Shown piece by piece: positions 1-64,000 of a stretch of DNA of 64,000 nt. Position 1 is the first letter of the stretch; the number at the start of each line of letters is the position of its first letter. This stretch comes from Xanthomonas bonasiae (GTDB lineage: Bacteria; Pseudomonadota; Gammaproteobacteria; Xanthomonadales; Xanthomonadaceae), in the NCBI RefSeq assembly GCF_017163705.1, contig NZ_JAFIWB010000003.1, positions 62,001 to 126,000 of the forward strand, read 5' to 3'. Under the pieces are notes generated by a model. That model did no database searches and had not been told where the DNA came from. It was given only the letters and a program-made list of their open reading frames with translations. Both the position numbers and the translations under genes were made by a program.

Positions 1-328
1 CGCCGGCGCCGGAATGGGTCTGCACCGGCGGCGGCTGCAGCGCGAAGACATAGGGGGCGTCGTGGCGCGCGACCAGGTTCAATTCGATGCAAAAGTCGGC
101 TGGTTCCGGCAACTGGTGCGGCGGTACGCCGCCGAACGCGGCTTCGACCAACTGCAGCAAGGCCTCGCTGTTGCTTTCGAAGCGGAAGCGACCGCCCAGC
201 AGTTGCTTGCTGAGCACGTGGTCGCGCCGCAGCCGGTCGTGAAACGGATCGGCGGCGACGCCAGCCTGCGTTGCGGCAGTGCTGGCCGCAGGCTCCCAGC
301 GTTGCGTGCGCATGGTCGAGAGCTGCAT
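1..328 (-). CDS. N-terminal part of an unrecognised protein (cut by window edge)
   Basis: An open frame reads leftwards from ATG at 328 and leaves the window without a stop, giving 109 residues of the N terminus. It starts MQLSTMRTQRWEPA and continues with a segment reading LLGGRFRFESNSEALLQLVE and PPHQLPEPADFCIELNL. That pattern reminds me of the N-terminal region of HprK-related proteins that sit beside NTP_transf_5 nucleotidyltransferases, but no catalytic motif is in view, so I assign no function. It is divergent from the radical SAM gene at 531, and a promoter-like motif lies about 33 bases upstream of its start. Codon choice is GC-rich like the neighbours. Confidence 0.6.
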   Translation of the reverse strand, partial: MQLSTMRTQRWEPAASTAATQAGVAADPFHDRLRRDHVLSKQLLGGRFRFESNSEALLQLVEAAFGGVPPHQLPEPADFCIELNLVARHDAPYVFALQPPPVQTHSGAG

Positions 329-357
329 CGGGGATGGGTCCGTGGGGTCGATGCGCG

Positions 358-385
358 TGAGTGCGTGCAGCGGCAGGAAAGGTTG
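358..385 (-). promoter_or_regulatory. ECF-type promoter motif, site 1
   Basis: Read on the minus strand this is CAACC (385-381), then TTT, and after 15 bases in total CGCAC (365-361) followed by TCA. It matches the bipartite motif found at five other starts in the left third of the window. It points at the truncated gene whose ATG is at 328. Calling it an ECF sigma promoter is inference from motif shape, position and spacing. Confidence 0.5.
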
Positions 386-423
386 CGCGGGTCATGCGCG
401 ACGATGCGCCTGCGCGGCGTGCA

Positions 424-451
424 CAACCAAAGACGGCGCCGGCGGCACTTA
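424..451 (+). promoter_or_regulatory. ECF-type promoter motif, site 2
   Basis: CAACC (424-428), AAA, then GGCAC (444-448) and TTA, with exactly 15 bases between CAACC and GGCAC. It lies 80 bases upstream of the radical SAM start at 531. It has the same spacing as the other five copies; only the AT triplet after CAACC differs (AAA instead of TTT). Confidence 0.5.
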
Positions 452-530
452 CGGCACGGCCACCTGTGCGCGGCCACTGCTGCATGCGCCGCGGCATCCG
501 TTGCCGGCGCCGAACGAGACCCTTCCGCCG

Positions 531-2027
531 ATGCCAAAGATCCAGGTCAGCCACTCCTATTTCCTGCGCTACGACCCCAAGCAATGGGAGCGCGGAAAGC
601 CGTATCCGCCGCTGGCCACGCTGCAGGTGGCCACGCTGCTGCGCCGGCACGGGCACGAGGTGACGCTGTTCGACGCGATGCTGGCCGACGGCGTGGAGGA
701 CTACCAGGGCTCGCTGCGCGCGGCGCAGCCGGACCTGGTGGTGTTCTACGAGGACAACTTCAATTTCCTGACCAAGATGTGCCTGAGCCGGATGCGCGAG
801 GCCGCCTGCCGGATGATCGCCGAGGCGCGTGCCGGCGGCAGCCGGGTGATCGTGGCCGGCTCCGACGCGTCGGACCATCCCGAAGCGTTCCTGGCCGCCG
901 GCGCGCACGCGGTGCTGATCGGCGAAGGCATCGCGCCGCTGCTGGAACTGGTCGAGCGGCTGCAGCGAACGCCCGACATCGATGCCGCGGCCTGGGTGGC
1001 GGACGTGGCCGATGTCGCCACCGCTGCGCTGCCGCAGCTCAAGCGCGCGCAGATCGGCGCGCGGCCGCCGGATCCGCGCCTGTCCGGGCTGGCCGCCTGG
1101 GACCTGGTCGATATCGAGCGCTACCGGCGCCTGTGGCTGCAGCGGCACGGCTATTTCAGCCTGAACATGGCCGCCTCGCGCGGCTGCCCGTTCCGCTGCA
1201 ACTGGTGCGCCAAGCCGATCTGGGGCAACCACTACAAGCGTCGCAGCGCGCCGGAAGTGGCCGCGGAAATGATCCATCTCAAGCGTGCCTTCGCCCCCGA
1301 CCATATCTGGATGGCCGACGACATCTTCGGCTTCCACATCGAGTGGGTGGAAGAATTCGCCGCGGTGCTGGCCGCCGCCGATGGCTCGATCCCGTTCACC
1401 ATCCAGACCCGCGCCGATCTCGGCAGCGAGCGCATGGCCGCCGCGCTGGCCCGCGCCGGCTGCGCGGAAGCGTGGATCGGCGCGGAAAGCGGCAGCCAGC
1501 GCATCCTCGACAAGATGACCAAGGGCACCGCGGTGGAGGACGTGATCGCCGCCCGCCAGCGCCTGGGCGCGCACGGCATCCGTGTCGGTTTCTTCCTGCA
1601 GCTCGGCTACCTGGACGAGCAACTGGACGACATCCTCGCCACCCGTGCGCTGGTGGCGACGGCGCGTCCGGACGACATCGGCGTCAGCGTGTCCTACCCG
1701 CTGCCCGGAACCAAGTTCTACCAGCAGGTGAAGAACCAGCTCGGCCGCAAGACCCATTGGCAGGACAGCGACGACCTGGCGATGATGTTCCATGGCGCCT
1801 ACCACTCGGAGTTCTACCGGCGGGTGCGCGATCTGCTGCACCGGCAGGTGGACCTGCAGCGCAGCGAGGCCACGCGGCCGCCGCAGGACTACGCGCAGGA
1901 CTGGCTGGCACTGGATGCGCAGTGGGACGCATTGATCGCCAGCGAAGGCCGGCACCGGACCGACGCCGCCCTGCCGGCCGCAGCCACTGCCTCCGACCGC
2001 CGCATCCCGCTGGTGCAACGCCAATGA
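531..2027 (+). CDS. radical SAM protein, B12-binding-domain type
   Basis: This 498-residue protein has an N-terminal Rossmann-like half (about 1-200) of the B12-binding type and a radical SAM core whose [4Fe-4S] motif is CPFRCNWC (CxxxCxxC) at about residue 223. The canonical cobalamin-ligating DxHxxG is not visible, so cobalamin binding is uncertain. I chose ATG at 531 because MPKIQVSHSYFLRYDP begins the recognisable domain; the frame is open further upstream but looks non-coding. The stop overlaps the next start (ATGA), so the two genes are probably translationally coupled. Substrate unknown; relatives modify lipids, sugars or natural products. The glycan genes nearby suggest a tailoring role, which is inference. 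Confidence 0.85.
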   Translation: MPKIQVSHSYFLRYDPKQWERGKPYPPLATLQVATLLRRHGHEVTLFDAMLADGVEDYQGSLRAAQPDLVVFYEDNFNFLTKMCLSRMREAACRMIAEARAGGSRVIVAGSDASDHPEAFLAAGAHAVLIGEGIAPLLELVERLQRTPDIDAAAWVADVADVATAALPQLKRAQIGARPPDPRLSGLAAWDLVDIERYRRLWLQRHGYFSLNMAASRGCPFRCNWCAKPIWGNHYKRRSAPEVAAEMIHLKRAFAPDHIWMADDIFGFHIEWVEEFAAVLAAADGSIPFTIQTRADLGSERMAAALARAGCAEAWIGAESGSQRILDKMTKGTAVEDVIAARQRLGAHGIRVGFFLQLGYLDEQLDDILATRALVATARPDDIGVSVSYPLPGTKFYQQVKNQLGRKTHWQDSDDLAMMFHGAYHSEFYRRVRDLLHRQVDLQRSEATRPPQDYAQDWLALDAQWDALIASEGRHRTDAALPAAATASDRRIPLVQRQ

Positions 2028-3304
2028 CCGCGCAGGCGACGCCGCAAGCGCATGCGCCCTCCTCCACCGATCCCTTTGCCGAGCGTGCGACGCAACCTGC
2101 GTTGAAGCATGTCGGCACCGGGTTGCGGCTGGCGACCGAAACCCTGGCGCGCGAGCTGGCGCGGCCGGGCAACGCGATGCCGCAGTGGGACCGGCTGCAA
2201 TGGCAGCTGGCCGCGGCGGCGACCGCCGCGCACGGCATCGGGCCGTTGCTGAGCCGGCTGTCGGTATGGCCCAATCGCGACTGGAGCGCGTTCCTGGCCG
2301 AGCAGCGCGAGCACGTCGCCCACCGCTACCGGCGCATCGCCGCGCTGCTGGAGCGGATCGATGCGCTGGCGCAGGCCGCCGGCGTGGCGATCGTGCCGCT
2401 GAAGGGCGCGGCCTTGCACGCACAGGGCCTGTACCTGCCTGGCGACCGGCCGATGGCCGACATCGACCTGCTGGTGCGCGCCGAAGATGCGGCGCAGGTG
2501 GGTGCGCTGCTGGAAGAGCTCGGCTACGTGGCCGAGTTCGCGCAGTGGAAGCACCAGACCTTCCGCCCCGCGCAGGCGCACTCCGTCGCCAGCCTGGGCG
2601 AGCATCGCGACACGCCGATCAACATCGAGCTGCACCTGCGCATCCAGGAGCGGCTGCCGCTGGCCACGGTCGATATCAGCGAGCGCATATTCCCGCGCGA
2701 CAGCCGCCCGGGGCTAAACCCCTACCCGTCCAACGGCGCGCTGATGAGCCATCTGCTGCTGCATGCGGCCGGCGGCATCTGCAGCCGCAGTCTGCGCTTG
2801 ATGCATCTGCACGATATCTCGTTGCTGGCCACGCGGATGAGCGGCAAGGACTGGCGGGTGCTGTGCGACGCCGCCGATGGCGCGGCGTGGTGGGCGTTGC
2901 CGCCGTTGCAGCTGGTGCTGCGCTATTACCGCACGGCGATTCCGAAGACGGTGCTGGCGCAGCTGCGCGCGCAGTGTCCGCCGCTGCTGCGGCTGGTCGC
3001 GCGGCGGCTGGATCTGACCCGCGCCTCGTGCTCGCAGCTGTGGCTGCCGGCGCTGCCCGGGATCGAGTGGGCGCGCTCGCTCGGCGAGGTCGTACGCTAT
3101 CTGCGGCAGCGGCTGCAGCCTTCGCAGGAAAGCCGACAGGAACGCGCGGACATGATCCGCACCCAGCTGTGGCTGCAGGGCCAATCCTGGGTCGCCCTGC
3201 CGCAGCGTCGGCGCGTGCTGCTGCGCCTGCTGCGGCCGGTGCCGCGCATGGATACGCTGTATGCGGTGCGCAGCGCGCTGCAGGGATATGCGGCGGCGCG
3301 TTGA
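2024..3304 (+). CDS. nucleotidyltransferase family protein (NTP_transf_5 type)
   Basis: A 426-residue protein that starts four bases inside the preceding radical SAM gene. Around residues 125-175 it has PLKGAAL followed by RPMADIDLLV, the DxD-containing core expected of NTP_transf_5 (PF14907) nucleotidyltransferase-fold proteins. Such proteins occur in capsule, exosortase-associated and lasso-peptide loci, often with HprK-like proteins; the exact reaction is generally unknown. The C-terminal half is alpha-helical and Leu/Arg-rich. It is the last gene of a two-gene plus-strand unit, ending just before a strong inverted repeat that separates it from the convergent glycosyltransferase genes. Confidence 0.75.
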   Translation: MTAQATPQAHAPSSTDPFAERATQPALKHVGTGLRLATETLARELARPGNAMPQWDRLQWQLAAAATAAHGIGPLLSRLSVWPNRDWSAFLAEQREHVAHRYRRIAALLERIDALAQAAGVAIVPLKGAALHAQGLYLPGDRPMADIDLLVRAEDAAQVGALLEELGYVAEFAQWKHQTFRPAQAHSVASLGEHRDTPINIELHLRIQERLPLATVDISERIFPRDSRPGLNPYPSNGALMSHLLLHAAGGICSRSLRLMHLHDISLLATRMSGKDWRVLCDAADGAAWWALPPLQLVLRYYRTAIPKTVLAQLRAQCPPLLRLVARRLDLTRASCSQLWLPALPGIEWARSLGEVVRYLRQRLQPSQESRQERADMIRTQLWLQGQSWVALPQRRRVLLRLLRPVPRMDTLYAVRSALQGYAAAR

Positions 3305-3315
3305 GTGATGTAGCT

Positions 3316-3388
3316 CCCTGTAGGAGCGGCTTCAGCCGCGACAGGCATCACCGGAAACGCTGTCGCGGCTGAAGCCGCTCCTACAGGG
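3316..3388. repeat. REP-like inverted repeat, copy 1
   Basis: Two perfect 28-base arms, 3316-3343 and 3361-3388, face each other across a 17-base spacer. The arm core is TGTAGGAGCGGCTTCAGCCG, a short palindromic repeat type common between genes in Xanthomonas and Pseudomonas. It lies between two convergent genes and could act as a bidirectional terminator. A second, less perfect copy lies at 53606-53682. Confidence 0.85.
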
Positions 3389-3400
3389 AAGACGTTATGT

Positions 3401-4507
3401 TCACGCGCGCGCCGGGCACAGCCGGCGGTAGATCGCGCCGAAGCTGCGCACGGTGTGCTCGGCATCCTCGCGCACCGCGCGGCACTGCGCGGACCAGGCC
3501 AGGCGCAGGCGCAGTTCGTCGTCGGCCAGGACCTGGCGCAAGGCTTCGGCCAGGCCGGCCCAGTCGCCGGTCGGCACTGCCAGCGCCGCCGACGGTGCCC
3601 ATTCCAGCAGGTGCCCTACCCCGGTGCCGACGGTGGGCACGCCGGCCACCGCCGCTTCCAGCAGCACCATCGGCCCGGCCTCGTGCAGCGACGACAGCAC
3701 CAGCAGATCGGCGGCCTCCACCAGCGGGCGCAGTTCGCGCTGGGTCTTGAAACCGAGAAAGCGCACCTGCTGCGACAGCCCCAGTTGCGCGACCAGGCGC
3801 TGCATCTCGCCGTCGAGCGTGTCCACGCCGACGATATCGATCCGGAACGCGACCCCGGCACGTGCCAGTGCCGCCAGTGCGCGCAGCAGCGTCGGCTGGT
3901 CCTTGACCCGGTTGAGGCTGGCGACGTGCAACAGTTGCGCCGTGCCGCCACCGCGCCGGCGCGGCGCGCGCTGCGGCCAGGCGCGCAGGTCCACGCCCAG
4001 CGGCACGCGTTCGGCGGCGATGCCCAGCGCCTGCACTGCCTCGACGATCGGCACGCTGGCCGCGGTGACCGCGTCCGCCAGCCGCAGCACCAGCGCCTCG
4101 CGCAGCCGCCCTTGCCATTTGCGCCGTCCGCCATAGCCAATGGCATGCAGCGCAACCAGTTCGCCGCCGGCGATGTGCACCAGGCTCGGCCGCCGCAGCA
4201 AGCGCGCGGCGGCCACCGCGATCAGGCTGCAATGGCCGGAGAAGATCGATTGCACCAGGTCGAACGGCGCCAGGCGATGCTCGGCGCGGATCGCGGCGAC
4301 CGCGCGCAGGCGGGTGCGGCCGTCGCCGATGTTGTGGATGCGCGCGCCGAGCAATTCCCAGCACGCCGGCGTGGGCTCCTGGTGCAGCACGAACACATGC
4401 ACCTCGTGGCTGCGCGCCAGGCGCTCGATCAGGGTCAGCAGCACCGGGATCACCCGGTACTCGCCGCTGCGATCGACTCCGCCGGGCACCACCAGCGCCA
4501 GCTTCAT
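3401..4507 (-). CDS. glycosyltransferase family 4 (second of a pair)
   Basis: A 368-residue GT-B glycosyltransferase. The N-terminal acceptor domain begins MKLALVVPGGVDRSGEYR; the C-terminal donor domain contains a glycosyltransferase group 1 region with the E-x7-E element in HEAGPMVLLEA at about residue 290. GT4 enzymes transfer a sugar from a nucleotide sugar with retention of configuration, normally on the cytoplasmic face during glycan assembly. The start overlaps the end of the upstream glycosyltransferase by four bases. It is the last gene of the minus-strand run and ends just before the inverted repeat. Sugar specificity cannot be read from the sequence. Confidence 0.88.
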   Translation of the reverse strand: MKLALVVPGGVDRSGEYRVIPVLLTLIERLARSHEVHVFVLHQEPTPACWELLGARIHNIGDGRTRLRAVAAIRAEHRLAPFDLVQSIFSGHCSLIAVAAARLLRRPSLVHIAGGELVALHAIGYGGRRKWQGRLREALVLRLADAVTAASVPIVEAVQALGIAAERVPLGVDLRAWPQRAPRRRGGGTAQLLHVASLNRVKDQPTLLRALAALARAGVAFRIDIVGVDTLDGEMQRLVAQLGLSQQVRFLGFKTQRELRPLVEAADLLVLSSLHEAGPMVLLEAAVAGVPTVGTGVGHLLEWAPSAALAVPTGDWAGLAEALRQVLADDELRLRLAWSAQCRAVREDAEHTVRSFGAIYRRLCPARA

Positions 4508-5628
4508 GCGTCGCTCCGCGCGGCTTGCTCCAGCAACTGCGCATAGGCGCGCGACCAGCGCCGGCCCACCGCCGCGAACGACAGCTGCGCATCGAAATGG
4601 GCCCGGACCTGCGCCGGCGACGGCCGTTCGCTGGCGGCATGCACCAGCGCCTCGGCGAGCAGCCCGGCATCGCCGCACGGCCACAGTTCGCCGACGCGGC
4701 CGCAGTCGGTGAGCGCACGGAACGACGGGATGTCGGTCAGCACCGGCAGCGTGCCGCAGGCGAACGCTTCCAGCGCCGCGTAGCCGCAGCTTTCGGCCAG
4801 GCTGCCCGACACGAACAGATCCGCCGCGCGCATCAGCGTCTGCACCTGGGCGTGGTCGACCTTGCCCAGCAGATGCACGCGCCCGCGCAGACGCGAGTCC
4901 CGCTGCACGCGTTGCTCGACCGCTTCCAGCAACGGCGCGCTGCCGAACGCGCAGAACAGCTGCAGTCCGGGCAGCCGCGCGGCGGCGCGGGCCACGCCGT
5001 CGAGCACGGTCAACGGATCCTTGCCGGCGCTCAGGCGCCCTACCCACAGCACGCAGGGCGCGCCATGCAGGCCGCTGTCGCGCCGCGCCTGCGCGCGATC
5101 GCCGGGGGTGAAGCGGCAGCTGGATTCGGGGATCGCGAACAGGCGGGTGGACGGCGCGAACAGACCGGCATGCACGAACGTCCGCGCCAGATCCAGCGAG
5201 GTGAAGGCGATTCCCGCTGCGGCCGCGTACCACTGCCGCCACTGCGAACGGCGCCACCAGCGCGGCGGGCGATTGGCGTGGTCCTGCAGCAGGATCGGCA
5301 CCTGCGGCAACTGCCGCGCCATCGCGCAGGCCTCGCGCGCGAACTCCAGGCCGTGCACGTGGACCACGTCGGCGCCGATCGCGTGCACGATGCCGGCGAT
5401 GCGCCGCGCCCGGCTGCTGGTGCCAGCATTGCCCGGATCGGTGAAGTGATATTCCACGCCGTTGCGCAGCAACTGCTCCGATACGTCGGCGGCCTGGATC
5501 ACCGACACCCGGGTACCGGCGCTGGCCACCGCTTCGGAGATGTCGGCCAGCGACGGCCAGTGCGCGAACACCTGCGCCGGCGCCAGTCCCGGCGGCGTGC
5601 GGACGAAATTGATCTGGGCGACGTGCAT
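4504..5628 (-). CDS. glycosyltransferase family 4 (first of a pair)
   Basis: A 374-residue GT-B protein beginning MHVAQINFVRTPPGLAPAQV, with the donor-domain signature VLWVGRLSAGKDPLTVL at about residue 195 and the E-x7-E element in ESCGYAALEA at about residue 295. It is followed with a four-base ATGA overlap by a second GT4 gene, so both are likely made together and may add consecutive sugars. Upstream is the radical SAM gene, 25 bases away. Probably cytoplasmic or peripheral at the inner membrane; donor and acceptor are unknown. Confidence 0.88.
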   Translation of the reverse strand: MHVAQINFVRTPPGLAPAQVFAHWPSLADISEAVASAGTRVSVIQAADVSEQLLRNGVEYHFTDPGNAGTSSRARRIAGIVHAIGADVVHVHGLEFAREACAMARQLPQVPILLQDHANRPPRWWRRSQWRQWYAAAAGIAFTSLDLARTFVHAGLFAPSTRLFAIPESSCRFTPGDRAQARRDSGLHGAPCVLWVGRLSAGKDPLTVLDGVARAAARLPGLQLFCAFGSAPLLEAVEQRVQRDSRLRGRVHLLGKVDHAQVQTLMRAADLFVSGSLAESCGYAALEAFACGTLPVLTDIPSFRALTDCGRVGELWPCGDAGLLAEALVHAASERPSPAQVRAHFDAQLSFAAVGRRWSRAYAQLLEQAARSDA

Positions 5629-5653
5629 GGGGTTTCCGCTGGGGGGCGACTCG

Positions 5654-7165
5654 CTAGATGCCGGAGACCTGCGGCCGGCGCAGGCGCACCAGCCAATTGG
5701 CCAGGTTCAGTTCCCACGGCCGGTCGTAGCGCCGGTAGCGGTAGCGCCACGCCGCCATCGCGCTCAAGCCGCGCTTGGCCCAGCGCGGCGAGCGCAGGTC
5801 CTGCGCGGTGGGATAGCGGCAGCCCAGCACGGTGACGAAGTCGCGGATGCGCTGGCGCAGCGCGTCGTCGAGCCAGGGCGCGTCGGCATGGCAGGCGTAG
5901 TCCACCCATTGCGGCTGGGTCCATTCCTCGGGCGTGCGCGGGAACACCACCGGCGCGCCGTGCAGGTCGCGCAGCGGCATCGACGCGCGCTTGCCGCGAT
6001 CCTTCTCGTGGCGGCTCGCCTCCGGCAGCGGCGTGTACACGTAGACGATGATTTCCGATTGCGGATTGATCCGCTTGAGCTCGCGGATGAACTCGAAGGT
6101 CTGCTCGGTCTCGTGCACGGTGTCCTGCGGCGGCGCGACCATGAACGACAGTTCCGGGATCACCCCGTTGCGCCGGCACAGCTCGGCCACCTCCAGGGTC
6201 TGGTCGGGGCGCGTGCCCTTGCGGATTTCCTTGAGCATCGCCCCGCTCGGCGATTCGGCGCCGATGTAGGCCATGCGCAGCCGGCTCTTGCGCACCAGCT
6301 TCCAGGTGCTCTCGGACAGGTTGAGCAGCGCGTCGGCGCGCGCATAGCACCACCACGGCATCTCCAGCTTGGCCATGACCTCCAGCAGCGGGATCATCTC
6401 CGCCTCGCGGTCGAAGAAGTTGTGGTCGAAGAACTGAATCGAATCGGCGCCCAGTTCCTCTTTCAGATAGCGCAGCTCGCGTTCCAGCCGCGCCGCGGTA
6501 GGCAGCGCGGTGGCGCCGCCGAACATCGCCGCCACGCCGCAGAAGGTGCAGCGGAAACGGCAGCCCAGCGCGGCCTGGTGCGAAGCGGTGCGGCGGCCGA
6601 GGAAACTGCGGCCGAGATAGTGGCGCGGATCGCCGAGCTTGTCGTACGGCAGCGCCGGCGCCGCCTCGCCGCGGCTGAAACCGCGATTGCGGTTGTGCAC
6701 GATCGCACCGTCCTGTTTCCACGACAGGCCGTCGATCTGCGCCAGGCCGGGGCCTTCGCCGCGCAACGCGGCGACCAGTTCCGGCAGGGTGTCCTCGCCC
6801 TGCGCGCGGATCGCGTAGTCCACGTACGGCGCGCTCAGCGCGGTGTCGGTGTACAGGGTCGGGAAATAGCCGCCCCAGACGATCGGCATGGCCGGGAAGC
6901 GCTCGCGGATCGCGGTGGACAGCGCGATCGACGGCGCGATCTGCGGCCCGCCCATGACGCTGATGCCGACCGCGTCGTAGCGTTGTTGCTGCAACGCCTG
7001 CAGCGCGCTGTCGATGAAGCCGCGATCGACGTTGCCGTCGATGATGCGGCTGTCGCCGCGGCGGTCCAGTGCCGCGGCCAGGTTCAGCAGCGCCAGCGGG
7101 AAGCGGGCGTTGCCGCGCGAGGTGATGGTCGGATTGACCAGCAGCGTGTTCGGTGTGGAAGGCAT
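5654..7165 (-). CDS. radical SAM protein with B12-binding domain
   Basis: A 503-residue protein. Residues about 1-150 form a B12-binding-like Rossmann domain (TLLVNPTITSRGNARFPL, then GISVMGGPQIAPS and VWGGYFPTLYTD). The radical SAM core follows, with CRFRCTFC (CxxxCxxC) at about residue 205. It differs clearly from the radical SAM protein encoded at 531-2027, so the locus has two different enzymes of this class. The ATG at 7165 is the natural start of the Rossmann domain. It sits between a methyltransferase and a GT4 gene in one minus-strand run. Possible roles are methylation, ring chemistry or lipid modification; none can be chosen from sequence alone. Confidence 0.87.
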   Translation of the reverse strand: MPSTPNTLLVNPTITSRGNARFPLALLNLAAALDRRGDSRIIDGNVDRGFIDSALQALQQQRYDAVGISVMGGPQIAPSIALSTAIRERFPAMPIVWGGYFPTLYTDTALSAPYVDYAIRAQGEDTLPELVAALRGEGPGLAQIDGLSWKQDGAIVHNRNRGFSRGEAAPALPYDKLGDPRHYLGRSFLGRRTASHQAALGCRFRCTFCGVAAMFGGATALPTAARLERELRYLKEELGADSIQFFDHNFFDREAEMIPLLEVMAKLEMPWWCYARADALLNLSESTWKLVRKSRLRMAYIGAESPSGAMLKEIRKGTRPDQTLEVAELCRRNGVIPELSFMVAPPQDTVHETEQTFEFIRELKRINPQSEIIVYVYTPLPEASRHEKDRGKRASMPLRDLHGAPVVFPRTPEEWTQPQWVDYACHADAPWLDDALRQRIRDFVTVLGCRYPTAQDLRSPRWAKRGLSAMAAWRYRYRRYDRPWELNLANWLVRLRRPQVSGI

Positions 7166-7188
7166 GGCAGGAGACCGCAGGGCGAGGC

Positions 7189-7887
7189 TCACGGCAGGCG
7201 CCGCAGCCGGAACACCAGCGCCACCGGGACCTGCAGCGCGGCAGGATCGAAGTGCGCGCCGGCGGGAATGTCGGCAGGGTCGAGCATCGGTTCGCGCGCC
7301 GCCTCGATCGCCAGCCCGAGCGCGGCGCAGGCCGCATGCCAGTGGCTGTAGAGGTGCTGGGTATGGCGCACCGCATAGCGCTGGCCAGCGGCCCTGAAAT
7401 CGCGCTTCCAGCCCAGCGCGTGGCCGATCGGGTGCACGTCGCTGCACAGCACGCTGCCGCCCGGGCGGGTGGCGCGGCGCAGTTCGGCCAGCGCCGGCAG
7501 CAGTTGCGGCAGATGCCCGACGACCAGGGCGCAGATGCTCAGGTCGGCGTCGGCATCGGCCACCGGCAGCGCGTCCAGGCTGCCTTCGCACAGGGTGTAG
7601 CGATTGCCGGCGCCGGCCGCATCCAGTTCGCGTGCGGCGCGGCCAAGCATCTGCGGCGACAGGTCCACGCCGGTGGCGTGCGCTGCATGACGCTCCAGCG
7701 CATGCAACAGATAGCGTCCGCTGCCGCAGCCGGCATCGAGCACGCGCTGGCCGTGCAGCGCGGGCGGCAACAGCGCCAGCATGGCGCGCTGCTCGGCCTG
7801 CATCACCGGGTTGTGGGCGTGCGCCGGGTAGCTCGCCGCCCACAACGCATAGGCCTGGACCGGATCCAGGATCGGCACCGCGCTCAT
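7189..7887 (-). CDS. class I SAM-dependent methyltransferase
   Basis: A 232-residue Rossmann methyltransferase with SAM motif I VLDAGCGSGRYLL at about residue 49 and the motif II acidic loop in GVDLSPQML. The post-motif region LSICALVVGHLPQLLPAL fits the methyltransf_11 group. Its start overlaps the stop of the amidohydrolase gene by four bases, so the two are coupled. It probably methylates a small molecule or glycan intermediate, which is inferred from the neighbours. Confidence 0.85.
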   Translation of the reverse strand: MSAVPILDPVQAYALWAASYPAHAHNPVMQAEQRAMLALLPPALHGQRVLDAGCGSGRYLLHALERHAAHATGVDLSPQMLGRAARELDAAGAGNRYTLCEGSLDALPVADADADLSICALVVGHLPQLLPALAELRRATRPGGSVLCSDVHPIGHALGWKRDFRAAGQRYAVRHTQHLYSHWHAACAALGLAIEAAREPMLDPADIPAGAHFDPAALQVPVALVFRLRRLP

Positions 7888-9116
7888 GCGCGGCGCGCCT
7901 GCAGCGCGGACGGCGCGATCGTGCGAAGCGCAGCGCCGCCTTGAAGCTCCAGCCCGGGTTCGAGCGCGAGCAATGCGGGGTCGGCCAGTTCCGCGGCCAG
8001 CAGCTTCGGCACGCCGTCCAGCGTGACCGGCACCGCCGCCACGCCGGTGGCCTCGAACCAGTCGGCGAAATCGGGATCGGCGATGCGCGGGCGGCCATCG
8101 CGCACCACCGCGCGCAGCTCGCTGCGTGCCAGCCCGACCAGGCTATGCGCCGGATCGCCGCCACGGTCGCCGACGATCAGCAGGTCCGCAGTGCTGCCGA
8201 CCGCGAGACTGCCGCGTCCGGGCAGGCGCAGGATGCGCGCCGCGGCGGTGGTCGCCAGTGCGAGCGCCTGTCCGGCATCCAGGCCGTTGGCGGTGGCCAC
8301 CTGCAGTTCCTCGAGCAGGTCGCGCGCACCGCTCAGGCGCGAATCGCTGCCCAGCGCCAGGCGCCCGCCCGCGTACAGACGGCGTGGATCCAGTGTGCGC
8401 CCCAACAGCGCCAGGTTGCTCGACGGGCACCACACCACGGCGGCGCCGCAGGCGAGCACGCGCTCGATGTCGGCCGCGCCGAGGCCGACCCCGTGGATCA
8501 GCACGCTGTTGGCGGCCAGGCAGCCGCGCCGGTCCAGCTCGGCCAGTTCGCCAGCGGCGACCGCATCGGTGCCCTCGGCCAGGTGAATCATCCACGGGCG
8601 GTCGGCGGCGGTCGCGGCGAAGCTCTGCGCCAGCGGCGGGCCGTAGTCGGGGCCGTGCAAGGCGTAGCTCCAGCCGAACTCGCGCAGCAGCGCGACCGGG
8701 AAGTCCGCCGCGTCCAGTTCGGCATGCCACGGATCGTGGTGGGCGACGCAGGTGACGCCGGCGAGCAGGTTCTTCAGCGCGCCGTGGCGCAGGCGCAGCG
8801 CTTTCGGCAGTTGCAACGCGGCGGCGACGGCGGGATCGCGGAAATGCGCGGCGAACGCCTCGATCCACGCGTAGCTGTTGGCGAACGGCGCGGTCTGCGG
8901 CAATGGCGGCACCGCGTTGACCTGCAGGTGCTCGTGCGCATTGAGCAGCCCCGGAAACACCAGGTGCCCATGCAACGCGACCCGGTACGCCGCAGTGGCC
9001 GGCGCAGCGGCGATGCGTGCGCCGCGCAACCCCAGGGACGCGCGTACCGCGCCGGCCGGCGTGGCCAGGCGCGCGCCGTGCAGGCAGATCTCGGTGGCAG
9101 CGGAAGGCGTGCGCAT
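7884..9116 (-). CDS. amidohydrolase superfamily protein
   Basis: A 410-residue metal-dependent hydrolase of the cytosine-deaminase/ATZ-TRZ branch. Visible metal and active-site elements are NAHEH (about residue 60), HHDPW (about 125), IHLAEG (about 178), IHGVG (about 210) and LGSDSRLSG (about 260). The first metal motif reads H-E-H where many relatives have H-x-H followed by T. Members hydrolyse C-N bonds such as amides or amino groups on rings. It is packed between two methyltransferase genes (3-base gap and 4-base overlap), which suggests a small-molecule pathway rather than simple polysaccharide export. Confidence 0.82.
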   Translation of the reverse strand: MRTPSAATEICLHGARLATPAGAVRASLGLRGARIAAAPATAAYRVALHGHLVFPGLLNAHEHLQVNAVPPLPQTAPFANSYAWIEAFAAHFRDPAVAAALQLPKALRLRHGALKNLLAGVTCVAHHDPWHAELDAADFPVALLREFGWSYALHGPDYGPPLAQSFAATAADRPWMIHLAEGTDAVAAGELAELDRRGCLAANSVLIHGVGLGAADIERVLACGAAVVWCPSSNLALLGRTLDPRRLYAGGRLALGSDSRLSGARDLLEELQVATANGLDAGQALALATTAAARILRLPGRGSLAVGSTADLLIVGDRGGDPAHSLVGLARSELRAVVRDGRPRIADPDFADWFEATGVAAVPVTLDGVPKLLAAELADPALLALEPGLELQGGAALRTIAPSALQARRA

Positions 9117-9119
9117 CGG

Positions 9120-9968
9120 TCAGCGCTTGCGCATCACGATCAGGAAGTGATCGCCCATGTCGCGCAGCAGCGGCCAGCCGCCGATGCGATCGTCGAGCCG
9201 GCCCAGGCGCTCGCCCCAGCGCGGGTGGCGCCGGTAGTGGTCGACCAGGTACGGCGGCGGCAGGCACAGGCTGAGCGCGCGGTAGGAGTCCAGTTCGAAA
9301 TGCGCGGAGAAGGCGCGGTAGAACTCGCGCGGCAGGTAGTACCAGGTCCAGATGGTGTGCCCGTTCATGCCCACCGCGGTGACCCCGCGCGCGCCACGCA
9401 CCGCGGCGCGGCGGAAGCGCCCGCGCAGCGCGTAGTGCCCCACTTCCCACGGGCACAGGCGGCCGATCACCGAAAACACCAGGCGCCCGTCGCGGCGCAG
9501 CAGGCGCGCGCATTCGGCGGCGACCGCGGGCAGATCCGGCGCGCAGTTCAGCGGGCCGAAGTTGGAATACATGCCGTCGAACTCGCCGTCGAGGCGGTCC
9601 AGTTGCTGGATGCCGACGTGCGCCGCGCTGAGCCGCCCCTGCAGCGCCGGGTCCTGCGCCCGCTGCCGGGTGCGCGCCACCATCTGCGGCGACCAGTCGG
9701 TGGCCAGCACGCGATAGCCGCGTTGCGCGAACTCGTGGGCGTCCAGGCCGGTGCCGCAGCCCAGGTCGATCAGCCGTGCGCCGACCGGCAACTGCGCGGC
9801 CACCGTGTCCCACAAGGTGGTGCGCATGCGCTGGATCAGCTCGTTGTTGCCGCGCGGGCCGTCGTAGTCGGCGGCGACGCTATCGAAGGCGCGCTGGGTC
9901 TCCAGCAGCAGCGCCGGATCGATCGTCGCCGCGCGCGCAGCGGCGCCGGGCTTGCCATTCGCAGTCAC
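9120..9968 (-). CDS. class I SAM-dependent methyltransferase
   Basis: A 282-residue methyltransferase with motif I LIDLGCGTGLD at about residue 69 and VLATDWSPQM for the ribose-binding acid. The start is uncertain: I prefer GTG at 9968, which has GGAG suitably placed upstream; GTG at 9974 and a longer frame to 10022 are alternatives. It heads the lower part of the minus-strand run, 138 bases after the Wzz-like gene, and a copy of the ECF-type promoter motif lies in that gap. It probably starts its own transcript covering methyltransferase, amidohydrolase, methyltransferase, radical SAM and two GT4 genes. Confidence 0.8.
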   Translation of the reverse strand: MTANGKPGAAARAATIDPALLLETQRAFDSVAADYDGPRGNNELIQRMRTTLWDTVAAQLPVGARLIDLGCGTGLDAHEFAQRGYRVLATDWSPQMVARTRQRAQDPALQGRLSAAHVGIQQLDRLDGEFDGMYSNFGPLNCAPDLPAVAAECARLLRRDGRLVFSVIGRLCPWEVGHYALRGRFRRAAVRGARGVTAVGMNGHTIWTWYYLPREFYRAFSAHFELDSYRALSLCLPPPYLVDHYRRHPRWGERLGRLDDRIGGWPLLRDMGDHFLIVMRKR

Positions 9969-10045
9969 ATCCACTCTCCACTCGCCTGCCGTCGTCGTCG
10001 GGAATTGCCGTGCCGGCCGCAAGCGCGGATCGCACGGTATGCCAG

Positions 10046-10073
10046 TGAGTGCGGGTGGCGGGCGGTTTGGTTG
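10046..10073 (-). promoter_or_regulatory. ECF-type promoter motif, site 3
   Basis: On the minus strand: CAACC (10073-10069), AAA, then after 15 bases in total CGCAC (10053-10049) and TCA. It lies about 80 bases upstream of the GTG start at 9968, in the only sizeable gap of the minus-strand run. It matches site 1 in the CGCAC-TCA half and site 2 in the AAA triplet. Confidence 0.5.
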
Positions 10074-10106
10074 AATCGCCGTGAGCGGCGTCGGTGGTCT
10101 TCGCGC

Positions 10107-10964
10107 TTATGCGCCGCTGCCGGCCGGCGCAGGCTGCGGCATGCGTGCGGCCTGCCGGCGCCGCAGCGCGTTGCGGACGATCGCGGCGAACACGCCAAGC
10201 CCGACGCCCAGCATCAGCCCCACCGCCAGCACCAGCACCGGATTGGGAAATGCGGGGCGTTCGGGCACGTAGGCCGCCCATGGCGCGGAGGTGTCGTAGG
10301 TATAGCGTGCGCCGAGCCGGGCCAGCAGGTCGTCGCGCTCGGACTTCAGGCTGCGGATGGTCGCGTTCTTCTCCGACAGCAGCATGTTGCCGAGCAATTG
10401 CTGCTCGACGCTGCCCTTGCCCTCGGCCTGCTGTTGCAGCAGGCGCGCGCGCTCGGCCTGGGTCGTAGCGAGTTCGCTGCCGATGTCCTGCAGGCGTTCG
10501 CGCGTCTGCTGCATCGGCACGGCCTGGATGCGCCGGTGCAGTGCCTGCAGCTGCGCCGTGGTCGCCGTGGCCAGGGCGCGCGCCTGCTGCGCCGAATCGG
10601 CACGCAGGCTCAATTCGATCAGGTTGGCGTAGGGATCCGGGTCCAGCTTCAGGCTGCTGCGGTACAGCGCAGCCTCGCGCCCGTTCAACGGCAGGCCCAG
10701 GCTCTGCAGCACCTGGTCCTGGAACAGCCGGGTCTTGATCCGCTCGATCACGCGCTGGAACGGCTCCAGCTTGGGATCGCGCCCGGCCGGGGTCGGGCCG
10801 AATTCGCCGACCTGCACCCACGCGGTGGCCTGCCACTGGCGCGTGGCGCCATGCAGGAAGGCGAACGCCAGCGCCAGCGCGGCGAGCAGCGGCAGCACGC
10901 ACCATCTCCACTCGCGCCGCAGGATCCGCCACAGGTCGATCAGGTAGATTTCGTCTTCTTTCAT
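10107..10964 (-). CDS. Wzz-type chain-length determinant protein
   Basis: A 285-residue inner-membrane protein of the polysaccharide co-polymerase type. It has a transmembrane segment near residues 20-40, a long periplasmic coiled-coil-rich middle (about residues 45-240, with a conserved-looking ARLGARYTYDTSAPWA) and a second transmembrane segment near 245-265 (PNPVLVLAVGLMLGVGLGVF). No cytoplasmic tyrosine-kinase domain is attached. Such proteins set glycan chain length together with a Wzy polymerase and Wzx flippase, both of which have candidates just upstream. Its ATG overlaps the polymerase-like gene by four bases. Confidence 0.82.
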   Translation of the reverse strand: MKEDEIYLIDLWRILRREWRWCVLPLLAALALAFAFLHGATRQWQATAWVQVGEFGPTPAGRDPKLEPFQRVIERIKTRLFQDQVLQSLGLPLNGREAALYRSSLKLDPDPYANLIELSLRADSAQQARALATATTAQLQALHRRIQAVPMQQTRERLQDIGSELATTQAERARLLQQQAEGKGSVEQQLLGNMLLSEKNATIRSLKSERDDLLARLGARYTYDTSAPWAAYVPERPAFPNPVLVLAVGLMLGVGLGVFAAIVRNALRRRQAARMPQPAPAGSGA

Positions 10965-12145
10965 GGCAAGGCACTTCCCGGAGAAAAAGGTGGCGACGGC
11001 GCCTGCCCCGCCCCGCCCGGCGCCGTCAGCGCCGCGCGGCGGTTCGGCAGCAGCGCGCTGCAGGCGTGCAGGACCAGGCACAGCACGATGAAGCCGGCGT
11101 TGGTCCAGGTGAAGGCCTGCGGCGCGAACGGCGACATCAGGCAGGCGTAGGCGATGCGCAGGAACACCAGCAGGTTGAACAGCGACACCGTGCTGCCGAG
11201 CAGGCGCACGCTCCACAGCAGCGCCGCGTACAGCGCCAGCATCGCCGCCAGCGCGGCGCCGGCGCCGCCGGCCAGCAGGAACGGGAAGAATTCGGTGCCG
11301 ACGTTGATGTTCGGCGCATCCAGCGGAATGCCGGTGCCGGCGGTGGCGATCGAGCCGCTCAGCGGCACCAGCTGGTTGACCAGGAAGCTGGCGTTGACGT
11401 AGTCCTTGGCCAGCATCGCGCCGAAGTTGTACGGGCCGGCGCCGATGTACAGCAGCAGCCACTTGATGCCTTGCGGCGCGGCGCGGTACAGCGCGCCGAA
11501 CGGCAGCGTCACCGAATCCAGCGACCCCGAACGCAGCGTGCCCAGCAGCGAGAACGCCGCGCCGCCGGCGACCAGCAACGCCACGATGGCCTTCCACGGC
11601 ACCGGCCGCGCCGGATCGCGCCGCAGCAGCAGGAGCAGCGCGAAGCTGAACAACGCGGCGAAGATGCGGTTGCGGTCGATCACCAGCACCGGGAACACGA
11701 AGCCGGCGACGATCATCGCGTTGCGCAGCGCCTTGTCGCGCACGCACAGCAGCGCGATCGGCGGCAGGATCCAGCACATGTTGGACAGGTGCCGCACGTG
11801 CGAATGCAGCGGCGTCAGGTCGGCATACGCGGAGGGATTGGTGAACAGCGGGATCGGGAACAGCGCCAGGTCCAGCACGCACAACACGCCGACCAGCGCG
11901 GCCAGGCACAGCGCGACGAAGGCCTCGCGCGTGCCGGCATAGCGGCGCGCGCGAAACGCGGCCAGCGACGGCAGGCGGATGCCGTGCAGCGCATCCAGCA
12001 ACAGCGTCGCGGCGGCCGCGGCGGCCAGCAAGGCGATGCCGGCGGCATAGCCGGGCGGCAGATCGAAGCTGAGCAGGGTCAGCGCGCAACTGAACAGCAG
12101 CGGCAGGCCGAAATAGCTCGACGGCAGGCGCAACAGGCGTTTCAT
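10961..12145 (-). CDS. polytopic membrane protein, probable glycan polymerase (Wzy-like)
   Basis: A 394-residue, very hydrophobic protein with about ten predicted membrane segments and a large loop around residues 195-280 (GAGPYNFGAMLAKDYVNAS). Size, topology and its place between GT2/flippase and Wzz genes fit an O-antigen or exopolysaccharide polymerase, a family known for very weak sequence conservation. I see no definitive Wzy motif, so the function is inferred from context. Start and stop overlap neighbouring genes by four bases on both sides. Confidence 0.65.
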   Translation of the reverse strand: MKRLLRLPSSYFGLPLLFSCALTLLSFDLPPGYAAGIALLAAAAAATLLLDALHGIRLPSLAAFRARRYAGTREAFVALCLAALVGVLCVLDLALFPIPLFTNPSAYADLTPLHSHVRHLSNMCWILPPIALLCVRDKALRNAMIVAGFVFPVLVIDRNRIFAALFSFALLLLLRRDPARPVPWKAIVALLVAGGAAFSLLGTLRSGSLDSVTLPFGALYRAAPQGIKWLLLYIGAGPYNFGAMLAKDYVNASFLVNQLVPLSGSIATAGTGIPLDAPNINVGTEFFPFLLAGGAGAALAAMLALYAALLWSVRLLGSTVSLFNLLVFLRIAYACLMSPFAPQAFTWTNAGFIVLCLVLHACSALLPNRRAALTAPGGAGQAPSPPFSPGSALP

Positions 12146-13083
12146 GCGCGCTCCGCCAGCGGCGCCGCTGCGGCCGGCCGCAGGCGTGCCAGCAGCGACA
12201 GCCAGGCATGCGCCAGCAGGTGGCCGCCCAGCGCCGCCGGCTGCCGCCGCAGGAACGCGATCTTGGCCGCGATGTAGTGCGCCTGCGCATGCAGCAGCGT
12301 GCGGCATGGGGGATCGAACAGCGCAGCGCGGCGCAGCGCCACCTGCCGCGACTCGGTCAGATTGGCCAGACGGCTGGGCAGGTGCCGGGTCCTGCTGGCG
12401 TTGGCGCCGTGCAGCCGGTAGGCGCAGACGCCGACGTCGATGAAGCCCAGCGCGTCGCGCGCGACCAGGCGCAGGAAGAAGTCCCAGTCCTCGATGTGCA
12501 GCTCTTCGTCCCAGGCCACGCGCGCCTGCAGCGCGCTGCGCCGCACCAGGGCCACGGCCCCGCTCACCGCCCAGTGCCGGATCACCGCGCGGCGGATGCC
12601 GGCGTCGCTCAGGTACAGGCGTTTGTCCACGCCGTGCAGGTCGCGCATGCTGCTCTGGTGGAGCAGGCGCCCGTCCGCGTCGACCACGACCGCATCGCCG
12701 ATCACCGCGGTCTTCTCCGGCGAGGCGCGCAGATAGGCGACCTGCGCGGCCAGACCGCCCGGCAGCAGATAGTCGTCGCTGGCACCCAGGCGCAGGAACT
12801 CGCCGCTGGCCATCGCCACCAGGTGGTTCAGCGTGGCGGCGATGCCGCGGTTCTCGCGCGGCCAGAACCGCACCGGCAGGCGCTGTCCGTGCAGCGCGAT
12901 CCACTCGGCGATGCGCGCGGCGGTAGCGTCGCTGGAGCCGTCGTCGACGATCACCAGTTCCTTGTTCGGATACGGATCCTCCAGCACGCTGTCCAGGCAG
13001 CGCTGCACGAAGCGTTCGTGGTTGTACGCCGGCACCAGCACGGACACCAGCGGCACGTCGTGATGCGGTCCAAGCTCGGCCAT
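12142..13083 (-). CDS. glycosyltransferase family 2
   Basis: A 313-residue GT-A enzyme. The nucleotide-sugar-binding N terminus reads VSVLVPAYNHERFVQRCLDSVL with VIVDDGSSD following (about residues 12-60), and the metal-binding acidic motif appears in GASDDYLL at about residue 108. The catalytic-base region is in HIEDWDFFLRL at about 205. It is likely to act on the cytoplasmic side, adding a sugar to a lipid-linked repeat unit. It overlaps the flippase stop by one base and the polymerase-like gene by four. Confidence 0.88.
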   Translation of the reverse strand: MAELGPHHDVPLVSVLVPAYNHERFVQRCLDSVLEDPYPNKELVIVDDGSSDATAARIAEWIALHGQRLPVRFWPRENRGIAATLNHLVAMASGEFLRLGASDDYLLPGGLAAQVAYLRASPEKTAVIGDAVVVDADGRLLHQSSMRDLHGVDKRLYLSDAGIRRAVIRHWAVSGAVALVRRSALQARVAWDEELHIEDWDFFLRLVARDALGFIDVGVCAYRLHGANASRTRHLPSRLANLTESRQVALRRAALFDPPCRTLLHAQAHYIAAKIAFLRRQPAALGGHLLAHAWLSLLARLRPAAAAPLAERA

Positions 13084-14336
13084 CAGCGCAACCCTCCCAG
13101 ATAGCGCCGCACCACCACGACGTTGAACGCCAGGTACAGCGCATAGTTGACTGCGAATGCGTAGGCCGCCCCGATCAGGCCCATGCGCGCGGTGAACAGA
13201 TAGACCAGTCCCAGATAGCTGGCGGCGAACACGCATTCGGAGATCACGAACAGCCGCGTCATCGCCTTGGCCAGCATCAGGTACGACAGCACGAACGAGG
13301 CGATCTTGATCACGTCGCCGACCAGCTGCGGCGCGTACAGCGGCGCGGCGGCGGCGAAGTCGGCGGCGAACAGCAGCCGGGTGAGCCAGTCGCGGCACAG
13401 GTAGATCGCCGCGGCCAGGGCGATCACCGCCGGCAGCACGTAGCGGTAGGCGGTACGCAATTCCAGCAGCAGCCCGGCGCGATCGCGCAACGCCGCCAGC
13501 TTGGGCAGGTAATAGACGTTGATCGCGGTGGTGAAGAACAGCAGGTAGGCCTCGGAGACCTTGCTCACCGCCTGCCAGTAACCGACCTGCTGCCAGCCGA
13601 AGGTCTCGGCCAGATGGTCGCGCACGCCGATGTTGACCAGCAGCGGCAGCAGCGCCGAGGTCAGCGTCATCACCGAGAACGCGGCCAGGCGCCGGGTCAT
13701 TTCCGCATCGAAGCGGATGCGCAGCATGTCGCGGCGGAAGTACGGGCTGCGCCGCAACGTCGGCAGGCCGGCGCACAGCCACAGCACCTGCCCGGCGACC
13801 AGCGCCAGCAGCGCGCCGTACAGCTGCAGCCAGCGCGATAGCCACAGCACCACCAGCACGCTGAGCACCGAGCCGGCGACCTGGATGAAGGCCAGCCGGC
13901 GCACGTCCATGAAGCCGTTGACCACGGCCAGGATGTAGTTGACCAGGGCGATGCCGAGCTGGGCCACGGCCAGCACGCAGATCAGGCTCTGGTACTGCGG
14001 ATCGCCGAGCAGGCGTTGCGCGATCTGGCGGCTGAACAGCAGCGCGAGCACGCCCATCACGCACGCGGTGCAGCACGCATAGCCCAGCGCCGCACCGAGC
14101 AGCCGCGCCAGTGTCTGCGCATCGTCGCGGTACTCGGCCACGTACTTGACGATGCCCGCACCGATGCCGCCGCCGGCCAGCACCGCCAGCAGCGACATCA
14201 GGCTGGTGAACTGGCCGAGCCGGGCCACGCCGGCCGGCCCCGCGTAGACGGCGACCAGCTTGAGCACCAGCAACGCGGCCAGCAGCTTGGCCGCGGTGGC
14301 CGCGCCGCTGTACAGGCCGCTGCGCAGCACGTTCAT
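13083..14336 (-). CDS. Wzx/WzxE-type flippase (MOP superfamily)
   Basis: A 417-residue membrane protein with about 12 predicted helices, beginning [21 protein letters not shown]. The segment [14 protein letters not shown] at about residues 33-46 is typical of WzxE/O-antigen translocases. It would move the undecaprenyl-linked repeat unit across the inner membrane. Its start overlaps the aminotransferase gene by four bases, consistent with one transcript. Only the flipped glycan is unknown. Confidence 0.85.
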
Positions 14337-15448
14337 GCCGCCATCGCCTCGAATTCCAGGCAGGCTGCGATCACCTGTTCCACCGCATCCGCGTCCAGGG
14401 TCGGCCCGATCGGCAGGCTCAGCACCTCGCGATGCAACTGCTCGCATAGCGGCAGGCTGAGTCCGCTCAGTGCGGCATAGGCCGGCTGCCGGTGCGGCGG
14501 CTGAGGATAGTGCACCAGGCAGTGGATGCCGCTGGCCAGCAGATGGCGCTGCAGCGCGTCGCGCCGGGCGCAACGCACCACGAACAGATGCCAGGCGTGG
14601 GCCGCATCGTCGGCCACCTGCGGCAACTGCAGCTGCGGATGCACGATGCCTGCGCGGTAGCGCCGCGCCACATCGCGGCGCAGGGCGATGTCGGCATCCA
14701 GGTAGTTCAGCTTGACCCGCAGCAACGCCGCCTGCATTTCGTCCAGGCGCGAGTTCACGCCTTGCACCAGGTGCCGGTACTTGATGTCCGACCCGTAGTT
14801 GCGCAGCATCCGGATCTGCGCGGCCAGCGCGGCATCGTCGGTCGTCACCGCGCCGCCGTCACCGAGCGCGCCCAGGTTCTTGCCGGGGAAGAAACTGAAA
14901 CCGGCGGCGTCGCCGAAACTGCCGGCGTGGCGCCCGTGCCGGCGCGCGCCGTGGGCCTGCGCCGCGTCCTCGATCAGCAGCAGGCCATGCTGTCGCGCCA
15001 GCGTTCGCAGCGCCGCCATGTCCGCCAGCTGGCCGTACAGGTGCACCGCCATTATCGCCCGCGTGCGCGGGCCGATCGCGCGTTCCACGCTGGCTGGGTC
15101 CAGGTTGAAGCTGACCGGATCCGGCTCCACCGGCACCGGCAGCAGCCGGTTCTCGCTGATCGCCAGGAAGCTGGCGATGAAGGTGTTGCCCGGCACGATC
15201 ACCTCGTCGCCGTCGCGCAGCCGGCCCAGTTCGCGGTAGCCGCGCAGGATCAGGGTCAGCGCGTCCATGCCGTTGCCCACGCCGATCGCATGTTCGGTGC
15301 CGCAATAGCCGGCGAATTCGCGCTCGAACGCGTCCAGTTCCGCGCCCAGCACGTACCAGCCCGAGTCGATGACCCGTGCTGCCGCGGCCTTCAGTTCGTC
15401 GGCGTAGCGGGCGTTGAGCGCGCGCAGGTCCAGGAACGGCACGCTCAT
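14333..15448 (-). CDS. DegT/StrS sugar aminotransferase, FdtB-like
   Basis: A 371-residue PLP enzyme of the DegT/DnrJ/EryC1/StrS family. It starts [19 protein letters not shown], and the PLP lysine lies in [14 protein letters not shown] at about residue 185, preceded by [11 protein letters not shown]. Together with the FdtA-like isomerase and the acetyltransferase in the same run, it should aminate dTDP-3-keto-6-deoxyhexose at C3, giving dTDP-Fuc3N or dTDP-Qui3N. The related Xanthomonas campestris protein is WxcK. Galacto versus gluco product cannot be decided here. Confidence 0.85.
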
Positions 15449-16380
15449 CGCAGGTCCCAGGCGTAGAAATCGTGAACCACGCCGCGCGCGCCGAAGCGCT
15501 CCTTCTGCGTGACCAGGCCGTCGTTGAGCACCTGGCCCTGCTGCTCGGTGGAAATGCCGAGGCTGAAGTAGTCGCGCTGCGCGTAGCGGTCTTCGATCAG
15601 CTCGGCCAGCAGCAGACTCAGCGCGTCCACGCGCCGGCCCTGCTCGGAGCAGGCCAGGTACTGGGCGTGCACCACGCGGCCGAAGTCGTACAGCAGCGTG
15701 CCGGCCAGCAGCGTCTCGCCATCACGCACTTCGTACAGCACCAGGTGTTCCGGGAAGCGCCCGCACAACAGGCGCAGTTCCTGCAGGCTGTGGGTGGGCG
15801 TGGCGCCGTGGCGCTGCAGCACCTCGCTCAGCAGCGCATGGAACGGCGCCGGATCGCCGCCGCGCTGCACGCGCAGGCCGGCCTTGCGCGCCTTGCCGAC
15901 CGAGCGCCGCCGTTCGGCGGCGAAGCGCGGCGGCTCGCGCAAGGCGATCGCCGAAGACAGGTCGCGGCGCTGCAGGCGCGCACCGAGCCGATGCAAGGCG
16001 TAAAGATCCTCTTCCGCAGGCGTGGCATGGAACAGGTGCGGCACCGCCTTGTACAGCAGCTCGCGTACGCCGCGGGCGCGGTAATGCGCGGCGATCTGCT
16101 TGAACACGTCCAGCGTCGCCGCCGCGCGCAGGGCATGCGCGGACAGCAGCCCGGCATAGCTCAGCCCGGCATGGCTGACCACGCGCGTGCCGTCGATGTT
16201 GGCCGGGAACGCGGCCACCAGCGTACCGCCGCGTTCGACCAGCAGCGAGGCGTCGACGAAGCGCTCGGCGTGGTAGTCCATGTAGCCGCGCCGGTGCAGC
16301 AGGTTGCCGTTGCGGGATTCGGCGATCAACGCGTCCCAGGCCGGCGCATCCTCGGCGCGATAGGGCCTAACCGAATACAT
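15445..16380 (-). CDS. GNAT/FemAB-like acyltransferase
   Basis: A 311-residue protein with two GNAT-like halves. The N-terminal part ([19 protein letters not shown]) and the C-terminal part ([21 protein letters not shown], then [12 protein letters not shown]) resemble FemAB-type acetyl- or aminoacyltransferases found in polysaccharide loci. It overlaps the upstream beta-propeller gene by 14 bases and the aminotransferase gene by four. It could acylate an amino sugar or an intermediate; the substrate is unknown. Confidence 0.72.
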
Positions 16381-17326
16381 CGCCGCTCTCCTCGCCCGCA
16401 CCCTGCGCAAACGGCGCCATCGCCACGCCGAAGCCGTCGCGGCCCATGTCGTTGCCGTTGTAGAACATCAGCACGCGGTCGCGGTGCCGGATCAGCGCCG
16501 GATAGCACAGCGTGCGCGCGTCCCAGCCGCCGGGCGAGAGCGCCAGGCCGAAGGCGTCGTCGCAACGCTGCCAGTGGCGGCCGTCGTCGCTGCGCGCCAC
16601 ACCGGGGAAATACGCGCCGCCGATGTTGCCGCGGGTGAAGTACATCAGGTAGCCGCCCTGGTGGCGGTACACGCGCGGGCGGCCGATGCGGTATTCGCTG
16701 CCCTGCGGCTGCAGGCACGGCGTGTCCTGGCGCGGGATCGCCTGCAGGTCCTCGGTCTCGGCGTAGCGGATGTGGTAGCGCGGGAACGGCGTGCCGTCGA
16801 TCCATTCCCAATCGTCGCCGACCGCGTACCACAGTCGCCAGCGGCCGTCCTCGTAGCGTGCCGAATGCACCGCGGCGATGGTGCTGCGCCCGGGCGCACG
16901 GTCCAGCAGCGGCGTGTCCTGGCGCCGCTGGAACGTCTCGCCGCCGTCGCTGGACACCGCCAGCCCGGTGAAGGCCAGGAACTTGGCCTTGGCCACGCGC
17001 TGGAAACCGACATAGAACATGTACAGCCCGTCCGGCGCGGCGACCACGTCGCCGAGGATCATGCCGTTGTCGTCGAAGCAGCCGTCGCGGCCGATATCCA
17101 GCACCGGCGTGGCGCTGACCCGCACCACCCGGGTCGGGTCGTCGCCGCGCACGTCGACGTAGCCGATGCGGCTGATCCCGGCGTCGTCGCGGAAGCCGGC
17201 GTAGACGCGGATCAGCTCGGCGTCCAGGCGATGCGGGGTCGGCGTCAACGCCGAATGCCGCATCCAGCCGCCGACGCCGTCGCGTGCGGTGGCGAACGCC
17301 AGGCCGCGTTTGCTCCAGTCGAACAT
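16367..17326 (-). CDS. five-bladed beta-propeller, glycosidase-like protein
   Basis: A 319-residue protein with repeated blade-like patterns (LYMFYVGFQR, WRLWYAVGDDW, YLMYFTRGN, VLMFYNGNDMG), each with the aromatic/asparagine end seen in GH32/43-like beta-propellers. The spacing of the blades suggests five. No signal peptide is seen, so a cytoplasmic location is likely, which is odd for a hydrolase. Homologues of this kind occur in bacterial polysaccharide loci with undefined roles. It lies between the acetyltransferase and GNAT-like genes. Confidence 0.65.
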   Translation of the reverse strand: MFDWSKRGLAFATARDGVGGWMRHSALTPTPHRLDAELIRVYAGFRDDAGISRIGYVDVRGDDPTRVVRVSATPVLDIGRDGCFDDNGMILGDVVAAPDGLYMFYVGFQRVAKAKFLAFTGLAVSSDGGETFQRRQDTPLLDRAPGRSTIAAVHSARYEDGRWRLWYAVGDDWEWIDGTPFPRYHIRYAETEDLQAIPRQDTPCLQPQGSEYRIGRPRVYRHQGGYLMYFTRGNIGGAYFPGVARSDDGRHWQRCDDAFGLALSPGGWDARTLCYPALIRHRDRVLMFYNGNDMGRDGFGVAMAPFAQGAGEESGDVFG

Positions 17327-17330
17327 GGCG

Positions 17331-17996
17331 TCAGAGCGTCACGTCGAAGCTGGACTTGCCGGCCACCGCGCGCGCCGGCGCGCCGACGTAGACCCGGCCC
17401 GGCTCGGTGTCGCGGGTGACCAGCGCGCCGGCGCCGATCACGTTGTCCGCGGCAACCTTGACCCCGTCGCTGAAGGTGGCATTGACCCCGACGAAACTGC
17501 TCTGGCCGATCTCGCAGTAGCCGGAAATCACCGCATGCGAGGCGACGAACACATGGTCGTGGATCACCGTGCGGTGGCCGACGTGGTTGCCGCTCCACAG
17601 GATGCAGTTGTCGCCGATGCGGGTGAACGGCTGCACCACATTGCCTTCGAACACGAAGCAGTTCTCGCCCAGCTGCGCATTGCGCCAGACGAAGGCGTGC
17701 GAACTGACGTAGCTGGCCAGGCGATAGCCGCGGCGCTTGGTGTCGAGGAAGAACCGCGTACGCAGGCGGTTGAGGCCGCTGGCGGGAATCGCCACGAACG
17801 CCTCCACCTCGCCCGGCGGGTACAGCCGCTCCAGCTCCTCGTACGCCACCACCGGCCGTTCGGCCAGGATCGGCGCGGCGATGTAGGCGCGCTCGGCGCT
17901 GAAGGCCAGCACCTCGTAGTCGCTGTCGTGGCTGAAGTACTCGCAGGCGATCTGCGCCAGTTCGCCCGCACCGATGATGACCAGCGGTTTCGCCAT
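17331..17996 (-). CDS. NeuD/PglD-like sugar O- or N-acyltransferase
   Basis: A 221-residue protein with an N-terminal Rossmann-like domain (MAKPLVIIGAGELAQIACEYF) and a C-terminal left-handed beta-helix of hexapeptide repeats (from about residue 105: AQLGENCFVFEGNVVQPF onwards). This is the NeuD/PglD sialic-acid/amino-sugar acyltransferase architecture. The obvious role is N-acetylation of the 3-amino sugar made by the neighbouring FdtA- and FdtB-like enzymes. In X. campestris the acetyltransferase and isomerase are described as one fused WxcM protein; here they are separate. Confidence 0.8.
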   Translation of the reverse strand: MAKPLVIIGAGELAQIACEYFSHDSDYEVLAFSAERAYIAAPILAERPVVAYEELERLYPPGEVEAFVAIPASGLNRLRTRFFLDTKRRGYRLASYVSSHAFVWRNAQLGENCFVFEGNVVQPFTRIGDNCILWSGNHVGHRTVIHDHVFVASHAVISGYCEIGQSSFVGVNATFSDGVKVAADNVIGAGALVTRDTEPGRVYVGAPARAVAGKSSFDVTL

Positions 17997-18000
17997 GGCC

Positions 18001-18417
18001 CTACGCCTCCTGCCTGCGTTCGCCCGCGGCTTCGCGCAGGAACTCGTCGTAGTCGAGGATGTAGTCGGCCGGATCGTAGGCCTGGTCGGCCAGCACCATC
18101 AGCACGCAGTCGGCGCTGAAGTCGTACAGGTCGCGCCACACCATGCTGCCGAGCAGCAGGCCCTGGCAAGGGTCGTCGAGCACCACCTGCACCGGTCCGC
18201 TGCCGTCGTCGAGCAGGAACGATACCGAGCCATGCAGGGCCACCGCCAATTGATTCAGATGGCGGTGCGCGTGCTGGCCGCGGTGCACGCCGTGCTTGGT
18301 GGCGAACAGGTAGTACACGCGCCGGATGTCGAAGGGCACGTCGCGTTGCTGCTCCAGGGCCACGAGCAGACCGCGCTCGTCGCCGTGCGTACGCAACTGG
18401 ATTCGTTCGATTGCCAT
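18001..18417 (-). CDS. sugar 3,4-ketoisomerase, FdtA/WxcM-like
   Basis: A 138-residue cupin. The core RRVYYLFATKHGVHRGQHAHR and NQLAVALHGSVSFLLDDG (about residues 30-75) matches the WxcM/FdtA family (PF05523). The enzyme converts dTDP-4-keto-6-deoxyglucose to the 3-keto isomer for C3 amination. It is the first gene of the upper minus-strand run, and a copy of the ECF-type motif is about 43 bases upstream of its ATG. It is complete for the family. Confidence 0.85.
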   Translation of the reverse strand: MAIERIQLRTHGDERGLLVALEQQRDVPFDIRRVYYLFATKHGVHRGQHAHRHLNQLAVALHGSVSFLLDDGSGPVQVVLDDPCQGLLLGSMVWRDLYDFSADCVLMVLADQAYDPADYILDYDEFLREAAGERRQEA

Positions 18418-18456
18418 AGTGTGTCCGACACGGACTCCGACGCGGAGTTACCAGGC

Positions 18457-18484
18457 TGAGTGCCGCCGGCCTGCGGAAAGGTTG
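18457..18484 (-). promoter_or_regulatory. ECF-type promoter motif, site 4
   Basis: On the minus strand: CAACC (18484-18480), TTT, and after 15 bases in total GGCAC (18464-18460) and TCA. It faces the FdtA-like gene. Site 5 lies just to the right on the other strand, so this 250-base gap has two diverging copies and nothing else I can name. Confidence 0.55.
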
Positions 18485-18530
18485 CGCCATGCCATCGCAG
18501 CGCGATCCGAAGGCGGCCGCCACGCCGACG

Positions 18531-18558
18531 CAACCTTTTGCCGCGCCCCCGGCACCCA
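18531..18558 (+). promoter_or_regulatory. ECF-type promoter motif, site 5
   Basis: CAACC (18531-18535), TTT, and after 15 bases in total GGCAC (18551-18555) and CCA. It lies 133 bases upstream of the cytochrome b561-like gene. With site 6 it shares ACGCAACCTTT and CCGGCAC at identical spacing. Confidence 0.55.
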
Positions 18559-18667
18559 TCTGCGACCACCACTGCGCCAGCCGTTGCGCTGCCCGCCGGT
18601 GGCGCAGCACGACGCCGCGAACGGCAGCGCGCATTCCATCGACACGACCTGGACAGGGCACGCCACC

Positions 18668-19273
18668 ATGACTTCATCCACGCAGGCCGACGACGGCACC
18701 TCTCTCTCCGACGCGGCGGCGCATTCGCCACCCGCATCCGCCGCTGCAGGGTTGCCGCGGCCGATGGTGCTGCTGCACTGGCTCACCGTGCTGTGCCTGG
18801 TGCTGGCGGCGGGCCTGATCCTGCTGCGCGAAGAGGTCGAGGGCCGTGCCGTGCGCCAATGGTTGCTGGAGGGACATCGGCATTTCGGCCTGTTCGTGCT
18901 CGGCCTGTTCTTCCTGCGCGTGGCGCTGCGCCTGCGCCTGGGCAAACGCCACGACCCCGATGCCGCCTCGCCGCTGCTGCGTGCGCTTGCCGGGCTCACC
19001 CACGTGGTCATGTACGCGCTGCTGCTGACCCTGCCGGTGCTGGGCTGGGCGCTGAGCCAGTCCATGGGCAAGCCGGTGCATCTGTTCGCCGCCACGCTGC
19101 CGGAACTGGTCGCCCCCGATCCGGATCTGGCCGACACGCTCGGCGCCTGGCACGTGTATGCCGCCTGGGCGCTGCTCGGCCTGATCCTGCTGCATATCGG
19201 GGCCGCGCTATGGCACCACTTCGTGCGCCGCGACGACACCCTGCGGCGAATGCTGCGCTTGCGCCGCGGCTGA
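18668..19273 (+). CDS. cytochrome b561-like membrane protein
   Basis: A 201-residue protein with four predicted membrane helices (about residues 35-52, 75-92, 115-135 and 160-185). Heme-ligand histidines are expected in VLLHWLTVL, EGHRHFGLFVLG, LTHVVMYAL and AWHVYAAWALLGLILLHIG, as in bacterial cytochrome b561. It should exchange electrons between the quinone pool and periplasmic partners. The following gene encodes a heme-bearing outer-membrane porin and the next a soluble cytochrome c, so these three could form a trans-envelope route. ATG at 18668 follows a divergent promoter region. Confidence 0.85.
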   Translation: MTSSTQADDGTSLSDAAAHSPPASAAAGLPRPMVLLHWLTVLCLVLAAGLILLREEVEGRAVRQWLLEGHRHFGLFVLGLFFLRVALRLRLGKRHDPDAASPLLRALAGLTHVVMYALLLTLPVLGWALSQSMGKPVHLFAATLPELVAPDPDLADTLGAWHVYAAWALLGLILLHIGAALWHHFVRRDDTLRRMLRLRRG

Positions 19274-19333
19274 ACCGTGCTTTACGCCCTTCCCTCGTCC
19301 GCCGCCGCGCCGACCCGCTCAAGGACCCATCGC

Positions 19334-20695
19334 ATGCAGACCACCCCGTCCCCTTCTTCCTTCTTCCGTCCCGGCACGCTGCGTGGCGCCGAGCAGGTGC
19401 TGCTGTGGTCCACGCTCGGCTCGCTGTTGCTGCTGGCCAGCCCGCGCGCCGCGGCGGTGCCGGCGTTCGCGCGGCAGACCGGCTCCTCCTGCGCGGACTG
19501 CCACATCGGCGCCTACGGCCCGGCGCTGACCCCGTACGGCATGCGCTTCAAGCTCAACGGCTACACCGACAGCGACGGCAACGGGACCAAGATCCCGGCC
19601 TCGGCGCAACTCACCGGCACCCGCAGCGTGCCGGTGCGCGGCAAGACCAACAACCAGCTCAGCGAGGCCGACCTGTACCTGGCCGGCCGGGTCAGCGACA
19701 ACGTCGGCGGCTACATCAAGGTCTCCAGCACCAACAACGGCAAGGACAAGTTCACCACCAAGCTGGACAACGTGGACCTGCGCTTCGTCGCCAAGACCTT
19801 CAAGCTCGGCGGCAAGGACGCGCTGCTCGGGGTGAGCGTCAACAACAACCCCGGCAGCCAGGATCCGATCGGCGTGCTGCCCAATGCTTCCGGCCTGGGT
19901 CCGGCCTCGGCCTACGCCGGCTCCACCACCCTGCTCAACCAGTCCTCGCTGTCCAACCGGGTGATCGGCACCAGCGTCTACGGCGTCTACGACCGCAACT
20001 GGTACGGCGAGATCGGCACCTACAACGCGCTGCCGGTCTCCACCCAGGACGACCTCGGCTACGCGGTCGGCGGCGACCCGGGCAAGCTCAGCGACACCGG
20101 CTACCTGCGCCTGAGCTACATGAAGGACATGAAGAAGCAGTTCTTCTCCGCCGGCGTGGTCGCGCTGACCACCCATCGCCAGCTGCCGCGCAGTACCGGC
20201 CCGCGCGACGACTTCACCGATCTGGGCTACGACCTGAACTACCAGTTCCTGGGCACCCGCGAGCACATCCTCAAGCTCGGCTACCTCAACATCTACGAGC
20301 GCCGCCGCTACGGCAGCGCGGCGATCGACCCGGCCGACCCCAGCGTGGCCGGGCTGCGCCGCGGCAGCATCCGCGACCAGTCGATCAATCTCAGCTACAC
20401 CTACAAGCAGAGCTACGGCCTGCTGCTGGCGCACTTCATCAATACCGGTTCGGCCGACCCGTTCCGCTACAGCCCGTACGGCACGCCCGACACCACCAGC
20501 AACCTGATCAGCGCCTCCTGGGCGCCGTTCGGCAAGGACGATGCGTTCACCTCGATCGCCAACCTGCGCCTGTCCGCCACCTGGTTCCGTTTCAGCAAGT
20601 TCAACGGCACCACCGGCAACGTGTTCGGCGCCCTGCCGGTGACCCGCCCGCACGACCTGAACCAGTTCTCGCTGGCCTTGAGCCTCGCGTTCTGA
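19334..20695 (+). CDS. Cyc2-like outer-membrane porin-cytochrome fusion
   Basis: A 453-residue protein. Residues 1-41 look like a signal peptide ending in ASPRAAA. Next comes VPAFARQTGSSCADCH with a single CxxCH heme c site at about residue 50, followed by LTPYGMRFKLNGYT. The remaining 380 residues are rich in alternating amphipathic strands and end LNQFSLALSLAF with C-terminal Phe, as for BamA-assembled barrels. An N-terminal FARQTG-x2-CxxCH with a following (F/Y)G-x-x-FK-x-x-GY plus a barrel is the layout of Cyc2, the iron oxidase of Acidithiobacillus and Mariprofundus; Cyc2-like homologues also occur in bacteria not known to oxidise iron. The donor or acceptor here is unknown. Confidence 0.78.
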   Translation: MQTTPSPSSFFRPGTLRGAEQVLLWSTLGSLLLLASPRAAAVPAFARQTGSSCADCHIGAYGPALTPYGMRFKLNGYTDSDGNGTKIPASAQLTGTRSVPVRGKTNNQLSEADLYLAGRVSDNVGGYIKVSSTNNGKDKFTTKLDNVDLRFVAKTFKLGGKDALLGVSVNNNPGSQDPIGVLPNASGLGPASAYAGSTTLLNQSSLSNRVIGTSVYGVYDRNWYGEIGTYNALPVSTQDDLGYAVGGDPGKLSDTGYLRLSYMKDMKKQFFSAGVVALTTHRQLPRSTGPRDDFTDLGYDLNYQFLGTREHILKLGYLNIYERRRYGSAAIDPADPSVAGLRRGSIRDQSINLSYTYKQSYGLLLAHFINTGSADPFRYSPYGTPDTTSNLISASWAPFGKDDAFTSIANLRLSATWFRFSKFNGTTGNVFGALPVTRPHDLNQFSLALSLAF

Positions 20696-20724
20696 GCACA
20701 CCTTTCCCCCCAGTACGGATCGTC

Positions 20725-21123
20725 ATGAAACCAGCCAACGCATTTCCCCTGTGGTGCACCCTGATGGCCAGCCTGCTGCCGCTCGGCGTCGCGCTCGCGC
20801 CCGCCGCGCATGCCGGCGGCGGCCTGCCCGGCGCCGGCGTGTTCGCCACCGAATGCGCCGAATGCCATAGCGCGGCGCCGGGCAAGAACAAGAAGGGCCC
20901 GACCCTGTTCGGCGTGGTCGGGCGCAGCGCCGGCAGCGTGCCCGACTACCGCTACTCGGACGCGATGAAGAAGACCCAGTGGACCTGGAGCGACGACAAG
21001 CTGCGCAGCTACCTGGCCCAGCCCGCGTCCAAGGGCATCCCCGGCGCCAACATGAAGTACGACGGGCTCGACGACAGCAAGCAGCTCAAGGACCTCATCG
21101 CCTATCTCAATACCCTGCATTGA
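20725..21123 (+). CDS. periplasmic class I cytochrome c
   Basis: A 132-residue protein with a signal peptide (cut near APAAHA) and one heme site CAECH at about residue 50. The distal ligand is probably the Met in GANMKYDGL at about residue 110. Size and motif FGVVGRSAG with DDKLRSYLAQP fit the c2/c550 family. It follows the porin-cytochrome by 29 bases and is probably its periplasmic electron partner. A strong hairpin lies 34 bases after the stop. Confidence 0.88.
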   Translation: MKPANAFPLWCTLMASLLPLGVALAPAAHAGGGLPGAGVFATECAECHSAAPGKNKKGPTLFGVVGRSAGSVPDYRYSDAMKKTQWTWSDDKLRSYLAQPASKGIPGANMKYDGLDDSKQLKDLIAYLNTLH

Positions 21124-21157
21124 AGTCGGCGCCCGGCCCCGGCATAGTCGAAACTGA

Positions 21158-21178
21158 ACCCGGCGTCCGACGCCGGGT
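21158..21178 (+). terminator. hairpin after cytochrome c gene
   Basis: ACCCGGCGT and ACGCCGGGT form a perfect 9-base stem around CCG, 34 bases after the cytochrome c stop. There is no T-run, so it could be a weak or Rho-assisted terminator or an mRNA-stabilising hairpin. It marks the likely end of the b561/porin-cytochrome/cytochrome c unit. Confidence 0.5.
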
Positions 21179-21412
21179 GTGCGCCGTGTCGCCGCCAGTC
21201 CGCAACGCCGATAATGGCGAGCGTCCACGCGGCGAGCGCTCCGGCGTTGCCGCTGCCACGCGCCCCAGCGTCCCCTGCGATCCGACCCGCGACCATCGAG
21301 CGACCGTGCACAACCGCCCTTCCGCCGCCGGCTCCCTGTCCCCGACCGCCCTGCCCGCGACCGACATGGGCCGCCGCCGCGGACACCGCCATGCATGGGC
21401 ATCCCGACCGGC

Positions 21413-22156
21413 ATGACCGCGGCCGCAGGTGACCTGGCGCAGCGTGCCGCGCGCCAGCGCCCGCTGCGCGGCACGCTGGCGCTGGCGGCGGCGCTGTGCC
21501 TGCCGGGCACGGCGCTGGCGGCCAAGCTGGGCGGCGCGGTCGGGCTCAGTTCGCAATTGGTCGATCGCGGCATCGCGGTGACCGCCGACACCCCGTCCCT
21601 GCAGCTCGCCGGCTACTGGCTGCCCGCGCCGGGCTGGTCGCTGGGCGCGTCCGCCAGTACCGCGCTGGACGCGCCGGGCCACCAGTTGCTGACCACGATC
21701 GAGCTGTCGCGCAGCTGGACCCTGTCCGACAGCTGGCAGATGCAGGCCGGGCTGCTGCGCTACGACTACCCCGGCAACCGCATCAACCGCCTGTTCAACC
21801 GCAACGAGGCCAGCCTCGGCTGGTCCTACCGGGACCGGCTGAGCGTGTCGCTGGCCGCGTTCGAGCTGCCCGACAGCTACCGCGGCCGCTGGTACGGCGC
21901 GGCCGACCTCACCGTGCACCAGCCGCTGCCGGGGCAGCTGTCGCTGTCGGCCGGGATCGGCATCAGCCAGGCCCCGCCGGCGCTGTACGGGCTGGACTAC
22001 GCCGACCACTACAGCTACGGCCACGCCGGGCTGATGTGGAACGCCGGCGCCTGGAGCGTGGAGGTCGACCGCGTGTTCAGCGACGCGCGCAGCATCTACG
22101 CCAGGCGCGGCAACGGGATCTGGCCGTGGGTGGTCACCGTGTCGCGCGCCTTCTGA
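21413..22156 (+). CDS. TorF/Gcw_chp-like putative outer-membrane porin
   Basis: A 247-residue protein with an N-terminal signal peptide (LALAAALCLPGTALAA) and many amphipathic beta strands, ending VVTVSRAF with C-terminal Phe. The start of the mature region, KLGGAVGLSSQLVDRGIAVTADTPSLQ, fits the TorF family (TIGR02001/Gcw_chp), uncharacterised barrel proteins. ATG at 21395 is an alternative start; neither has a clear ribosome-binding site. It is followed by the ECF sigma gene after 64 bases that contain promoter site 6. Confidence 0.7.
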   Translation: MTAAAGDLAQRAARQRPLRGTLALAAALCLPGTALAAKLGGAVGLSSQLVDRGIAVTADTPSLQLAGYWLPAPGWSLGASASTALDAPGHQLLTTIELSRSWTLSDSWQMQAGLLRYDYPGNRINRLFNRNEASLGWSYRDRLSVSLAAFELPDSYRGRWYGAADLTVHQPLPGQLSLSAGIGISQAPPALYGLDYADHYSYGHAGLMWNAGAWSVEVDRVFSDARSIYARRGNGIWPWVVTVSRAF

Positions 22157-22164
22157 TCCGCACG

Positions 22165-22192
22165 CAACCTTTCCGTGCCGACCCGGCACATA
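22165..22192 (+). promoter_or_regulatory. ECF-type promoter motif, site 6 (in front of sigma gene)
   Basis: CAACC (22165-22169), TTT, and after 15 bases in total GGCAC (22185-22189) and ATA, 32 bases before the ATG of the sigma gene. Self-regulation is usual for ECF sigma factors and is the main reason to link the motif to this sigma factor. Confidence 0.55.
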
Positions 22193-22220
22193 CCGGTGCC
22201 TGTTGCCAAGCCAGCCCTCC

Positions 22221-22808
22221 ATGACCGACACCGATCCACTAGGCGATGCCACCGACCGCATGCTGCTCCGGCGCATGGCCGGCGGCGACCGCGATGCGCT
22301 GGCCACCCTGTACCGCAACTACCACGGGCGCCTGTGCCGGTTCCTGTCGCGGCTGACCCGGCGCCCGGACATCATCGAGGAGGCGATCAACGACTGCTTC
22401 TGGATCGCCTGGCAGAAGGCCGGCGATTTCCGCGGCGACTCGCAGGTCTCGACCTGGATCATGGGCATCGCCTACCGCTGCGGGCTCAAGGCGATCCGCC
22501 ACCACAGCGACGAGGCGATCGAGGACGGGGTGAGCGCCGAAGAGCATTTCGCCTCCTCCGCCGACCCGGACGAGGACCGCGAGCTGCGCGACTGGCTGGG
22601 CAAGGGCCTGGAGCGGCTGTCGGCCGACCAGCGCCTGGTGGTCGAACTGGTCTACGGCCTGGGCCACAAACTGGAAGAAGTCGCCGCGATCATGCAGTGC
22701 CCGGTGGGCACGATCAAGGCGCGGCTGTTCCATGCCCGGGTCAAGCTGCGCAACGTGCTGCCGGGATTGGCCGGCGGCGCTTCCCCTCTGACGGAGAGCG
22801 TGTCATGA
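22221..22808 (+). CDS. ECF-family RNA polymerase sigma factor
   Basis: A 195-residue group 4 sigma factor. Region 2 runs from LYRNYHGRLCRFLSRL to EEAINDCFWIAWQKAGDF and TWIMGIAYRCGLKAI (about residues 27-95); region 4 contains LSADQRLVVELVYGLGHKLEEVAAIMQCPVGTIKARLFHAR (about 137-178). ATG at 22221 is preferred over the in-frame TTG at 22203. It overlaps the anti-sigma gene by four bases. It should be held inactive by that membrane anti-sigma factor. The signal and regulon are not described in anything I know; see the promoter-motif finding. Confidence 0.93.
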   Translation: MTDTDPLGDATDRMLLRRMAGGDRDALATLYRNYHGRLCRFLSRLTRRPDIIEEAINDCFWIAWQKAGDFRGDSQVSTWIMGIAYRCGLKAIRHHSDEAIEDGVSAEEHFASSADPDEDRELRDWLGKGLERLSADQRLVVELVYGLGHKLEEVAAIMQCPVGTIKARLFHARVKLRNVLPGLAGGASPLTESVS

Positions 22809-23449
22809 AGACAGGCTTCAACGAGCCGGGCAACGAGTGCTCGCATGCCTGGGAACTGATGCCGTGGGTGCTGCAGGCCAGCGCCACGGAAGAGCAACAC
22901 GAGTGGCTGATCGCGCATCTGGCCAAGTGCAGCTTCTGCAGCGCCGAGTTCGCGCAGCAGAGCCGGCTGCGCATGGCGATGTCGCTGCCCAGCGACGTGC
23001 CGGTGGACGCCGAGGCCGGGCTGCAGCGCCTGCTCGGCCGCCTCGACGCGCCGGAACCGCAGCGCCTGCCGGCGCGCGCGCGCTCCAGCTGGACCACGCG
23101 GGCGCTGGTCGCCGCGGCGCTGGTGCAGGCGATCGGGCTGGGCGTGCTCGGGGTCAGGCTGTCCGCCAGCGACCAGGGCCAGGGCGCCAGCTACCGCACC
23201 CTCAGCGAGACCGCGCAGCCGCTGGCGAGCGACGCGATCCGCGTGGTGCCGGACGCGCGCATGACCCTGGCCGACTGGGACGCCGTGCTGCGCAAGCTGC
23301 AGCTGCGCGTGGTCGGCGGCCCCAACGGCGCCGGCGCCTACACCGTGGTGCCGGTCCAGGCCGGGTCGCCGGCGCAGCCGCAGCGCAGCGTGCAGCAGCT
23401 GCGTGCGACGCCCGGCATCCGCCTGGCGGAGCCGATTTCCGCACCATGA
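22805..23449 (+). CDS. zinc-finger transmembrane anti-sigma factor
   Basis: A 214-residue protein. The cytoplasmic N terminus has the ZAS-type metal motif HLAKCSFC (H-x3-C-x2-C) at about residue 38, expected to bind the sigma factor. One membrane helix follows at about residues 99-118 (ALVAAALVQAIGLGVLGVRL). The periplasmic tail of about 95 residues ends in a compact region, DWDAVLRKLQLRVVGG then AGAYTVVPVQAG and QQLRATPGIRLAEP, that looks like the beta-alpha-beta prodomain of the S8 protease encoded next. It overlaps both neighbours by four bases. Confidence 0.85.
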   Translation: MKTGFNEPGNECSHAWELMPWVLQASATEEQHEWLIAHLAKCSFCSAEFAQQSRLRMAMSLPSDVPVDAEAGLQRLLGRLDAPEPQRLPARARSSWTTRALVAAALVQAIGLGVLGVRLSASDQGQGASYRTLSETAQPLASDAIRVVPDARMTLADWDAVLRKLQLRVVGGPNGAGAYTVVPVQAGSPAQPQRSVQQLRATPGIRLAEPISAP

Positions 23450-24777
23450 GCCTGCGTCGTCTCTGCCTGCTGATGGCCTGCCTCGCGCTCGGCGCCTGCG
23501 CCCATGGCGGGCGCGGTGCCGCCGACGCGCCCGTGGCGGCCGCAACGGCGCCGGCGAAGACGCCGACCCTGGACGCCTCGCCGGCGTTGGACAGCCAGCG
23601 CCAGATCGTGCTCGCGGTGGCCAACCCGATGGCCGCACCGGGCCGGCATGCCGGCTCCAACCTGATCGGCTATGCCTCTTCCAAGTATTACGGGGCGGGC
23701 ACCCAGGCAGCGGCGACGCTGGACGCGCTGGCCCAGCGCTACGGCCTGCGCCAGGTGACCGGTTGGCCGATCAAGCCGCTGGGCGTGTACTGCGTGGTGT
23801 TCGAGCCGGCACCGGGCGCGGCGCGCGACGCGCTGCTCGCCGCGCTGGCCAAGGACGAACGCGTCGCGCTGTCGCAGCCGTTGCAGGAATTCGCCACCTA
23901 CGCCGACCCGGCGCCGCCGGCCAAGCCCGCGCAGCCGCTGCGCTACAACGATCCCTACGTCGACATGCAACGCGGCTTCGCCGCGACCAACGCCGCCACC
24001 GCGCAGGTGCTGAGCCAGGGCCAGGGCGTGGGCGTGGCCATCGTCGATACCGGCGTGGACACCGCCCACCCCGACCTGCAGGGCCGCCTGCGCGAGGTGC
24101 GCGACCTGGTCGGCGCCGACCCCGCCGCGTTCAATCGCGATCACCACGGCACCGAGGTCGCCGGGATCATCGCCGCCGGCAGCAACAACCATCTGGGCAT
24201 CGTCGGCATGGCGCCCAAGGCCATGCTCGACGTGTACAAGGCCTGCTGGTACCCGCAGCGCGCCGGGGCCGGCGCCGGCTGCAATTCCTTCACCCTGGCC
24301 AAGGCGCTGGTCGCGATCGGCGACACGCGCACGCGCATCATCAATCTGAGCCTGGGCGGGCCGGCCGATCCGCTGCTGCGCAAGCTGCTCGAGCAGTTGC
24401 TGCGGCAGGGCCGGATCGTGGTCGCGGCGATGCCGCCGGACGGCCGCCTGGACGGCTTTCCCGACGGCACCCCGGGCGTGATCGTGGTGCGCACCAGCAG
24501 CGCTACCGCGTCGCCGCCGGGGGTGCTCAGCGCGCCGGGCGAGGACATTCTCACCACCCAGCCCAACGGCGCCTACGATTTCACGTCCGGCTCGTCGATG
24601 GCCACCGCGCACGTCAGCGGCGTGGTCGCGCTGCTGCTTTCGCTGGCGCCGCAGCTGGACGCGCGCAGCGTGCACGAGCTGCTGCGCCGGACCAGCCGGC
24701 AACGCGACGGCCTGCTGCAGGTGGATGCCGCCGCCGCGGTACAGGCGCTGCCCCGCGCCGCCACGACGTCCCGCTGA
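23446..24777 (+). CDS. S8 (subtilisin-like) serine protease, lipoprotein
   Basis: A 443-residue protease with an N-terminal lipobox (LLMACLALGAC, Cys at about residue 18). An inhibitor-like prodomain spans about residues 75-150 (LAQRYGLRQVTGW to ALSQPLQEF). The catalytic triad lies in IVDTGVDTAHPDL (Asp), DHHGTEVAGI (His) and SGSSMATAHVSG (Ser, about residue 387). It is probably anchored in the envelope facing the periplasm. Its position with the sigma/anti-sigma pair suggests it cleaves the anti-sigma factor or a signal protein; this is inference. The spacing to ccmC is 11 bases. Confidence 0.88.
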   Translation: MSLRRLCLLMACLALGACAHGGRGAADAPVAAATAPAKTPTLDASPALDSQRQIVLAVANPMAAPGRHAGSNLIGYASSKYYGAGTQAAATLDALAQRYGLRQVTGWPIKPLGVYCVVFEPAPGAARDALLAALAKDERVALSQPLQEFATYADPAPPAKPAQPLRYNDPYVDMQRGFAATNAATAQVLSQGQGVGVAIVDTGVDTAHPDLQGRLREVRDLVGADPAAFNRDHHGTEVAGIIAAGSNNHLGIVGMAPKAMLDVYKACWYPQRAGAGAGCNSFTLAKALVAIGDTRTRIINLSLGGPADPLLRKLLEQLLRQGRIVVAAMPPDGRLDGFPDGTPGVIVVRTSSATASPPGVLSAPGEDILTTQPNGAYDFTSGSSMATAHVSGVVALLLSLAPQLDARSVHELLRRTSRQRDGLLQVDAAAAVQALPRAATTSR

Positions 24778-24788
24778 GCGCAGCGGCC

Positions 24789-25589
24789 ATGGCCAAGTGG
24801 ATTCCGCACTGGATGCACCGGCTCGCCTCACCGCCGACGTTCTATCGCGTCGCCGGCGCGATCCGGCCATGGGCGCTGGGCGCGGCGCTGCTGCTCGGCG
24901 CAGTGGCGTTCTACGGCGGCCTGGTGCTGGCGCCGCCGGACTACCAGCAACACGACGCCTACCGGATCATCTTCATCCACGTGCCCAGCGCCTGGATGAG
25001 CCTGTTCGTCTATGCCGCGATGGGCGCGGCCGCCTTCGTCGCCCTGGTGTGGCGGCTGAAACTCGCCGAAGTGGCGTGCATGGCCTCCGCCTCGATCGGC
25101 GCCGCGTTCACCTTCATCACCCTGTGCACCGGCTCGCTGTGGGGCAAGCCGATGTGGGGCGCCTGGTGGACCTGGGACGCGCGGCTGACCTCGGAACTGG
25201 TGCTGCTGTTCCTGTACCTGGGCGTGATCGGCCTGTACCGCGCGATCGAGGATCCGCGCCAGGGCGCGCGCGCCGCCGCGCTGCTGGCGCTGGTCGGGCT
25301 GATCAACCTGCCGATCGTGCATTTCTCCGTGGTCTGGTGGAACACCCTGCACCAGGGCTCCACGGTGCGCGTGCTGGGTCCGTCGAAGATGCCGCTGGCG
25401 ATGCTGTGGCCGCTGCTGACCGCGGTGCTGGCGAGCAAGTGCTATTACCTGGCCAGCCTGCTCGGGCGCATGCGCACCGACCTGCTGGCGCTGGAGCGCG
25501 GCAAGGGCTGGGTGCGGGCGCTCGCCCTGGCCGCACACGCGCCGGCGCCGCTGCCGGAAGCGCGCCTGGCGGCGGAGCGCGCGGCATGA
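24789..25589 (+). CDS. ccmC: heme exporter protein CcmC
   Basis: A 266-residue membrane protein with six helices and the tryptophan-rich WWD motif WGAWWTWDARLTSELVL at about residue 120. The heme-ligand histidines are in IFIHVPSAWM and NTLHQGST. CcmC presents heme to CcmE in system I cytochrome c maturation. It is the first ccm gene here: ccmA and ccmB, normally just upstream, are absent, and the S8 protease gene takes their place. The next gene overlaps by four bases. Confidence 0.93.
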   Translation: MAKWIPHWMHRLASPPTFYRVAGAIRPWALGAALLLGAVAFYGGLVLAPPDYQQHDAYRIIFIHVPSAWMSLFVYAAMGAAAFVALVWRLKLAEVACMASASIGAAFTFITLCTGSLWGKPMWGAWWTWDARLTSELVLLFLYLGVIGLYRAIEDPRQGARAAALLALVGLINLPIVHFSVVWWNTLHQGSTVRVLGPSKMPLAMLWPLLTAVLASKCYYLASLLGRMRTDLLALERGKGWVRALALAAHAPAPLPEARLAAERAA

Positions 25590-25801
25590 GCGGCTTCTGG
25601 GCGATGGGCGGCTACGCCGCCTACGTATGGCCGGCCTACGCGCTGTTTCTACTGGTGCTGCTGCTGGACACGCTGCTGCCGCGCTGGCGGCAGCGGCGCC
25701 TGCTTGCCGAGACGCGCGCACAGGTGGTGCGCGAACACAGCCGCCGCCAGCGCGGCGCCGTGCCGCTGTCGCCAGGTCCCACCCATGAATCCCACCCGTA
25801 A
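25586..25801 (+). CDS. ccmD: heme exporter protein CcmD
   Basis: A small protein of 71 residues with one N-terminal membrane helix ([19 protein letters not shown]) and a basic tail. Size, topology and place between ccmC and ccmE identify CcmD, which helps release holo-CcmE from the CcmC complex. The family is poorly conserved in sequence, so the call rests on synteny. It overlaps ccmC by four and ccmE by 17 bases. Confidence 0.85.
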
Positions 25802-26261
25802 GCGCCGCCTGCTGATCGTGCTGCTGGTGCTGGGCGCCGCCGCGCTCGCCACCGGCCTGTTCGTGCTGGCCCTGCAGCACAACATCAGCTACCTGTTCAC
25901 GCCGAGCCAGGTGCAGGCCGGCCAGACCGAAGGCTACCGCGTGTTCCGCCTCGGCGGCATGGTCAAGGCCGGCTCGATCCGGCGCAGCGCCGATTCGCTG
26001 CGGGTGGACTTCACCGTGATCGACGCCTCCGGCGCCACCGCGGTCGCCTACACCGGGATCCTGCCCGACCTGTTCCGCGACAACCAGGCGGTGATCGCCA
26101 CCGGTTCGCTGCACGGCGCCGCTTTCGTCGCCACCGAGGTGCTGGCCAAGCACGACGAGACCTACATGCCGCAGGAGCTGAAGGACGCGATGGCGCAGGC
26201 CCATGAGGGCCGCACCGCAGCGGCGGTTTCCGCGTCGGCGGCCACGTCCGCAACGCCATGA
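25785..26261 (+). CDS. ccmE: heme chaperone CcmE
   Basis: A 158-residue periplasmic heme chaperone with one N-terminal membrane anchor and an OB-fold. The covalent heme-binding His is in [13 protein letters not shown] at about residue 123, the CcmE signature (HxxxY). It carries heme from CcmC to the CcmF/H complex. The C-terminal tail is a short Ala/Ser-rich extension. Start ATG at 25785 lies inside ccmD. Confidence 0.93.
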
Positions 26262-26319
26262 AGCCGATGCCGCCCCACCGCGCCGCGCGGCGCTGGCCAC
26301 GCTCGGCCGCCCTGCCGCG

Positions 26320-28305
26320 ATGACCGCCGAACTGGCCCAGCTCGCGTTGATCCTGGCCCTGCTGCTGGCGCTGGCGCAGGGCGTGCTGCCGCTGCTCGGC
26401 GCCTGGCGCGGCGATCGCGCGCTGATGGCGGTGGCGCGGCCGGCCGCCTGCGCGCAGGCGCTGTTCGCCTGGCTGGCCTTCGCCCTGCTCGCCTATGCGC
26501 TGCTGCGCCTGGATTTCTCGGTGCGCTACGTGGCCGCCAACGCCAACCTGGCGCAGCCCTGGTACTACCGGCTGGCCGCGGTCTGGGGCGCGCACGAAGG
26601 CTCGCTGCTGCTGTGGATCGCCATCCTCGATCTGTGGACGGTGCTGCTGGCGCGCAGCAGCCGGCACCTGCCGGAGGCGTTCGCCGCGCGTGTGCTGGGC
26701 GTGCTCGGCCTGATCGCCGCCGGCTTCCTGGCCTTCGTGCTGTTCACCTCCAACCCGTTCGCGCGGCTGTCGCCGATGCCGCTGGACGGCAACGAACTCA
26801 ACCCGGTGCTGCAGGATCCGGGCATGGTGTTCCACCCGCCGGTGCTCTACACCGGCTACGTCGGCTTCTCGGTGGCCTTCGCCTTCGCCATCGCCGCCCT
26901 GCTCGGCGGCGAGCAGCAGCAGGCCTGGGTGCGCTGGGCGCGGCCGTGGACCAATGTCGCCTGGGGCTTCCTCACCGCCGGCATCGTCGCCGGCAGCTGG
27001 TGGGCCTATGCCGAACTGGGCTGGGGCGGCTGGTGGTTCTGGGATCCGGTGGAGAACGCCAGCTTCATGCCGTGGCTGGTCGGCGCGGCGCTGATCCACA
27101 CCCAGGCGGTCACCGAGAAGCGCGGCGCGCTGGGCGCCTGGACCCTGCTGCTGTCGATCCTCGCCTTCTCGCTGTCGCTGCTGGGTACCTTCCTGGTGCG
27201 CTCGGGCGTGCTGACCTCGGTGCATGCCTTCGCCGCCGACCCGCGCCGCGGCCTGTACATCCTCGGCTTCCTGATCGTGACGGTCGGCGGTGCGCTGCTG
27301 CTGTACGCGCTGCGCGCGCCGCGGCTGGCCGCCGGCAAGCCGTTCGCGGCGCTGTCGCGGGAAACCGCGATCCTGGTCGGCAACCTGATGCTGACCGTGG
27401 CCGCGGCGATGGTGCTGCTGGGCACGCTGTTCCCGCTGCTCGGCGATGCGCTGCGCTTGGGCAAGATCTCGGTCGGCCCGCCCTACTTCGGCCTGCTGTT
27501 CCCGCTGCTGATGCTGCCGGTGGTGCTGTTGCTGCCGTTCGGCCCGTACCTGCGCTGGGGCCGGACCGAACCGGGCGCGCTGCAGGCAGTGGCTGTGCGC
27601 GCGGTGCTGGCCGCACTGGCCTGCGCGCTGGTCGCCTTCGTGCTGACCGACGGCTCGGCCCGCGCGGTGGCCGGCGTCGCCGCCGCCACCTGGATCGGCA
27701 TCGGCACCGCGTTGTATGCCTACAAGCGCCTGCGCGAAGCGCCGCGCGGGCGCCGTTTCCCGGCGGAGCTGGCCGGCATGCTGTTGGCCCATGCCGGCGT
27801 GGCGGTGTTCGTGGCCGGCGTGCTGCTGTCGGAAAGCCTGTCGATCGAGCGCGACGTGCGCCTGGCGCCCGGGCAAAGCGAACACATCGGCGGCTACGCG
27901 TTCCGCTTCGATGGCGTGCGCATGATCGACGGGCCGAACTGGAAGGCCGAGCAAGGCACGCTGACGGTGAGCCGCGACGGTGCGGCGGTGGCGGTACTGC
28001 ATCCGCAGAAGCGCCTGTATTCCAGCGAACGGATCCAGACCGAGGCGGCGATCGATGCCGGCGTCGTCCGCGATCTGTACGTCGCGCTGGGCGAGCCGAT
28101 GGACGACCAGCACATCGAGAACGCCTGGACCCTGCGCCTGTACTACAAACCCTTCATCCGCTGGATCTGGCTGGGCGGCCTGCTGATGATGCTCGGCGGG
28201 TTCGTCAGCGCCTGCGCGCGCCGGCTGCGTGCGCCGCACCCGGTCGCACCCGGCGCCGAGCTTGCCGCGCCGCTCGCCACGACCGCATCGGCGATACCGA
28301 CATGA
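26320..28305 (+). CDS. ccmF: heme lyase subunit CcmF
   Basis: A 661-residue, polytopic protein of the CcmF/NrfE family. The WWD heme-handling region is ELGWGGWWFWDPVENASFMPWL at about residue 233, with conserved histidines around FHPPVLYTGYVG and LIHTQAVTEKRG. CcmF ligates heme to apocytochromes in system I. A frame extending upstream is open, but the helix-rich protein begins at MTAELAQLALIL (26320). The stop overlaps the ccmG start (ATGA). Confidence 0.94.
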   Translation: MTAELAQLALILALLLALAQGVLPLLGAWRGDRALMAVARPAACAQALFAWLAFALLAYALLRLDFSVRYVAANANLAQPWYYRLAAVWGAHEGSLLLWIAILDLWTVLLARSSRHLPEAFAARVLGVLGLIAAGFLAFVLFTSNPFARLSPMPLDGNELNPVLQDPGMVFHPPVLYTGYVGFSVAFAFAIAALLGGEQQQAWVRWARPWTNVAWGFLTAGIVAGSWWAYAELGWGGWWFWDPVENASFMPWLVGAALIHTQAVTEKRGALGAWTLLLSILAFSLSLLGTFLVRSGVLTSVHAFAADPRRGLYILGFLIVTVGGALLLYALRAPRLAAGKPFAALSRETAILVGNLMLTVAAAMVLLGTLFPLLGDALRLGKISVGPPYFGLLFPLLMLPVVLLLPFGPYLRWGRTEPGALQAVAVRAVLAALACALVAFVLTDGSARAVAGVAAATWIGIGTALYAYKRLREAPRGRRFPAELAGMLLAHAGVAVFVAGVLLSESLSIERDVRLAPGQSEHIGGYAFRFDGVRMIDGPNWKAEQGTLTVSRDGAAVAVLHPQKRLYSSERIQTEAAIDAGVVRDLYVALGEPMDDQHIENAWTLRLYYKPFIRWIWLGGLLMMLGGFVSACARRLRAPHPVAPGAELAAPLATTASAIPT

Positions 28306-28844
28306 GCCGGCTGCTGCCACTGCTCGGTTTCCTGCTGCTGGCCGCGCTGTTCGGCTTCAGCATCTACTGGAGCCGCGCGCACGACCCGCGCGAGGTGCCC
28401 TCGCCGCTGATCGGCAAGCCGGCGCCGGCGTTCTCGCTGCCGCGCCTGGACGATCCCGCGCAACGCGCCGGCAGCGCCGAATTGCGCGGCCGCCCGTACC
28501 TGCTCAACGTGTTCGGCAGCTGGTGCCTGGCCTGCGGCGAGGAGCATCCGCTGCTGCTGGCGCATGCCAACGACCTCGGCGTCGCACTGATCGGCTACGC
28601 CTACAAGGACGACCCGCGCGACGCGCGCGCCTGGCTCGCGCAGCGCGGCAATCCGTATGCGCTGGTGGTGGTCGATCAGGATGGACAGCGCGCGATCGAC
28701 TTCGGTGTCTACGGCGCTCCGGAAACCTTCCTGATCGATGCCCGGGGCGTGATCCGCTACAAGCATGTCGGCGTGCTGACGCCTGCGGTGATCGCCGGCG
28801 AACTGCGTCCGGCGATCGCCGCGCTGGACGGAGCGCAACGATGA
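28302..28844 (+). CDS. dsbE: thiol-disulfide oxidoreductase CcmG/DsbE
   Basis: A 180-residue membrane-anchored thioredoxin-fold protein with an N-terminal helix and the redox centre GSWCLACGEEHP (WCxxC) at about residue 74. It keeps the CxxCH cysteines of apocytochromes reduced for heme attachment. WCLAC lacks the Pro of the more usual WCxPC. The cis-Pro loop is probably GAPETFLI. It overlaps ccmF and ccmH by four bases each. Confidence 0.92.
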   Translation: MSRLLPLLGFLLLAALFGFSIYWSRAHDPREVPSPLIGKPAPAFSLPRLDDPAQRAGSAELRGRPYLLNVFGSWCLACGEEHPLLLAHANDLGVALIGYAYKDDPRDARAWLAQRGNPYALVVVDQDGQRAIDFGVYGAPETFLIDARGVIRYKHVGVLTPAVIAGELRPAIAALDGAQR

Positions 28845-29326
28845 GCGGGCCATCTGCGCGGGCGCTGCGCGGCCGGCCATGGACCAGGCCGTGGCTGTCG
28901 CTGCTGGTCGTGCTGCTGCTCGCCCACGCGTTGCCGGCGGCGGCGCAGGCGGTGGATCCGTTGCCGTTCCGGGATCGGCAGCAGGAACTGCGCTTCCAGC
29001 ACCTGACCGCGCAATTGCGTTGCCTGGTCTGCCAGAACGAGAACCTGGCCGACTCCAACGCGACGCTGGCGCGCGACCTGCGCCACCAGGTGTTCACGCA
29101 ATTGCAGGCCGGCCGCAGCGATGCGCAGATCAAGCAGTACATGGTCGATCGCTATTCCCGGTTCGTGCTCTACGACCCGCCGCTGGCGCCCGGCACCTGG
29201 CTGCTGTGGTTCGGCCCGCTGCTGTTCCTGCTCGGCGGCACGGCCATGGTCGTGGCCACGCTGCGGCGCCGGGCCGGCGCCGCGGCACACGTGGCGCCGG
29301 ACCAGGAGCCGGAAGAACAATGGTGA
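28841..29326 (+). CDS. ccmH: cytochrome c maturation protein CcmH
   Basis: A 161-residue protein with a signal anchor, the family motif LRCLVCQNENLADSNA at about residue 60, and a C-terminal membrane helix (WLLWFGPLLFLLGG). The LRCxxCQ motif is the redox site that works with CcmG on apocytochrome cysteines. It is the short, C-terminal-TPR-free form; the TPR part is carried by the next gene (CcmI-like). Confidence 0.93.
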   Translation: MSGPSARALRGRPWTRPWLSLLVVLLLAHALPAAAQAVDPLPFRDRQQELRFQHLTAQLRCLVCQNENLADSNATLARDLRHQVFTQLQAGRSDAQIKQYMVDRYSRFVLYDPPLAPGTWLLWFGPLLFLLGGTAMVVATLRRRAGAAAHVAPDQEPEEQW

Positions 29327-29979
29327 CGGCCGGCTTCGGCATTGCTGCCGCGGGAATGGTCGGCATCGCCTTGGGCGCCTTGCTGTGGCCGCTGCTGCGC
29401 CGGCGGCCCGGCGCCCGCGTGCAGCGCTGCGTCGCCGCGGCGCTGGTGGCGGTGACGCTGCCGCTGGCGAGCGCGGGCCTGTATCTGCTGGTCGGCGATC
29501 CCGCCGCGCTGGCAGGCATCCCCGTGCAAGCCGCGCCTGCGCCAGACCCGGACGCGGCGCAAGGCGCGCTGCAGCGATGGATGGAGCAGGCCGCGGCCGC
29601 GGCGCAGGCCAAGCGCAGCGCCGAGGCGCGCGACGCCTATGCGCAGGCGCTGCGGATCGCCCCGGACGACAGCGAGGCGATGCTCGGCTGGGTCGAGGCG
29701 GACATGGCGCAGCAGCCCGACTTCGCCGTCGGCCCGGCCGCGCACGGCATGCTCGAGCGCATCCTCGCGCGGCAACCGGACAACCAGCGCGCGCTATGGA
29801 TGCTCGGCATCGGCGAGTTCCAGCAACACCGCTACGCCAACGCCGCGATGCGCTGGCGTCACCTGCGGACCTTGCTGCCGGACGCTTCCCCGCTGCGCGA
29901 GGCGGTGGCACAGAAGATCGCCGCCGCCGACGCGATGGCCGCGGCGCCCGCCGCCCGGGCGCCTCCCGGGGCGCGCTGA
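29320..29979 (+). CDS. ccmI: CcmI-like TPR protein of cytochrome c maturation
   Basis: A 219-residue protein with two N-terminal membrane helices (about residues 3-23 and 36-57) and a C-terminal TPR region (ARDAYAQALRIAPDDSEAMLGWVEADMA and RILARQPDNQRALWMLGIGEFQ). This matches CcmI, the apocytochrome chaperone of system I, though shorter than E. coli CcmH C-terminal/CcmI forms. ATG at 29320 overlaps ccmH by seven bases. It is the last gene of the run, followed by a 235-base gap to a convergent gene. Confidence 0.85.
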   Translation: MVTAGFGIAAAGMVGIALGALLWPLLRRRPGARVQRCVAAALVAVTLPLASAGLYLLVGDPAALAGIPVQAAPAPDPDAAQGALQRWMEQAAAAAQAKRSAEARDAYAQALRIAPDDSEAMLGWVEADMAQQPDFAVGPAAHGMLERILARQPDNQRALWMLGIGEFQQHRYANAAMRWRHLRTLLPDASPLREAVAQKIAAADAMAAAPAARAPPGAR

Positions 29980-30214
29980 AGCGCGGCTATCGATACGGGC
30001 GCGACGGCGCGCTGCCTACGCATCCCCAGCACACGCGAGCCCAGGCGCCACTTGCGCTGATCGAGGCCTGCAGCGCGATCGGCCCGCAGGTGGCCGGCGC
30101 TGCCGGTCAGTCGCGCTGCGCAGCCACGGCGCTTGCCCGCCTTGGCCATGCCGCGACCAGCGCACGCACCGCAGGCCGGTTGGACCCTGTCGCATCGCCG
30201 ATCGCCGAAACCGG

Positions 30215-30574
30215 TCAGAGCACGGCCTTGATCTTGCCCTGCAGCGTCTCGGCGTTGAAGGGCTTCATGATGTAGCCGCTCGCCCCCGCCTCCTTGAGGG
30301 CGGTGATGTCGTCGCGCCTGTCGTTGGCCAGGACCATGATGAACGGCGTGCCGGCCAGCGCACGGTCGCTGCGGATTTCGCGCAGGAGCTGCAGGCCGGT
30401 CATCGGTTGCATGTTCCAGTCGCACAGGACCAGGCCGATCCTGTCCGCCCGCAACGCCGCCAGGGCCGACGCACCGTCTGCGGCCTCGGCCACGTCGTCG
30501 TAGCCGAGCCGGTTCAACAGGTTCTGGATGGCACGCCGCATGGTGCGGTAATCGTCGACCACGAGAATCTTCAT
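30215..30574 (-). CDS. CheY-like single-domain response regulator
   Basis: A 119-residue REC domain. Acidic residues D7 and D8, phosphoacceptor D52 (VLCDWNM) and K104 (YIMKPF) are present. The usual Thr/Ser at the switch position (CheY T87) is Leu at residue 82 in FIMVLAND, so the phosphorylation signal may be read differently. ATG at 30574 has a GGAG at good spacing; ATG at 30583 is possible. No kinase is adjacent. It lies convergent to ccmI. Confidence 0.88.
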   Translation of the reverse strand: MKILVVDDYRTMRRAIQNLLNRLGYDDVAEAADGASALAALRADRIGLVLCDWNMQPMTGLQLLREIRSDRALAGTPFIMVLANDRRDDITALKEAGASGYIMKPFNAETLQGKIKAVL

Positions 30575-31074
30575 CCATCGCATCTCCGCAGTGATCCGTT
30601 GCCGGCATCGATCGGCGATCGCGCGCATCAGGCGCGGGACCGTGCCGTGACGGGAGCGCGGCACCGGCCGTCGGCCCCTTGCGCTCGGCATCGTTGCCTG
30701 GCCCATGGTGCCAGCAGCGCGAGAACGATGGCAGCGCAGGAACATGCCCCGAGAGATCGTCATTCGTCCCGAGCCGCTTGCCGGTGCCGTGGCCTGACTG
30801 CCGCCTCCGCTACCTGCGGCCATGGCACCAGGCATGGCCGCAAGGTTCGAGCGCCGTCGCCGCGGATCGCTCCGCCAGCGCTTCAGCCGACGGCCAACCC
30901 CGGCGGCACGTTGCGCAGCATGGTCCTGGCATGCGCTGCGCCACTGCCGCATTGGCGGCGCATTGCGCAGCAAAGATAGGAATGCGTATCATTAACGTGT
31001 TCGGCATTGTTTCATCGCCGCCACGCTCCCGCCTAGCCCGATGCCAAGCCGGTGCCTTTTCCCGACAGGCTTCC
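30575..31074. other. 500-base intergenic region with a Fur-box-like site
   Basis: No convincing gene. It serves as the upstream region of the CheY-like gene (left) and of the PepSY operon (right). Near the right end is an AT-richer stretch with a Fur-box-like site; the rest is GC-rich without repeats that I can recognise. Confidence 0.5.
30975..30993 (+). promoter_or_regulatory. Fur-box-like site
   Basis: GATAGGAATGCGTATCATT resembles the 19-base Fur consensus GATAATGATAATCATTATC, most clearly in GAATGCGTATCATT. It lies 82 bases upstream of the DUF3649 start and fits the iron-linked role of that operon. Only sequence similarity supports it. Confidence 0.55.
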
Positions 31075-31422
31075 ATGCATCCAGTTCCTCCCGCGCCCCT
31101 GCACGATCCCCACGCCTCGCGCCCGCCCGCCGCGTCGCGGCGTCCATTGCCACCCTGGCTGGGCGTGCTGTCGCGCACCCTGGCGGCGATCTTCGGCGGT
31201 TATGCGCTGGCCGCGGCGACCTCCGCGCTGCTGCCACTGCTGTGGCCGAGCCTGCGCGCGCAGGCCGTGCTCAGCGGCATGATGCTGGGCATCCTGGTCT
31301 GCGCCTGCACCGCGTTGTGGGCGTTCGCCGCGCGCAGCGCCGGCCGCGCCTGGCTGGGGATCGTCGCGTTGCTGGCGCCGATGGCCCTGGCCATCGCCTG
31401 GCTGCAGCAGCACACGCCATGA
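31075..31422 (+). CDS. DUF3649-family membrane protein
   Basis: A 115-residue protein with three predicted membrane helices after a Pro-rich N terminus (MHPVPPAPLHDPHASRPP). It matches the DUF3649 type that usually heads a three-gene iron-reductase operon: DUF3649, PepSY-membrane, DUF3325. It overlaps the PepSY gene by four bases. A Fur-like site upstream predicts induction in low iron. Confidence 0.7.
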   Translation: MHPVPPAPLHDPHASRPPAASRRPLPPWLGVLSRTLAAIFGGYALAAATSALLPLLWPSLRAQAVLSGMMLGILVCACTALWAFAARSAGRAWLGIVALLAPMALAIAWLQQHTP

Positions 31423-33038
31423 AGCAGGGATTCCGCCAGTCGATGGCCTGGCTGCACACCTGGACCGGGCTGCTGGTCGGCTGGGTGCTGCTGCTGATCT
31501 TCATGGCCGGCACCGCCAGCTACTTCCGCAACGAGATCAGCCGCTGGATGCGCCCGGAATTGCCGCGCGCGTCGCTGGGCACGGACACCGTGGCCGCACG
31601 TGCAGTCGCGTTTCTGGAGCGGCAAGCGCCGCAGTCGCCGCAATGGACGGTGTCGCTGCCGGGCGCGCGCTCCTCGTTCACGCAACTGTTCTGGCGCAAT
31701 CCGCCGCCGGCCGACGGCAGCGCCCAGAGCCGCAAGCAGATGTTCGGCGACGCGCTGCTGGATCCGCTCAGCGGCCAGGCCAGCACCGCGCGCGACACCC
31801 GCGGCGGCGAGTTCTTCTATCGCCTGCACTTCGACCTGCACTACATCCCGGTGATGTGGGCGCGCTACATCGTCGGTTTCTGCGCCATGTTCATGCTGGT
31901 GGCGATCATCAGCGGGGTCATCACCCACAAGAAGATCTTCAAGGACTTCTTCACCTTCCGCCCGGCCAAGGGCCAGCGCTCGTGGCTGGACTTCCACAAC
32001 GTCAGCGCGGTGCTGGCCCTGCCCTACCACGCGATGATCACCTACACCGGGCTGGTCACGCTGATGCTGATGTACCTGCCGTGGGGCATCAAGGTCGCCT
32101 ATCCGAATGCCGAAGAAGCGTTCTACGCCGAAGCGTTCTCGCAGCCGGAGAATCCCCGCGAAGCCAGCGGCCAGCCGGGCACGCGCCTGCCGATCGCGCG
32201 CCTGCTGGACGTGGCGCGCGCCGAATGGGGCGCGCAGGCTCCGATCGCCGGGTTCTCGCTGTACAACCCGGGCGATGCCGCGGCGGTGATCGAGATCCGC
32301 CAGGGCGAGGGCCGACGCCTGGCCTACGACCCGCCGTCGCTGCTGCTGGATGCCGGCAGCGGACAGGTCCTGGCGCGCAGCGGCAGCCCCGGCGCGGCCG
32401 CGCAGACCCGCAGCACGCTGTACGGCCTGCATCTGGCGCACTTCGCCGGGTCCGGGCTGCGCTGGCTGTTCTTCGGTTCCGGCCTGCTCGGCTGCCTGAT
32501 GGTGGCCAGCGGCGTGATCCTGTGGGCGGTCAAGGAACGGCCCAAGCACGCCAAGGCCGGCCGGATCGGTGTCGGCCTGCGCCTGGTCGACGCGCTGAAC
32601 ATCGGCACGGTGGCCGGCCTGCCGATCGCCTTCGCCGCCTATTTCTGGGGCAACCGGCTGATCCCGGTGCATCTGGCCGAGCGCCCGGAGCAGGAAGCGG
32701 CGGCGTTCTTCCTTGCCTGGGCAGCGGCGCTGGTCGCCGCCTTCGTCTGGCCAAGGCGCGCGATGTGGGCCTGGCAGTTGTACCTGGGTGCGGCCCTGTT
32801 CGCGCTGCTGCCGGCGCTCAACGCACTGACCACCGACGCGCATCTGGGCAATACCCTGCCGACCGGCGATTGGGCGCTGGCCGGCGTGGACCTGGTCTGC
32901 TTCGGGCTGGGCTGCGTGCTGGCGGTCGCGGCGCGGCGCATGCAGCGCTGGCAGCCGCCGCTGTCGGCGGCCGAACGCCGCGCGCGCGAACGGGCGGCGG
33001 CGCAGCCCGTGTCGACCACGGCACTGGAGACGCCATGA
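31419..33038 (+). CDS. PepSY-associated TM protein, probable iron-siderophore reductase
   Basis: A 539-residue inner-membrane protein. It opens SMAWLHTWTGLLVGWVLLLIF, the PepSY_TM family signature, with further helices near 160-185, 205-225, 365-390 and three at the C terminus. Histidines for b-heme ligands are likely in AWLHTW, FYRLHFDLHY, VITHKK, WLDFHNV and YGLHLAHFAG. Relatives (FsrB/PiuB/FoxB type) reduce or release iron from siderophores taken up by TonB-dependent receptors. No receptor gene lies in the window. Confidence 0.82.
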   Translation: MKQGFRQSMAWLHTWTGLLVGWVLLLIFMAGTASYFRNEISRWMRPELPRASLGTDTVAARAVAFLERQAPQSPQWTVSLPGARSSFTQLFWRNPPPADGSAQSRKQMFGDALLDPLSGQASTARDTRGGEFFYRLHFDLHYIPVMWARYIVGFCAMFMLVAIISGVITHKKIFKDFFTFRPAKGQRSWLDFHNVSAVLALPYHAMITYTGLVTLMLMYLPWGIKVAYPNAEEAFYAEAFSQPENPREASGQPGTRLPIARLLDVARAEWGAQAPIAGFSLYNPGDAAAVIEIRQGEGRRLAYDPPSLLLDAGSGQVLARSGSPGAAAQTRSTLYGLHLAHFAGSGLRWLFFGSGLLGCLMVASGVILWAVKERPKHAKAGRIGVGLRLVDALNIGTVAGLPIAFAAYFWGNRLIPVHLAERPEQEAAAFFLAWAAALVAAFVWPRRAMWAWQLYLGAALFALLPALNALTTDAHLGNTLPTGDWALAGVDLVCFGLGCVLAVAARRMQRWQPPLSAAERRARERAAAQPVSTTALETP

Positions 33039-33367
33039 ACCTGCTCGGCCTGGGCCTGGCCTTTTCCGGCTTCGTCGCGCTGTGCCTGGCGATGGAGAAA
33101 CACCAGCTGGAGCTGTACGGCGCGCAGCGCGCCGCGCCGGCGCGGATGCGCCAGCTGCGCATCGGCGGCTGGCTGCTGCTGGCCGCGGCGTTCGCGTGCT
33201 GCGTGACAGCGCTGGGCTGGACCATCGGCCCGGTGCTGTGGCTGGGCACGCTCAGCGCCAGCGCCGCGCTGCTGACCTACGGCCTGCTGCCGTACCGGCC
33301 GCGCGCCATCGTGCCGCTGGCGCTGGCAGCGCCGCCGCTGGGGCTGGCGGCCGCGCTGCTGTCCTAG
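33035..33367 (+). CDS. DUF3325-family membrane protein
   Basis: A 110-residue protein with three to four predicted helices, beginning MNLLGLGLAFSGFVALCLAMEKHQ, the DUF3325 type, third gene of the DUF3649/PepSY/DUF3325 operon. It overlaps the PepSY stop by four bases. Its role is unknown, though it always accompanies the PepSY reductase. It ends 18 bases before the convergent crcB gene. Confidence 0.75.
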   Translation: MNLLGLGLAFSGFVALCLAMEKHQLELYGAQRAAPARMRQLRIGGWLLLAAAFACCVTALGWTIGPVLWLGTLSASAALLTYGLLPYRPRAIVPLALAAPPLGLAAALLS

Positions 33368-33385
33368 CACGCACGGCCAATGCAC

Positions 33386-33805
33386 TCACTTGCCGGCACT
33401 GGCTGCCGGCGGTCGCAGTTCGGTCGCCACGCGGGCGCCGCCGATCACCAGCAGCAGGCCCGCCGCCAGGGTGATCGCCAGGTACAGCGGCACCATGCCG
33501 CCGCGCCCGTTGCGCAGGAACACCAGGCTTTCCATCATCAGCGAGGAGAACGTGGTCAGGCCGCCGAGCAGGCCGACGACCAGCAACGCACGCCAGTACG
33601 GCGCGCTGGCGCCCTTGCCTTCGATCCAGACCAGGAGGAAACCGCCGAAGAACGCGCCGACCAGGTTCACCGTCAGCGTGCCCCACGGGAAACCGGCGCC
33701 GTAGCGCTGCAACAAGGCGCTACCGACGGCGAAGCGCACACCGGAGCCGACCGCGCCGCCGGCCATCGCAAGCAACAGCTGCTGCCACCACAGGGCGAAG
33801 TTCAT
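33386..33805 (-). CDS. crcB: fluoride exporter CrcB/FluC
   Basis: A 139-residue protein with four membrane helices. The fluoride-channel motifs are visible: [11 protein letters not shown] (conserved Asn at about residue 47) and [13 protein letters not shown] at about residue 80. CrcB exports fluoride as an antiparallel dimer. A fluoride riboswitch and a short leader ORF lie upstream, and the crcB ATG overlaps the leader stop by four bases. It is convergent with the PepSY operon. Confidence 0.93.
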
Positions 33806-33864
33806 GCGCTGCCCCGCTGCGCGGCGGCGCGGCGGCGTGGGAAAACGAAAACGAAGTGCGGCAT
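33802..33864 (-). CDS. 20-residue leader ORF coupled to crcB
   Basis: ATG at 33864 has GGAG six bases upstream and opens a 20-residue frame starting [12 protein letters not shown], whose TGA overlaps the crcB ATG (ATGA). It sits between the fluoride riboswitch and crcB. The peptide is basic and short, so it may exist to bring ribosomes to crcB rather than as a functional product. No homologue is known to me. Confidence 0.5.
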
Positions 33865-33922
33865 CGTGGTCTCCAGATCGGGCGATGCCGGGGCGCAGGC
33901 CTGCCGCCCCGGCGGGGGTTGG

Positions 33923-33983
33923 GCAGGCATCATCAGCGCGCAGGGACTGCGGGCGGTTCGAGGAGGAATGCCATCTCCTTGAT
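33923..33983 (-). ncRNA. fluoride riboswitch (crcB motif)
   Basis: On the minus strand, GGAGATGGCATTCCTCC is followed by GAACCGCCC and then GCTGATGATGCCTGCC, the pattern of the crcB-motif fluoride riboswitch with its pseudoknot partners. It begins right after the rarA stop. Downstream, GCCGGGGC and GCCCCGGC (33890-33917) can pair in a hairpin that may be part of the expression platform. Together with crcB this is a textbook placement. Confidence 0.85.
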
Positions 33984-33988
33984 GCCGA

Positions 33989-35362
33989 TTATGAGCGCGT
34001 CGGCTTGGCCTTGTCAGCCCGTGCCTGCTCGCGTGCGGCGCGCAGCCGGTCGAGCTTGTCCTTGAGCTTGATCTCCAGGCCGCGCTCCACCGGCCGGTAG
34101 TACACGCGCTCGCCCATCGCATCCGGAAACCCGGTCTGGTCCAGGGCGATGCCGCCTTCGGCATCGTGGTCGTACTGGTAGTGCTCGCCGTAGCCGAGGG
34201 TCTTCATCAGCTTGGTCGGCGCGTTGCGCAGATGCAGCGGCACCTCCTGGGTACCGCTCTCGCGCACTTCGGCCTTGGCCTGGTTGAACGCGGCGTAGCC
34301 GGCGTTGGACTTGGCGGTGCTGGCCAGGTACAGCACCAGTTGCGCGAAGGCCAGTTCGCCTTCCGGGCTGCCCAGCCGCTCGTAGATGTCCCAGGCTTCC
34401 AGCGCCATCTGCTGGGCGCGCGGATCGGCCAGGCCGATGTCCTCGATCGCCATGCGGGTCAGCCGCCGCGCCAGGTAGGCCGGATCGCAGCCGCCGTCGA
34501 GCATGCGCGTCAGCCAGTACAGCGCCGCATCCGGGTTGGAGCTGCGCACCGACTTGTGCAGCGCCGAGATCTGGTCGTAGAACTGCTCGCCGCCCTTGTC
34601 GAAGCGGCGGGTGCGGTCGGCCAGCACCTGCAGCAGGGTCTGCGGGGTGATCTCGCCGTCCTCGCCCTGGGCCAGCTCGGCGGCGATCTCCAGCAGGGTC
34701 AGCGCACGCCGCACGTCGCCGTCGGCGGCGCTGGCGATCTCCAGCAGCGCGGCGTCCGAGACCTGGATCGCGTCCTCGCCCAGGCCGCGCTCGCTGTCGT
34801 GCAGCGCACGCTGCAGCGCCTCGACGATGTCCTGCGGCGACACCGATTCCAGCACGTGCACGCGGCAGCGCGAGAGCAGCGCCGAGTTCAGTTCGAACGA
34901 CGGGTTCTCGGTGGTGGCGCCGACGAACAGGATGGTGCCGCGCTCGATGTGCGGCAGGAACGCGTCCTGCTGCGCCTTGTTGAAACGGTGCACCTCGTCC
35001 ACGAACAACACCGTGCGGCGCCCGTCGGCGAAGCGCTGCGCGGCCTCGGCCAGCACCAGCCGCACCTCCGGCAGGCCCGACAGCACCGCCGAGATCGCCT
35101 TGAACTCGGCCTCGGCATAGTGCGCCAGCAGCAGCGCCAGGGTGGTCTTGCCGCAGCCGGGCGGTCCCCACAGGATCATCGAATGCACGCGCCCGGACTC
35201 GACCGCGCGGCGCAGCGCGCTGGCCGGGGCCAGCAGGCGTTTCTGCCCGACCATTTCGTCCAGCGTGCGCGGGCGCATGCGCTCGGCCAGCGGGCGCATC
35301 GCATCGCGATCGACGCTCAGCAGGTCGGGGGTATCGGGGGCGAGGAGTCTGCGCTTGGCCAC
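33989..35362 (-). CDS. rarA: replication-associated recombination protein RarA/MgsA
   Basis: A 457-residue AAA+ ATPase. Walker A is WGPPGCGKTTLALL at about residue 66; Walker B is TVLFVDEVHRF at about 117; sensor 1 is GATTENPSF. The C-terminal MgsA part includes WLTRMLDGGCDPAYLARRLTRMAIEDIGLADP. RarA acts at stalled replication forks with SSB. It is transcribed towards the crcB unit. Full family length. Confidence 0.95.
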   Translation of the reverse strand: MAKRRLLAPDTPDLLSVDRDAMRPLAERMRPRTLDEMVGQKRLLAPASALRRAVESGRVHSMILWGPPGCGKTTLALLLAHYAEAEFKAISAVLSGLPEVRLVLAEAAQRFADGRRTVLFVDEVHRFNKAQQDAFLPHIERGTILFVGATTENPSFELNSALLSRCRVHVLESVSPQDIVEALQRALHDSERGLGEDAIQVSDAALLEIASAADGDVRRALTLLEIAAELAQGEDGEITPQTLLQVLADRTRRFDKGGEQFYDQISALHKSVRSSNPDAALYWLTRMLDGGCDPAYLARRLTRMAIEDIGLADPRAQQMALEAWDIYERLGSPEGELAFAQLVLYLASTAKSNAGYAAFNQAKAEVRESGTQEVPLHLRNAPTKLMKTLGYGEHYQYDHDAEGGIALDQTGFPDAMGERVYYRPVERGLEIKLKDKLDRLRAAREQARADKAKPTRS

Positions 35363-35480
35363 CTGCGCATTCTATCGCCGGCGCGTGCAGGCCGCGCGTT
35401 GCCGGTGGCGCCGGCAGCGCAAACCGGCGCCGCGCTGTCGCTACAATCCGTTGCGTTCCCCCTGCCCCGCGAGTGCCCCG

Positions 35481-36587
35481 ATGAGCCACCACCGCACGCT
35501 GGACGCCTTCACCCATGCGCACGACTTCCTCGGCGATCGCCACGAGCGCAATGCGCGCCGGACCTGGGCGGTGGTCGCGCTGACCGCGGCGATGATGCTG
35601 GTGGAGATCGTCGCCGGCTGGTGGACCGGCTCGATGGCGCTGCTCGCCGACGGCATGCACATGGCCACCCATGCCGGGGCGCTGTCGATCGCCGGCTTCG
35701 CCTACTGGTTCGCGCGCCGCCACCGGCACGATCCGCGCTTCAGCTTCGGCACCGGCAAGGTCGGCGACCTGGCCGGGTTCTGCAGCGCGCTGATCCTGGC
35801 CCTGATCGCGCTCGGCATCGGCGTGGAGTCGGCGCTGCGCCTGGCGCAGCCGGTCCACATCGCCTACGACGAGGCGATCTGGATCGCGTCCTTGGGCCTG
35901 TTGGTGAACCTGGTCAGCGCCTGGATGCTCGGTGCCGACCATCACCATGGTCACGATCACAGCCACGATCACGATCACAGCCACGATCACGGGCACGGCC
36001 ATTCCCACGCGGCGCAGGCGTCGGCCGCGCAGCGCCACGCACATCACGACCACGACCACGACCACGACGATCATGCACACGGGCACGGGCATGGGCACGA
36101 TCATGCCCACGCCCCTGGGCCCGACCATACGCATGGCAGCAGTGACCACGCCACGCACGCGCACACCGACAACAACCTGCGCTCGGCCTACGTGCACATG
36201 CTGGCCGATGCGCTGACCTCGGTGCTGGCGATCGTGGCCCTGCTGCTGGCCAAGACCCTGGGCTGGCTGTGGATGGACGCGCTGATGGGCATCGTCGGCG
36301 CCATCGTCATCGCGCGCTGGTCGCTGGGCTTGTTGCGCGACACCGGCGCGGTGCTGCTCGACGCCTCGGCGCCGGCCGCCTTGCAGGCGCAGATCCGGCA
36401 ACGCCTGGAACAGGACGACGAGCGCATCGCCGACCTGCACGTGTGGCGGATCGGTCCCGGCCAGCATGCGGCGATCGTGTCGCTGGTGACCCACCGGCCG
36501 CGGCCGGCGGCGTTCTATCACGCGCGCCTGGAAGGCGTGGCGACACTGGGGCACGTCAGCATCGAAGTGCAGACCTGCCCCGATTGA
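35481..36587 (+). CDS. dmeF: cation diffusion facilitator, DmeF-like, with His-rich loop
   Basis: A 368-residue CDF exporter. Metal site A is in MALLADGMHMATHAGAL (about residue 50), and the second half in AYVHMLADALTSVLAI (about 235). Between helices 4 and 5, residues about 150-230, lies a loop with dozens of His and Asp in HDHDHSHDHGHGHSH-type repeats. This loop and the overall pattern suggest the DmeF (cobalt/nickel) group; zinc is possible. The C-terminal cytoplasmic domain (RIADLHVWRIGPGQHAAIVSL) is complete. Confidence 0.88.
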   Translation: MSHHRTLDAFTHAHDFLGDRHERNARRTWAVVALTAAMMLVEIVAGWWTGSMALLADGMHMATHAGALSIAGFAYWFARRHRHDPRFSFGTGKVGDLAGFCSALILALIALGIGVESALRLAQPVHIAYDEAIWIASLGLLVNLVSAWMLGADHHHGHDHSHDHDHSHDHGHGHSHAAQASAAQRHAHHDHDHDHDDHAHGHGHGHDHAHAPGPDHTHGSSDHATHAHTDNNLRSAYVHMLADALTSVLAIVALLLAKTLGWLWMDALMGIVGAIVIARWSLGLLRDTGAVLLDASAPAALQAQIRQRLEQDDERIADLHVWRIGPGQHAAIVSLVTHRPRPAAFYHARLEGVATLGHVSIEVQTCPD

Positions 36588-36623
36588 GCCGGCCCGGCGT
36601 GGCCGCAGCCGGCGTTCGGCGCC

Positions 36624-37250
36624 TCAGCGGTCGCCGACCACGTCCACGTCCTTGTCCGGCACGTAGCGGAAGGTGCCGGCGGCGAAGGCCGGGTTGCGCT
36701 TCCAGCCGCTGAAGCTGATCTCGGTGCGCTGGCCGACCGCATCGACCACCTCCATCCGCGCCAGGCCGTTTCCGTCGAAGCCGAGCTTGGCGATCTGGAA
36801 GCTGGCCTCGGTGTCCACCTTCGGCGTCATCGACAGCCACTGCAGGCCGTCGCGCGCCACCGCTTCCTCGCTGACGTCGTACTGGCGGTCCAGCTTGCCC
36901 GGGTCGATCAGCGCGGTCAGCGGGCTGTTCTGCTCCTCGGCGCCCTGGGTGCGCACGGTGACCTGCTTCAGGTCCGGATCGTAGACCCAGACCTTGGCGC
37001 CGTCGGCGACGATCAGCTGCGTATAGGGCTTGCGGTATTCCCAGCGGAACAGGCGCGGCGCCGACAGCGCGACGCGGCCGCTGGCGGTTTCCTTCAGCGC
37101 GCCCTTGCCGTCATAGACTTTCTGCGCGAACTGGCCGTCCAGGCCCTTGAGCCCGCGGGTGAAGGTGTTCAGGTCGTCGCGCGCGCCGGCGAAGGCGCTG
37201 CCGGCCAGCAGCGCGCTGGCGAGGACGGTATAGCGGAGTGTGCGAAGCAT
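36624..37250 (-). CDS. lolA: outer-membrane lipoprotein carrier protein LolA
   Basis: A 208-residue periplasmic protein with a signal peptide (MLRTLRYTVLASALLAGSAFA). The family core FRWEYRKPYTQLIVADGAKVWVYDPDLKQVTVR is at about residues 67-100. LolA shuttles lipoproteins from the inner membrane to LolB. It lies downstream of ftsK and the DUF3857 gene, an order common in Xanthomonas (ftsK then lolA then rarA). Confidence 0.93.
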   Translation of the reverse strand: MLRTLRYTVLASALLAGSAFAGARDDLNTFTRGLKGLDGQFAQKVYDGKGALKETASGRVALSAPRLFRWEYRKPYTQLIVADGAKVWVYDPDLKQVTVRTQGAEEQNSPLTALIDPGKLDRQYDVSEEAVARDGLQWLSMTPKVDTEASFQIAKLGFDGNGLARMEVVDAVGQRTEISFSGWKRNPAFAAGTFRYVPDKDVDVVGDR

Positions 37251-37324
37251 GCGGATGGGGTTCCGGATGGAGTGTGGGAAGTGTGCCGCGAACAAGCTGA
37301 ATAGGCGATCAGACCCCGATGCGC

Positions 37325-39274
37325 TCAGTGCCCGGTCTGCATGCGGCCGAGGTCGCCGTACAGGATCTGGCCGCGGAAGCCGCGCCGCACCTGCTGGTAC
37401 AGCTCGCGGAACGCGGCGTAGTCCTGCGGCTGGCACAGCGCCTGCGGGCCATGCACCGCACGCCGGTGCAGCGTGTGCGTGGCGACCACCGTCTGCCCGT
37501 CGCGCACCCAGGTCGCGGCGTATTCGCCGGCGGCGTTGCGGAAATGGGTGTCGGCCGGGATCGCGATGATCGGCACGCTGTCCGGGAAGGTCAGCCGGTA
37601 GGTCTCGCTGCGCGCGTTGTCGTTGCAGTAGAACGGGGTCAGGTTGCGCTCGGCCGAGGTAGTCGCATAGACCCCGCGCACCGAATCGGCGCCGGGCATC
37701 TGCGGCAGGGTCATGCCGCCGACCACGCCGAAGTCGACGTAGTCGCTGGCACGGAACCGGTAGGCGTAGCCGAACGGCCGGCTCAGGTCCTGCGGCGCGC
37801 CCTGCAGCTCCAGTTCGCCGCTGCCGTCGAAGCCGGACGCGGCCAGGATCGATTCCTCGATGCGGGTGCGGTTCTGCGTATTGAGCTGCACGAACATGGT
37901 GCGCAGGCCGATCTCGCCGATCTGGCCGCTGTCCAGCCGGGTGGTGCCGCTCAGGCTGCCGTCGGCGGCGAAGCGGTAGTCGGCCTCGGCCTGGTACAGG
38001 TTCAGCCGCGCATCGTTGGGCGGGGTCCGCGCCACGCTGCCGTCGACGGTGTGCAGCACCGGCACGCCGAGATCGCCGGCCGGCAGCTGGCCGAAGCGCG
38101 CGTAGGGATTGGTCGAGTCCACGTACAGCTTGAACTCGGGCAGATAGGTGATGGCGTGGTTGAAGCGGCCGAGCACCGGCACCTCGGGCAGGGTCGGCCC
38201 GCCTTCGGCGCCGATCAGCACCGGCGTGCTGGCGATGCCCTTGGCCGCCAGCAGCGCCTCCAGCACCACGGTGTGGTCCTTGCAGTCGCCGTAGTGGTTG
38301 TCGAGGATACTGTCGGCGCTGTTCGGCTCCAGCCCGCCGTTGCCCAGGTACACCGCCACGTAGCGGATGTTGCGCGCCACCCATTCGTACAGCGCCGCGG
38401 CCTGTGCGCGGCGGTCGCCGATGCCGGCGGTGATCTGCTCGGCGCGGGCGCGCACCTTCGGCGTGACCTGCGCGGCGACGCCGCTGCTGCGCTGGTAGGC
38501 CTGGCCCATCTGCGACCAGCGGCGGAAGCTGCTGGCCATGATGGTCGGGCTGAACTCCCAGGTCGCCGCCGCCCAGTTCTGGCTCTTCATCGGCTCGCGG
38601 CGCTGGTAGCGCCATTCCCAGCGCGCCTGCGCGCCGTCGATCTTCGGCGTGTCGGCGCCGTCCACCCCGCGCGTGGACACGTGCATCGGCATGCGCCGCG
38701 GCGCGACCAGGGTCACCGTCGCGTCGTCGTACTGGGAGAACACGCTGAAGGTCTCCCACAGGCTGAAATAGCCCGGGAAGTACGGCACGGTCTGGGTGCG
38801 GCGCACCCGGTACACCAGCCGCGTGCCCGGCATCAGGTTGGGGAACACCACCACCTTGACCTTGCGGTCGGCGTACATCGCCGCCGAGGCGCTGGAGTAG
38901 CTTTCCTGGGTGTAGATCTTGTCGGCCGGCACGTCGTGGCGCAGCCCGTCCGGGGTGATCGCGTAGGCCGCCAGCACCTCCAGCGTCTCCAGCTTCTCGC
39001 TGTAGCTCAGCCGCACCTGGCTGAACTTGTCCACGCCGGCCTTGGTCTTCAGCAGCAGCTCGTACTCGTCGGTCTCCACGCTGCTGGCGTCGTCGCGCAC
39101 CTCGTAGTCGGCGCGGTAGCGCACGTAGCTGTAGTTGTTGGCGACTTCGGGCGTGGCCGCTGCAGGGCTGGCCGCTGCGGCGGCAGCGGCTGGCGGCTGC
39201 GCGGCGGCGGCGGATCCGGCCACGGCAAGGACGGCGCACAGCAACAGGCGCACGGTGCAGGCGGTTCGGGACAT
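37325..39274 (-). CDS. DUF3857/transglutaminase-like periplasmic protein
   Basis: A 649-residue exported protein with a signal peptide ending in SAAAAQ and an Ala-rich linker. The DUF3857 domain spans about residues 60-210 (YSYVRYRADYEVRDD onwards). The transglutaminase-like core has a visible Cys-His-Asp triad: HYGDCKDHTV (about 327), RFNHAITYL (about 373) and YVDSTNPY (about 386). Its role is unknown in Xanthomonas; relatives may act on cell-envelope peptides. It lies between ftsK and lolA. Confidence 0.85.
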   Translation of the reverse strand: MSRTACTVRLLLCAVLAVAGSAAAAQPPAAAAAAASPAAATPEVANNYSYVRYRADYEVRDDASSVETDEYELLLKTKAGVDKFSQVRLSYSEKLETLEVLAAYAITPDGLRHDVPADKIYTQESYSSASAAMYADRKVKVVVFPNLMPGTRLVYRVRRTQTVPYFPGYFSLWETFSVFSQYDDATVTLVAPRRMPMHVSTRGVDGADTPKIDGAQARWEWRYQRREPMKSQNWAAATWEFSPTIMASSFRRWSQMGQAYQRSSGVAAQVTPKVRARAEQITAGIGDRRAQAAALYEWVARNIRYVAVYLGNGGLEPNSADSILDNHYGDCKDHTVVLEALLAAKGIASTPVLIGAEGGPTLPEVPVLGRFNHAITYLPEFKLYVDSTNPYARFGQLPAGDLGVPVLHTVDGSVARTPPNDARLNLYQAEADYRFAADGSLSGTTRLDSGQIGEIGLRTMFVQLNTQNRTRIEESILAASGFDGSGELELQGAPQDLSRPFGYAYRFRASDYVDFGVVGGMTLPQMPGADSVRGVYATTSAERNLTPFYCNDNARSETYRLTFPDSVPIIAIPADTHFRNAAGEYAATWVRDGQTVVATHTLHRRAVHGPQALCQPQDYAAFRELYQQVRRGFRGQILYGDLGRMQTGH

Positions 39275-39375
39275 CGGCAACGGCAGCGGGCGGGAACGGC
39301 CGCCAGCATCGCATGCGGCGCTGCGCCGGGTGGTTCCGATGGCCGGGAACCGGGATGCGGGCCGCGTCGCGCGTC

Positions 39376-41730
<2,355 letters not shown>

Positions 41731-41935
41731 GCTATGACCAGACCTTAGAAATACACCGTTAGTGATTGATAATAAACGAATCGGATCGGCATTTCAGCAG
41801 TCGGCACCGGATCGGCAGGCGAAGCCTGAATCGTCCAGCGCCCTCTTCCCCACCGCGACGCGGCGGCATGGACACGCGGCGGGCGCAAGGCGGCGCGCTG
41901 GCCGCAGGCCGCAGCGTTCTCGCCACGCGGCTTGA

Positions 41936-43874
<1,939 letters not shown>

Positions 43875-43878
<4 letters not shown>

Positions 43879-44999
43879 CCCAGCAGGTACGCTGGCTGCA
43901 CCGGCTCGACGAGGTCGCCGCGTCCGCTTGGGACGCCCTGCACGACGGCCGCAACCCGTTCGTCGCGCACGCGTTCCTGGCCGGCCTGGAACGGCATGGC
44001 TGCCTGCGCCCGGACTGGGGCTGGAATCCGCTACACCTGACCCTGTGGGACGGCGACGCGCTGGTCGCCGCTGCGCCGGGGTACCTGAAGACCAACTCGC
44101 ACGGCGAATTCGTGTTCGACCATGCCTGGGCGCATGCCTATGCGCGCTACGGCCAGGACTATTTCCCGAAATGGCTGTGCGCGGTGCCGTATTCACCGGT
44201 GACCGGACCGCGCCTGCTGGCGCGCGACAGCGCCGGCCGCCAGGCGCTGCTGGCGGCGATGCAGGCGTTGACCCAGGCCAGCGGCCTGTCCTCGGCGCAC
44301 GTGAACTTCCACAGCGCCGACGAGGACGCCGCGTTCGGCGACGACTGGCTGGCGCGCAGCGACGTGCAGTACCAGTGGCACAACGACGCCGGCTGGACCG
44401 AGTTCGATGCCTACCTGGCGGCGATGGACCACAAGCGGCGCAAGAACATCCGCCAGGAGCGGGCCAAGGTGCAGCGCGCCGGCATCGGCTTCCGCGTCGT
44501 GCACGGCGACGAGGCCAGCGCCGCCGACCTGCAGGCGATGTACGCGTTCTACCTGCGCACCTTCGACGACTACGGCAACTCGCCGGCGCTGACGCTGGAG
44601 TTCTTCTCGCATCTTGCGCGAGAAATGCCGCGTAATTTCCTGATATTCCTAGCCATTCTGGATGAAACGCCGGTAGCCGGAGCGCTGTGCCTGCGCGGTG
44701 GCGACACCTTGTACGGCCGCTACTGGGGCGGCGACACCCTGCCCGGCCTGCACTTCGAGACCTGCTACTACCAGGGCGTCGACTACTGCCTGCGCGAAGG
44801 CCTGACCCGGTTCGAGCCCGGCGCGCAGGGCGAGCACAAGATCGCCCGCGGCTTCCTGCCGCGGCTGGTGCGCAGCCGCCACTGGATCGCCGACCCCGGC
44901 TTCCGCGCGCCGCTGGCCGACTGGTGCGCGGAGGAAACCGCAGCGGTGCGCCAGCATGCGGCGACCCTGCTGCGGCACTCGCCGTTCCGCCAGGACTGA
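43875..44999 (+). CDS. GNAT-family N-acetyltransferase, FemAB-like
   Basis: A 374-residue protein of the PF04339 type. Visible family motifs are NPFVAHAFLAGLERHGC near the start, DHAWAHAYARYGQDYFPKW in the middle and DHKRRKNIRQERAKV, FDDYGNSPALTLEFF and GEHKIARGFLP in the C-terminal GNAT half. It is conserved in many proteobacteria next to aat, as here, but its substrate is not established. Confidence 0.88.
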
Positions 45000-45029
45000 A
45001 CCGCCCGCCCGATCGGCTACCCTGCGCCG

Positions 45030-45767
45030 ATGCGCCGTCTCCCTGCCCTGCTTGCCGCCGATCCGGCCGCCCCGTTCCCGCCCGCGGCGAGCGCGCTGCG
45101 CGAACCGGAAGGCCTGCTCGCGATCGGCGGCGACCTGACCCCGACGCGCCTGCTCAATGCCTACGCGCACGGCATCTTCCCCTGGTACTCGGACGGCGAT
45201 CCGATCCTGTGGTGGAGCCCGGACCCGCGCACCGTGTTCCGCAGCGACGGGGTGCGGCTGTCCTCGCGCTTCCGCCGTTCGCTGCGCCACTCGCCGTGGC
45301 GGGTGCGCGCCGACACCGCGTTCGCGCAGGTGATCGCGGCCTGCGCGCAGGCACCGCGCCGCGGCCAGGACGGGACCTGGATCACCGCCGAGATGACCGC
45401 CGCCTATGTTGCCCTGCATCGCGCCGGGCACGCGCACTCGGTGGAGGTGTTCGACGGCGAGGCACTGGTCGGCGGCATCTACGGCGTGGCGCGCGGACGC
45501 ATGTTCTTCGGCGAAAGCATGTTCAGCGCGCGCAGCGGCGGTTCCAAGGTGGCGCTGGCGGCATTGGCCAGGCGCCTGCATGGCTGGGGCTGGCCGCTGA
45601 TCGATGCCCAGGTCGAGAACGACCACCTGCTCAGCCTCGGCGCCGAGCGCTGGCCGCGTGCCGCGTTCCTCGACGCGATCGCCGCACTGGTGGCCGAGCC
45701 CGGCCCGGCCGGCCCGTGGACGCCGCGTTTCGGCGAACTGGCGGCCGCGGAACTGGCCTTGCCCTGA
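45030..45767 (+). CDS. aat: leucyl/phenylalanyl-tRNA-protein transferase
   Basis: A 245-residue enzyme with family motifs EGLLAIGGDLTPTRLLNAYAHGIFPWYSDGDPILWWSPDPR near the start and GGIYGVARGRMFFGESMFS at about residue 150. It adds Leu or Phe to N-terminal Arg/Lys, creating an N-degron read by ClpS and ClpAP. The clpS and clpA genes are only 1-3 kb away. Full length. Confidence 0.95.
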   Translation: MRRLPALLAADPAAPFPPAASALREPEGLLAIGGDLTPTRLLNAYAHGIFPWYSDGDPILWWSPDPRTVFRSDGVRLSSRFRRSLRHSPWRVRADTAFAQVIAACAQAPRRGQDGTWITAEMTAAYVALHRAGHAHSVEVFDGEALVGGIYGVARGRMFFGESMFSARSGGSKVALAALARRLHGWGWPLIDAQVENDHLLSLGAERWPRAAFLDAIAALVAEPGPAGPWTPRFGELAAAELALP

Positions 45768-45785
45768 GCCGCATTAACGCAAACT

Positions 45786-45814
45786 TTGCATGCTGCGGCC
45801 GAGGCGAGTAAAAT
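45786..45814 (+). promoter_or_regulatory. sigma-70-like promoter of infA
   Basis: TTGCAT (45786-45791) and TAAAAT (45809-45814) are separated by 17 bases and lie 48 bases before the infA ATG. It is a better match to the sigma-70 consensus than most of this GC-rich window. Prediction from sequence only. Confidence 0.5.
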
Positions 45815-45861
45815 CCCCGCTCTTAAGGCCTTTGGCCGCACGCGAAATCGCACAGGATTAC

Positions 45862-46080
45862 ATGTCGAAAGACGACTCCATCGAATTCGAAGGCACCGTC
45901 AGCGAGACGTTGCCCAATACCACCTTCCGGGTCAAGCTGGAAAACGGGCACGAGATCATCGCCCACATCTCCGGACGCATGCGCAAGAACTACATCCGCA
46001 TCCTGACCGGCGACCGGGTGAAGGTCGAGATGACCCCGTACGATCTGACCAAGGGTCGTATCACCTACCGCATGAAGTGA
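45862..46080 (+). CDS. infA: translation initiation factor IF-1
   Basis: A 72-residue S1-like OB-fold protein beginning [20 protein letters not shown], with [21 protein letters not shown] and the C-terminal [10 protein letters not shown]. It binds the 30S A-site region. Length and sequence are standard. It is followed by two hairpins. Confidence 0.97.
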
Positions 46081-46102
46081 CCGCCCCGCAGCGGTTGTAA
46101 GA

Positions 46103-46123
46103 AAGGCGGCCACCGGCCGCCTT
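46103..46123 (+). terminator. terminator hairpin after infA
   Basis: AAGGCGGCC and GGCCGCCTT form a perfect 9-base stem with an ACC loop, 22 bases after the infA stop, followed by CTCGTCTC. It sits between convergent infA and clpA and could serve both. Confidence 0.7.
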
Positions 46124-46147
46124 CTCGTCTCTCATCGGTGACATCGC

Positions 46148-46176
46148 AAGGCGACTGCAGGGTCTGCAGCCGCCTT
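46148..46176 (-). terminator. second hairpin between infA and clpA
   Basis: AAGGCG-A-CTGCAG pairs with CTGCAG-C-CGCCTT around a GGT loop, a 13-position stem with one mismatch. It lies 28 bases beyond the clpA stop on the minus strand and is probably its terminator. It shares the AAGGCG/CGCCTT ends with the infA hairpin. Confidence 0.6.
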
Positions 46177-46204
46177 CTGTCGTGCCTGGCGTTCTAGCGC
46201 GCCA

Positions 46205-48487
46205 TCACTCCACGGTTGCCGGCAGCAGGCGCTCCGGCTCGGCCTGGGTGTCCACCACCAGCTCGCCGTCCTGCACGTCGATGGTGACGCGGCCGCCGCC
46301 GACCAGCTTGCCGAACAGCAGCTCGTCCGCCAGCGGGCGCTTGACCTTGTCCTGGATCACCCGCGCCATCGGCCGCGCGCCCATCAGCGGGTCGAAGCCG
46401 TGCTGGGCCAGCCAGTCGCGCGCGGTCGGCGTGGCCGACAGCGACACGTGCTTCTCCTGCAGCAACATCTCCAGTTCGATGATGAACTTGTCGACCACGC
46501 GCAGGATGTGGCTGAACGCCAGCGGCTGGAACTGCACCACCGCGTCCAGGCGGTTGCGGAATTCCGGGGTGAAGCTGCGGCGGATGGTTTCCATCGCGTC
46601 GGTGGAATGGTCCTGCTTGGTGAAGCCGATCGAGCGCCGCGAGGCCTGGGTGGCACCGGCATTGGTGGTCATCACCAGGATCACGTTCTTGAAGTTGGCC
46701 TCGCGCCCGTTGGTGTCGGTCAGCACGCCGCGGTCCATGACCTGCAACAGGATGTTGAAGATGTCCGGATGCGCCTTCTCCACCTCGTCCAGCAGCAGCA
46801 CGCAGTGCGGGGTCTTGACGATCTTCTCGGTCAGCAGGCCGCCCTGGTCGAAGCCGACATAGCCGGGAGGCGCGCCGATCAGGCGGCTGATCGAATGCGG
46901 CTCCATGTACTCGGACATGTCGAAGCGCACCAGCTCGATGCCCAGCTGCAGCGCCAGCTGCTTGGTCACCTCGGTCTTGCCGACGCCGGTGGGGCCGGCG
47001 AACAGGAAGTTGCCGATCGGCTTTTCCGGATTGGCCAGGCCCGAACGCGCCAGCTTGATCGACGAGGCCAGCGTCTCGATCGCCGGATCCTGGCCGAAGA
47101 TCACCATCTTCAGGTTGCGCTCCAGGTGCTGCAGCACGTCCTTGTCGGTGGCGCTGACCTGCTTGGCCGGGATCCGCGCCATCTTGGCGACGATGGTCTC
47201 GATCTCCTCGATGTCGATCAGCTCCTTGCGCACGCCCTGCGGCAACAGCCGCTGGCGCGCGCCGGCCTCGTCCATTACGTCGATCGCCTTGTCCGGCAGC
47301 AGGCGGTCGCCGATGTGCTTCACCGACAGGTCCACCGCCGCCTGCAGCGCGTCGTCGGCGTAGGTCACGCCGTGGTGCGCCTCGTACTTGGGCTTCAGGC
47401 CCTGCAGGATCTCGAAGGTCTCGCCCACGGTCGGCTCGACGATGTCGATCTTCTGGAAGCGCCGCGCCAGCGCGCGGTCCTTCTCGAAGATGCCGCGGTA
47501 TTCCTGGAACGTGGTCGAGCCGATGCAGCGCAGATCGCCCGAGGCCAGCGCCGGCTTGATCAGGTTGGAGGCGTCCATGGTGCCGCCCGACGCCGAGCCG
47601 GCGCCGATGATGGTGTGGATCTCGTCGATGAACAGCACCGCGTTGGGCACCTTCTTCAGCGAGGTCAGCACGCCCTTCAGGCGCTTCTCGAAATCGCCGC
47701 GGTACTTGGTGCCGGCGACCAGCGCGCCCAGGTCCAGCGAGTAGATGACCGCGTCGGCCAGCACCTCGGGCACGCTGCCCTCGACGATGCGCTTGGCCAG
47801 GCCCTCGGCGATCGCGGTCTTGCCGACGCCGGCCTCGCCCACGTACAGCGGGTTGTTCTTGCGCCGGCGGCACAGCACCTGGATGGTGCGCTCGATCTCG
47901 TCGGCACGGCCGACCAGCGGGTCGATGCGGCCGTTGCGCGCCTGTTCGTTCAGGTTGCTGGCGTATTCGGCCAGCGCGTCGCCCTTGGGCTCGCCCTCGC
48001 CCGCCTCGCCCTTGGCTTCGCCGTCGGACGGCGCCGGGCTTTCGCCCTCCTCGCCGAGCTTGGCGATGCCGTGCGACAGGTAGTTGACGATGTCGAGCCG
48101 GGTGATGTCCTGCTGATTCAGGAAATACACCGCATGCGAATCCTTTTCGCCGAAGATCGCGACCAGCACGTTGGCGCCGGTGACCTCCTTCTTGCCCGAG
48201 GACTGCACGTGGTAGACCGCGCGCTGCAGCACCCGCTGGAAGCCCAGCGTGGGTTGCGTGTCGCGGCCGTCGTCTTCGGCCAGGCGCGACACCGAGGCTT
48301 CGATGGCCTGCTCCAGCTCGCCGCGCAGGCGTTCGGTATCGGCGCCGCAGGCTTTCAGCACCGCCTGCGCCGAGGGGTTGTCGAGCAATGCCAACAACAG
48401 GTGTTCGACCGTCATGAACTCGTGACGGGCTTCCCGGGCGCGCTTGTAGCACTGGCCGATGGTTTGCTCGAGATCTTTGCTGAACAT
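46205..48487 (-). CDS. clpA: ATP-dependent Clp protease ATPase ClpA
   Basis: A 760-residue Hsp100 unfoldase. The N-domain ([24 protein letters not shown]) is followed by D1 with Walker [16 protein letters not shown] (about residue 218) and D2 with [15 protein letters not shown] (about 495). It feeds substrates into ClpP and works with ClpS on N-degron proteins. A short Glu/Gly/Lys linker ([22 protein letters not shown] region) lies at about 150-175, typical of ClpA. It follows clpS by 123 bases. Confidence 0.96.
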
Positions 48488-48610
48488 GGTTCACTCCGAC
48501 GTCTGTTGCCAACAATATGCGGCTGGAGTTGCGAATTTCCACAACCCTATCGGATCAGTGTGTTCAGACCGCGTTAGTCCGGGCAAACCGGTGACCGACG
48601 CTTACCAATA

Positions 48611-48931
48611 TCAGGCTTTTTCCATCGTGCACAACAGGGGATGCTGGTTCATCCGCGAAAACTCGTTGACCTGAGCTACCTTGGATTCAGCCACTTCGCG
48701 GGTGTACACCCCGCAAACGCCGCGGCCGCGGGTATGCACGTGCAGCATCACCTGCGTGGCCTTCTCCAGGTCCAGCGAGAAAAACTGCTGCAACACGGTC
48801 ACCACGAAGTCCATCGGGGTGTAGTCGTCGTTCAGCAACAGCACTTGGTACATCGGCGGGCGGGCGACTTCGGGCTTGCCGGTCTCCACCATTACGCCGT
48901 GGTCGTGGTCTGAAGAATTCTTGCGAGGCAT
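48611..48931 (-). CDS. clpS: ClpA adaptor ClpS
   Basis: A 106-residue adaptor with conserved [20 protein letters not shown] and the N-degron pocket residues in that segment, plus [17 protein letters not shown]. It delivers N-degron substrates to ClpAP. Order clpS-clpA is standard. ATG at 48931 is preferred, as frames upstream of it are not ClpS-like. Confidence 0.95.
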
Positions 48932-49006
48932 GCGCCGATTATATACGGCGGCTGTCGGCCCGGATTGGACGATCGCCGATCCTGCCCGCACAATTCCCCT
49001 TCTTTG

Positions 49007-49507
49007 ATGGCGCAACGCATGCAATCGACGAATTTCCGCACGGCCGCCCTGCTCGCCGCGCTCCTGGTAGCCTCTGTGCCAGCCGCCGCCGCGCCGGACC
49101 AGGCGCTGGGCAAGCGCCTGAAGGCGATGGGCTACGACGTCCAGGCCGATGCCGACGGCGACTACCAGTTGCTGTTCGGCCTGCGCGAACAGGGCCGCGA
49201 GCGCCAGCAGCTGATCTACGTGCGCTCGCCGGTGGAGAGCTTCGGCAGCCACCGCATCCGCGAGATCTGGTCGCCTGCCTACCAGGCCAAGGGCGACACC
49301 CTGCCCGCCGCGGTCGCCAACCGCCTGCTGGAAGACGCCCAGGCCGACATCCTCGGCGGCTGGGTGCGCCAGGGCGGCACGGCGGTGTTCGTGGTCAAGG
49401 TCGCCGCCGATGCCGACGACACCGCCTTGCGCGAGGCGCTGGAAGCGGCCGCGCGCGGCGCCGACGCGATGGATGCCGAACTCAACGCCGGCAAGGACGC
49501 GTTCTGA
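49007..49507 (+). CDS. unrecognised exported protein
   Basis: A 166-residue protein with a signal peptide ([18 protein letters not shown]) and a small alpha/beta-like domain: [24 protein letters not shown] and [28 protein letters not shown] know conserved proteobacterial proteins of this kind but no function. ATG at 49007 or 49019 are both possible. Its stop overlaps the Nudix ATG by one base, so it is co-transcribed with the Nudix, mnmA and hflD genes. Confidence 0.75.
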
Positions 49508-49965
49508 TGGCGCTGGCCCCCGGCCCCTGGCAGCCCGACGTGACCGTGGCCACGGTGGTGGTCCGCGACGGGCGCCTGCTGCAGGTGGAGGAGTCCATCG
49601 CCGGCGCGCTGGTGCTGAACCAGCCGGCCGGACACCTGGAGCCGGACGAGAGCCTGCTGCAGGCGGCGCTGCGCGAGACGCTGGAGGAGACCGGCTGGCA
49701 GGTGCGGCTGACCGCGTTCATCGGCGCCTACCAATGGAAGGCCGACAACGGCCGCCACTACCTGCGCTTCGCCTTCGCCGCCGAGCCGGTGGCGCACGAC
49801 CCGCAGCGTCCGCTGGACGACGGCATCGTGCGCGCGCTGTGGATGACCCCGGCCGAGCTGCAGGCCGCCGCGCCGCGCTGGCGCAGCCCGCTGGTGTGGC
49901 AGGTGGCCGCCGATTTCCTCGCCGGCAAGCGCTATCCGCTCGAACTGGTGCGGCAACTGGCATGA
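49507..49965 (+). CDS. nudJ: Nudix hydrolase, NudJ-like
   Basis: A 152-residue Nudix protein. The Nudix box is complete: [23 protein letters not shown] (G-x5-E-x7-REx2EExG pattern, about residues 42-64). The start is upstream of [18 protein letters not shown]. NudJ-type enzymes act on thiamine pyrophosphate intermediates or (p)ppGpp-like nucleotides. It overlaps mnmA by four bases, an arrangement also known in E. coli-like genomes (nudJ-mnmA-hflD). Confidence 0.88.
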
Positions 49966-51101
49966 ACGGCGCGCGGATCATGGTCGGCGTCTCCGGCGGG
50001 GTCGATTCGTCGGTGGCGGCCTGGCAACTGGTGCAGCAAGGCGCCGACGTGGCCGGCCTGTTCATGCAGAACTGGGCCGACGACGGCAGTGGCGACTGCC
50101 GCGCCGAGGACGACCGCCGCGACGCGGTGGCGGTGTGCGGCCTGCTCGGCATGCCGTTCCACTTCCGCGATTTCTCGCAGGAATACTGGCAAGGCGTGTT
50201 CGCCCACTTCCTGGCCGAATACGCCGCCGGGCGCACCCCGAACCCGGACGTGCTGTGCAACCGCGAGGTCAAGTTCAAGCATTTCCTGGATGCGGCGCGC
50301 GAACTGGGCGCCGAGCGCATCGCGACCGGCCACTACGCCCGGGTGGCGTTCGCCGACGGCCGCTGGCGGCTGCTGCGCGGGGTGGACCGCAACAAGGACC
50401 AGAGCTATTTCCTGCACCAGCTCGGCCAGGCGCAGCTGGCCGCGACCCTGTTCCCGGTCGGCGAGCTGCCCAAGGAACAGGTGCGGCGCATCGCCCGCGA
50501 GGCCGGCCTGCCGACCCATGCGAAGAAGGACTCCACCGGCATCTGCTTCATCGGCGAGCGCGACTTCCGCGAGTTCCTCGGCCGCTACCTGCCGGCCCGG
50601 CGCGGCGAGATCCGCGACCCGCAGGACCAGGTCGTGGCCGAGCATCCGGGGGTGTTCTATTTCACCCTGGGCCAGCGCGAGGGCCTGAACATCGGCGGCG
50701 TGCGCGGCCGCGCGGCCGCGCCGTGGTACGTGGTCGGCAAGGACGTGGCGCGCAACGTGCTGTACGTGGACCAGGATCGCGACAGCCCGCATCTGATGTC
50801 CACCCAGCTGCAGTCCGAAGCCGCCCACTGGATCGCCGGATCGGCGCCGGCGCGACGCTTCGACTGCACCGCGCAGACCCGTTACCGCCAGGCCGACGAG
50901 CCGTGCACGGTCGAGGTGGCCGACGACGGCACCCTGGCGGTGCGCTTCGCCCGCCCGCAGCGCGCCGTGACCCCCGGCCAGTCGCTGGTGCTGTACCAGG
51001 GCGACGAGTGCCTGGGCGGCGCCGTGATCGCCACCACCGATGCCCCGCTGCAACGCCGTCTGGCGCAGCGCACCGATCTACATGAGGAAACCACCCGATG
51101 A
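49962..51101 (+). CDS. mnmA: tRNA 2-thiouridylase MnmA
   Basis: A 379-residue enzyme. The PP-loop is [12 protein letters not shown] at about residue 10; the catalytic cysteines are in [13 protein letters not shown] (about 102) and [12 protein letters not shown] (about 200). It makes 2-thiouridine at position 34 of tRNAs. The C-terminal beta-barrel domain is complete. It overlaps hflD by four bases. Confidence 0.96.
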
Positions 51102-51712
51102 CCGATTCCATGGACGCGCGCGTGCTGGCGCTGGCCGGCGTCGCCCAGGCCCTGCAGCAGGTCCGGCGCATCGCCGAGACCGGGCAGTCCGAGGCGTCGC
51201 TGGTGCGGACCCTGCTGGACAGCGTGTTCCGCACCGATGCCGACACCCCGGAGGCGGTCTATGGCCGGGTCGGCGACGTCGCGCCCGGGCTGCGCCTGCT
51301 GCACAACTATTTCCGCAACCAGGGCCAGGACGAGGCGCTGCCGCGGCTGGCGCTGGCGGTGCTGCAACTGGAGCGGCGCTTCGTGCGCGACACCGAGACC
51401 AGCGCCAAGGTCACCGCCGGCATCGCCCGGATCGCGCCGAGGCTGGCCGAGCACGCCGACAGCGCGCATCCGGAGGTGATCGGCGCGCTCGGCCAGCTGT
51501 ATGCCGACACCATCAGCCACCTGCGTCCGCGGGTGATGGTGCAGGGCAATCCGCATTACCTGGGCCAGGCCGGGGTGGTGGCGGAGATCCGCGCGCTGCT
51601 GCTGGCCGCGGTGCGCTCGGCGGTGCTGTGGCGGCAGATGGGCGGCAGCCTGTGGGATTTCCTGCTGGCCAAGCGGCGCATGATCGACGCGGTGGACCGC
51701 GCGCTGGGCTGA
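51098..51712 (+). CDS. hflD: high-frequency lysogenization protein HflD homologue
   Basis: A 204-residue helical protein: [42 protein letters not shown] and [46 protein letters not shown] match the HflD/YcfC family. Peripheral membrane protein; in E. coli it affects lambda lysogeny and other processes. The mnmA-hflD order is conserved. Confidence 0.93.
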
Positions 51713-51847
51713 GCGCGGCGCTGGCGCCGCCGGCGCGGGCTCGATGCAGCGCACGTTTCGCCGCGCGGACGCGATCGGCAGCACACCGCGGCTAAAGACC
51801 GAGGGGGTACGGCCGATACAGCAATCGTGAATCTGCCGAGAACGTCC

Positions 51848-53038
51848 ATGTACTCACGCCTCCTGATCCGTCTGGCTGCTCCGCTCGCCCTGACGCTGCT
51901 GTTCCCCATCGCCGCCGGTTTCGATTGGCCGGCCCCGGTCCGTTGGGCCATCCTCACCACGATGACGTTGAGTTGGCTGGGCTTCGCCGCCTGGACAGCC
52001 TATAGCCAGAGCCGGCGTTCGCCGGAGCAGTCCAAGATCATGCGCGAGCAGGATCAGCTGCTGAGCGAACTGCGCAGCTTCGTCGGCAACGAGATCGACG
52101 GCTCGCGCAGCGAGATCGAACGGGCCCGCGAACTGATCCGCCAGGCGGTCAGCGGCCTGGGCGGCAGCTTCGAGGCGATGAACCGCAAGTCGCGGCAGCA
52201 GAGCGTGGCGCTGGCCCGGATCGTGGATCGCGCCGGCGACGACGGCGGTGCCGGGGTCGACGTGGCCCGCTTCGCCCAGCATGCCAGCCAGCGCATGGAG
52301 CAATTGGTCGAGGCGCTGGAACAGGTCAGCGGCCAGAGCAGCGCCACGGTGCATTACATCGACGACATGTCGCAGCACCTGGACGGCATCTTCGCCCTGC
52401 TGGAGGACGTCAAGTCGATCGCCGACCAGACCAATCTGCTGGCGTTGAACGCGGCGATCGAAGCGGCGCGTGCCGGCGAGGCGGGCCGCGGCTTCGCGGT
52501 GGTCGCCGACGAGGTGCGCAACCTGTCCGAGCGCTCGACCACCTTCAACGAGCAGATCCGCAAGCTGGCGCACAGCTCCAAGGACGCCATCGCCAAGGTC
52601 CGCGAGACGGTCTCGCACATGGCCTCGCGCGACATGGACCGCTCCCGCGAGGCGCGCGCCGAGGCCGCGTCGATGCTGGACAACGTGGCGGCGATCAACA
52701 ACTCGCTGGGCGAAGGCATGCGCGAGATCTCCGAGTGCGGCCGCGCCATCGACAGCAGCGTCGCCGAAGCGGTACGCGCCCTGCAGTTCGAGGACATCGC
52801 GACCCAGGCCCTGGGTGGCGTGCATACCCACCTGGACCGCCTGACCGCGATCAACCGCGAGGCCGTGGCCCTGCAGGAACTGCTGCATCGCAACGGCGGC
52901 GTGTTCGACAGCGAGTTGGTCGATGCGCTGCAACGGGTCGGCACCCGCCTGCGCGAGATGCGCGTGGAGTGGGAGCGTCCGCCGCACAAGCCGGTGGCGC
53001 AGCAGAGCATGGGCGCCGGCACCGTCGAGCTGTTCTGA
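51848..53038 (+). CDS. methyl-accepting chemotaxis-like protein
   Basis: A 396-residue protein with two N-terminal membrane helices (about residues 10-28 and 34-52), almost no periplasmic domain, and a cytoplasmic MCP signalling hairpin around [37 protein letters not shown] (about residues 185-222). The tail is a long coiled coil. It probably senses an internal or membrane signal. ATG at 51848 is preferred; GTG at 51827 is possible. No che genes lie nearby. Confidence 0.82.
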
Positions 53039-53070
53039 CCGACACCGCGTGCACCCTGCCATACCATGAA

Positions 53071-53105
53071 ACGACCAGTCCCCGGCCCTGTCCGGGGCTT
53101 GTCGT
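53071..53105 (+). terminator. terminator-like hairpin
   Basis: ACGAC...CCCCGG (53071-53085) pairs with CCGGGG...GTCGT (53092-53105), an interrupted stem after the MCP-like gene. It lies just before the small hypothetical gene at 53134. Confidence 0.5.
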
Positions 53106-53133
53106 GTCTGCCTTCCTCCGACCGTTCGAGCCG

Positions 53134-53484
53134 ATGCCTTTCCAGTCCCAGTCCCGAGTCGAGGCCATGTCCTGCGACGACCTGAGCGCCGAGCACGGCG
53201 CCCTGCCCGCTCGCGCGCACCCGGCACCGGGTGTGGCCGCCAACGTCACGCCCGTCGCGGCGCGGCGCCAGCCGGGCAGCGCGCTGCGGCAGCTGGAAAT
53301 GCTGGCGCAGGACGAACTGCGGCAGATGCTCGGCGGGCGTGGCCCGATGGCGCAGAGCGACGGCATCGCCGACCTGATCTGGGCCGGCCTGGCCTGGGAC
53401 ATGGGCCTGAGCGGGACCGCCATCGCCGCGGCCGGCACGCCGCACCCGCTGCCCGGCTACGCGGCACTTTGCGACAACGACTGA
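53134..53484 (+). CDS. small hypothetical protein
   Basis: A 116-residue protein I do not recognise: MPFQSQSRVEAMSCDDLSAE..., Ala/Pro-rich in the middle, then QLEMLAQDELRQMLGGRG and IADLIWAGLAWDMGLSGTA. ATG at 53167 (MSCDDL) is an alternative start. No signal peptide is clear. Coding is likely from the composition, but this could also be a shadow frame. Confidence 0.5.
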   Translation: MPFQSQSRVEAMSCDDLSAEHGALPARAHPAPGVAANVTPVAARRQPGSALRQLEMLAQDELRQMLGGRGPMAQSDGIADLIWAGLAWDMGLSGTAIAAAGTPHPLPGYAALCDND

Positions 53485-53605
53485 ATCGGTCTGCGCGCTA
53501 GCGCCGCCATCTGCGCTTGCGGATGCAGCCACCAGACCGCATCGCGACATCGCCACGGCCGCCGATCCGCTGGCTCGTCGACGTGCGCGATGGCTTGGCC
53601 CCGCC

Positions 53606-53682
53606 AACCCTGTAGAAACGGCTTCAGCCGCGACCGGGCGTTCCTGGTGAGGCCCGGTCGCGGCTGAAGCCGCTCCTACAAG
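53606..53682. repeat. REP-like inverted repeat, copy 2
   Basis: CCCTGTAGAAACGGCTTCAG... (53606-53636) faces ...CTGAAGCCGCTCCTACAAGG (53651-53682). It is the same element as 3316-3388, but with substitutions in the left arm (AGAAA for AGGAG) and longer paired ends (CCGGG/CCCGG). It lies between the hypothetical gene and the convergent ABC ATPase gene. Confidence 0.8.
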
Positions 53683-53698
53683 GGCGCGGGCGAACCAG

Positions 53699-55018
53699 CT
53701 AGCTCGGGTTCTCCAGCGAGAACAGGTCCGCCTGCTTGTCGTAGGCGAAGTACTCCGCGTAGCGCGCCCAGCTGATCACCGCCTGCACGGTTTCGGCCGC
53801 ATAGTCCTCGGACATGTGGTCTTCCAGCTCGTCGCGGAAACGCCGCGCCGGCGCATGGTGGGTCGGGCGTTCGTCGAGCACGCGGCGGATGTGCGCGGCC
53901 AGCGGCACGTAGGTGGCCAGGTGCTGGGCGAACATCTGCTTGCGCGCGTCGGTGCCCAGTTCGGCGAAGCGTTGCCCGGCCGGGGTCAGCTGCAGGTCGC
54001 CCTGCTCGAACACGGCGAAGCGCAGCAACTGCAGGGTTTCGGCGATCGGGAACAGTTCGTCCACTTCCAGCTGCAGGCTGGCCGCCAGCGGCGGCAGGTC
54101 GGCGCGGCCGTGGTAGGGCTCGGCCGCCACCGCTTCGACCAGGCCGGCCAGCAGGTTGCTCGACACCCGCGGCAGCACCATCGCGATGCCGCTGCCGGGG
54201 AACACGCCTTCGCGCGCCTGCGGCCGCTGCGGGCTGGCGGTCATGCGCGCGTAGATGTCGTCGACCAGGGCGCGGAACGCCGGCGCCAGGCGGTTGCGCG
54301 GCTGCGGCAGGGTGACCTGGATCTCGCCGATCACCCGGCCCGGATTGGCGCCGAAGATCACGATGCGGTCGCACATCAGCACCGCTTCCTCGATGTTGTG
54401 GGTGACCATCAGGATCGACTCGATCGGCATGCGCCCTTCCGACCACAGGTCGAGCAGGTCGGTGCGCAGGGTCTCGGCGGTCAGCACGTCCAGCGCGGAG
54501 AACGGCTCGTCCATCAGCAGCAGTTTCGGCCGCACCACCAGCGCGCGGGCCAGGCCGACGCGCTGGCGCATGCCGCCGGACAATTCCTTCGGGTAGGCGC
54601 CCTCGTAGCCGTCCAGGCCGATCAGGTCGATCGCCGCCAGCGCCCGCCGGCGGCGTTCGTCGGCGGCCACGCCGCGCGCCTCCAGGCCGACCTCCACGTT
54701 CTGCAGCACGGTCAGCCACGGGAACAGCGCGAAGCTCTGGAACACCATCGCGATGTCGTCGATCGCCTGGGTCGGGATGGCGTCGCGGAACGCGATGCTG
54801 CCGGCGCTGGGCTGCAGCAGCCCGGCGATGGCACGCAGCAGCGTGGACTTGCCGGAGCCGGAGCGTCCGAGCAGGCCGACGATCTGGCCCGAATGCAGGG
54901 TCAGGTCGACATCGTCCAGCACCACCAGCGGCGTCGCCCCGCCCTTGTCGTAGCTCTTGCGCACGCCGTGCACGCGGACCAGCGGGGCGCGCTCGGGCGC
55001 GCTTGCGGAAAAGGTCAT
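53699..55018 (-). CDS. ABC importer ATPase with C-terminal regulatory domain
   Basis: A 439-residue nitrate/sulfonate/taurine-type ATPase: Walker A GLLGRSGSGKSTLLRAI at about residue 49, signature KELSGGMRQRVGLARAL at about 148, Walker B LLLMDEPFSALD at about 171. After residue 255 comes an extra domain of about 180 residues (AAA-associated, PF09821-like) ending in SENPS. ATG at 55018 has GGAG nine bases upstream. It follows the permease gene by 21 bases. Substrate unknown; no binding protein is encoded nearby. Confidence 0.88.
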   Translation of the reverse strand: MTFSASAPERAPLVRVHGVRKSYDKGGATPLVVLDDVDLTLHSGQIVGLLGRSGSGKSTLLRAIAGLLQPSAGSIAFRDAIPTQAIDDIAMVFQSFALFPWLTVLQNVEVGLEARGVAADERRRRALAAIDLIGLDGYEGAYPKELSGGMRQRVGLARALVVRPKLLLMDEPFSALDVLTAETLRTDLLDLWSEGRMPIESILMVTHNIEEAVLMCDRIVIFGANPGRVIGEIQVTLPQPRNRLAPAFRALVDDIYARMTASPQRPQAREGVFPGSGIAMVLPRVSSNLLAGLVEAVAAEPYHGRADLPPLAASLQLEVDELFPIAETLQLLRFAVFEQGDLQLTPAGQRFAELGTDARKQMFAQHLATYVPLAAHIRRVLDERPTHHAPARRFRDELEDHMSEDYAAETVQAVISWARYAEYFAYDKQADLFSLENPS

Positions 55019-55039
55019 GGTCGGAATCTCCAAGGATGG

Positions 55040-56794
55040 TCAGTCGAAGCGCAGGCGGCGTTCGGCGAAGGCGTACAGGCGCCGCCACACCGCGCGGTTG
55101 AAGACGGTCACGAACAGCGACATCACCGCCACCCCGAGCAGCACCCGCGCGCCGTCGCCGGCGGCGGTGGCGCGGGCGATGTAGGAGCCCAGCCCGTAGG
55201 CCTGCACCTGGGTGTCGCCCCAACTGGCGAGTTCGGCGACGATGCTGGCGTTCCACGAGCCGCCGGAGGCGGTCAGCGCGCCGGTGATGTAGTACGGGAA
55301 GATGCCCGGCAGGATCACCCGCCGCCACCAGGTCCACGAGCGCAGCTGGTAGACCGTGGCCGCCTCGCGCAGGTCGGTGGGAAACGCGCTGGCGCCGGCG
55401 ATCACGTTGAACAGGATGTACCACTGCGTGCCCAGGATCATCAGCGGCGACAGCCAGATGTTGGGATTGGCGCCGGTGGCGACGATCGCCAGCACCGCGA
55501 ACGGGAACAGCACGTTGGCCGGGAACGCGGCCAGGAACTGCGCCAGCGGCTGCACCCGCTGCGCCACCTTCGGGCGCAATCCGATCCACACCCCGATCGG
55601 CACCCACACCACGCTGGCCAGCGCGATCAGCACCACCACCCGCAGCAGCGTGGCCAGGCCGCCGCCGAACGCCTCGGCCAGGTCGTGCAGGCGCAGGTGC
55701 TGGCGGCCGTAGTCGAACGCGAACCAGGCCGCGGCCAGTCCCGCGAGCGCCAGCGCCGCGCTCCATAGGCGGTCGCCCCAGACGTTGCCGCTGGCGTCCT
55801 GCACGGACGCCGACGCGGGACGCGGGCGCCGCGGCGCCCAGCGCAGCAGCAAGGTGCGCTGCCAGACCCAGGCCAGCGGCGCGACCAGGCGCTTGGCCAG
55901 GCGGGTGCGCCGCAGCAGGTCGTACAGCCACGATTGCGGCTTGTCCTGCGAGGCGGTGAGTTCGGCGCGGAACTTGTCCGACCAGGCGACGATGGGGCGG
56001 AACAGCAACTGGTCGTACAGCACGATCAGAACACCCATCGCCAGCACCGCCCAGCCGACCGCGGCGAAATTGCGCTGCGCGATCGCCAACGCCAGGTAGG
56101 AGCCGATGCCGGGCAGTTCCAGGGTGTGGTCGCCGACCGTGATCGCTTCGGAGGCGACCACGAAGAACCAGCCGCCGGACATCGACATCATCATGTTCCA
56201 GATCAGCGCCGGCGTCGCATACGGCGCTTCCAGCCGCCAGAAGCGCTGCCACGACGACAGGCCGAAGCCGCGCGTGACCTCGTCCAGGTCGCGCGGCACG
56301 TTGCGCAGCGACTGGTAGAACGAGTACGCCATGTTCCAGGCCTGGCTGGTGAAGATGGCGAAGATCGAGGCCAGTTCCGCGCCGATCTGGCGGCCGGGAA
56401 ACAGGCCCAGGAAGAAGGTCACGGTGAAGGTCAGGAAGCCCAGCACCGGCACCGACTGCAGGATGTCCAGCGCCGGCACGATCAACCGCTCGGCGCGGCG
56501 GCTCTTGGCCGCCAGGGTCGCCACGACGAAGGTGAACATGAGCGAGGCGGCCATCGCCGCGAACATGCGCAAGGTGGTGCGCAGGCCGTATTCGGGAAGC
56601 TGGCGCAGATCCAGCGAGACCGCTTCGGTGCCCGGCGGCGGCAGCGGCGCGCGCATGTCGGCGGCGCCGTGCAACAGCAGCACGCCCAGCGCCAGCAGCA
56701 GCGCGAACACCGCCAGATCGTGGAAATTGGGCAGCACGCCGGGGCGTGCGGCGACAGTACCGGGCGCGTTGCGGTCGCGGGGGAATAGCACCAT
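55040..56794 (-). CDS. ABC importer permease with two fused permease domains
   Basis: A 584-residue protein with about twelve helices in two BPD_transp_1 units (about residues 70-275 and 365-575), each with an EAA-loop-like region (RGFGLSSWQRFWRLEAPYATPAL and REAATVYQLRSWTWWRRVILPGIFPYYITG). Normally two separate permeases pair; here one polypeptide carries both. It belongs to the nitrate/sulfonate/bicarbonate importer group, together with the ATPase gene just downstream. Confidence 0.88.
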   Translation of the reverse strand: MVLFPRDRNAPGTVAARPGVLPNFHDLAVFALLLALGVLLLHGAADMRAPLPPPGTEAVSLDLRQLPEYGLRTTLRMFAAMAASLMFTFVVATLAAKSRRAERLIVPALDILQSVPVLGFLTFTVTFFLGLFPGRQIGAELASIFAIFTSQAWNMAYSFYQSLRNVPRDLDEVTRGFGLSSWQRFWRLEAPYATPALIWNMMMSMSGGWFFVVASEAITVGDHTLELPGIGSYLALAIAQRNFAAVGWAVLAMGVLIVLYDQLLFRPIVAWSDKFRAELTASQDKPQSWLYDLLRRTRLAKRLVAPLAWVWQRTLLLRWAPRRPRPASASVQDASGNVWGDRLWSAALALAGLAAAWFAFDYGRQHLRLHDLAEAFGGGLATLLRVVVLIALASVVWVPIGVWIGLRPKVAQRVQPLAQFLAAFPANVLFPFAVLAIVATGANPNIWLSPLMILGTQWYILFNVIAGASAFPTDLREAATVYQLRSWTWWRRVILPGIFPYYITGALTASGGSWNASIVAELASWGDTQVQAYGLGSYIARATAAGDGARVLLGVAVMSLFVTVFNRAVWRRLYAFAERRLRFD

Positions 56795-57518
56795 GGGAAG
56801 GTTCCGGCAGGACGGCGGCGCCAGCTGCGCCGCACGGATGGTAGGGAATGAGGGAAACCGGCGGGGGACGACCGCTCAGTGTGACAAGCGAATATGCAAG
56901 CCAGGCGTCAGCCGCTGCTGCGCCGCGTTCGTGGTGTGTCCAGAGGCCACCTGGCCGATGCCGGTCGCGGCGTCGATCGCGGCAGGCACGCCGGCGTCGG
57001 CCAGGGCCGCAGCGCGTCCATGACGGCACATGCCCAGCCGGATCGGGTTGCCGGCGGCGCGACCGGCCGGCGCGCCGCTGCCGCGCGCCGGCGTGCAGCG
57101 CGGATCGAGTAGCGGCAGCAGCATGCCCCGCCGCGGACCATGGACCGCGGCGGGCGCGCGTACGCACAACCGGCGGCGCTCAAGCGGCGCATGGCGACAA
57201 CGACGACGACAGATGCATGGGCGGCTCCGGAATGCGGAAACGCCAGTGGCCACGCTCGGGGTCCTCGCGGATCGGGCTTGCGTACTGCGGGAGTGTCTTG
57301 CCAGCGCCGGTGCGGCGGTGGCGAACGATCCCGTCCTGAGCGGACGGGACCCATCTGGGACGAACCCAGACCTTGGCGGTCCTGTCAGCTCGACAGCTGC
57401 AGCGTCGGTCTAGGATGACTGTCCAAGGAAGTGGCCTCTGGCCGGGAACGATGGGCGCGAAGTATAGCCAGCAACCGCGGTACCGCAACAGCGTCCGACG
57501 GGCGCTGGCGGCGAGCGT
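56795..57518. other. 724-base gap without a clear gene
   Basis: No convincing coding frame; the open frames have unusual Arg/Cys-rich composition. A hairpin TCCCGTCC/GGACGGGA with a TGAGC loop lies at 57329-57349, perhaps a terminator or part of a small RNA. The region serves as upstream sequence of the ABC permease (left) and the 3' side of the GGDEF-EAL gene (right). Confidence 0.5.
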
Positions 57519-60365
57519 TCACTGGCCAGCAAGCACCAGTCGCGGCAGCGTCGCCGGGGTCTCGGCCTGGCGCGCGCGCAGCCAGGCCGCCAGCTCGCGC
57601 GGCGGCAGCGGCCGCGAGTGCAGATAGCCCTGGATCTCGTCGCAGCCCTGCTCGCGCAGCAGCGCCTCCTCCTGCGGCGTCTCCACGCCCTCGGCCACCA
57701 CCTGCATGCCCAGCGCATGGCCGAGTTGCACGATCGCCTGGGTGACCTTGGCGGTGCCGCTGTCGATGAGCATGTCCTGCACGAAGCTGCGGTCGATCTT
57801 CAGCCGCTGCACCGGGAAGCGGTTGAGGTAATGCAGGTTGGAGAAGCCGGTGCCGAAGTCGTCCACCGCCAGCAGCACGCCTTCCTGCTCGAACAGTTCG
57901 AAGCAGCGGCGCAGCGATTCGGTGTCGCGGATCAGCGCCGATTCGGTCAGTTCCAGCTCCAGCCGCTTGGGCGACCAGCCGTTGCGCTGGCACAGCTCGA
58001 TCACCCGCTCGGCGAAGCCGCGGTCGCGCAGCTGCATCGCCGAGACGTTGACCGACACGCGGTCGAAGCTCAGCCCCGCCGCATCCCAGGCCGCGGCCTG
58101 GCGGCAGGCCTCGTTGATCACCCAGTCGCCCAGGCGCACGATCTCGCCGCATTCCTCGGCGATGGGAATGAACTCGGCCGGGTTGCAATGGCCGTGACCG
58201 GGGCGGTGCCAGCGCAACAGCGCCTCGACCGCCGGCGCGCGTTCGCCGGCCGCATGCACCAGCGGCTGGTACACCAGCGAGAACTCCTCGCGGTCCAGCG
58301 CGCCGTGCAGCGCATGTTCGATCTCCAGGCGCCGCTGCGCACGCAGCAACACGTCCTGGCTGTAGTAGTGGCAGGTGTTGCGGCCCGATTCCTTGGCCGC
58401 GTACATCGCCGCATCGGCGGCGCGCAGCAGGCTGTCGAAGTCCTGGCGCCCCTCCTCCATCAAGGCGATGCCGATGCTGGCGCCGATCTTGATCACGTTC
58501 TCGCCGTTGTGCAGCGGCTCGGCCAGCGCCGCGATCAGCTTGCGCGCCACATGGCCGGCATCGCCCGGCTCGGCCAGGTCGCGCAGCACCACCAGGAATT
58601 CGTCGCCGCTGAAGCGCCCGAACAGGTCGCTGGTGCGCAGCTGCTGGTGCATGCGCGTGGCCGCCAGTTTCAGCAACGCATCGCCGGTGGCATGGCCGAA
58701 GGAATCGTTGATGCTCTTGAACCCGTCCAGGTCGACGAACAGCATCGCCAGGGTGCTGCCGCGCTCCACCGCGTCGTGCATCGCCGCTTCCGCCTGCTCG
58801 CGCAGCAGTTGCCGGTTCGGCAGCCCGGTCAGCAGGTCGTAGTGGGCCAGCAGTTCGATACGCTCGCTGGCCTCGCGTTCGCGGCTGATGTCGCGGAACA
58901 GCACCACGAAGCGCGGCGGCAGGCCGTCGCGGTCGTCCAGTTCGATCAGCACCTGCACCCACACCCGGTGCCCGGAGGGGCGGTGGAAGCACAGGTCCAG
59001 TTGCTCGGGCAGGCCGCCGTGGGCGATCCGCGCCAGCGCCGTTTCGAACGCGTCGCGCGAATCCAGGGTGTACAGGGCCAGCGCCTGGTCCAGGTCGATG
59101 TTTTCCTTGCGCAGGCCGTGGATGCGGTAGCACTCCTCGGTCCATTGCATGCGCCGGGTGCCGACCTCGATCTCGCAGCCGCCGATCTTGCCCAGCGCCG
59201 AGACGCGGTTGAGCAGTTCGGTGCGCCAGCGGATCAGCGCGTCGGTCTGGCGCTGCTCGGTGATGTTCTGCACCTGGCCGAGCACGCGCTGCACGGCGCC
59301 GTCCGCTTCCAGCTGCGGTTGCGCCCATACCCGCAGGTGCAGCGGCGCCTCGCTGCCGCGTACCAGCTCGACCTCGAAATTGGCCTGCTTGCCGTCGCGC
59401 TGCATGCGCCGCCAGGTGGAGATCACCTGCGCCGCCGACTCGCGGCTGAGCAGGCGCAGCCAGCCGCGGCTGCTCGGCACCTGATCCTCGGCCAGGCCGG
59501 TCACGCGCAGGAACTCGCGCGACCACCAGATCCGGTTCTGCAGCGGATCCCACGACCAGCTGCCCATGCTGGTCATGCGCTGCGCCTCGCGCAGCAGGGT
59601 CTGCTGGTCGCGCAGGCGCTGCTCCAGCAGCTTCTGTTCGTGGATGTCGGTATGCGTGCCGACCATGCGCAGCGGGCTGCCGTCGGCGGTGCGGGCGACG
59701 ATGCGGCCGCGGTCCAGGATCCAGCGCCACTGGCCGTCCTGCTGGCGCAGCCTGAATTCGCACACGTAGGTCGCGCTGCGGCCTTCGAAATGGGCGCGGA
59801 TCGCCTCGCGCAGGCGCGCCTGGTCGTCGTTGTGCACCAACGGCAGCAGTGCGTTGAGTCCGTAGTCCGGCGCGTTGCCTTCGTAGCCGAGCATCTGCTT
59901 CCAGCGCTCGGAACGGAAGATCCGGTCGCTGGGGATGTCCCAGTCCCACAGGCCGTGTTCGGCGCTGTCCAGGGCGATTTCCCAGCGCGTGGCGCCGTCG
60001 CTGCCGACCGGCTCGGGCACGCTCAGGGTATAGGCCAACAGCGCGCCGGCATCGTCGCGCACCGCGCGCAGCCACCCGTCCAGGCGCCGCCCGGCGGTGC
60101 CGGGCAGCGCGCAGGCGAGCATGCTCTCGCCGTTGACCAGGCGCTCGCGCACGTCGCGCATCAGCTCGGCATAGGCCTCGACCGTACGCGGCAGCTCCAG
60201 CGCCTGCGCGGCCCGGTTCGCGGCCAGCGGCCGCCCTTCGGCGTCCAACAGGACCACGGCCGAGGTGAGCGGATGCTGCAGCAAGCTTGCGATGACGCCT
60301 TGATCCACGCCGAGGTGCTCCGTTTCTGCCGCGCTGGTGCTGGCGGACGAAGGTGATAACGGCAC
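57519..60365 (-). CDS. PAS-GGDEF-EAL protein (cyclic-di-GMP turnover)
   Basis: A 948-residue cytosolic protein. Three PAS-like sensors are visible at about residues 130-250, 265-390 and 400-510 (for example EHGLWDWDIPSDRIFRSERWKQMLGYEG). GGDEF follows from AHYDLLTGLPNR (about 520), with the active-site loop RFSGDEFLVVL: Ser replaces the first Gly. EAL has AVEALLRWHRP, LELTESAL, AVDDFGTGFSNLHYL and VVAEGVET, all intact, so phosphodiesterase activity is expected; cyclase activity is possible. GTG at 60365 is the start. It is divergent from the histidine kinase gene. Confidence 0.9.
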   Translation of the reverse strand: MPLSPSSASTSAAETEHLGVDQGVIASLLQHPLTSAVVLLDAEGRPLAANRAAQALELPRTVEAYAELMRDVRERLVNGESMLACALPGTAGRRLDGWLRAVRDDAGALLAYTLSVPEPVGSDGATRWEIALDSAEHGLWDWDIPSDRIFRSERWKQMLGYEGNAPDYGLNALLPLVHNDDQARLREAIRAHFEGRSATYVCEFRLRQQDGQWRWILDRGRIVARTADGSPLRMVGTHTDIHEQKLLEQRLRDQQTLLREAQRMTSMGSWSWDPLQNRIWWSREFLRVTGLAEDQVPSSRGWLRLLSRESAAQVISTWRRMQRDGKQANFEVELVRGSEAPLHLRVWAQPQLEADGAVQRVLGQVQNITEQRQTDALIRWRTELLNRVSALGKIGGCEIEVGTRRMQWTEECYRIHGLRKENIDLDQALALYTLDSRDAFETALARIAHGGLPEQLDLCFHRPSGHRVWVQVLIELDDRDGLPPRFVVLFRDISREREASERIELLAHYDLLTGLPNRQLLREQAEAAMHDAVERGSTLAMLFVDLDGFKSINDSFGHATGDALLKLAATRMHQQLRTSDLFGRFSGDEFLVVLRDLAEPGDAGHVARKLIAALAEPLHNGENVIKIGASIGIALMEEGRQDFDSLLRAADAAMYAAKESGRNTCHYYSQDVLLRAQRRLEIEHALHGALDREEFSLVYQPLVHAAGERAPAVEALLRWHRPGHGHCNPAEFIPIAEECGEIVRLGDWVINEACRQAAAWDAAGLSFDRVSVNVSAMQLRDRGFAERVIELCQRNGWSPKRLELELTESALIRDTESLRRCFELFEQEGVLLAVDDFGTGFSNLHYLNRFPVQRLKIDRSFVQDMLIDSGTAKVTQAIVQLGHALGMQVVAEGVETPQEEALLREQGCDEIQGYLHSRPLPPRELAAWLRARQAETPATLPRLVLAGQ

Positions 60366-60480
60366 CCGGCGGCATTAATTGAGCGCCCGGCCGGCCGCGG
60401 CGCCGGTCGCGCTGGGCCGCAATGGCCGCTTGCCGGTAAGATGGCGGCGGACGAATACCGCCGCATCGGGCTGTCGGGGC

Positions 60481-62580
60481 ATGCAACCACAACGCGATCT
60501 CTCCCCGACCTCCCCGTCCTCGGGCATGCGTCTGGCGCAGCGGCTGGACCGGGGAATCTGGCGGACCGCGCTGCTGTACCTGCTGGTCGGCCTGATCTGG
60601 TCGCTGGGCAGCGACCTGCTGCTGGTTCGATTCGTGGACGACACGCAGACCCTGGCCATGCTGCAACTGGTCAACGACGCGGTGTTCCTGCTGTTGACCG
60701 CCATCGCCCTGTACTGCCTGCTGCGCCCGCTGGTGCGCGGGGCGGTGCAGGTGCACGCGCAGCTGGCGCTGTCCGAGGCCGGCTACCGGCAGATGTTCCA
60801 GGCCAATCCCAGCCCGATGCTGGTCTACGATCCGGAAACGCTGCGGGTGGTGGACGTCAATCCGGCGGCGATCGCCTTTTTCGGGTGGCCGCACGACAGC
60901 TTCGTCGGGCTGGAACTGGGCCGGCTGTGGCCGCCCGGCGCCGCCGAGCGCATGAGCGACGTGATCCAGGCGATCCGCGACGCCCCCTCCAAGGTCTGCG
61001 TGGTGGCCGAGCCGCTGTGCCTGCGCGACGGCAGCCAGCGCATGGTCGAGGCGCGCAGCACCGGCCTGGACTACCGCGGCCGCGGCGCGCGGCTGGTGGT
61101 GATCAGCGACCGCAGCGCCGAGCACGAGGCGCAGCAGCGCCGCGACCAGGCGCTGCTGCGGCTGGAGGAGGCGCAGGCGATCGCCCGCCTCGGTTCCTGG
61201 CAACTGGACCCGGCCAGCGGCCTGGGCCGCTACTCCGACCAGGTCTACCGGATGCTCGGCCGGCGCGCGCCGGAGTCGCCGCGCCAGCATCGCCTGGAGG
61301 AATTGCTGATCCCCGCCGACCTGGCGTCGCAGGCGCGCATCCAGCGCATGCTCGAGGACCTGTGCGGCACCGCGCCGGTGCAACTGGACATGCTGCTGCC
61401 GGTGCTGGCCGCCGACGGCCAGGCGCGCATGCTGCACCTGCGCGCCGAATCGGCCAACGACGACGATGGCGCGGCCTGCGTGCGCGGCACGCTGCAGGAC
61501 GTGACCGAGCACGAACGCTCGCGGCGCCTGCTGCACGAACGCGAGGAACAGTTCCGCGAACTGGTGCGGGTGCTGCCCGACGGAGTGGCGATCCTGCACC
61601 AGGAACACGTGCTGTACGCCAATGCCGCCTGCGCCGGGCAGTTCGGCTACGAGGGCGAGAACCTGCTCGGCGAACCGTTGCAGGGCCTGGTCTACCCCAG
61701 CGATCTGCAGCAGGTGCGCGAGCAGATGCGCGATGCCGGCGACAAGGGCGAGCGCGGCGCCGCCGCGCGCATGCGCCGCCGCGACGGTTCGCTGTTCCAC
61801 GCCGGGCTGTCGTTCGGCAAGGTGCGCTACAGCGGCCGCGACTGCAAGCTGCTCATTGTGCGCGACCTCAGCGAGCCCGAGCGCATGCGCGACGCGCTGG
61901 CGCTGAGCAACCGCGAGCTGCAGGCGATGGCGCGGCGGCTGTTCTCGCTGCAGGAGGACGAGCGCCGCGCGATCTCGCGCGACCTGCACGACGACATCGG
62001 CCAGGCGATCACCGCGATGAAGCTGTCCGCGCACGCGGCGCTGGACGAAACCGATGCCGAGCGCCGCCGCGAAGACCTCGACGAGATCGTGCAGCTGGCC
62101 GACAGCAGCATCACCAAGCTGCGCAACCTGTCCACCCTGCTGCGCCCGCCGCAACTGGACGCGCTCGGGCTGGAAGCGGCGCTGCGCTGGCAGGCCGGCA
62201 TGCTGTTCCGCGCCTCGCCGGTACGCCTGCAGCTGGAGATCGCCACCCTGCCCGCGCGGCCCAGCGGCGAGGTCGAGCAGGCCTGCTTCCGCATCGCCCA
62301 GGAAAGCCTGACCAACGTGCTGCGCCATGCCTGCGCCGGCGAAGTACGCATGGCGCTGAGCGACGAGCAGCACCGGCAGCTGCGCCTGGAGGTGGTCGAC
62401 GACGGCGACGGCTTCGATCCGGCCGGACCGCGCGGACTGGGCCTGATCGTGATGCGCGAGCGCGCGCAGAGCGCAGGCGGTACCCTGCAGATCGACACCG
62501 CGCCCGGTGCCGGCACGCGGGTGACGCTGTGCCTGCCCTACACGACGGCGGCGACGCCGACGCACCCACCTGGACCCTGA
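60481..62580 (+). CDS. PAS sensor histidine kinase (HisKA_3 type)
   Basis: A 699-residue membrane kinase. Two helices at about residues 30-50 and 62-82 are followed by three PAS-like domains (about 98-220, 230-355 and 360-480). The phosphoacceptor region reads ERRAISRDLHDDIGQAITAMKL, the NarL/LuxR-partner family. The ATPase region includes VEQACFRIAQESLTNVLRHA and GDGFDPAGPRGLGLIVMRERA. ATG at 60481. No LuxR-type regulator follows; instead the next gene, five bases away, encodes a GGDEF-EAL-REC protein. Confidence 0.92.
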   Translation: MQPQRDLSPTSPSSGMRLAQRLDRGIWRTALLYLLVGLIWSLGSDLLLVRFVDDTQTLAMLQLVNDAVFLLLTAIALYCLLRPLVRGAVQVHAQLALSEAGYRQMFQANPSPMLVYDPETLRVVDVNPAAIAFFGWPHDSFVGLELGRLWPPGAAERMSDVIQAIRDAPSKVCVVAEPLCLRDGSQRMVEARSTGLDYRGRGARLVVISDRSAEHEAQQRRDQALLRLEEAQAIARLGSWQLDPASGLGRYSDQVYRMLGRRAPESPRQHRLEELLIPADLASQARIQRMLEDLCGTAPVQLDMLLPVLAADGQARMLHLRAESANDDDGAACVRGTLQDVTEHERSRRLLHEREEQFRELVRVLPDGVAILHQEHVLYANAACAGQFGYEGENLLGEPLQGLVYPSDLQQVREQMRDAGDKGERGAAARMRRRDGSLFHAGLSFGKVRYSGRDCKLLIVRDLSEPERMRDALALSNRELQAMARRLFSLQEDERRAISRDLHDDIGQAITAMKLSAHAALDETDAERRREDLDEIVQLADSSITKLRNLSTLLRPPQLDALGLEAALRWQAGMLFRASPVRLQLEIATLPARPSGEVEQACFRIAQESLTNVLRHACAGEVRMALSDEQHRQLRLEVVDDGDGFDPAGPRGLGLIVMRERAQSAGGTLQIDTAPGAGTRVTLCLPYTTAATPTHPPGP

Positions 62581-62585
62581 AGACG

Positions 62586-64000
62586 ATGTGGAATCCCGCT
62601 GCCCCCGTGCCGCCAGACGACGAACTTCCGTCGCGCCTGGGCGCAGGCCACCCGGCGCTGACCGGCATGATCGCCGAGGCGCTGGCCGGCGGGCCGGGGG
62701 TGATGCTGCTGCACATCGACATCGACCACTTCGCCTCGATCAACGAGAACATGAGCGCGGAAGTCGGCGACCACGCGCTGGCGCTGCTGGCGCATCGGCT
62801 GCAGGCGCACCTGCGCGGGCGCGGCCTGCTGTGGCGCCACGGCAGCGACGAACTGGTCATGGCGGTGCCGCGCACCGCCGACGTGCCGCCGCCGGAGGCC
62901 TTCGCCGAAGAGGTGCGGCAGCAGATCGAACTGCCGCTGTCGGTACTGCCGTACACCTTGTTCATGACCGGCAAGATCGGCGTGAGCCTGTGCCCGGAAC
63001 ACTCCACGCGGCTGTCCACGCTGCTCGACTACGCCGAGGACGCGGTCTACCAGGCCGCGCGCGAAGGCGGCAACATGGTGCGCCTGTACGCGGCCGACGG
63101 CCCGCCCAGCGCGCACAGCGAGAGCATCATCTCGCGGCAGATCGTCGATGCGATCCCCAACGGCGAGCTGCGCCTGCGCTACCAGCCGATGGTCAGCGCC
63201 CGCGACGGCCGCGTGGTCGGCATGGAATCGCTGCTGCGCTGGCAATCGCCGACGCTGGGCATCCTGGTGCCGGAACGGTTCATGCGCACCGCCGAGCGGC
63301 TGGGCGTGATCGTGCAGATCGGTACCTGGGTGATGGAGGGCGCGCTGCGCCAGGCGCGGCTGTGGCGCGACCAGGGCTTCGACGACTTCACCATCGCGGT
63401 CAACGTCTCCACCCTGCAGCTGCTGCGCCCGACCTTCTTCAACGAAGTGATGTCGGCGCTGCAGGCGGCCGGCGTGCCGCCGCAGATGATGGTGCTGGAG
63501 ATCAACGAAAGCGCGCTGACCAACAACGTCAACTTCGTCCACGAGACCCTGGCCAACCTGTGCCGCGAAGGCATCAGCCTGAGCCTGGACAACTTCGGCA
63601 CCGGCGATTCCAGCCTCAGTGCGCTGGTGCGTTATCCGGTGGACAAGCTGAAGATCGACCGCAGCTTCATCAAGAGCGCGCCGGCCGGCAACCGCGAGGC
63701 GGCGATCGCCCGCGCCATCATCGCCATGGGCCACCAGCTGGGCATGGTGGTGATCGCCAACGGCGTCGAATCGCAGGCGCAGCTGGGCTTCCTGCGCCGC
63801 AACGACTGCGACATCTTCCAGGGCTACCTGTTCGGCGAGCCGATGTCGGCCGAAGCCGCGGGCATGGCGTTGCGCCGGCGTTACCTGCGCCCGGAATCGT
63901 TCACCGAGACCCGCCCGGACCGCACGCTGCTGCTGCTCGATGACGAGGAGAACGTGCTGCGCTCGCTGGTGCGCCTGTTCCGCCGCGACGGCTACCGGAT
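62586..64000 (+). CDS. degenerate GGDEF-EAL protein with C-terminal REC domain (cut by window edge)
   Basis: An open frame from ATG at 62586 leaves the window; 471 residues are seen. The GGDEF domain (LLHIDIDHFASINENM) has GSDEL in place of GGDEF. The EAL domain has ESLLRW for EALLRW, DNFGTGDSSL for DDFGTGYSSL, and IANGVES for VAEGVET, losing the acidic residue used in catalysis. The C terminus begins a receiver domain (TLLLLDDEENVLRSLVRLF). It is probably the response-regulator partner of the histidine kinase five bases upstream. The layout resembles RavS/RavR of X. campestris, though that RavR is described as active. Confidence 0.85.
   Translation, partial: MWNPAAPVPPDDELPSRLGAGHPALTGMIAEALAGGPGVMLLHIDIDHFASINENMSAEVGDHALALLAHRLQAHLRGRGLLWRHGSDELVMAVPRTADVPPPEAFAEEVRQQIELPLSVLPYTLFMTGKIGVSLCPEHSTRLSTLLDYAEDAVYQAAREGGNMVRLYAADGPPSAHSESIISRQIVDAIPNGELRLRYQPMVSARDGRVVGMESLLRWQSPTLGILVPERFMRTAERLGVIVQIGTWVMEGALRQARLWRDQGFDDFTIAVNVSTLQLLRPTFFNEVMSALQAAGVPPQMMVLEINESALTNNVNFVHETLANLCREGISLSLDNFGTGDSSLSALVRYPVDKLKIDRSFIKSAPAGNREAAIARAIIAMGHQLGMVVIANGVESQAQLGFLRRNDCDIFQGYLFGEPMSAEAAGMALRRRYLRPESFTETRPDRTLLLLDDEENVLRSLVRLFRRDGYR

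Follow-up and report, generated by a model that had tools for sequence, protein, structure and literature searches.

Among described promoters, a close counterpart of the element considered here is the hrp box of HrpL, for which one paper prints GGAACCNA-N13-14-CCACNNA as one form and gives another as well (PMC10384996). In Sinorhizobium meliloti, the ECF26 factors RpoE1, RpoE3, RpoE4, and RpoE6 are encoded ahead of an anti-sigma gene, RpoE6 with a divergent serine protease gene (PMC6180224). Cyc2 is described as carrying a single N-terminal CXXCH followed by a barrel part (PMC5566968), and Cyc2 homologs are reported in Rhodanobacteraceae (PMC10654088).

The locus described here lies in a window of 64,000 nucleotides from Xanthomonas bonasiae, by which we mean the whole stretch of DNA analysed. 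Its six promoter-like sites, AACC-N16-GCACNYA, resemble this form of the hrp box, with AACC, 15 to 16 nt, and [CG]CACNNA; the -10 ACNNA stands at hrp-box spacing, and GCACNYA is present at all six sites (PMC10384996). They differ from it in a -35 element that starts with CAACC at 6/6 sites instead of GGAACC, in a -10 element with GCAC or GTAC instead of CCAC, and in their targets, which are a glycan cluster and electron carriers rather than type III secretion. Membership in the HrpL group was considered and set aside, and HrpL was absent from the best 25 of 72 NCBIfam matches. The succession of sigma and anti-sigma genes with a protease gene nearby recalls the ECF26 factors of S. meliloti (RpoE6 for the protease), whereas the mapped S. 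meliloti promoters of this group read approximately GGGAATAA then CGTCT, compared by eye with CAACCTTT then GGCAC here (PMC6180224). ECF26 membership, too, was considered and set aside.

Six sites and the genes behind them

The sites and genes of the island are as follows.

358..385, minus strand: site 1, CAACCTTT type, before an HprK-like kinase gene (start 328, extending past the window edge)
424..451, plus strand: site 2, CAACCAAA type, before a B12-binding radical SAM gene (start 531)
531..3304, plus strand: B12 radical SAM protein and NTP_transf_5 nucleotidyltransferase
3401..9968, minus strand: glycan operon with two methyltransferases, amidohydrolase, B12 radical SAM protein, and two glycosyltransferases
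10046..10073, minus strand: site 3, CAACCAAA type, before the methyltransferase-to-glycosyltransferase operon (start 9968)
10107..18417, minus strand: glycan operon with FdtA, hexapeptide transferase, an unnamed protein, GNAT, DegT aminotransferase, flippase, GT2, putative polymerase (our own label), and Wzz
18457..18484, minus strand: site 4, CAACCTTT type, before fdtA (start 18417)
18531..18558, plus strand: site 5, CAACCTTT type, before the b561 gene (start 18668)
18668..19273, plus strand: cytochrome b561
19334..20695, plus strand: fused monoheme cytochrome-porin (453 aa), Cyc2-like by architecture, one CXXCH at residue 53, no Pfam match
20764..21123, plus strand: soluble cytochrome c
21395..22156, plus strand: TorF/gcw_chp-type outer-membrane protein (35.3 bits, under the cut-off of 47.15)
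22165..22192, plus strand: site 6, CAACCTTT type, before the ECF sigma gene (putative autoregulation)
22221..22808, plus strand: ECF sigma factor, Pfam Sigma70_r2 and Sigma70_r4_2, start supported by ortholog N termini
22805..23449, plus strand: anti-sigma factor with HX3CX2C zinc motif, one predicted membrane span, and periplasmic domain that may resemble a subtilase prodomain
23446..24777, plus strand: subtilase (Peptidase_S8) with lipobox-like signal peptide and N-terminal prodomain, candidate site-1 protease

Immediately to the left of the island is a gene for a MarR-type regulator.

A preliminary description had placed six copies of CAACC-WWW-N12-SGCAC-N-YA in intergenic DNA, and a pattern search recovered all six as exact 28-nt copies on the sense strand. 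Each lies between genes as called here, although mechanical open frames cross them. The distances of 33 to 133 bases to the start codons given earlier became 29, 79, 77, 39, 109, and 28 nt (starts 328, 531, 9968, 18417, 18668, and 22221) when counted from the motif end, a small counting difference. Within the window, neither omission of WWW nor a search with the core AACC-N15-SGCAC alone added a match. The whole 5.38-Mb genome likewise holds six matches, all at this locus and upstream of genes, so that the random scatter in coding DNA which would have spoken against the proposal did not occur; the reversed, uncomplemented motif gave none. A search for a wider regulon with up to two mismatches returned 44 further genomic matches (all with two mismatches, none with one) against 55 for the control, which indicates that there is no hidden tail beyond the six sites. 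As a measure of chance, 149 genomes of the family were searched: the 139 that have no sigma reaching 80% identity yielded six stray single matches, and the control pattern matched nine times across all 149.

The sigma factor (201 aa as scanned, from 22203) contains only regions 2 and 4 and scores 68.9 bits against TIGR02937 (cut-off, 42.9). Its recognition helix, GT[IV]KARLF, is invariant in 70 sigmas except for the I/V position.

Conservation of the sites and alternative readings

Orthologous upstream regions were compared in 69 loci from seven named genera, the 6 most distant of 75 loci being left out. Sites are kept at orthologous genes: upstream of b561 in 52/53, of fdtA in 58/62, of the methyltransferase operon in 9/10, and of the sigma gene in 52/69, compared with 0/69, 0/61, and 0/16 for the control genes S8, DegT, and Wzz. 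Altogether there were 170 sites, against none for the reversed control. Of the 17 remaining sigma genes, 16 have a copy changed at one or two bases and one (L108) has an exact copy farther upstream, 370 nt from the gene. The sole change is C to T in GGCAC in 11 of the 17, two more combine it with TTC, one other base is altered in L061 and L109, and two bases in L104. At fdtA, L096 lacks the site, and the site has one extra base in L104, L106, and L107. Among the 156 distinct sites recovered with a pattern whose sole fixed parts were CAACC and G[CT]AC, the unfixed last A is retained in 155 and the T run in 131 to 146, while the central spacer positions are close to random. No strict site was found in the 6 most distant loci or at family-wide sigma relatives of 38 to 45% identity. 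A looser upstream search of the same 69 loci gave six matches before cytochrome c, four before the TorF-like gene, three before a cytochrome c assembly gene, and a single match in front of both the 453-aa gene and the anti-sigma gene (one for either). The match before the 453-aa gene (TTT) is probably the L112 site at 7308, in a locus where no b561 gene was found; the others have no T or A run and were taken as chance.

Of 55 genomes from two Xanthomonas-type genera, 51 encode the sigma factor, and it also occurs in loci under the names Dyella, Rhodanobacter, Pinirhizobacter, Luteibacter, Frateuria, and Lysobacter. In all 55 genomes, 20 of them scored by the strict pattern and 35 by a looser one that also yields control matches, sigma and motif are jointly present or absent: together in 17 and both absent in 3 of the 20 genomes of the genus, together in 34 and both absent in 1 of the 35 of the sister genus. 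Since many of these genomes are also among the named loci, the two sets overlap and cannot count as independent. Moreover, both target proteins tested are missing from the four sigma-less genomes, and co-occurrence alone thus cannot separate regulation from linkage. In two genomes (G177 and G178) the sigma and its own site are retained while the cluster has decayed; the sigma may therefore have other uses. One site in G156 lies 1.28 Mb away and, as it could be chance, is not built on.

What can be read directly from the DNA is that the sites exist, that they are unique and conserved at orthologous genes, how the genes are ordered, and which domains they encode. We consider it very probable, on this sequence evidence, that the six sites are promoters read by the ECF sigma of 22221-22808, which would regulate itself and a regulon confined to the island. 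That they are ECF-class promoters read by another sigma, with the local one merely a target, is unlikely. The genome does encode at least one further ECF-like sigma (31% identity), and binding by the local sigma is something we infer; yet G111, which lacks the local sigma and keeps the 31%-identity one, is without the motif, two target proteins being missing as well. Several distant relatives of the local sigma, furthermore, have an element of the same spacing before themselves: GAACC-N16-GYA stands upstream in 9/20 and not in 11/20, compared with a mean of 0.2 and a maximum of 2 in 200 shuffles, for a pattern that is partly post hoc, the GAACC form having been admitted after 13 of the 20 upstream regions were viewed.

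Conserved, repeated sites before co-regulated genes would also fit operators of a DNA-binding regulator, for which the MarR-type gene could be a source. Against this, the motif is asymmetric with near-fixed spacing, faces the gene in 6/6 cases, and ends 28 to 109 nt before the start codon, and no one-component or response-regulator gene was seen among the island proteins scanned, small proteins being partly covered; we regard operators as very unlikely. Two gene pairs are divergent, and copying of sites is conceivable, but chance or shared ancestry of a functionless duplicated upstream region is hardly credible. There is no other strict site in 5.38 Mb, the boxes stay constant while the spacers vary from site to site and change from genus to genus, and conservation already contradicts this reading.

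If the local sigma does read the sites, the promoter would consist of a -35 CAACC with a 3-bp A or T run and a -10 SGYACNYA at fixed spacing. RNA polymerase carrying the sigma would then transcribe the operon of the sigma itself, with the anti-sigma and subtilase genes, the module of cytochrome b561, porin-cytochrome, and cytochrome c, and the HprK-like kinase together with three glycan transcription units. The earlier proposal that the sigma drives the glycan and electron-transfer genes gains support from the sites kept at orthologous genes and the element at some distant sigmas. The regulon would be limited to the island, seemingly gained or lost mostly as one block.

Anti-sigma factor, subtilase, and putative electron conduit

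The anti-sigma gene overlaps the sigma gene, and its product reaches 33 bits against the NF052375 antisigma model, under the cut-off of 100. It is like the membrane anti-sigmas released by regulated proteolysis in having an N-terminal domain of the zinc type, a single membrane span, and a domain in the periplasm; unlike in those, the periplasmic domain here appears to resemble a subtilase prodomain, and the neighbour is a subtilase rather than a protease of the DegS or PrsW type. Seven of 26 family members match the prodomain model PF22148 (E up to 1, best 7.8e-4), with no match for the window's own anti-sigma or a longer piece of it. Compared with the S8 prodomain, a profile of the anti-sigma domain gave a probability of 50 to 69% and scores of 27 to 31 (shuffles, at most 19). 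The prodomain of more divergent subtilases did not match the anti-sigma domain (11.8 and 14.0), distant anti-sigma domains alone matched the closer prodomains weakly (21.6; probability, 9.5%), and neither domain had a convincing match among solved structures. In the subtilase (Peptidase_S8, 8.5e-33), the catalytic residues D201, H234, and S384 do not vary across an alignment of 44 sequences. The presence of an apparently prodomain-like anti-sigma beside a subtilase, for which we found no report in the open literature searched, suggests proteolytic release. Probably the membrane anti-sigma with its zinc motif would hold the sigma until cleavage of the anti-sigma in the periplasm sets it free, the likeliest first protease being the neighbouring lipoprotein subtilase.

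In the electron-transfer module, the 453-aa protein has its only CXXCH, at residue 53, after the signal peptide, followed by a part that looks barrel-like; it matches nothing in Pfam or the PDB. All 55 orthologs have exactly one CXXCH (CADCH in 53). Its likeness to Cyc2 is one of architecture: one N-terminal CXXCH before a part that looks barrel-like (PMC5566968). In three Rhodanobacter loci the electron-transfer slot is occupied instead by a decaheme cytochrome and an MtrB/PioB porin, as in MtrAB/PioAB, with a CAACCTTT site upstream. That one conduit can take the place of another downstream of this type of promoter suggests electron transfer, rather than any single protein, as what the sigma controls. 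The TorF-like gene adjoins the sigma gene in 69/69 loci. In the open literature searched, control of such modules by this sigma was not reported in titles or the beginnings of abstracts.

Presumably, the purpose of the system is to produce an outer-membrane electron conduit and a matching surface glycan together. More tentatively, and with rather less than even confidence, the ECF island would couple the glycan to an interchangeable conduit (Cyc2-like or MtrAB), with an anti-sigma that senses through a mimic of the subtilase prodomain; the subtilase, checked by or drawn to this decoy, would cut it when envelope or redox conditions change.

In our judgement, these bacteria are not usually regarded as users of outer-membrane electron transfer. 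A testable promoter code is now available for a sigma factor on which we found no report in the open literature searched, and it would link outer-membrane electron transfer with a surface glycan. The apparently prodomain-like anti-sigma adjoining a subtilase points to a mechanism by which the sigma may be released.

Six sites and the genes behind them

The preliminary description had claimed six copies of the motif CAACC-WWW-N12-SGCAC-N-YA, and a search of both strands of the window bore out exactly these six, each in its place. Likewise, the whole genome (5,383,649 bases, 89 contigs) holds exactly six matches, all at the island that comprises the glycan genes, the b561/453-aa/cytochrome c genes, and the sigma operon, and no match to the control pattern (the same motif reversed without complementing). 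With up to two mismatches allowed, the genome gave no site at one mismatch and 44 at two, versus 55 control matches, indicating that the motif family ends at six. By our gene calls all six sites are intergenic, and the distance from the end of the motif to the start codon is 28 to 109 nt. The leftmost gene was read from the stretch neighboring the window. Judging by spacing and strand, each of the following gene runs probably constitutes one operon.

Genes behind the six sites, one line per site
HprK-like kinase, then ABC transporter (Hpr_kinase_C 2.5e-7, 30.9 bits, just under the cut-off of 33.3)
B12 radical SAM protein and NTP_transf_5 protein
Methyltransferases, amidohydrolase, radical SAM protein, and glycosyltransferases
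FdtA, hexapeptide transferase, GNAT, DegT, flippase, GT2, putative polymerase (our own label), and Wzz
Cytochrome b561, 453-aa protein with one CXXCH (19334-20695, +), and cytochrome c
ECF sigma factor (22221-22808, +), overlapping anti-sigma (22805-23449), and overlapping subtilase (23446-24777)

Farther on, 24789-25589 matches Cytochrom_C_asm, the names of the other later cytochrome c maturation genes being our labels. The flippase (13083-14336) scores 276.6 bits on the model of the lipid III flippase WzxE (cut-off, 325), and the glycan may therefore be akin to enterobacterial common antigen. Directly left of the island are a TraX-family protein (7.9e-50) and a MarR regulator (L203:15421-16730), and left of the window (G000 C33, about 48.2 to 50.3 kb; L203:5740-7826) a patatin-like phospholipase adjoins a DncV-like nucleotidyltransferase; PADLOC matches mark the two as a CBASS-type anti-phage pair.

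Conservation of the sites across loci and genomes

The proposal that the motif is regulatory is well supported, at the level of sequence, by comparison across related loci and genomes. A scan of named genomes yielded 75 loci, of which 69 (L061-L129, 67-90% identity) were retained, from Xanthomonas, Dyella, Rhodanobacter, Pinirhizobacter, Luteibacter, Frateuria, Lysobacter, and MAGs of their families; the six left out (L130-L135, 27-33% identity) showed no strict site. When sites within about 300 nt upstream were counted and genes too close to a locus end were skipped, a site preceded b561 in 52 of 53 cases, fdtA in 58 of 62, the methyltransferase in 9 of 10, and the sigma gene in 52 of 69. The same search upstream of the control genes found none (S8 subtilase, 0/69; DegT, 0/61; Wzz, 0/16). 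The 17 sigma genes missed by the pattern were inspected by eye and then scored: 13 have GGTAC in place of GGCAC (L099 and L116 with TTC for TTT in addition), L061 and L109 each carry a single other change, L104 carries two, and L108 has an exact site, but 370 nt upstream. Among the four fdtA misses, the spacer is one base longer in L104, L106, and L107, and no site was found upstream in L096.

Searched with a looser pattern (TTT, AAA, or TTC; GYAC), the 69 loci yielded 170 sites, and none for the reversed control; 159 of the sites precede the sigma, fdtA, b561, methyltransferase, or radical SAM gene. We read the remaining 11, two of which lie just beyond the distance limit or locus edge, as equivalent positions whose gene was lost or exchanged for another, or else lies outside the locus. 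A position-by-position count used 156 sites (sequences distinct within each gene, collected with only CAACC and G[CT]AC fixed; 36 additional matches that lay elsewhere, most of them with no run of T or A, were set aside). The last A is conserved in 155 of these sites, and T is conserved at its three positions in 145, 146, and 131, respectively; the central part of the spacer is nearly devoid of information.

Across 17 genomes of the genus there are 93 strict sites, whose WWW triplet is TTT (61) or AAA (32) and never mixed. The AAA sites are those of the radical SAM and methyltransferase genes, and TTT marks all others that could be placed; in the window, 424-451 and 10046-10073 are of the AAA type, CAACCAAA, and the other four read CAACCTTT. 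Of nine named loci with a methyltransferase site, seven have AAA there (three Xanthomonas, two Rhodanobacter, one Luteibacter, and one Lysobacterales MAG) and the other two GCA (Frateuria) and AAT (a MAG), and an AAA site occurs at an apparently equivalent position at the locus edge in two Dyella loci. Outside the genus the rule has exceptions: AAT was seen once, and the three TTT-type genes have TTC at 16 of their 176 sites. It seems that an A/T run in either direction is what matters, with its direction conserved site by site; perhaps A-tract shape or promoter strength lies behind the choice.

Within the genus, the sigma factor (counted at E up to 1e-50) is present in 17 of 20 genomes and the motif in the same 17, the other three having neither. 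The sister genus has the sigma factor in 34 of 35 genomes, and the same 34 match a less strict pattern, which also gives control matches; the exception, G165, has neither. The six-site layout of the sister genus was read among the genomes listed, some of which have five. Among the 149 genomes of the family, 10 have a sigma factor of at least 80% identity and carry 5-6 strict sites each; six others have a single stray match each (control, nine matches). These counts are not independent of those for the named loci because several records are shared (e.g., G157 is L064). In the four genomes without the sigma factor, the 453-aa protein and the first radical SAM protein are absent too, and hence the whole island may just be gained or lost as one unit. 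Genomes G177 (L201) and G178 (L202) keep the sigma, anti-sigma, and subtilase genes and the sigma's own site, and their cluster is reduced to remnants: a 96-aa fragment of the 453-aa gene (G177) and a 47-aa match to a 319-aa protein (G178). One strict site in G156 (C1:2848479-2848506, -; L198) is 1.28 Mb away from the island, some 0.8 kb upstream of what looks to us like an isopentenyl transferase gene, and may be due to chance.

More distant sigma relatives show TTGAACC and then GGYA at the same spacing upstream. The pattern [CG]AACC-N16-G[CT]A was found within 200 nt upstream of 9 of 20 such genes (200 dinucleotide shuffles: mean 0.2, maximum 2), all 9 among the 13 upstreams viewed beforehand, after which the G was allowed, and none among 7 added; spacing and GYA were taken from the window. 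Such a pattern agrees with an autoregulatory promoter common to the nearer relatives, of which CAACC would be the local form.

The electron-conduit genes

A TorF-like gene and the sigma, anti-sigma, and subtilase genes occur together in all 69 loci. The b561/453-aa/cytochrome c set is wholly missing from 14 (L095, L096, L101, L104, L113, L115, and L118-L125) and was detected only in part in L109 and L112. Seven loci, all among these 14, have a ten-CXXCH frame. In L096, L113, and L123, all Rhodanobacter, it occupies the slot divergent from fdtA, is followed by an MtrB_PioB porin (2.4e-75, 4.7e-70, and 6.5e-69, respectively), and is preceded by a CAACCTTT site, lacking the last A in L096, which places the promoter at 3 of 7 ten-CXXCH loci. 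The Dyella locus L104 has the ten-CXXCH/porin pair on the other strand with no matching site, and in L122, L124, and L125 the frame lies downstream of the subtilase, again with no site. As for the 453-aa protein, it fits the portrayal of Cyc2 in PMC5566968 as an N-terminal heme domain in a barrel, a likeness by description.

Possible release of the sigma factor

Besides an HX3CX2C motif, the anti-sigma has a single predicted membrane span and, at its C terminus, a domain of some 75 residues whose profile is collinear with the N-terminal domain of the neighboring subtilase over 56-57 columns. The alignment reached a probability of 50% (score, 27.4), 69% (31.2) with distant members added, and 60% in a third build; column shuffles did not exceed 19.0 (60 shuffles) or 16.7 (100 shuffles), and seven other profiles scored no more than 17.2 against the anti-sigma domain. 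Prodomains of divergent subtilases did not match the anti-sigma domain (11.8 and 14.0). Seven of 26 anti-sigma domains, not including that of the window, match the Pfam Fervidolysin N-terminal prodomain (PF22148), the best at 7.8e-4. A class-wide search of 274 genomes added 11 anti-sigma matches, spread over 10 genomes other than the source genome. With unrefined frames that begin at the first start codon, a subtilase adjoins or overlaps the anti-sigma in seven of these places; of the other four, two are on contigs that end nearby and two have no subtilase in the stretch taken. The subtilase has, by eye, a lipobox-like signal peptide, the cysteine of which is absent in some orthologs (e.g., L062). 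We infer that the neighboring subtilase may act on the anti-sigma.

Among the papers listed in our literature search, none, judged by title or the start of the abstract, deals with this sigma factor or motif. In conclusion, the system appears to be an ECF sigma factor with one island of its own, a promoter layout like that of the hrp box, an interchangeable electron conduit, and possibly an anti-sigma of the prodomain type.
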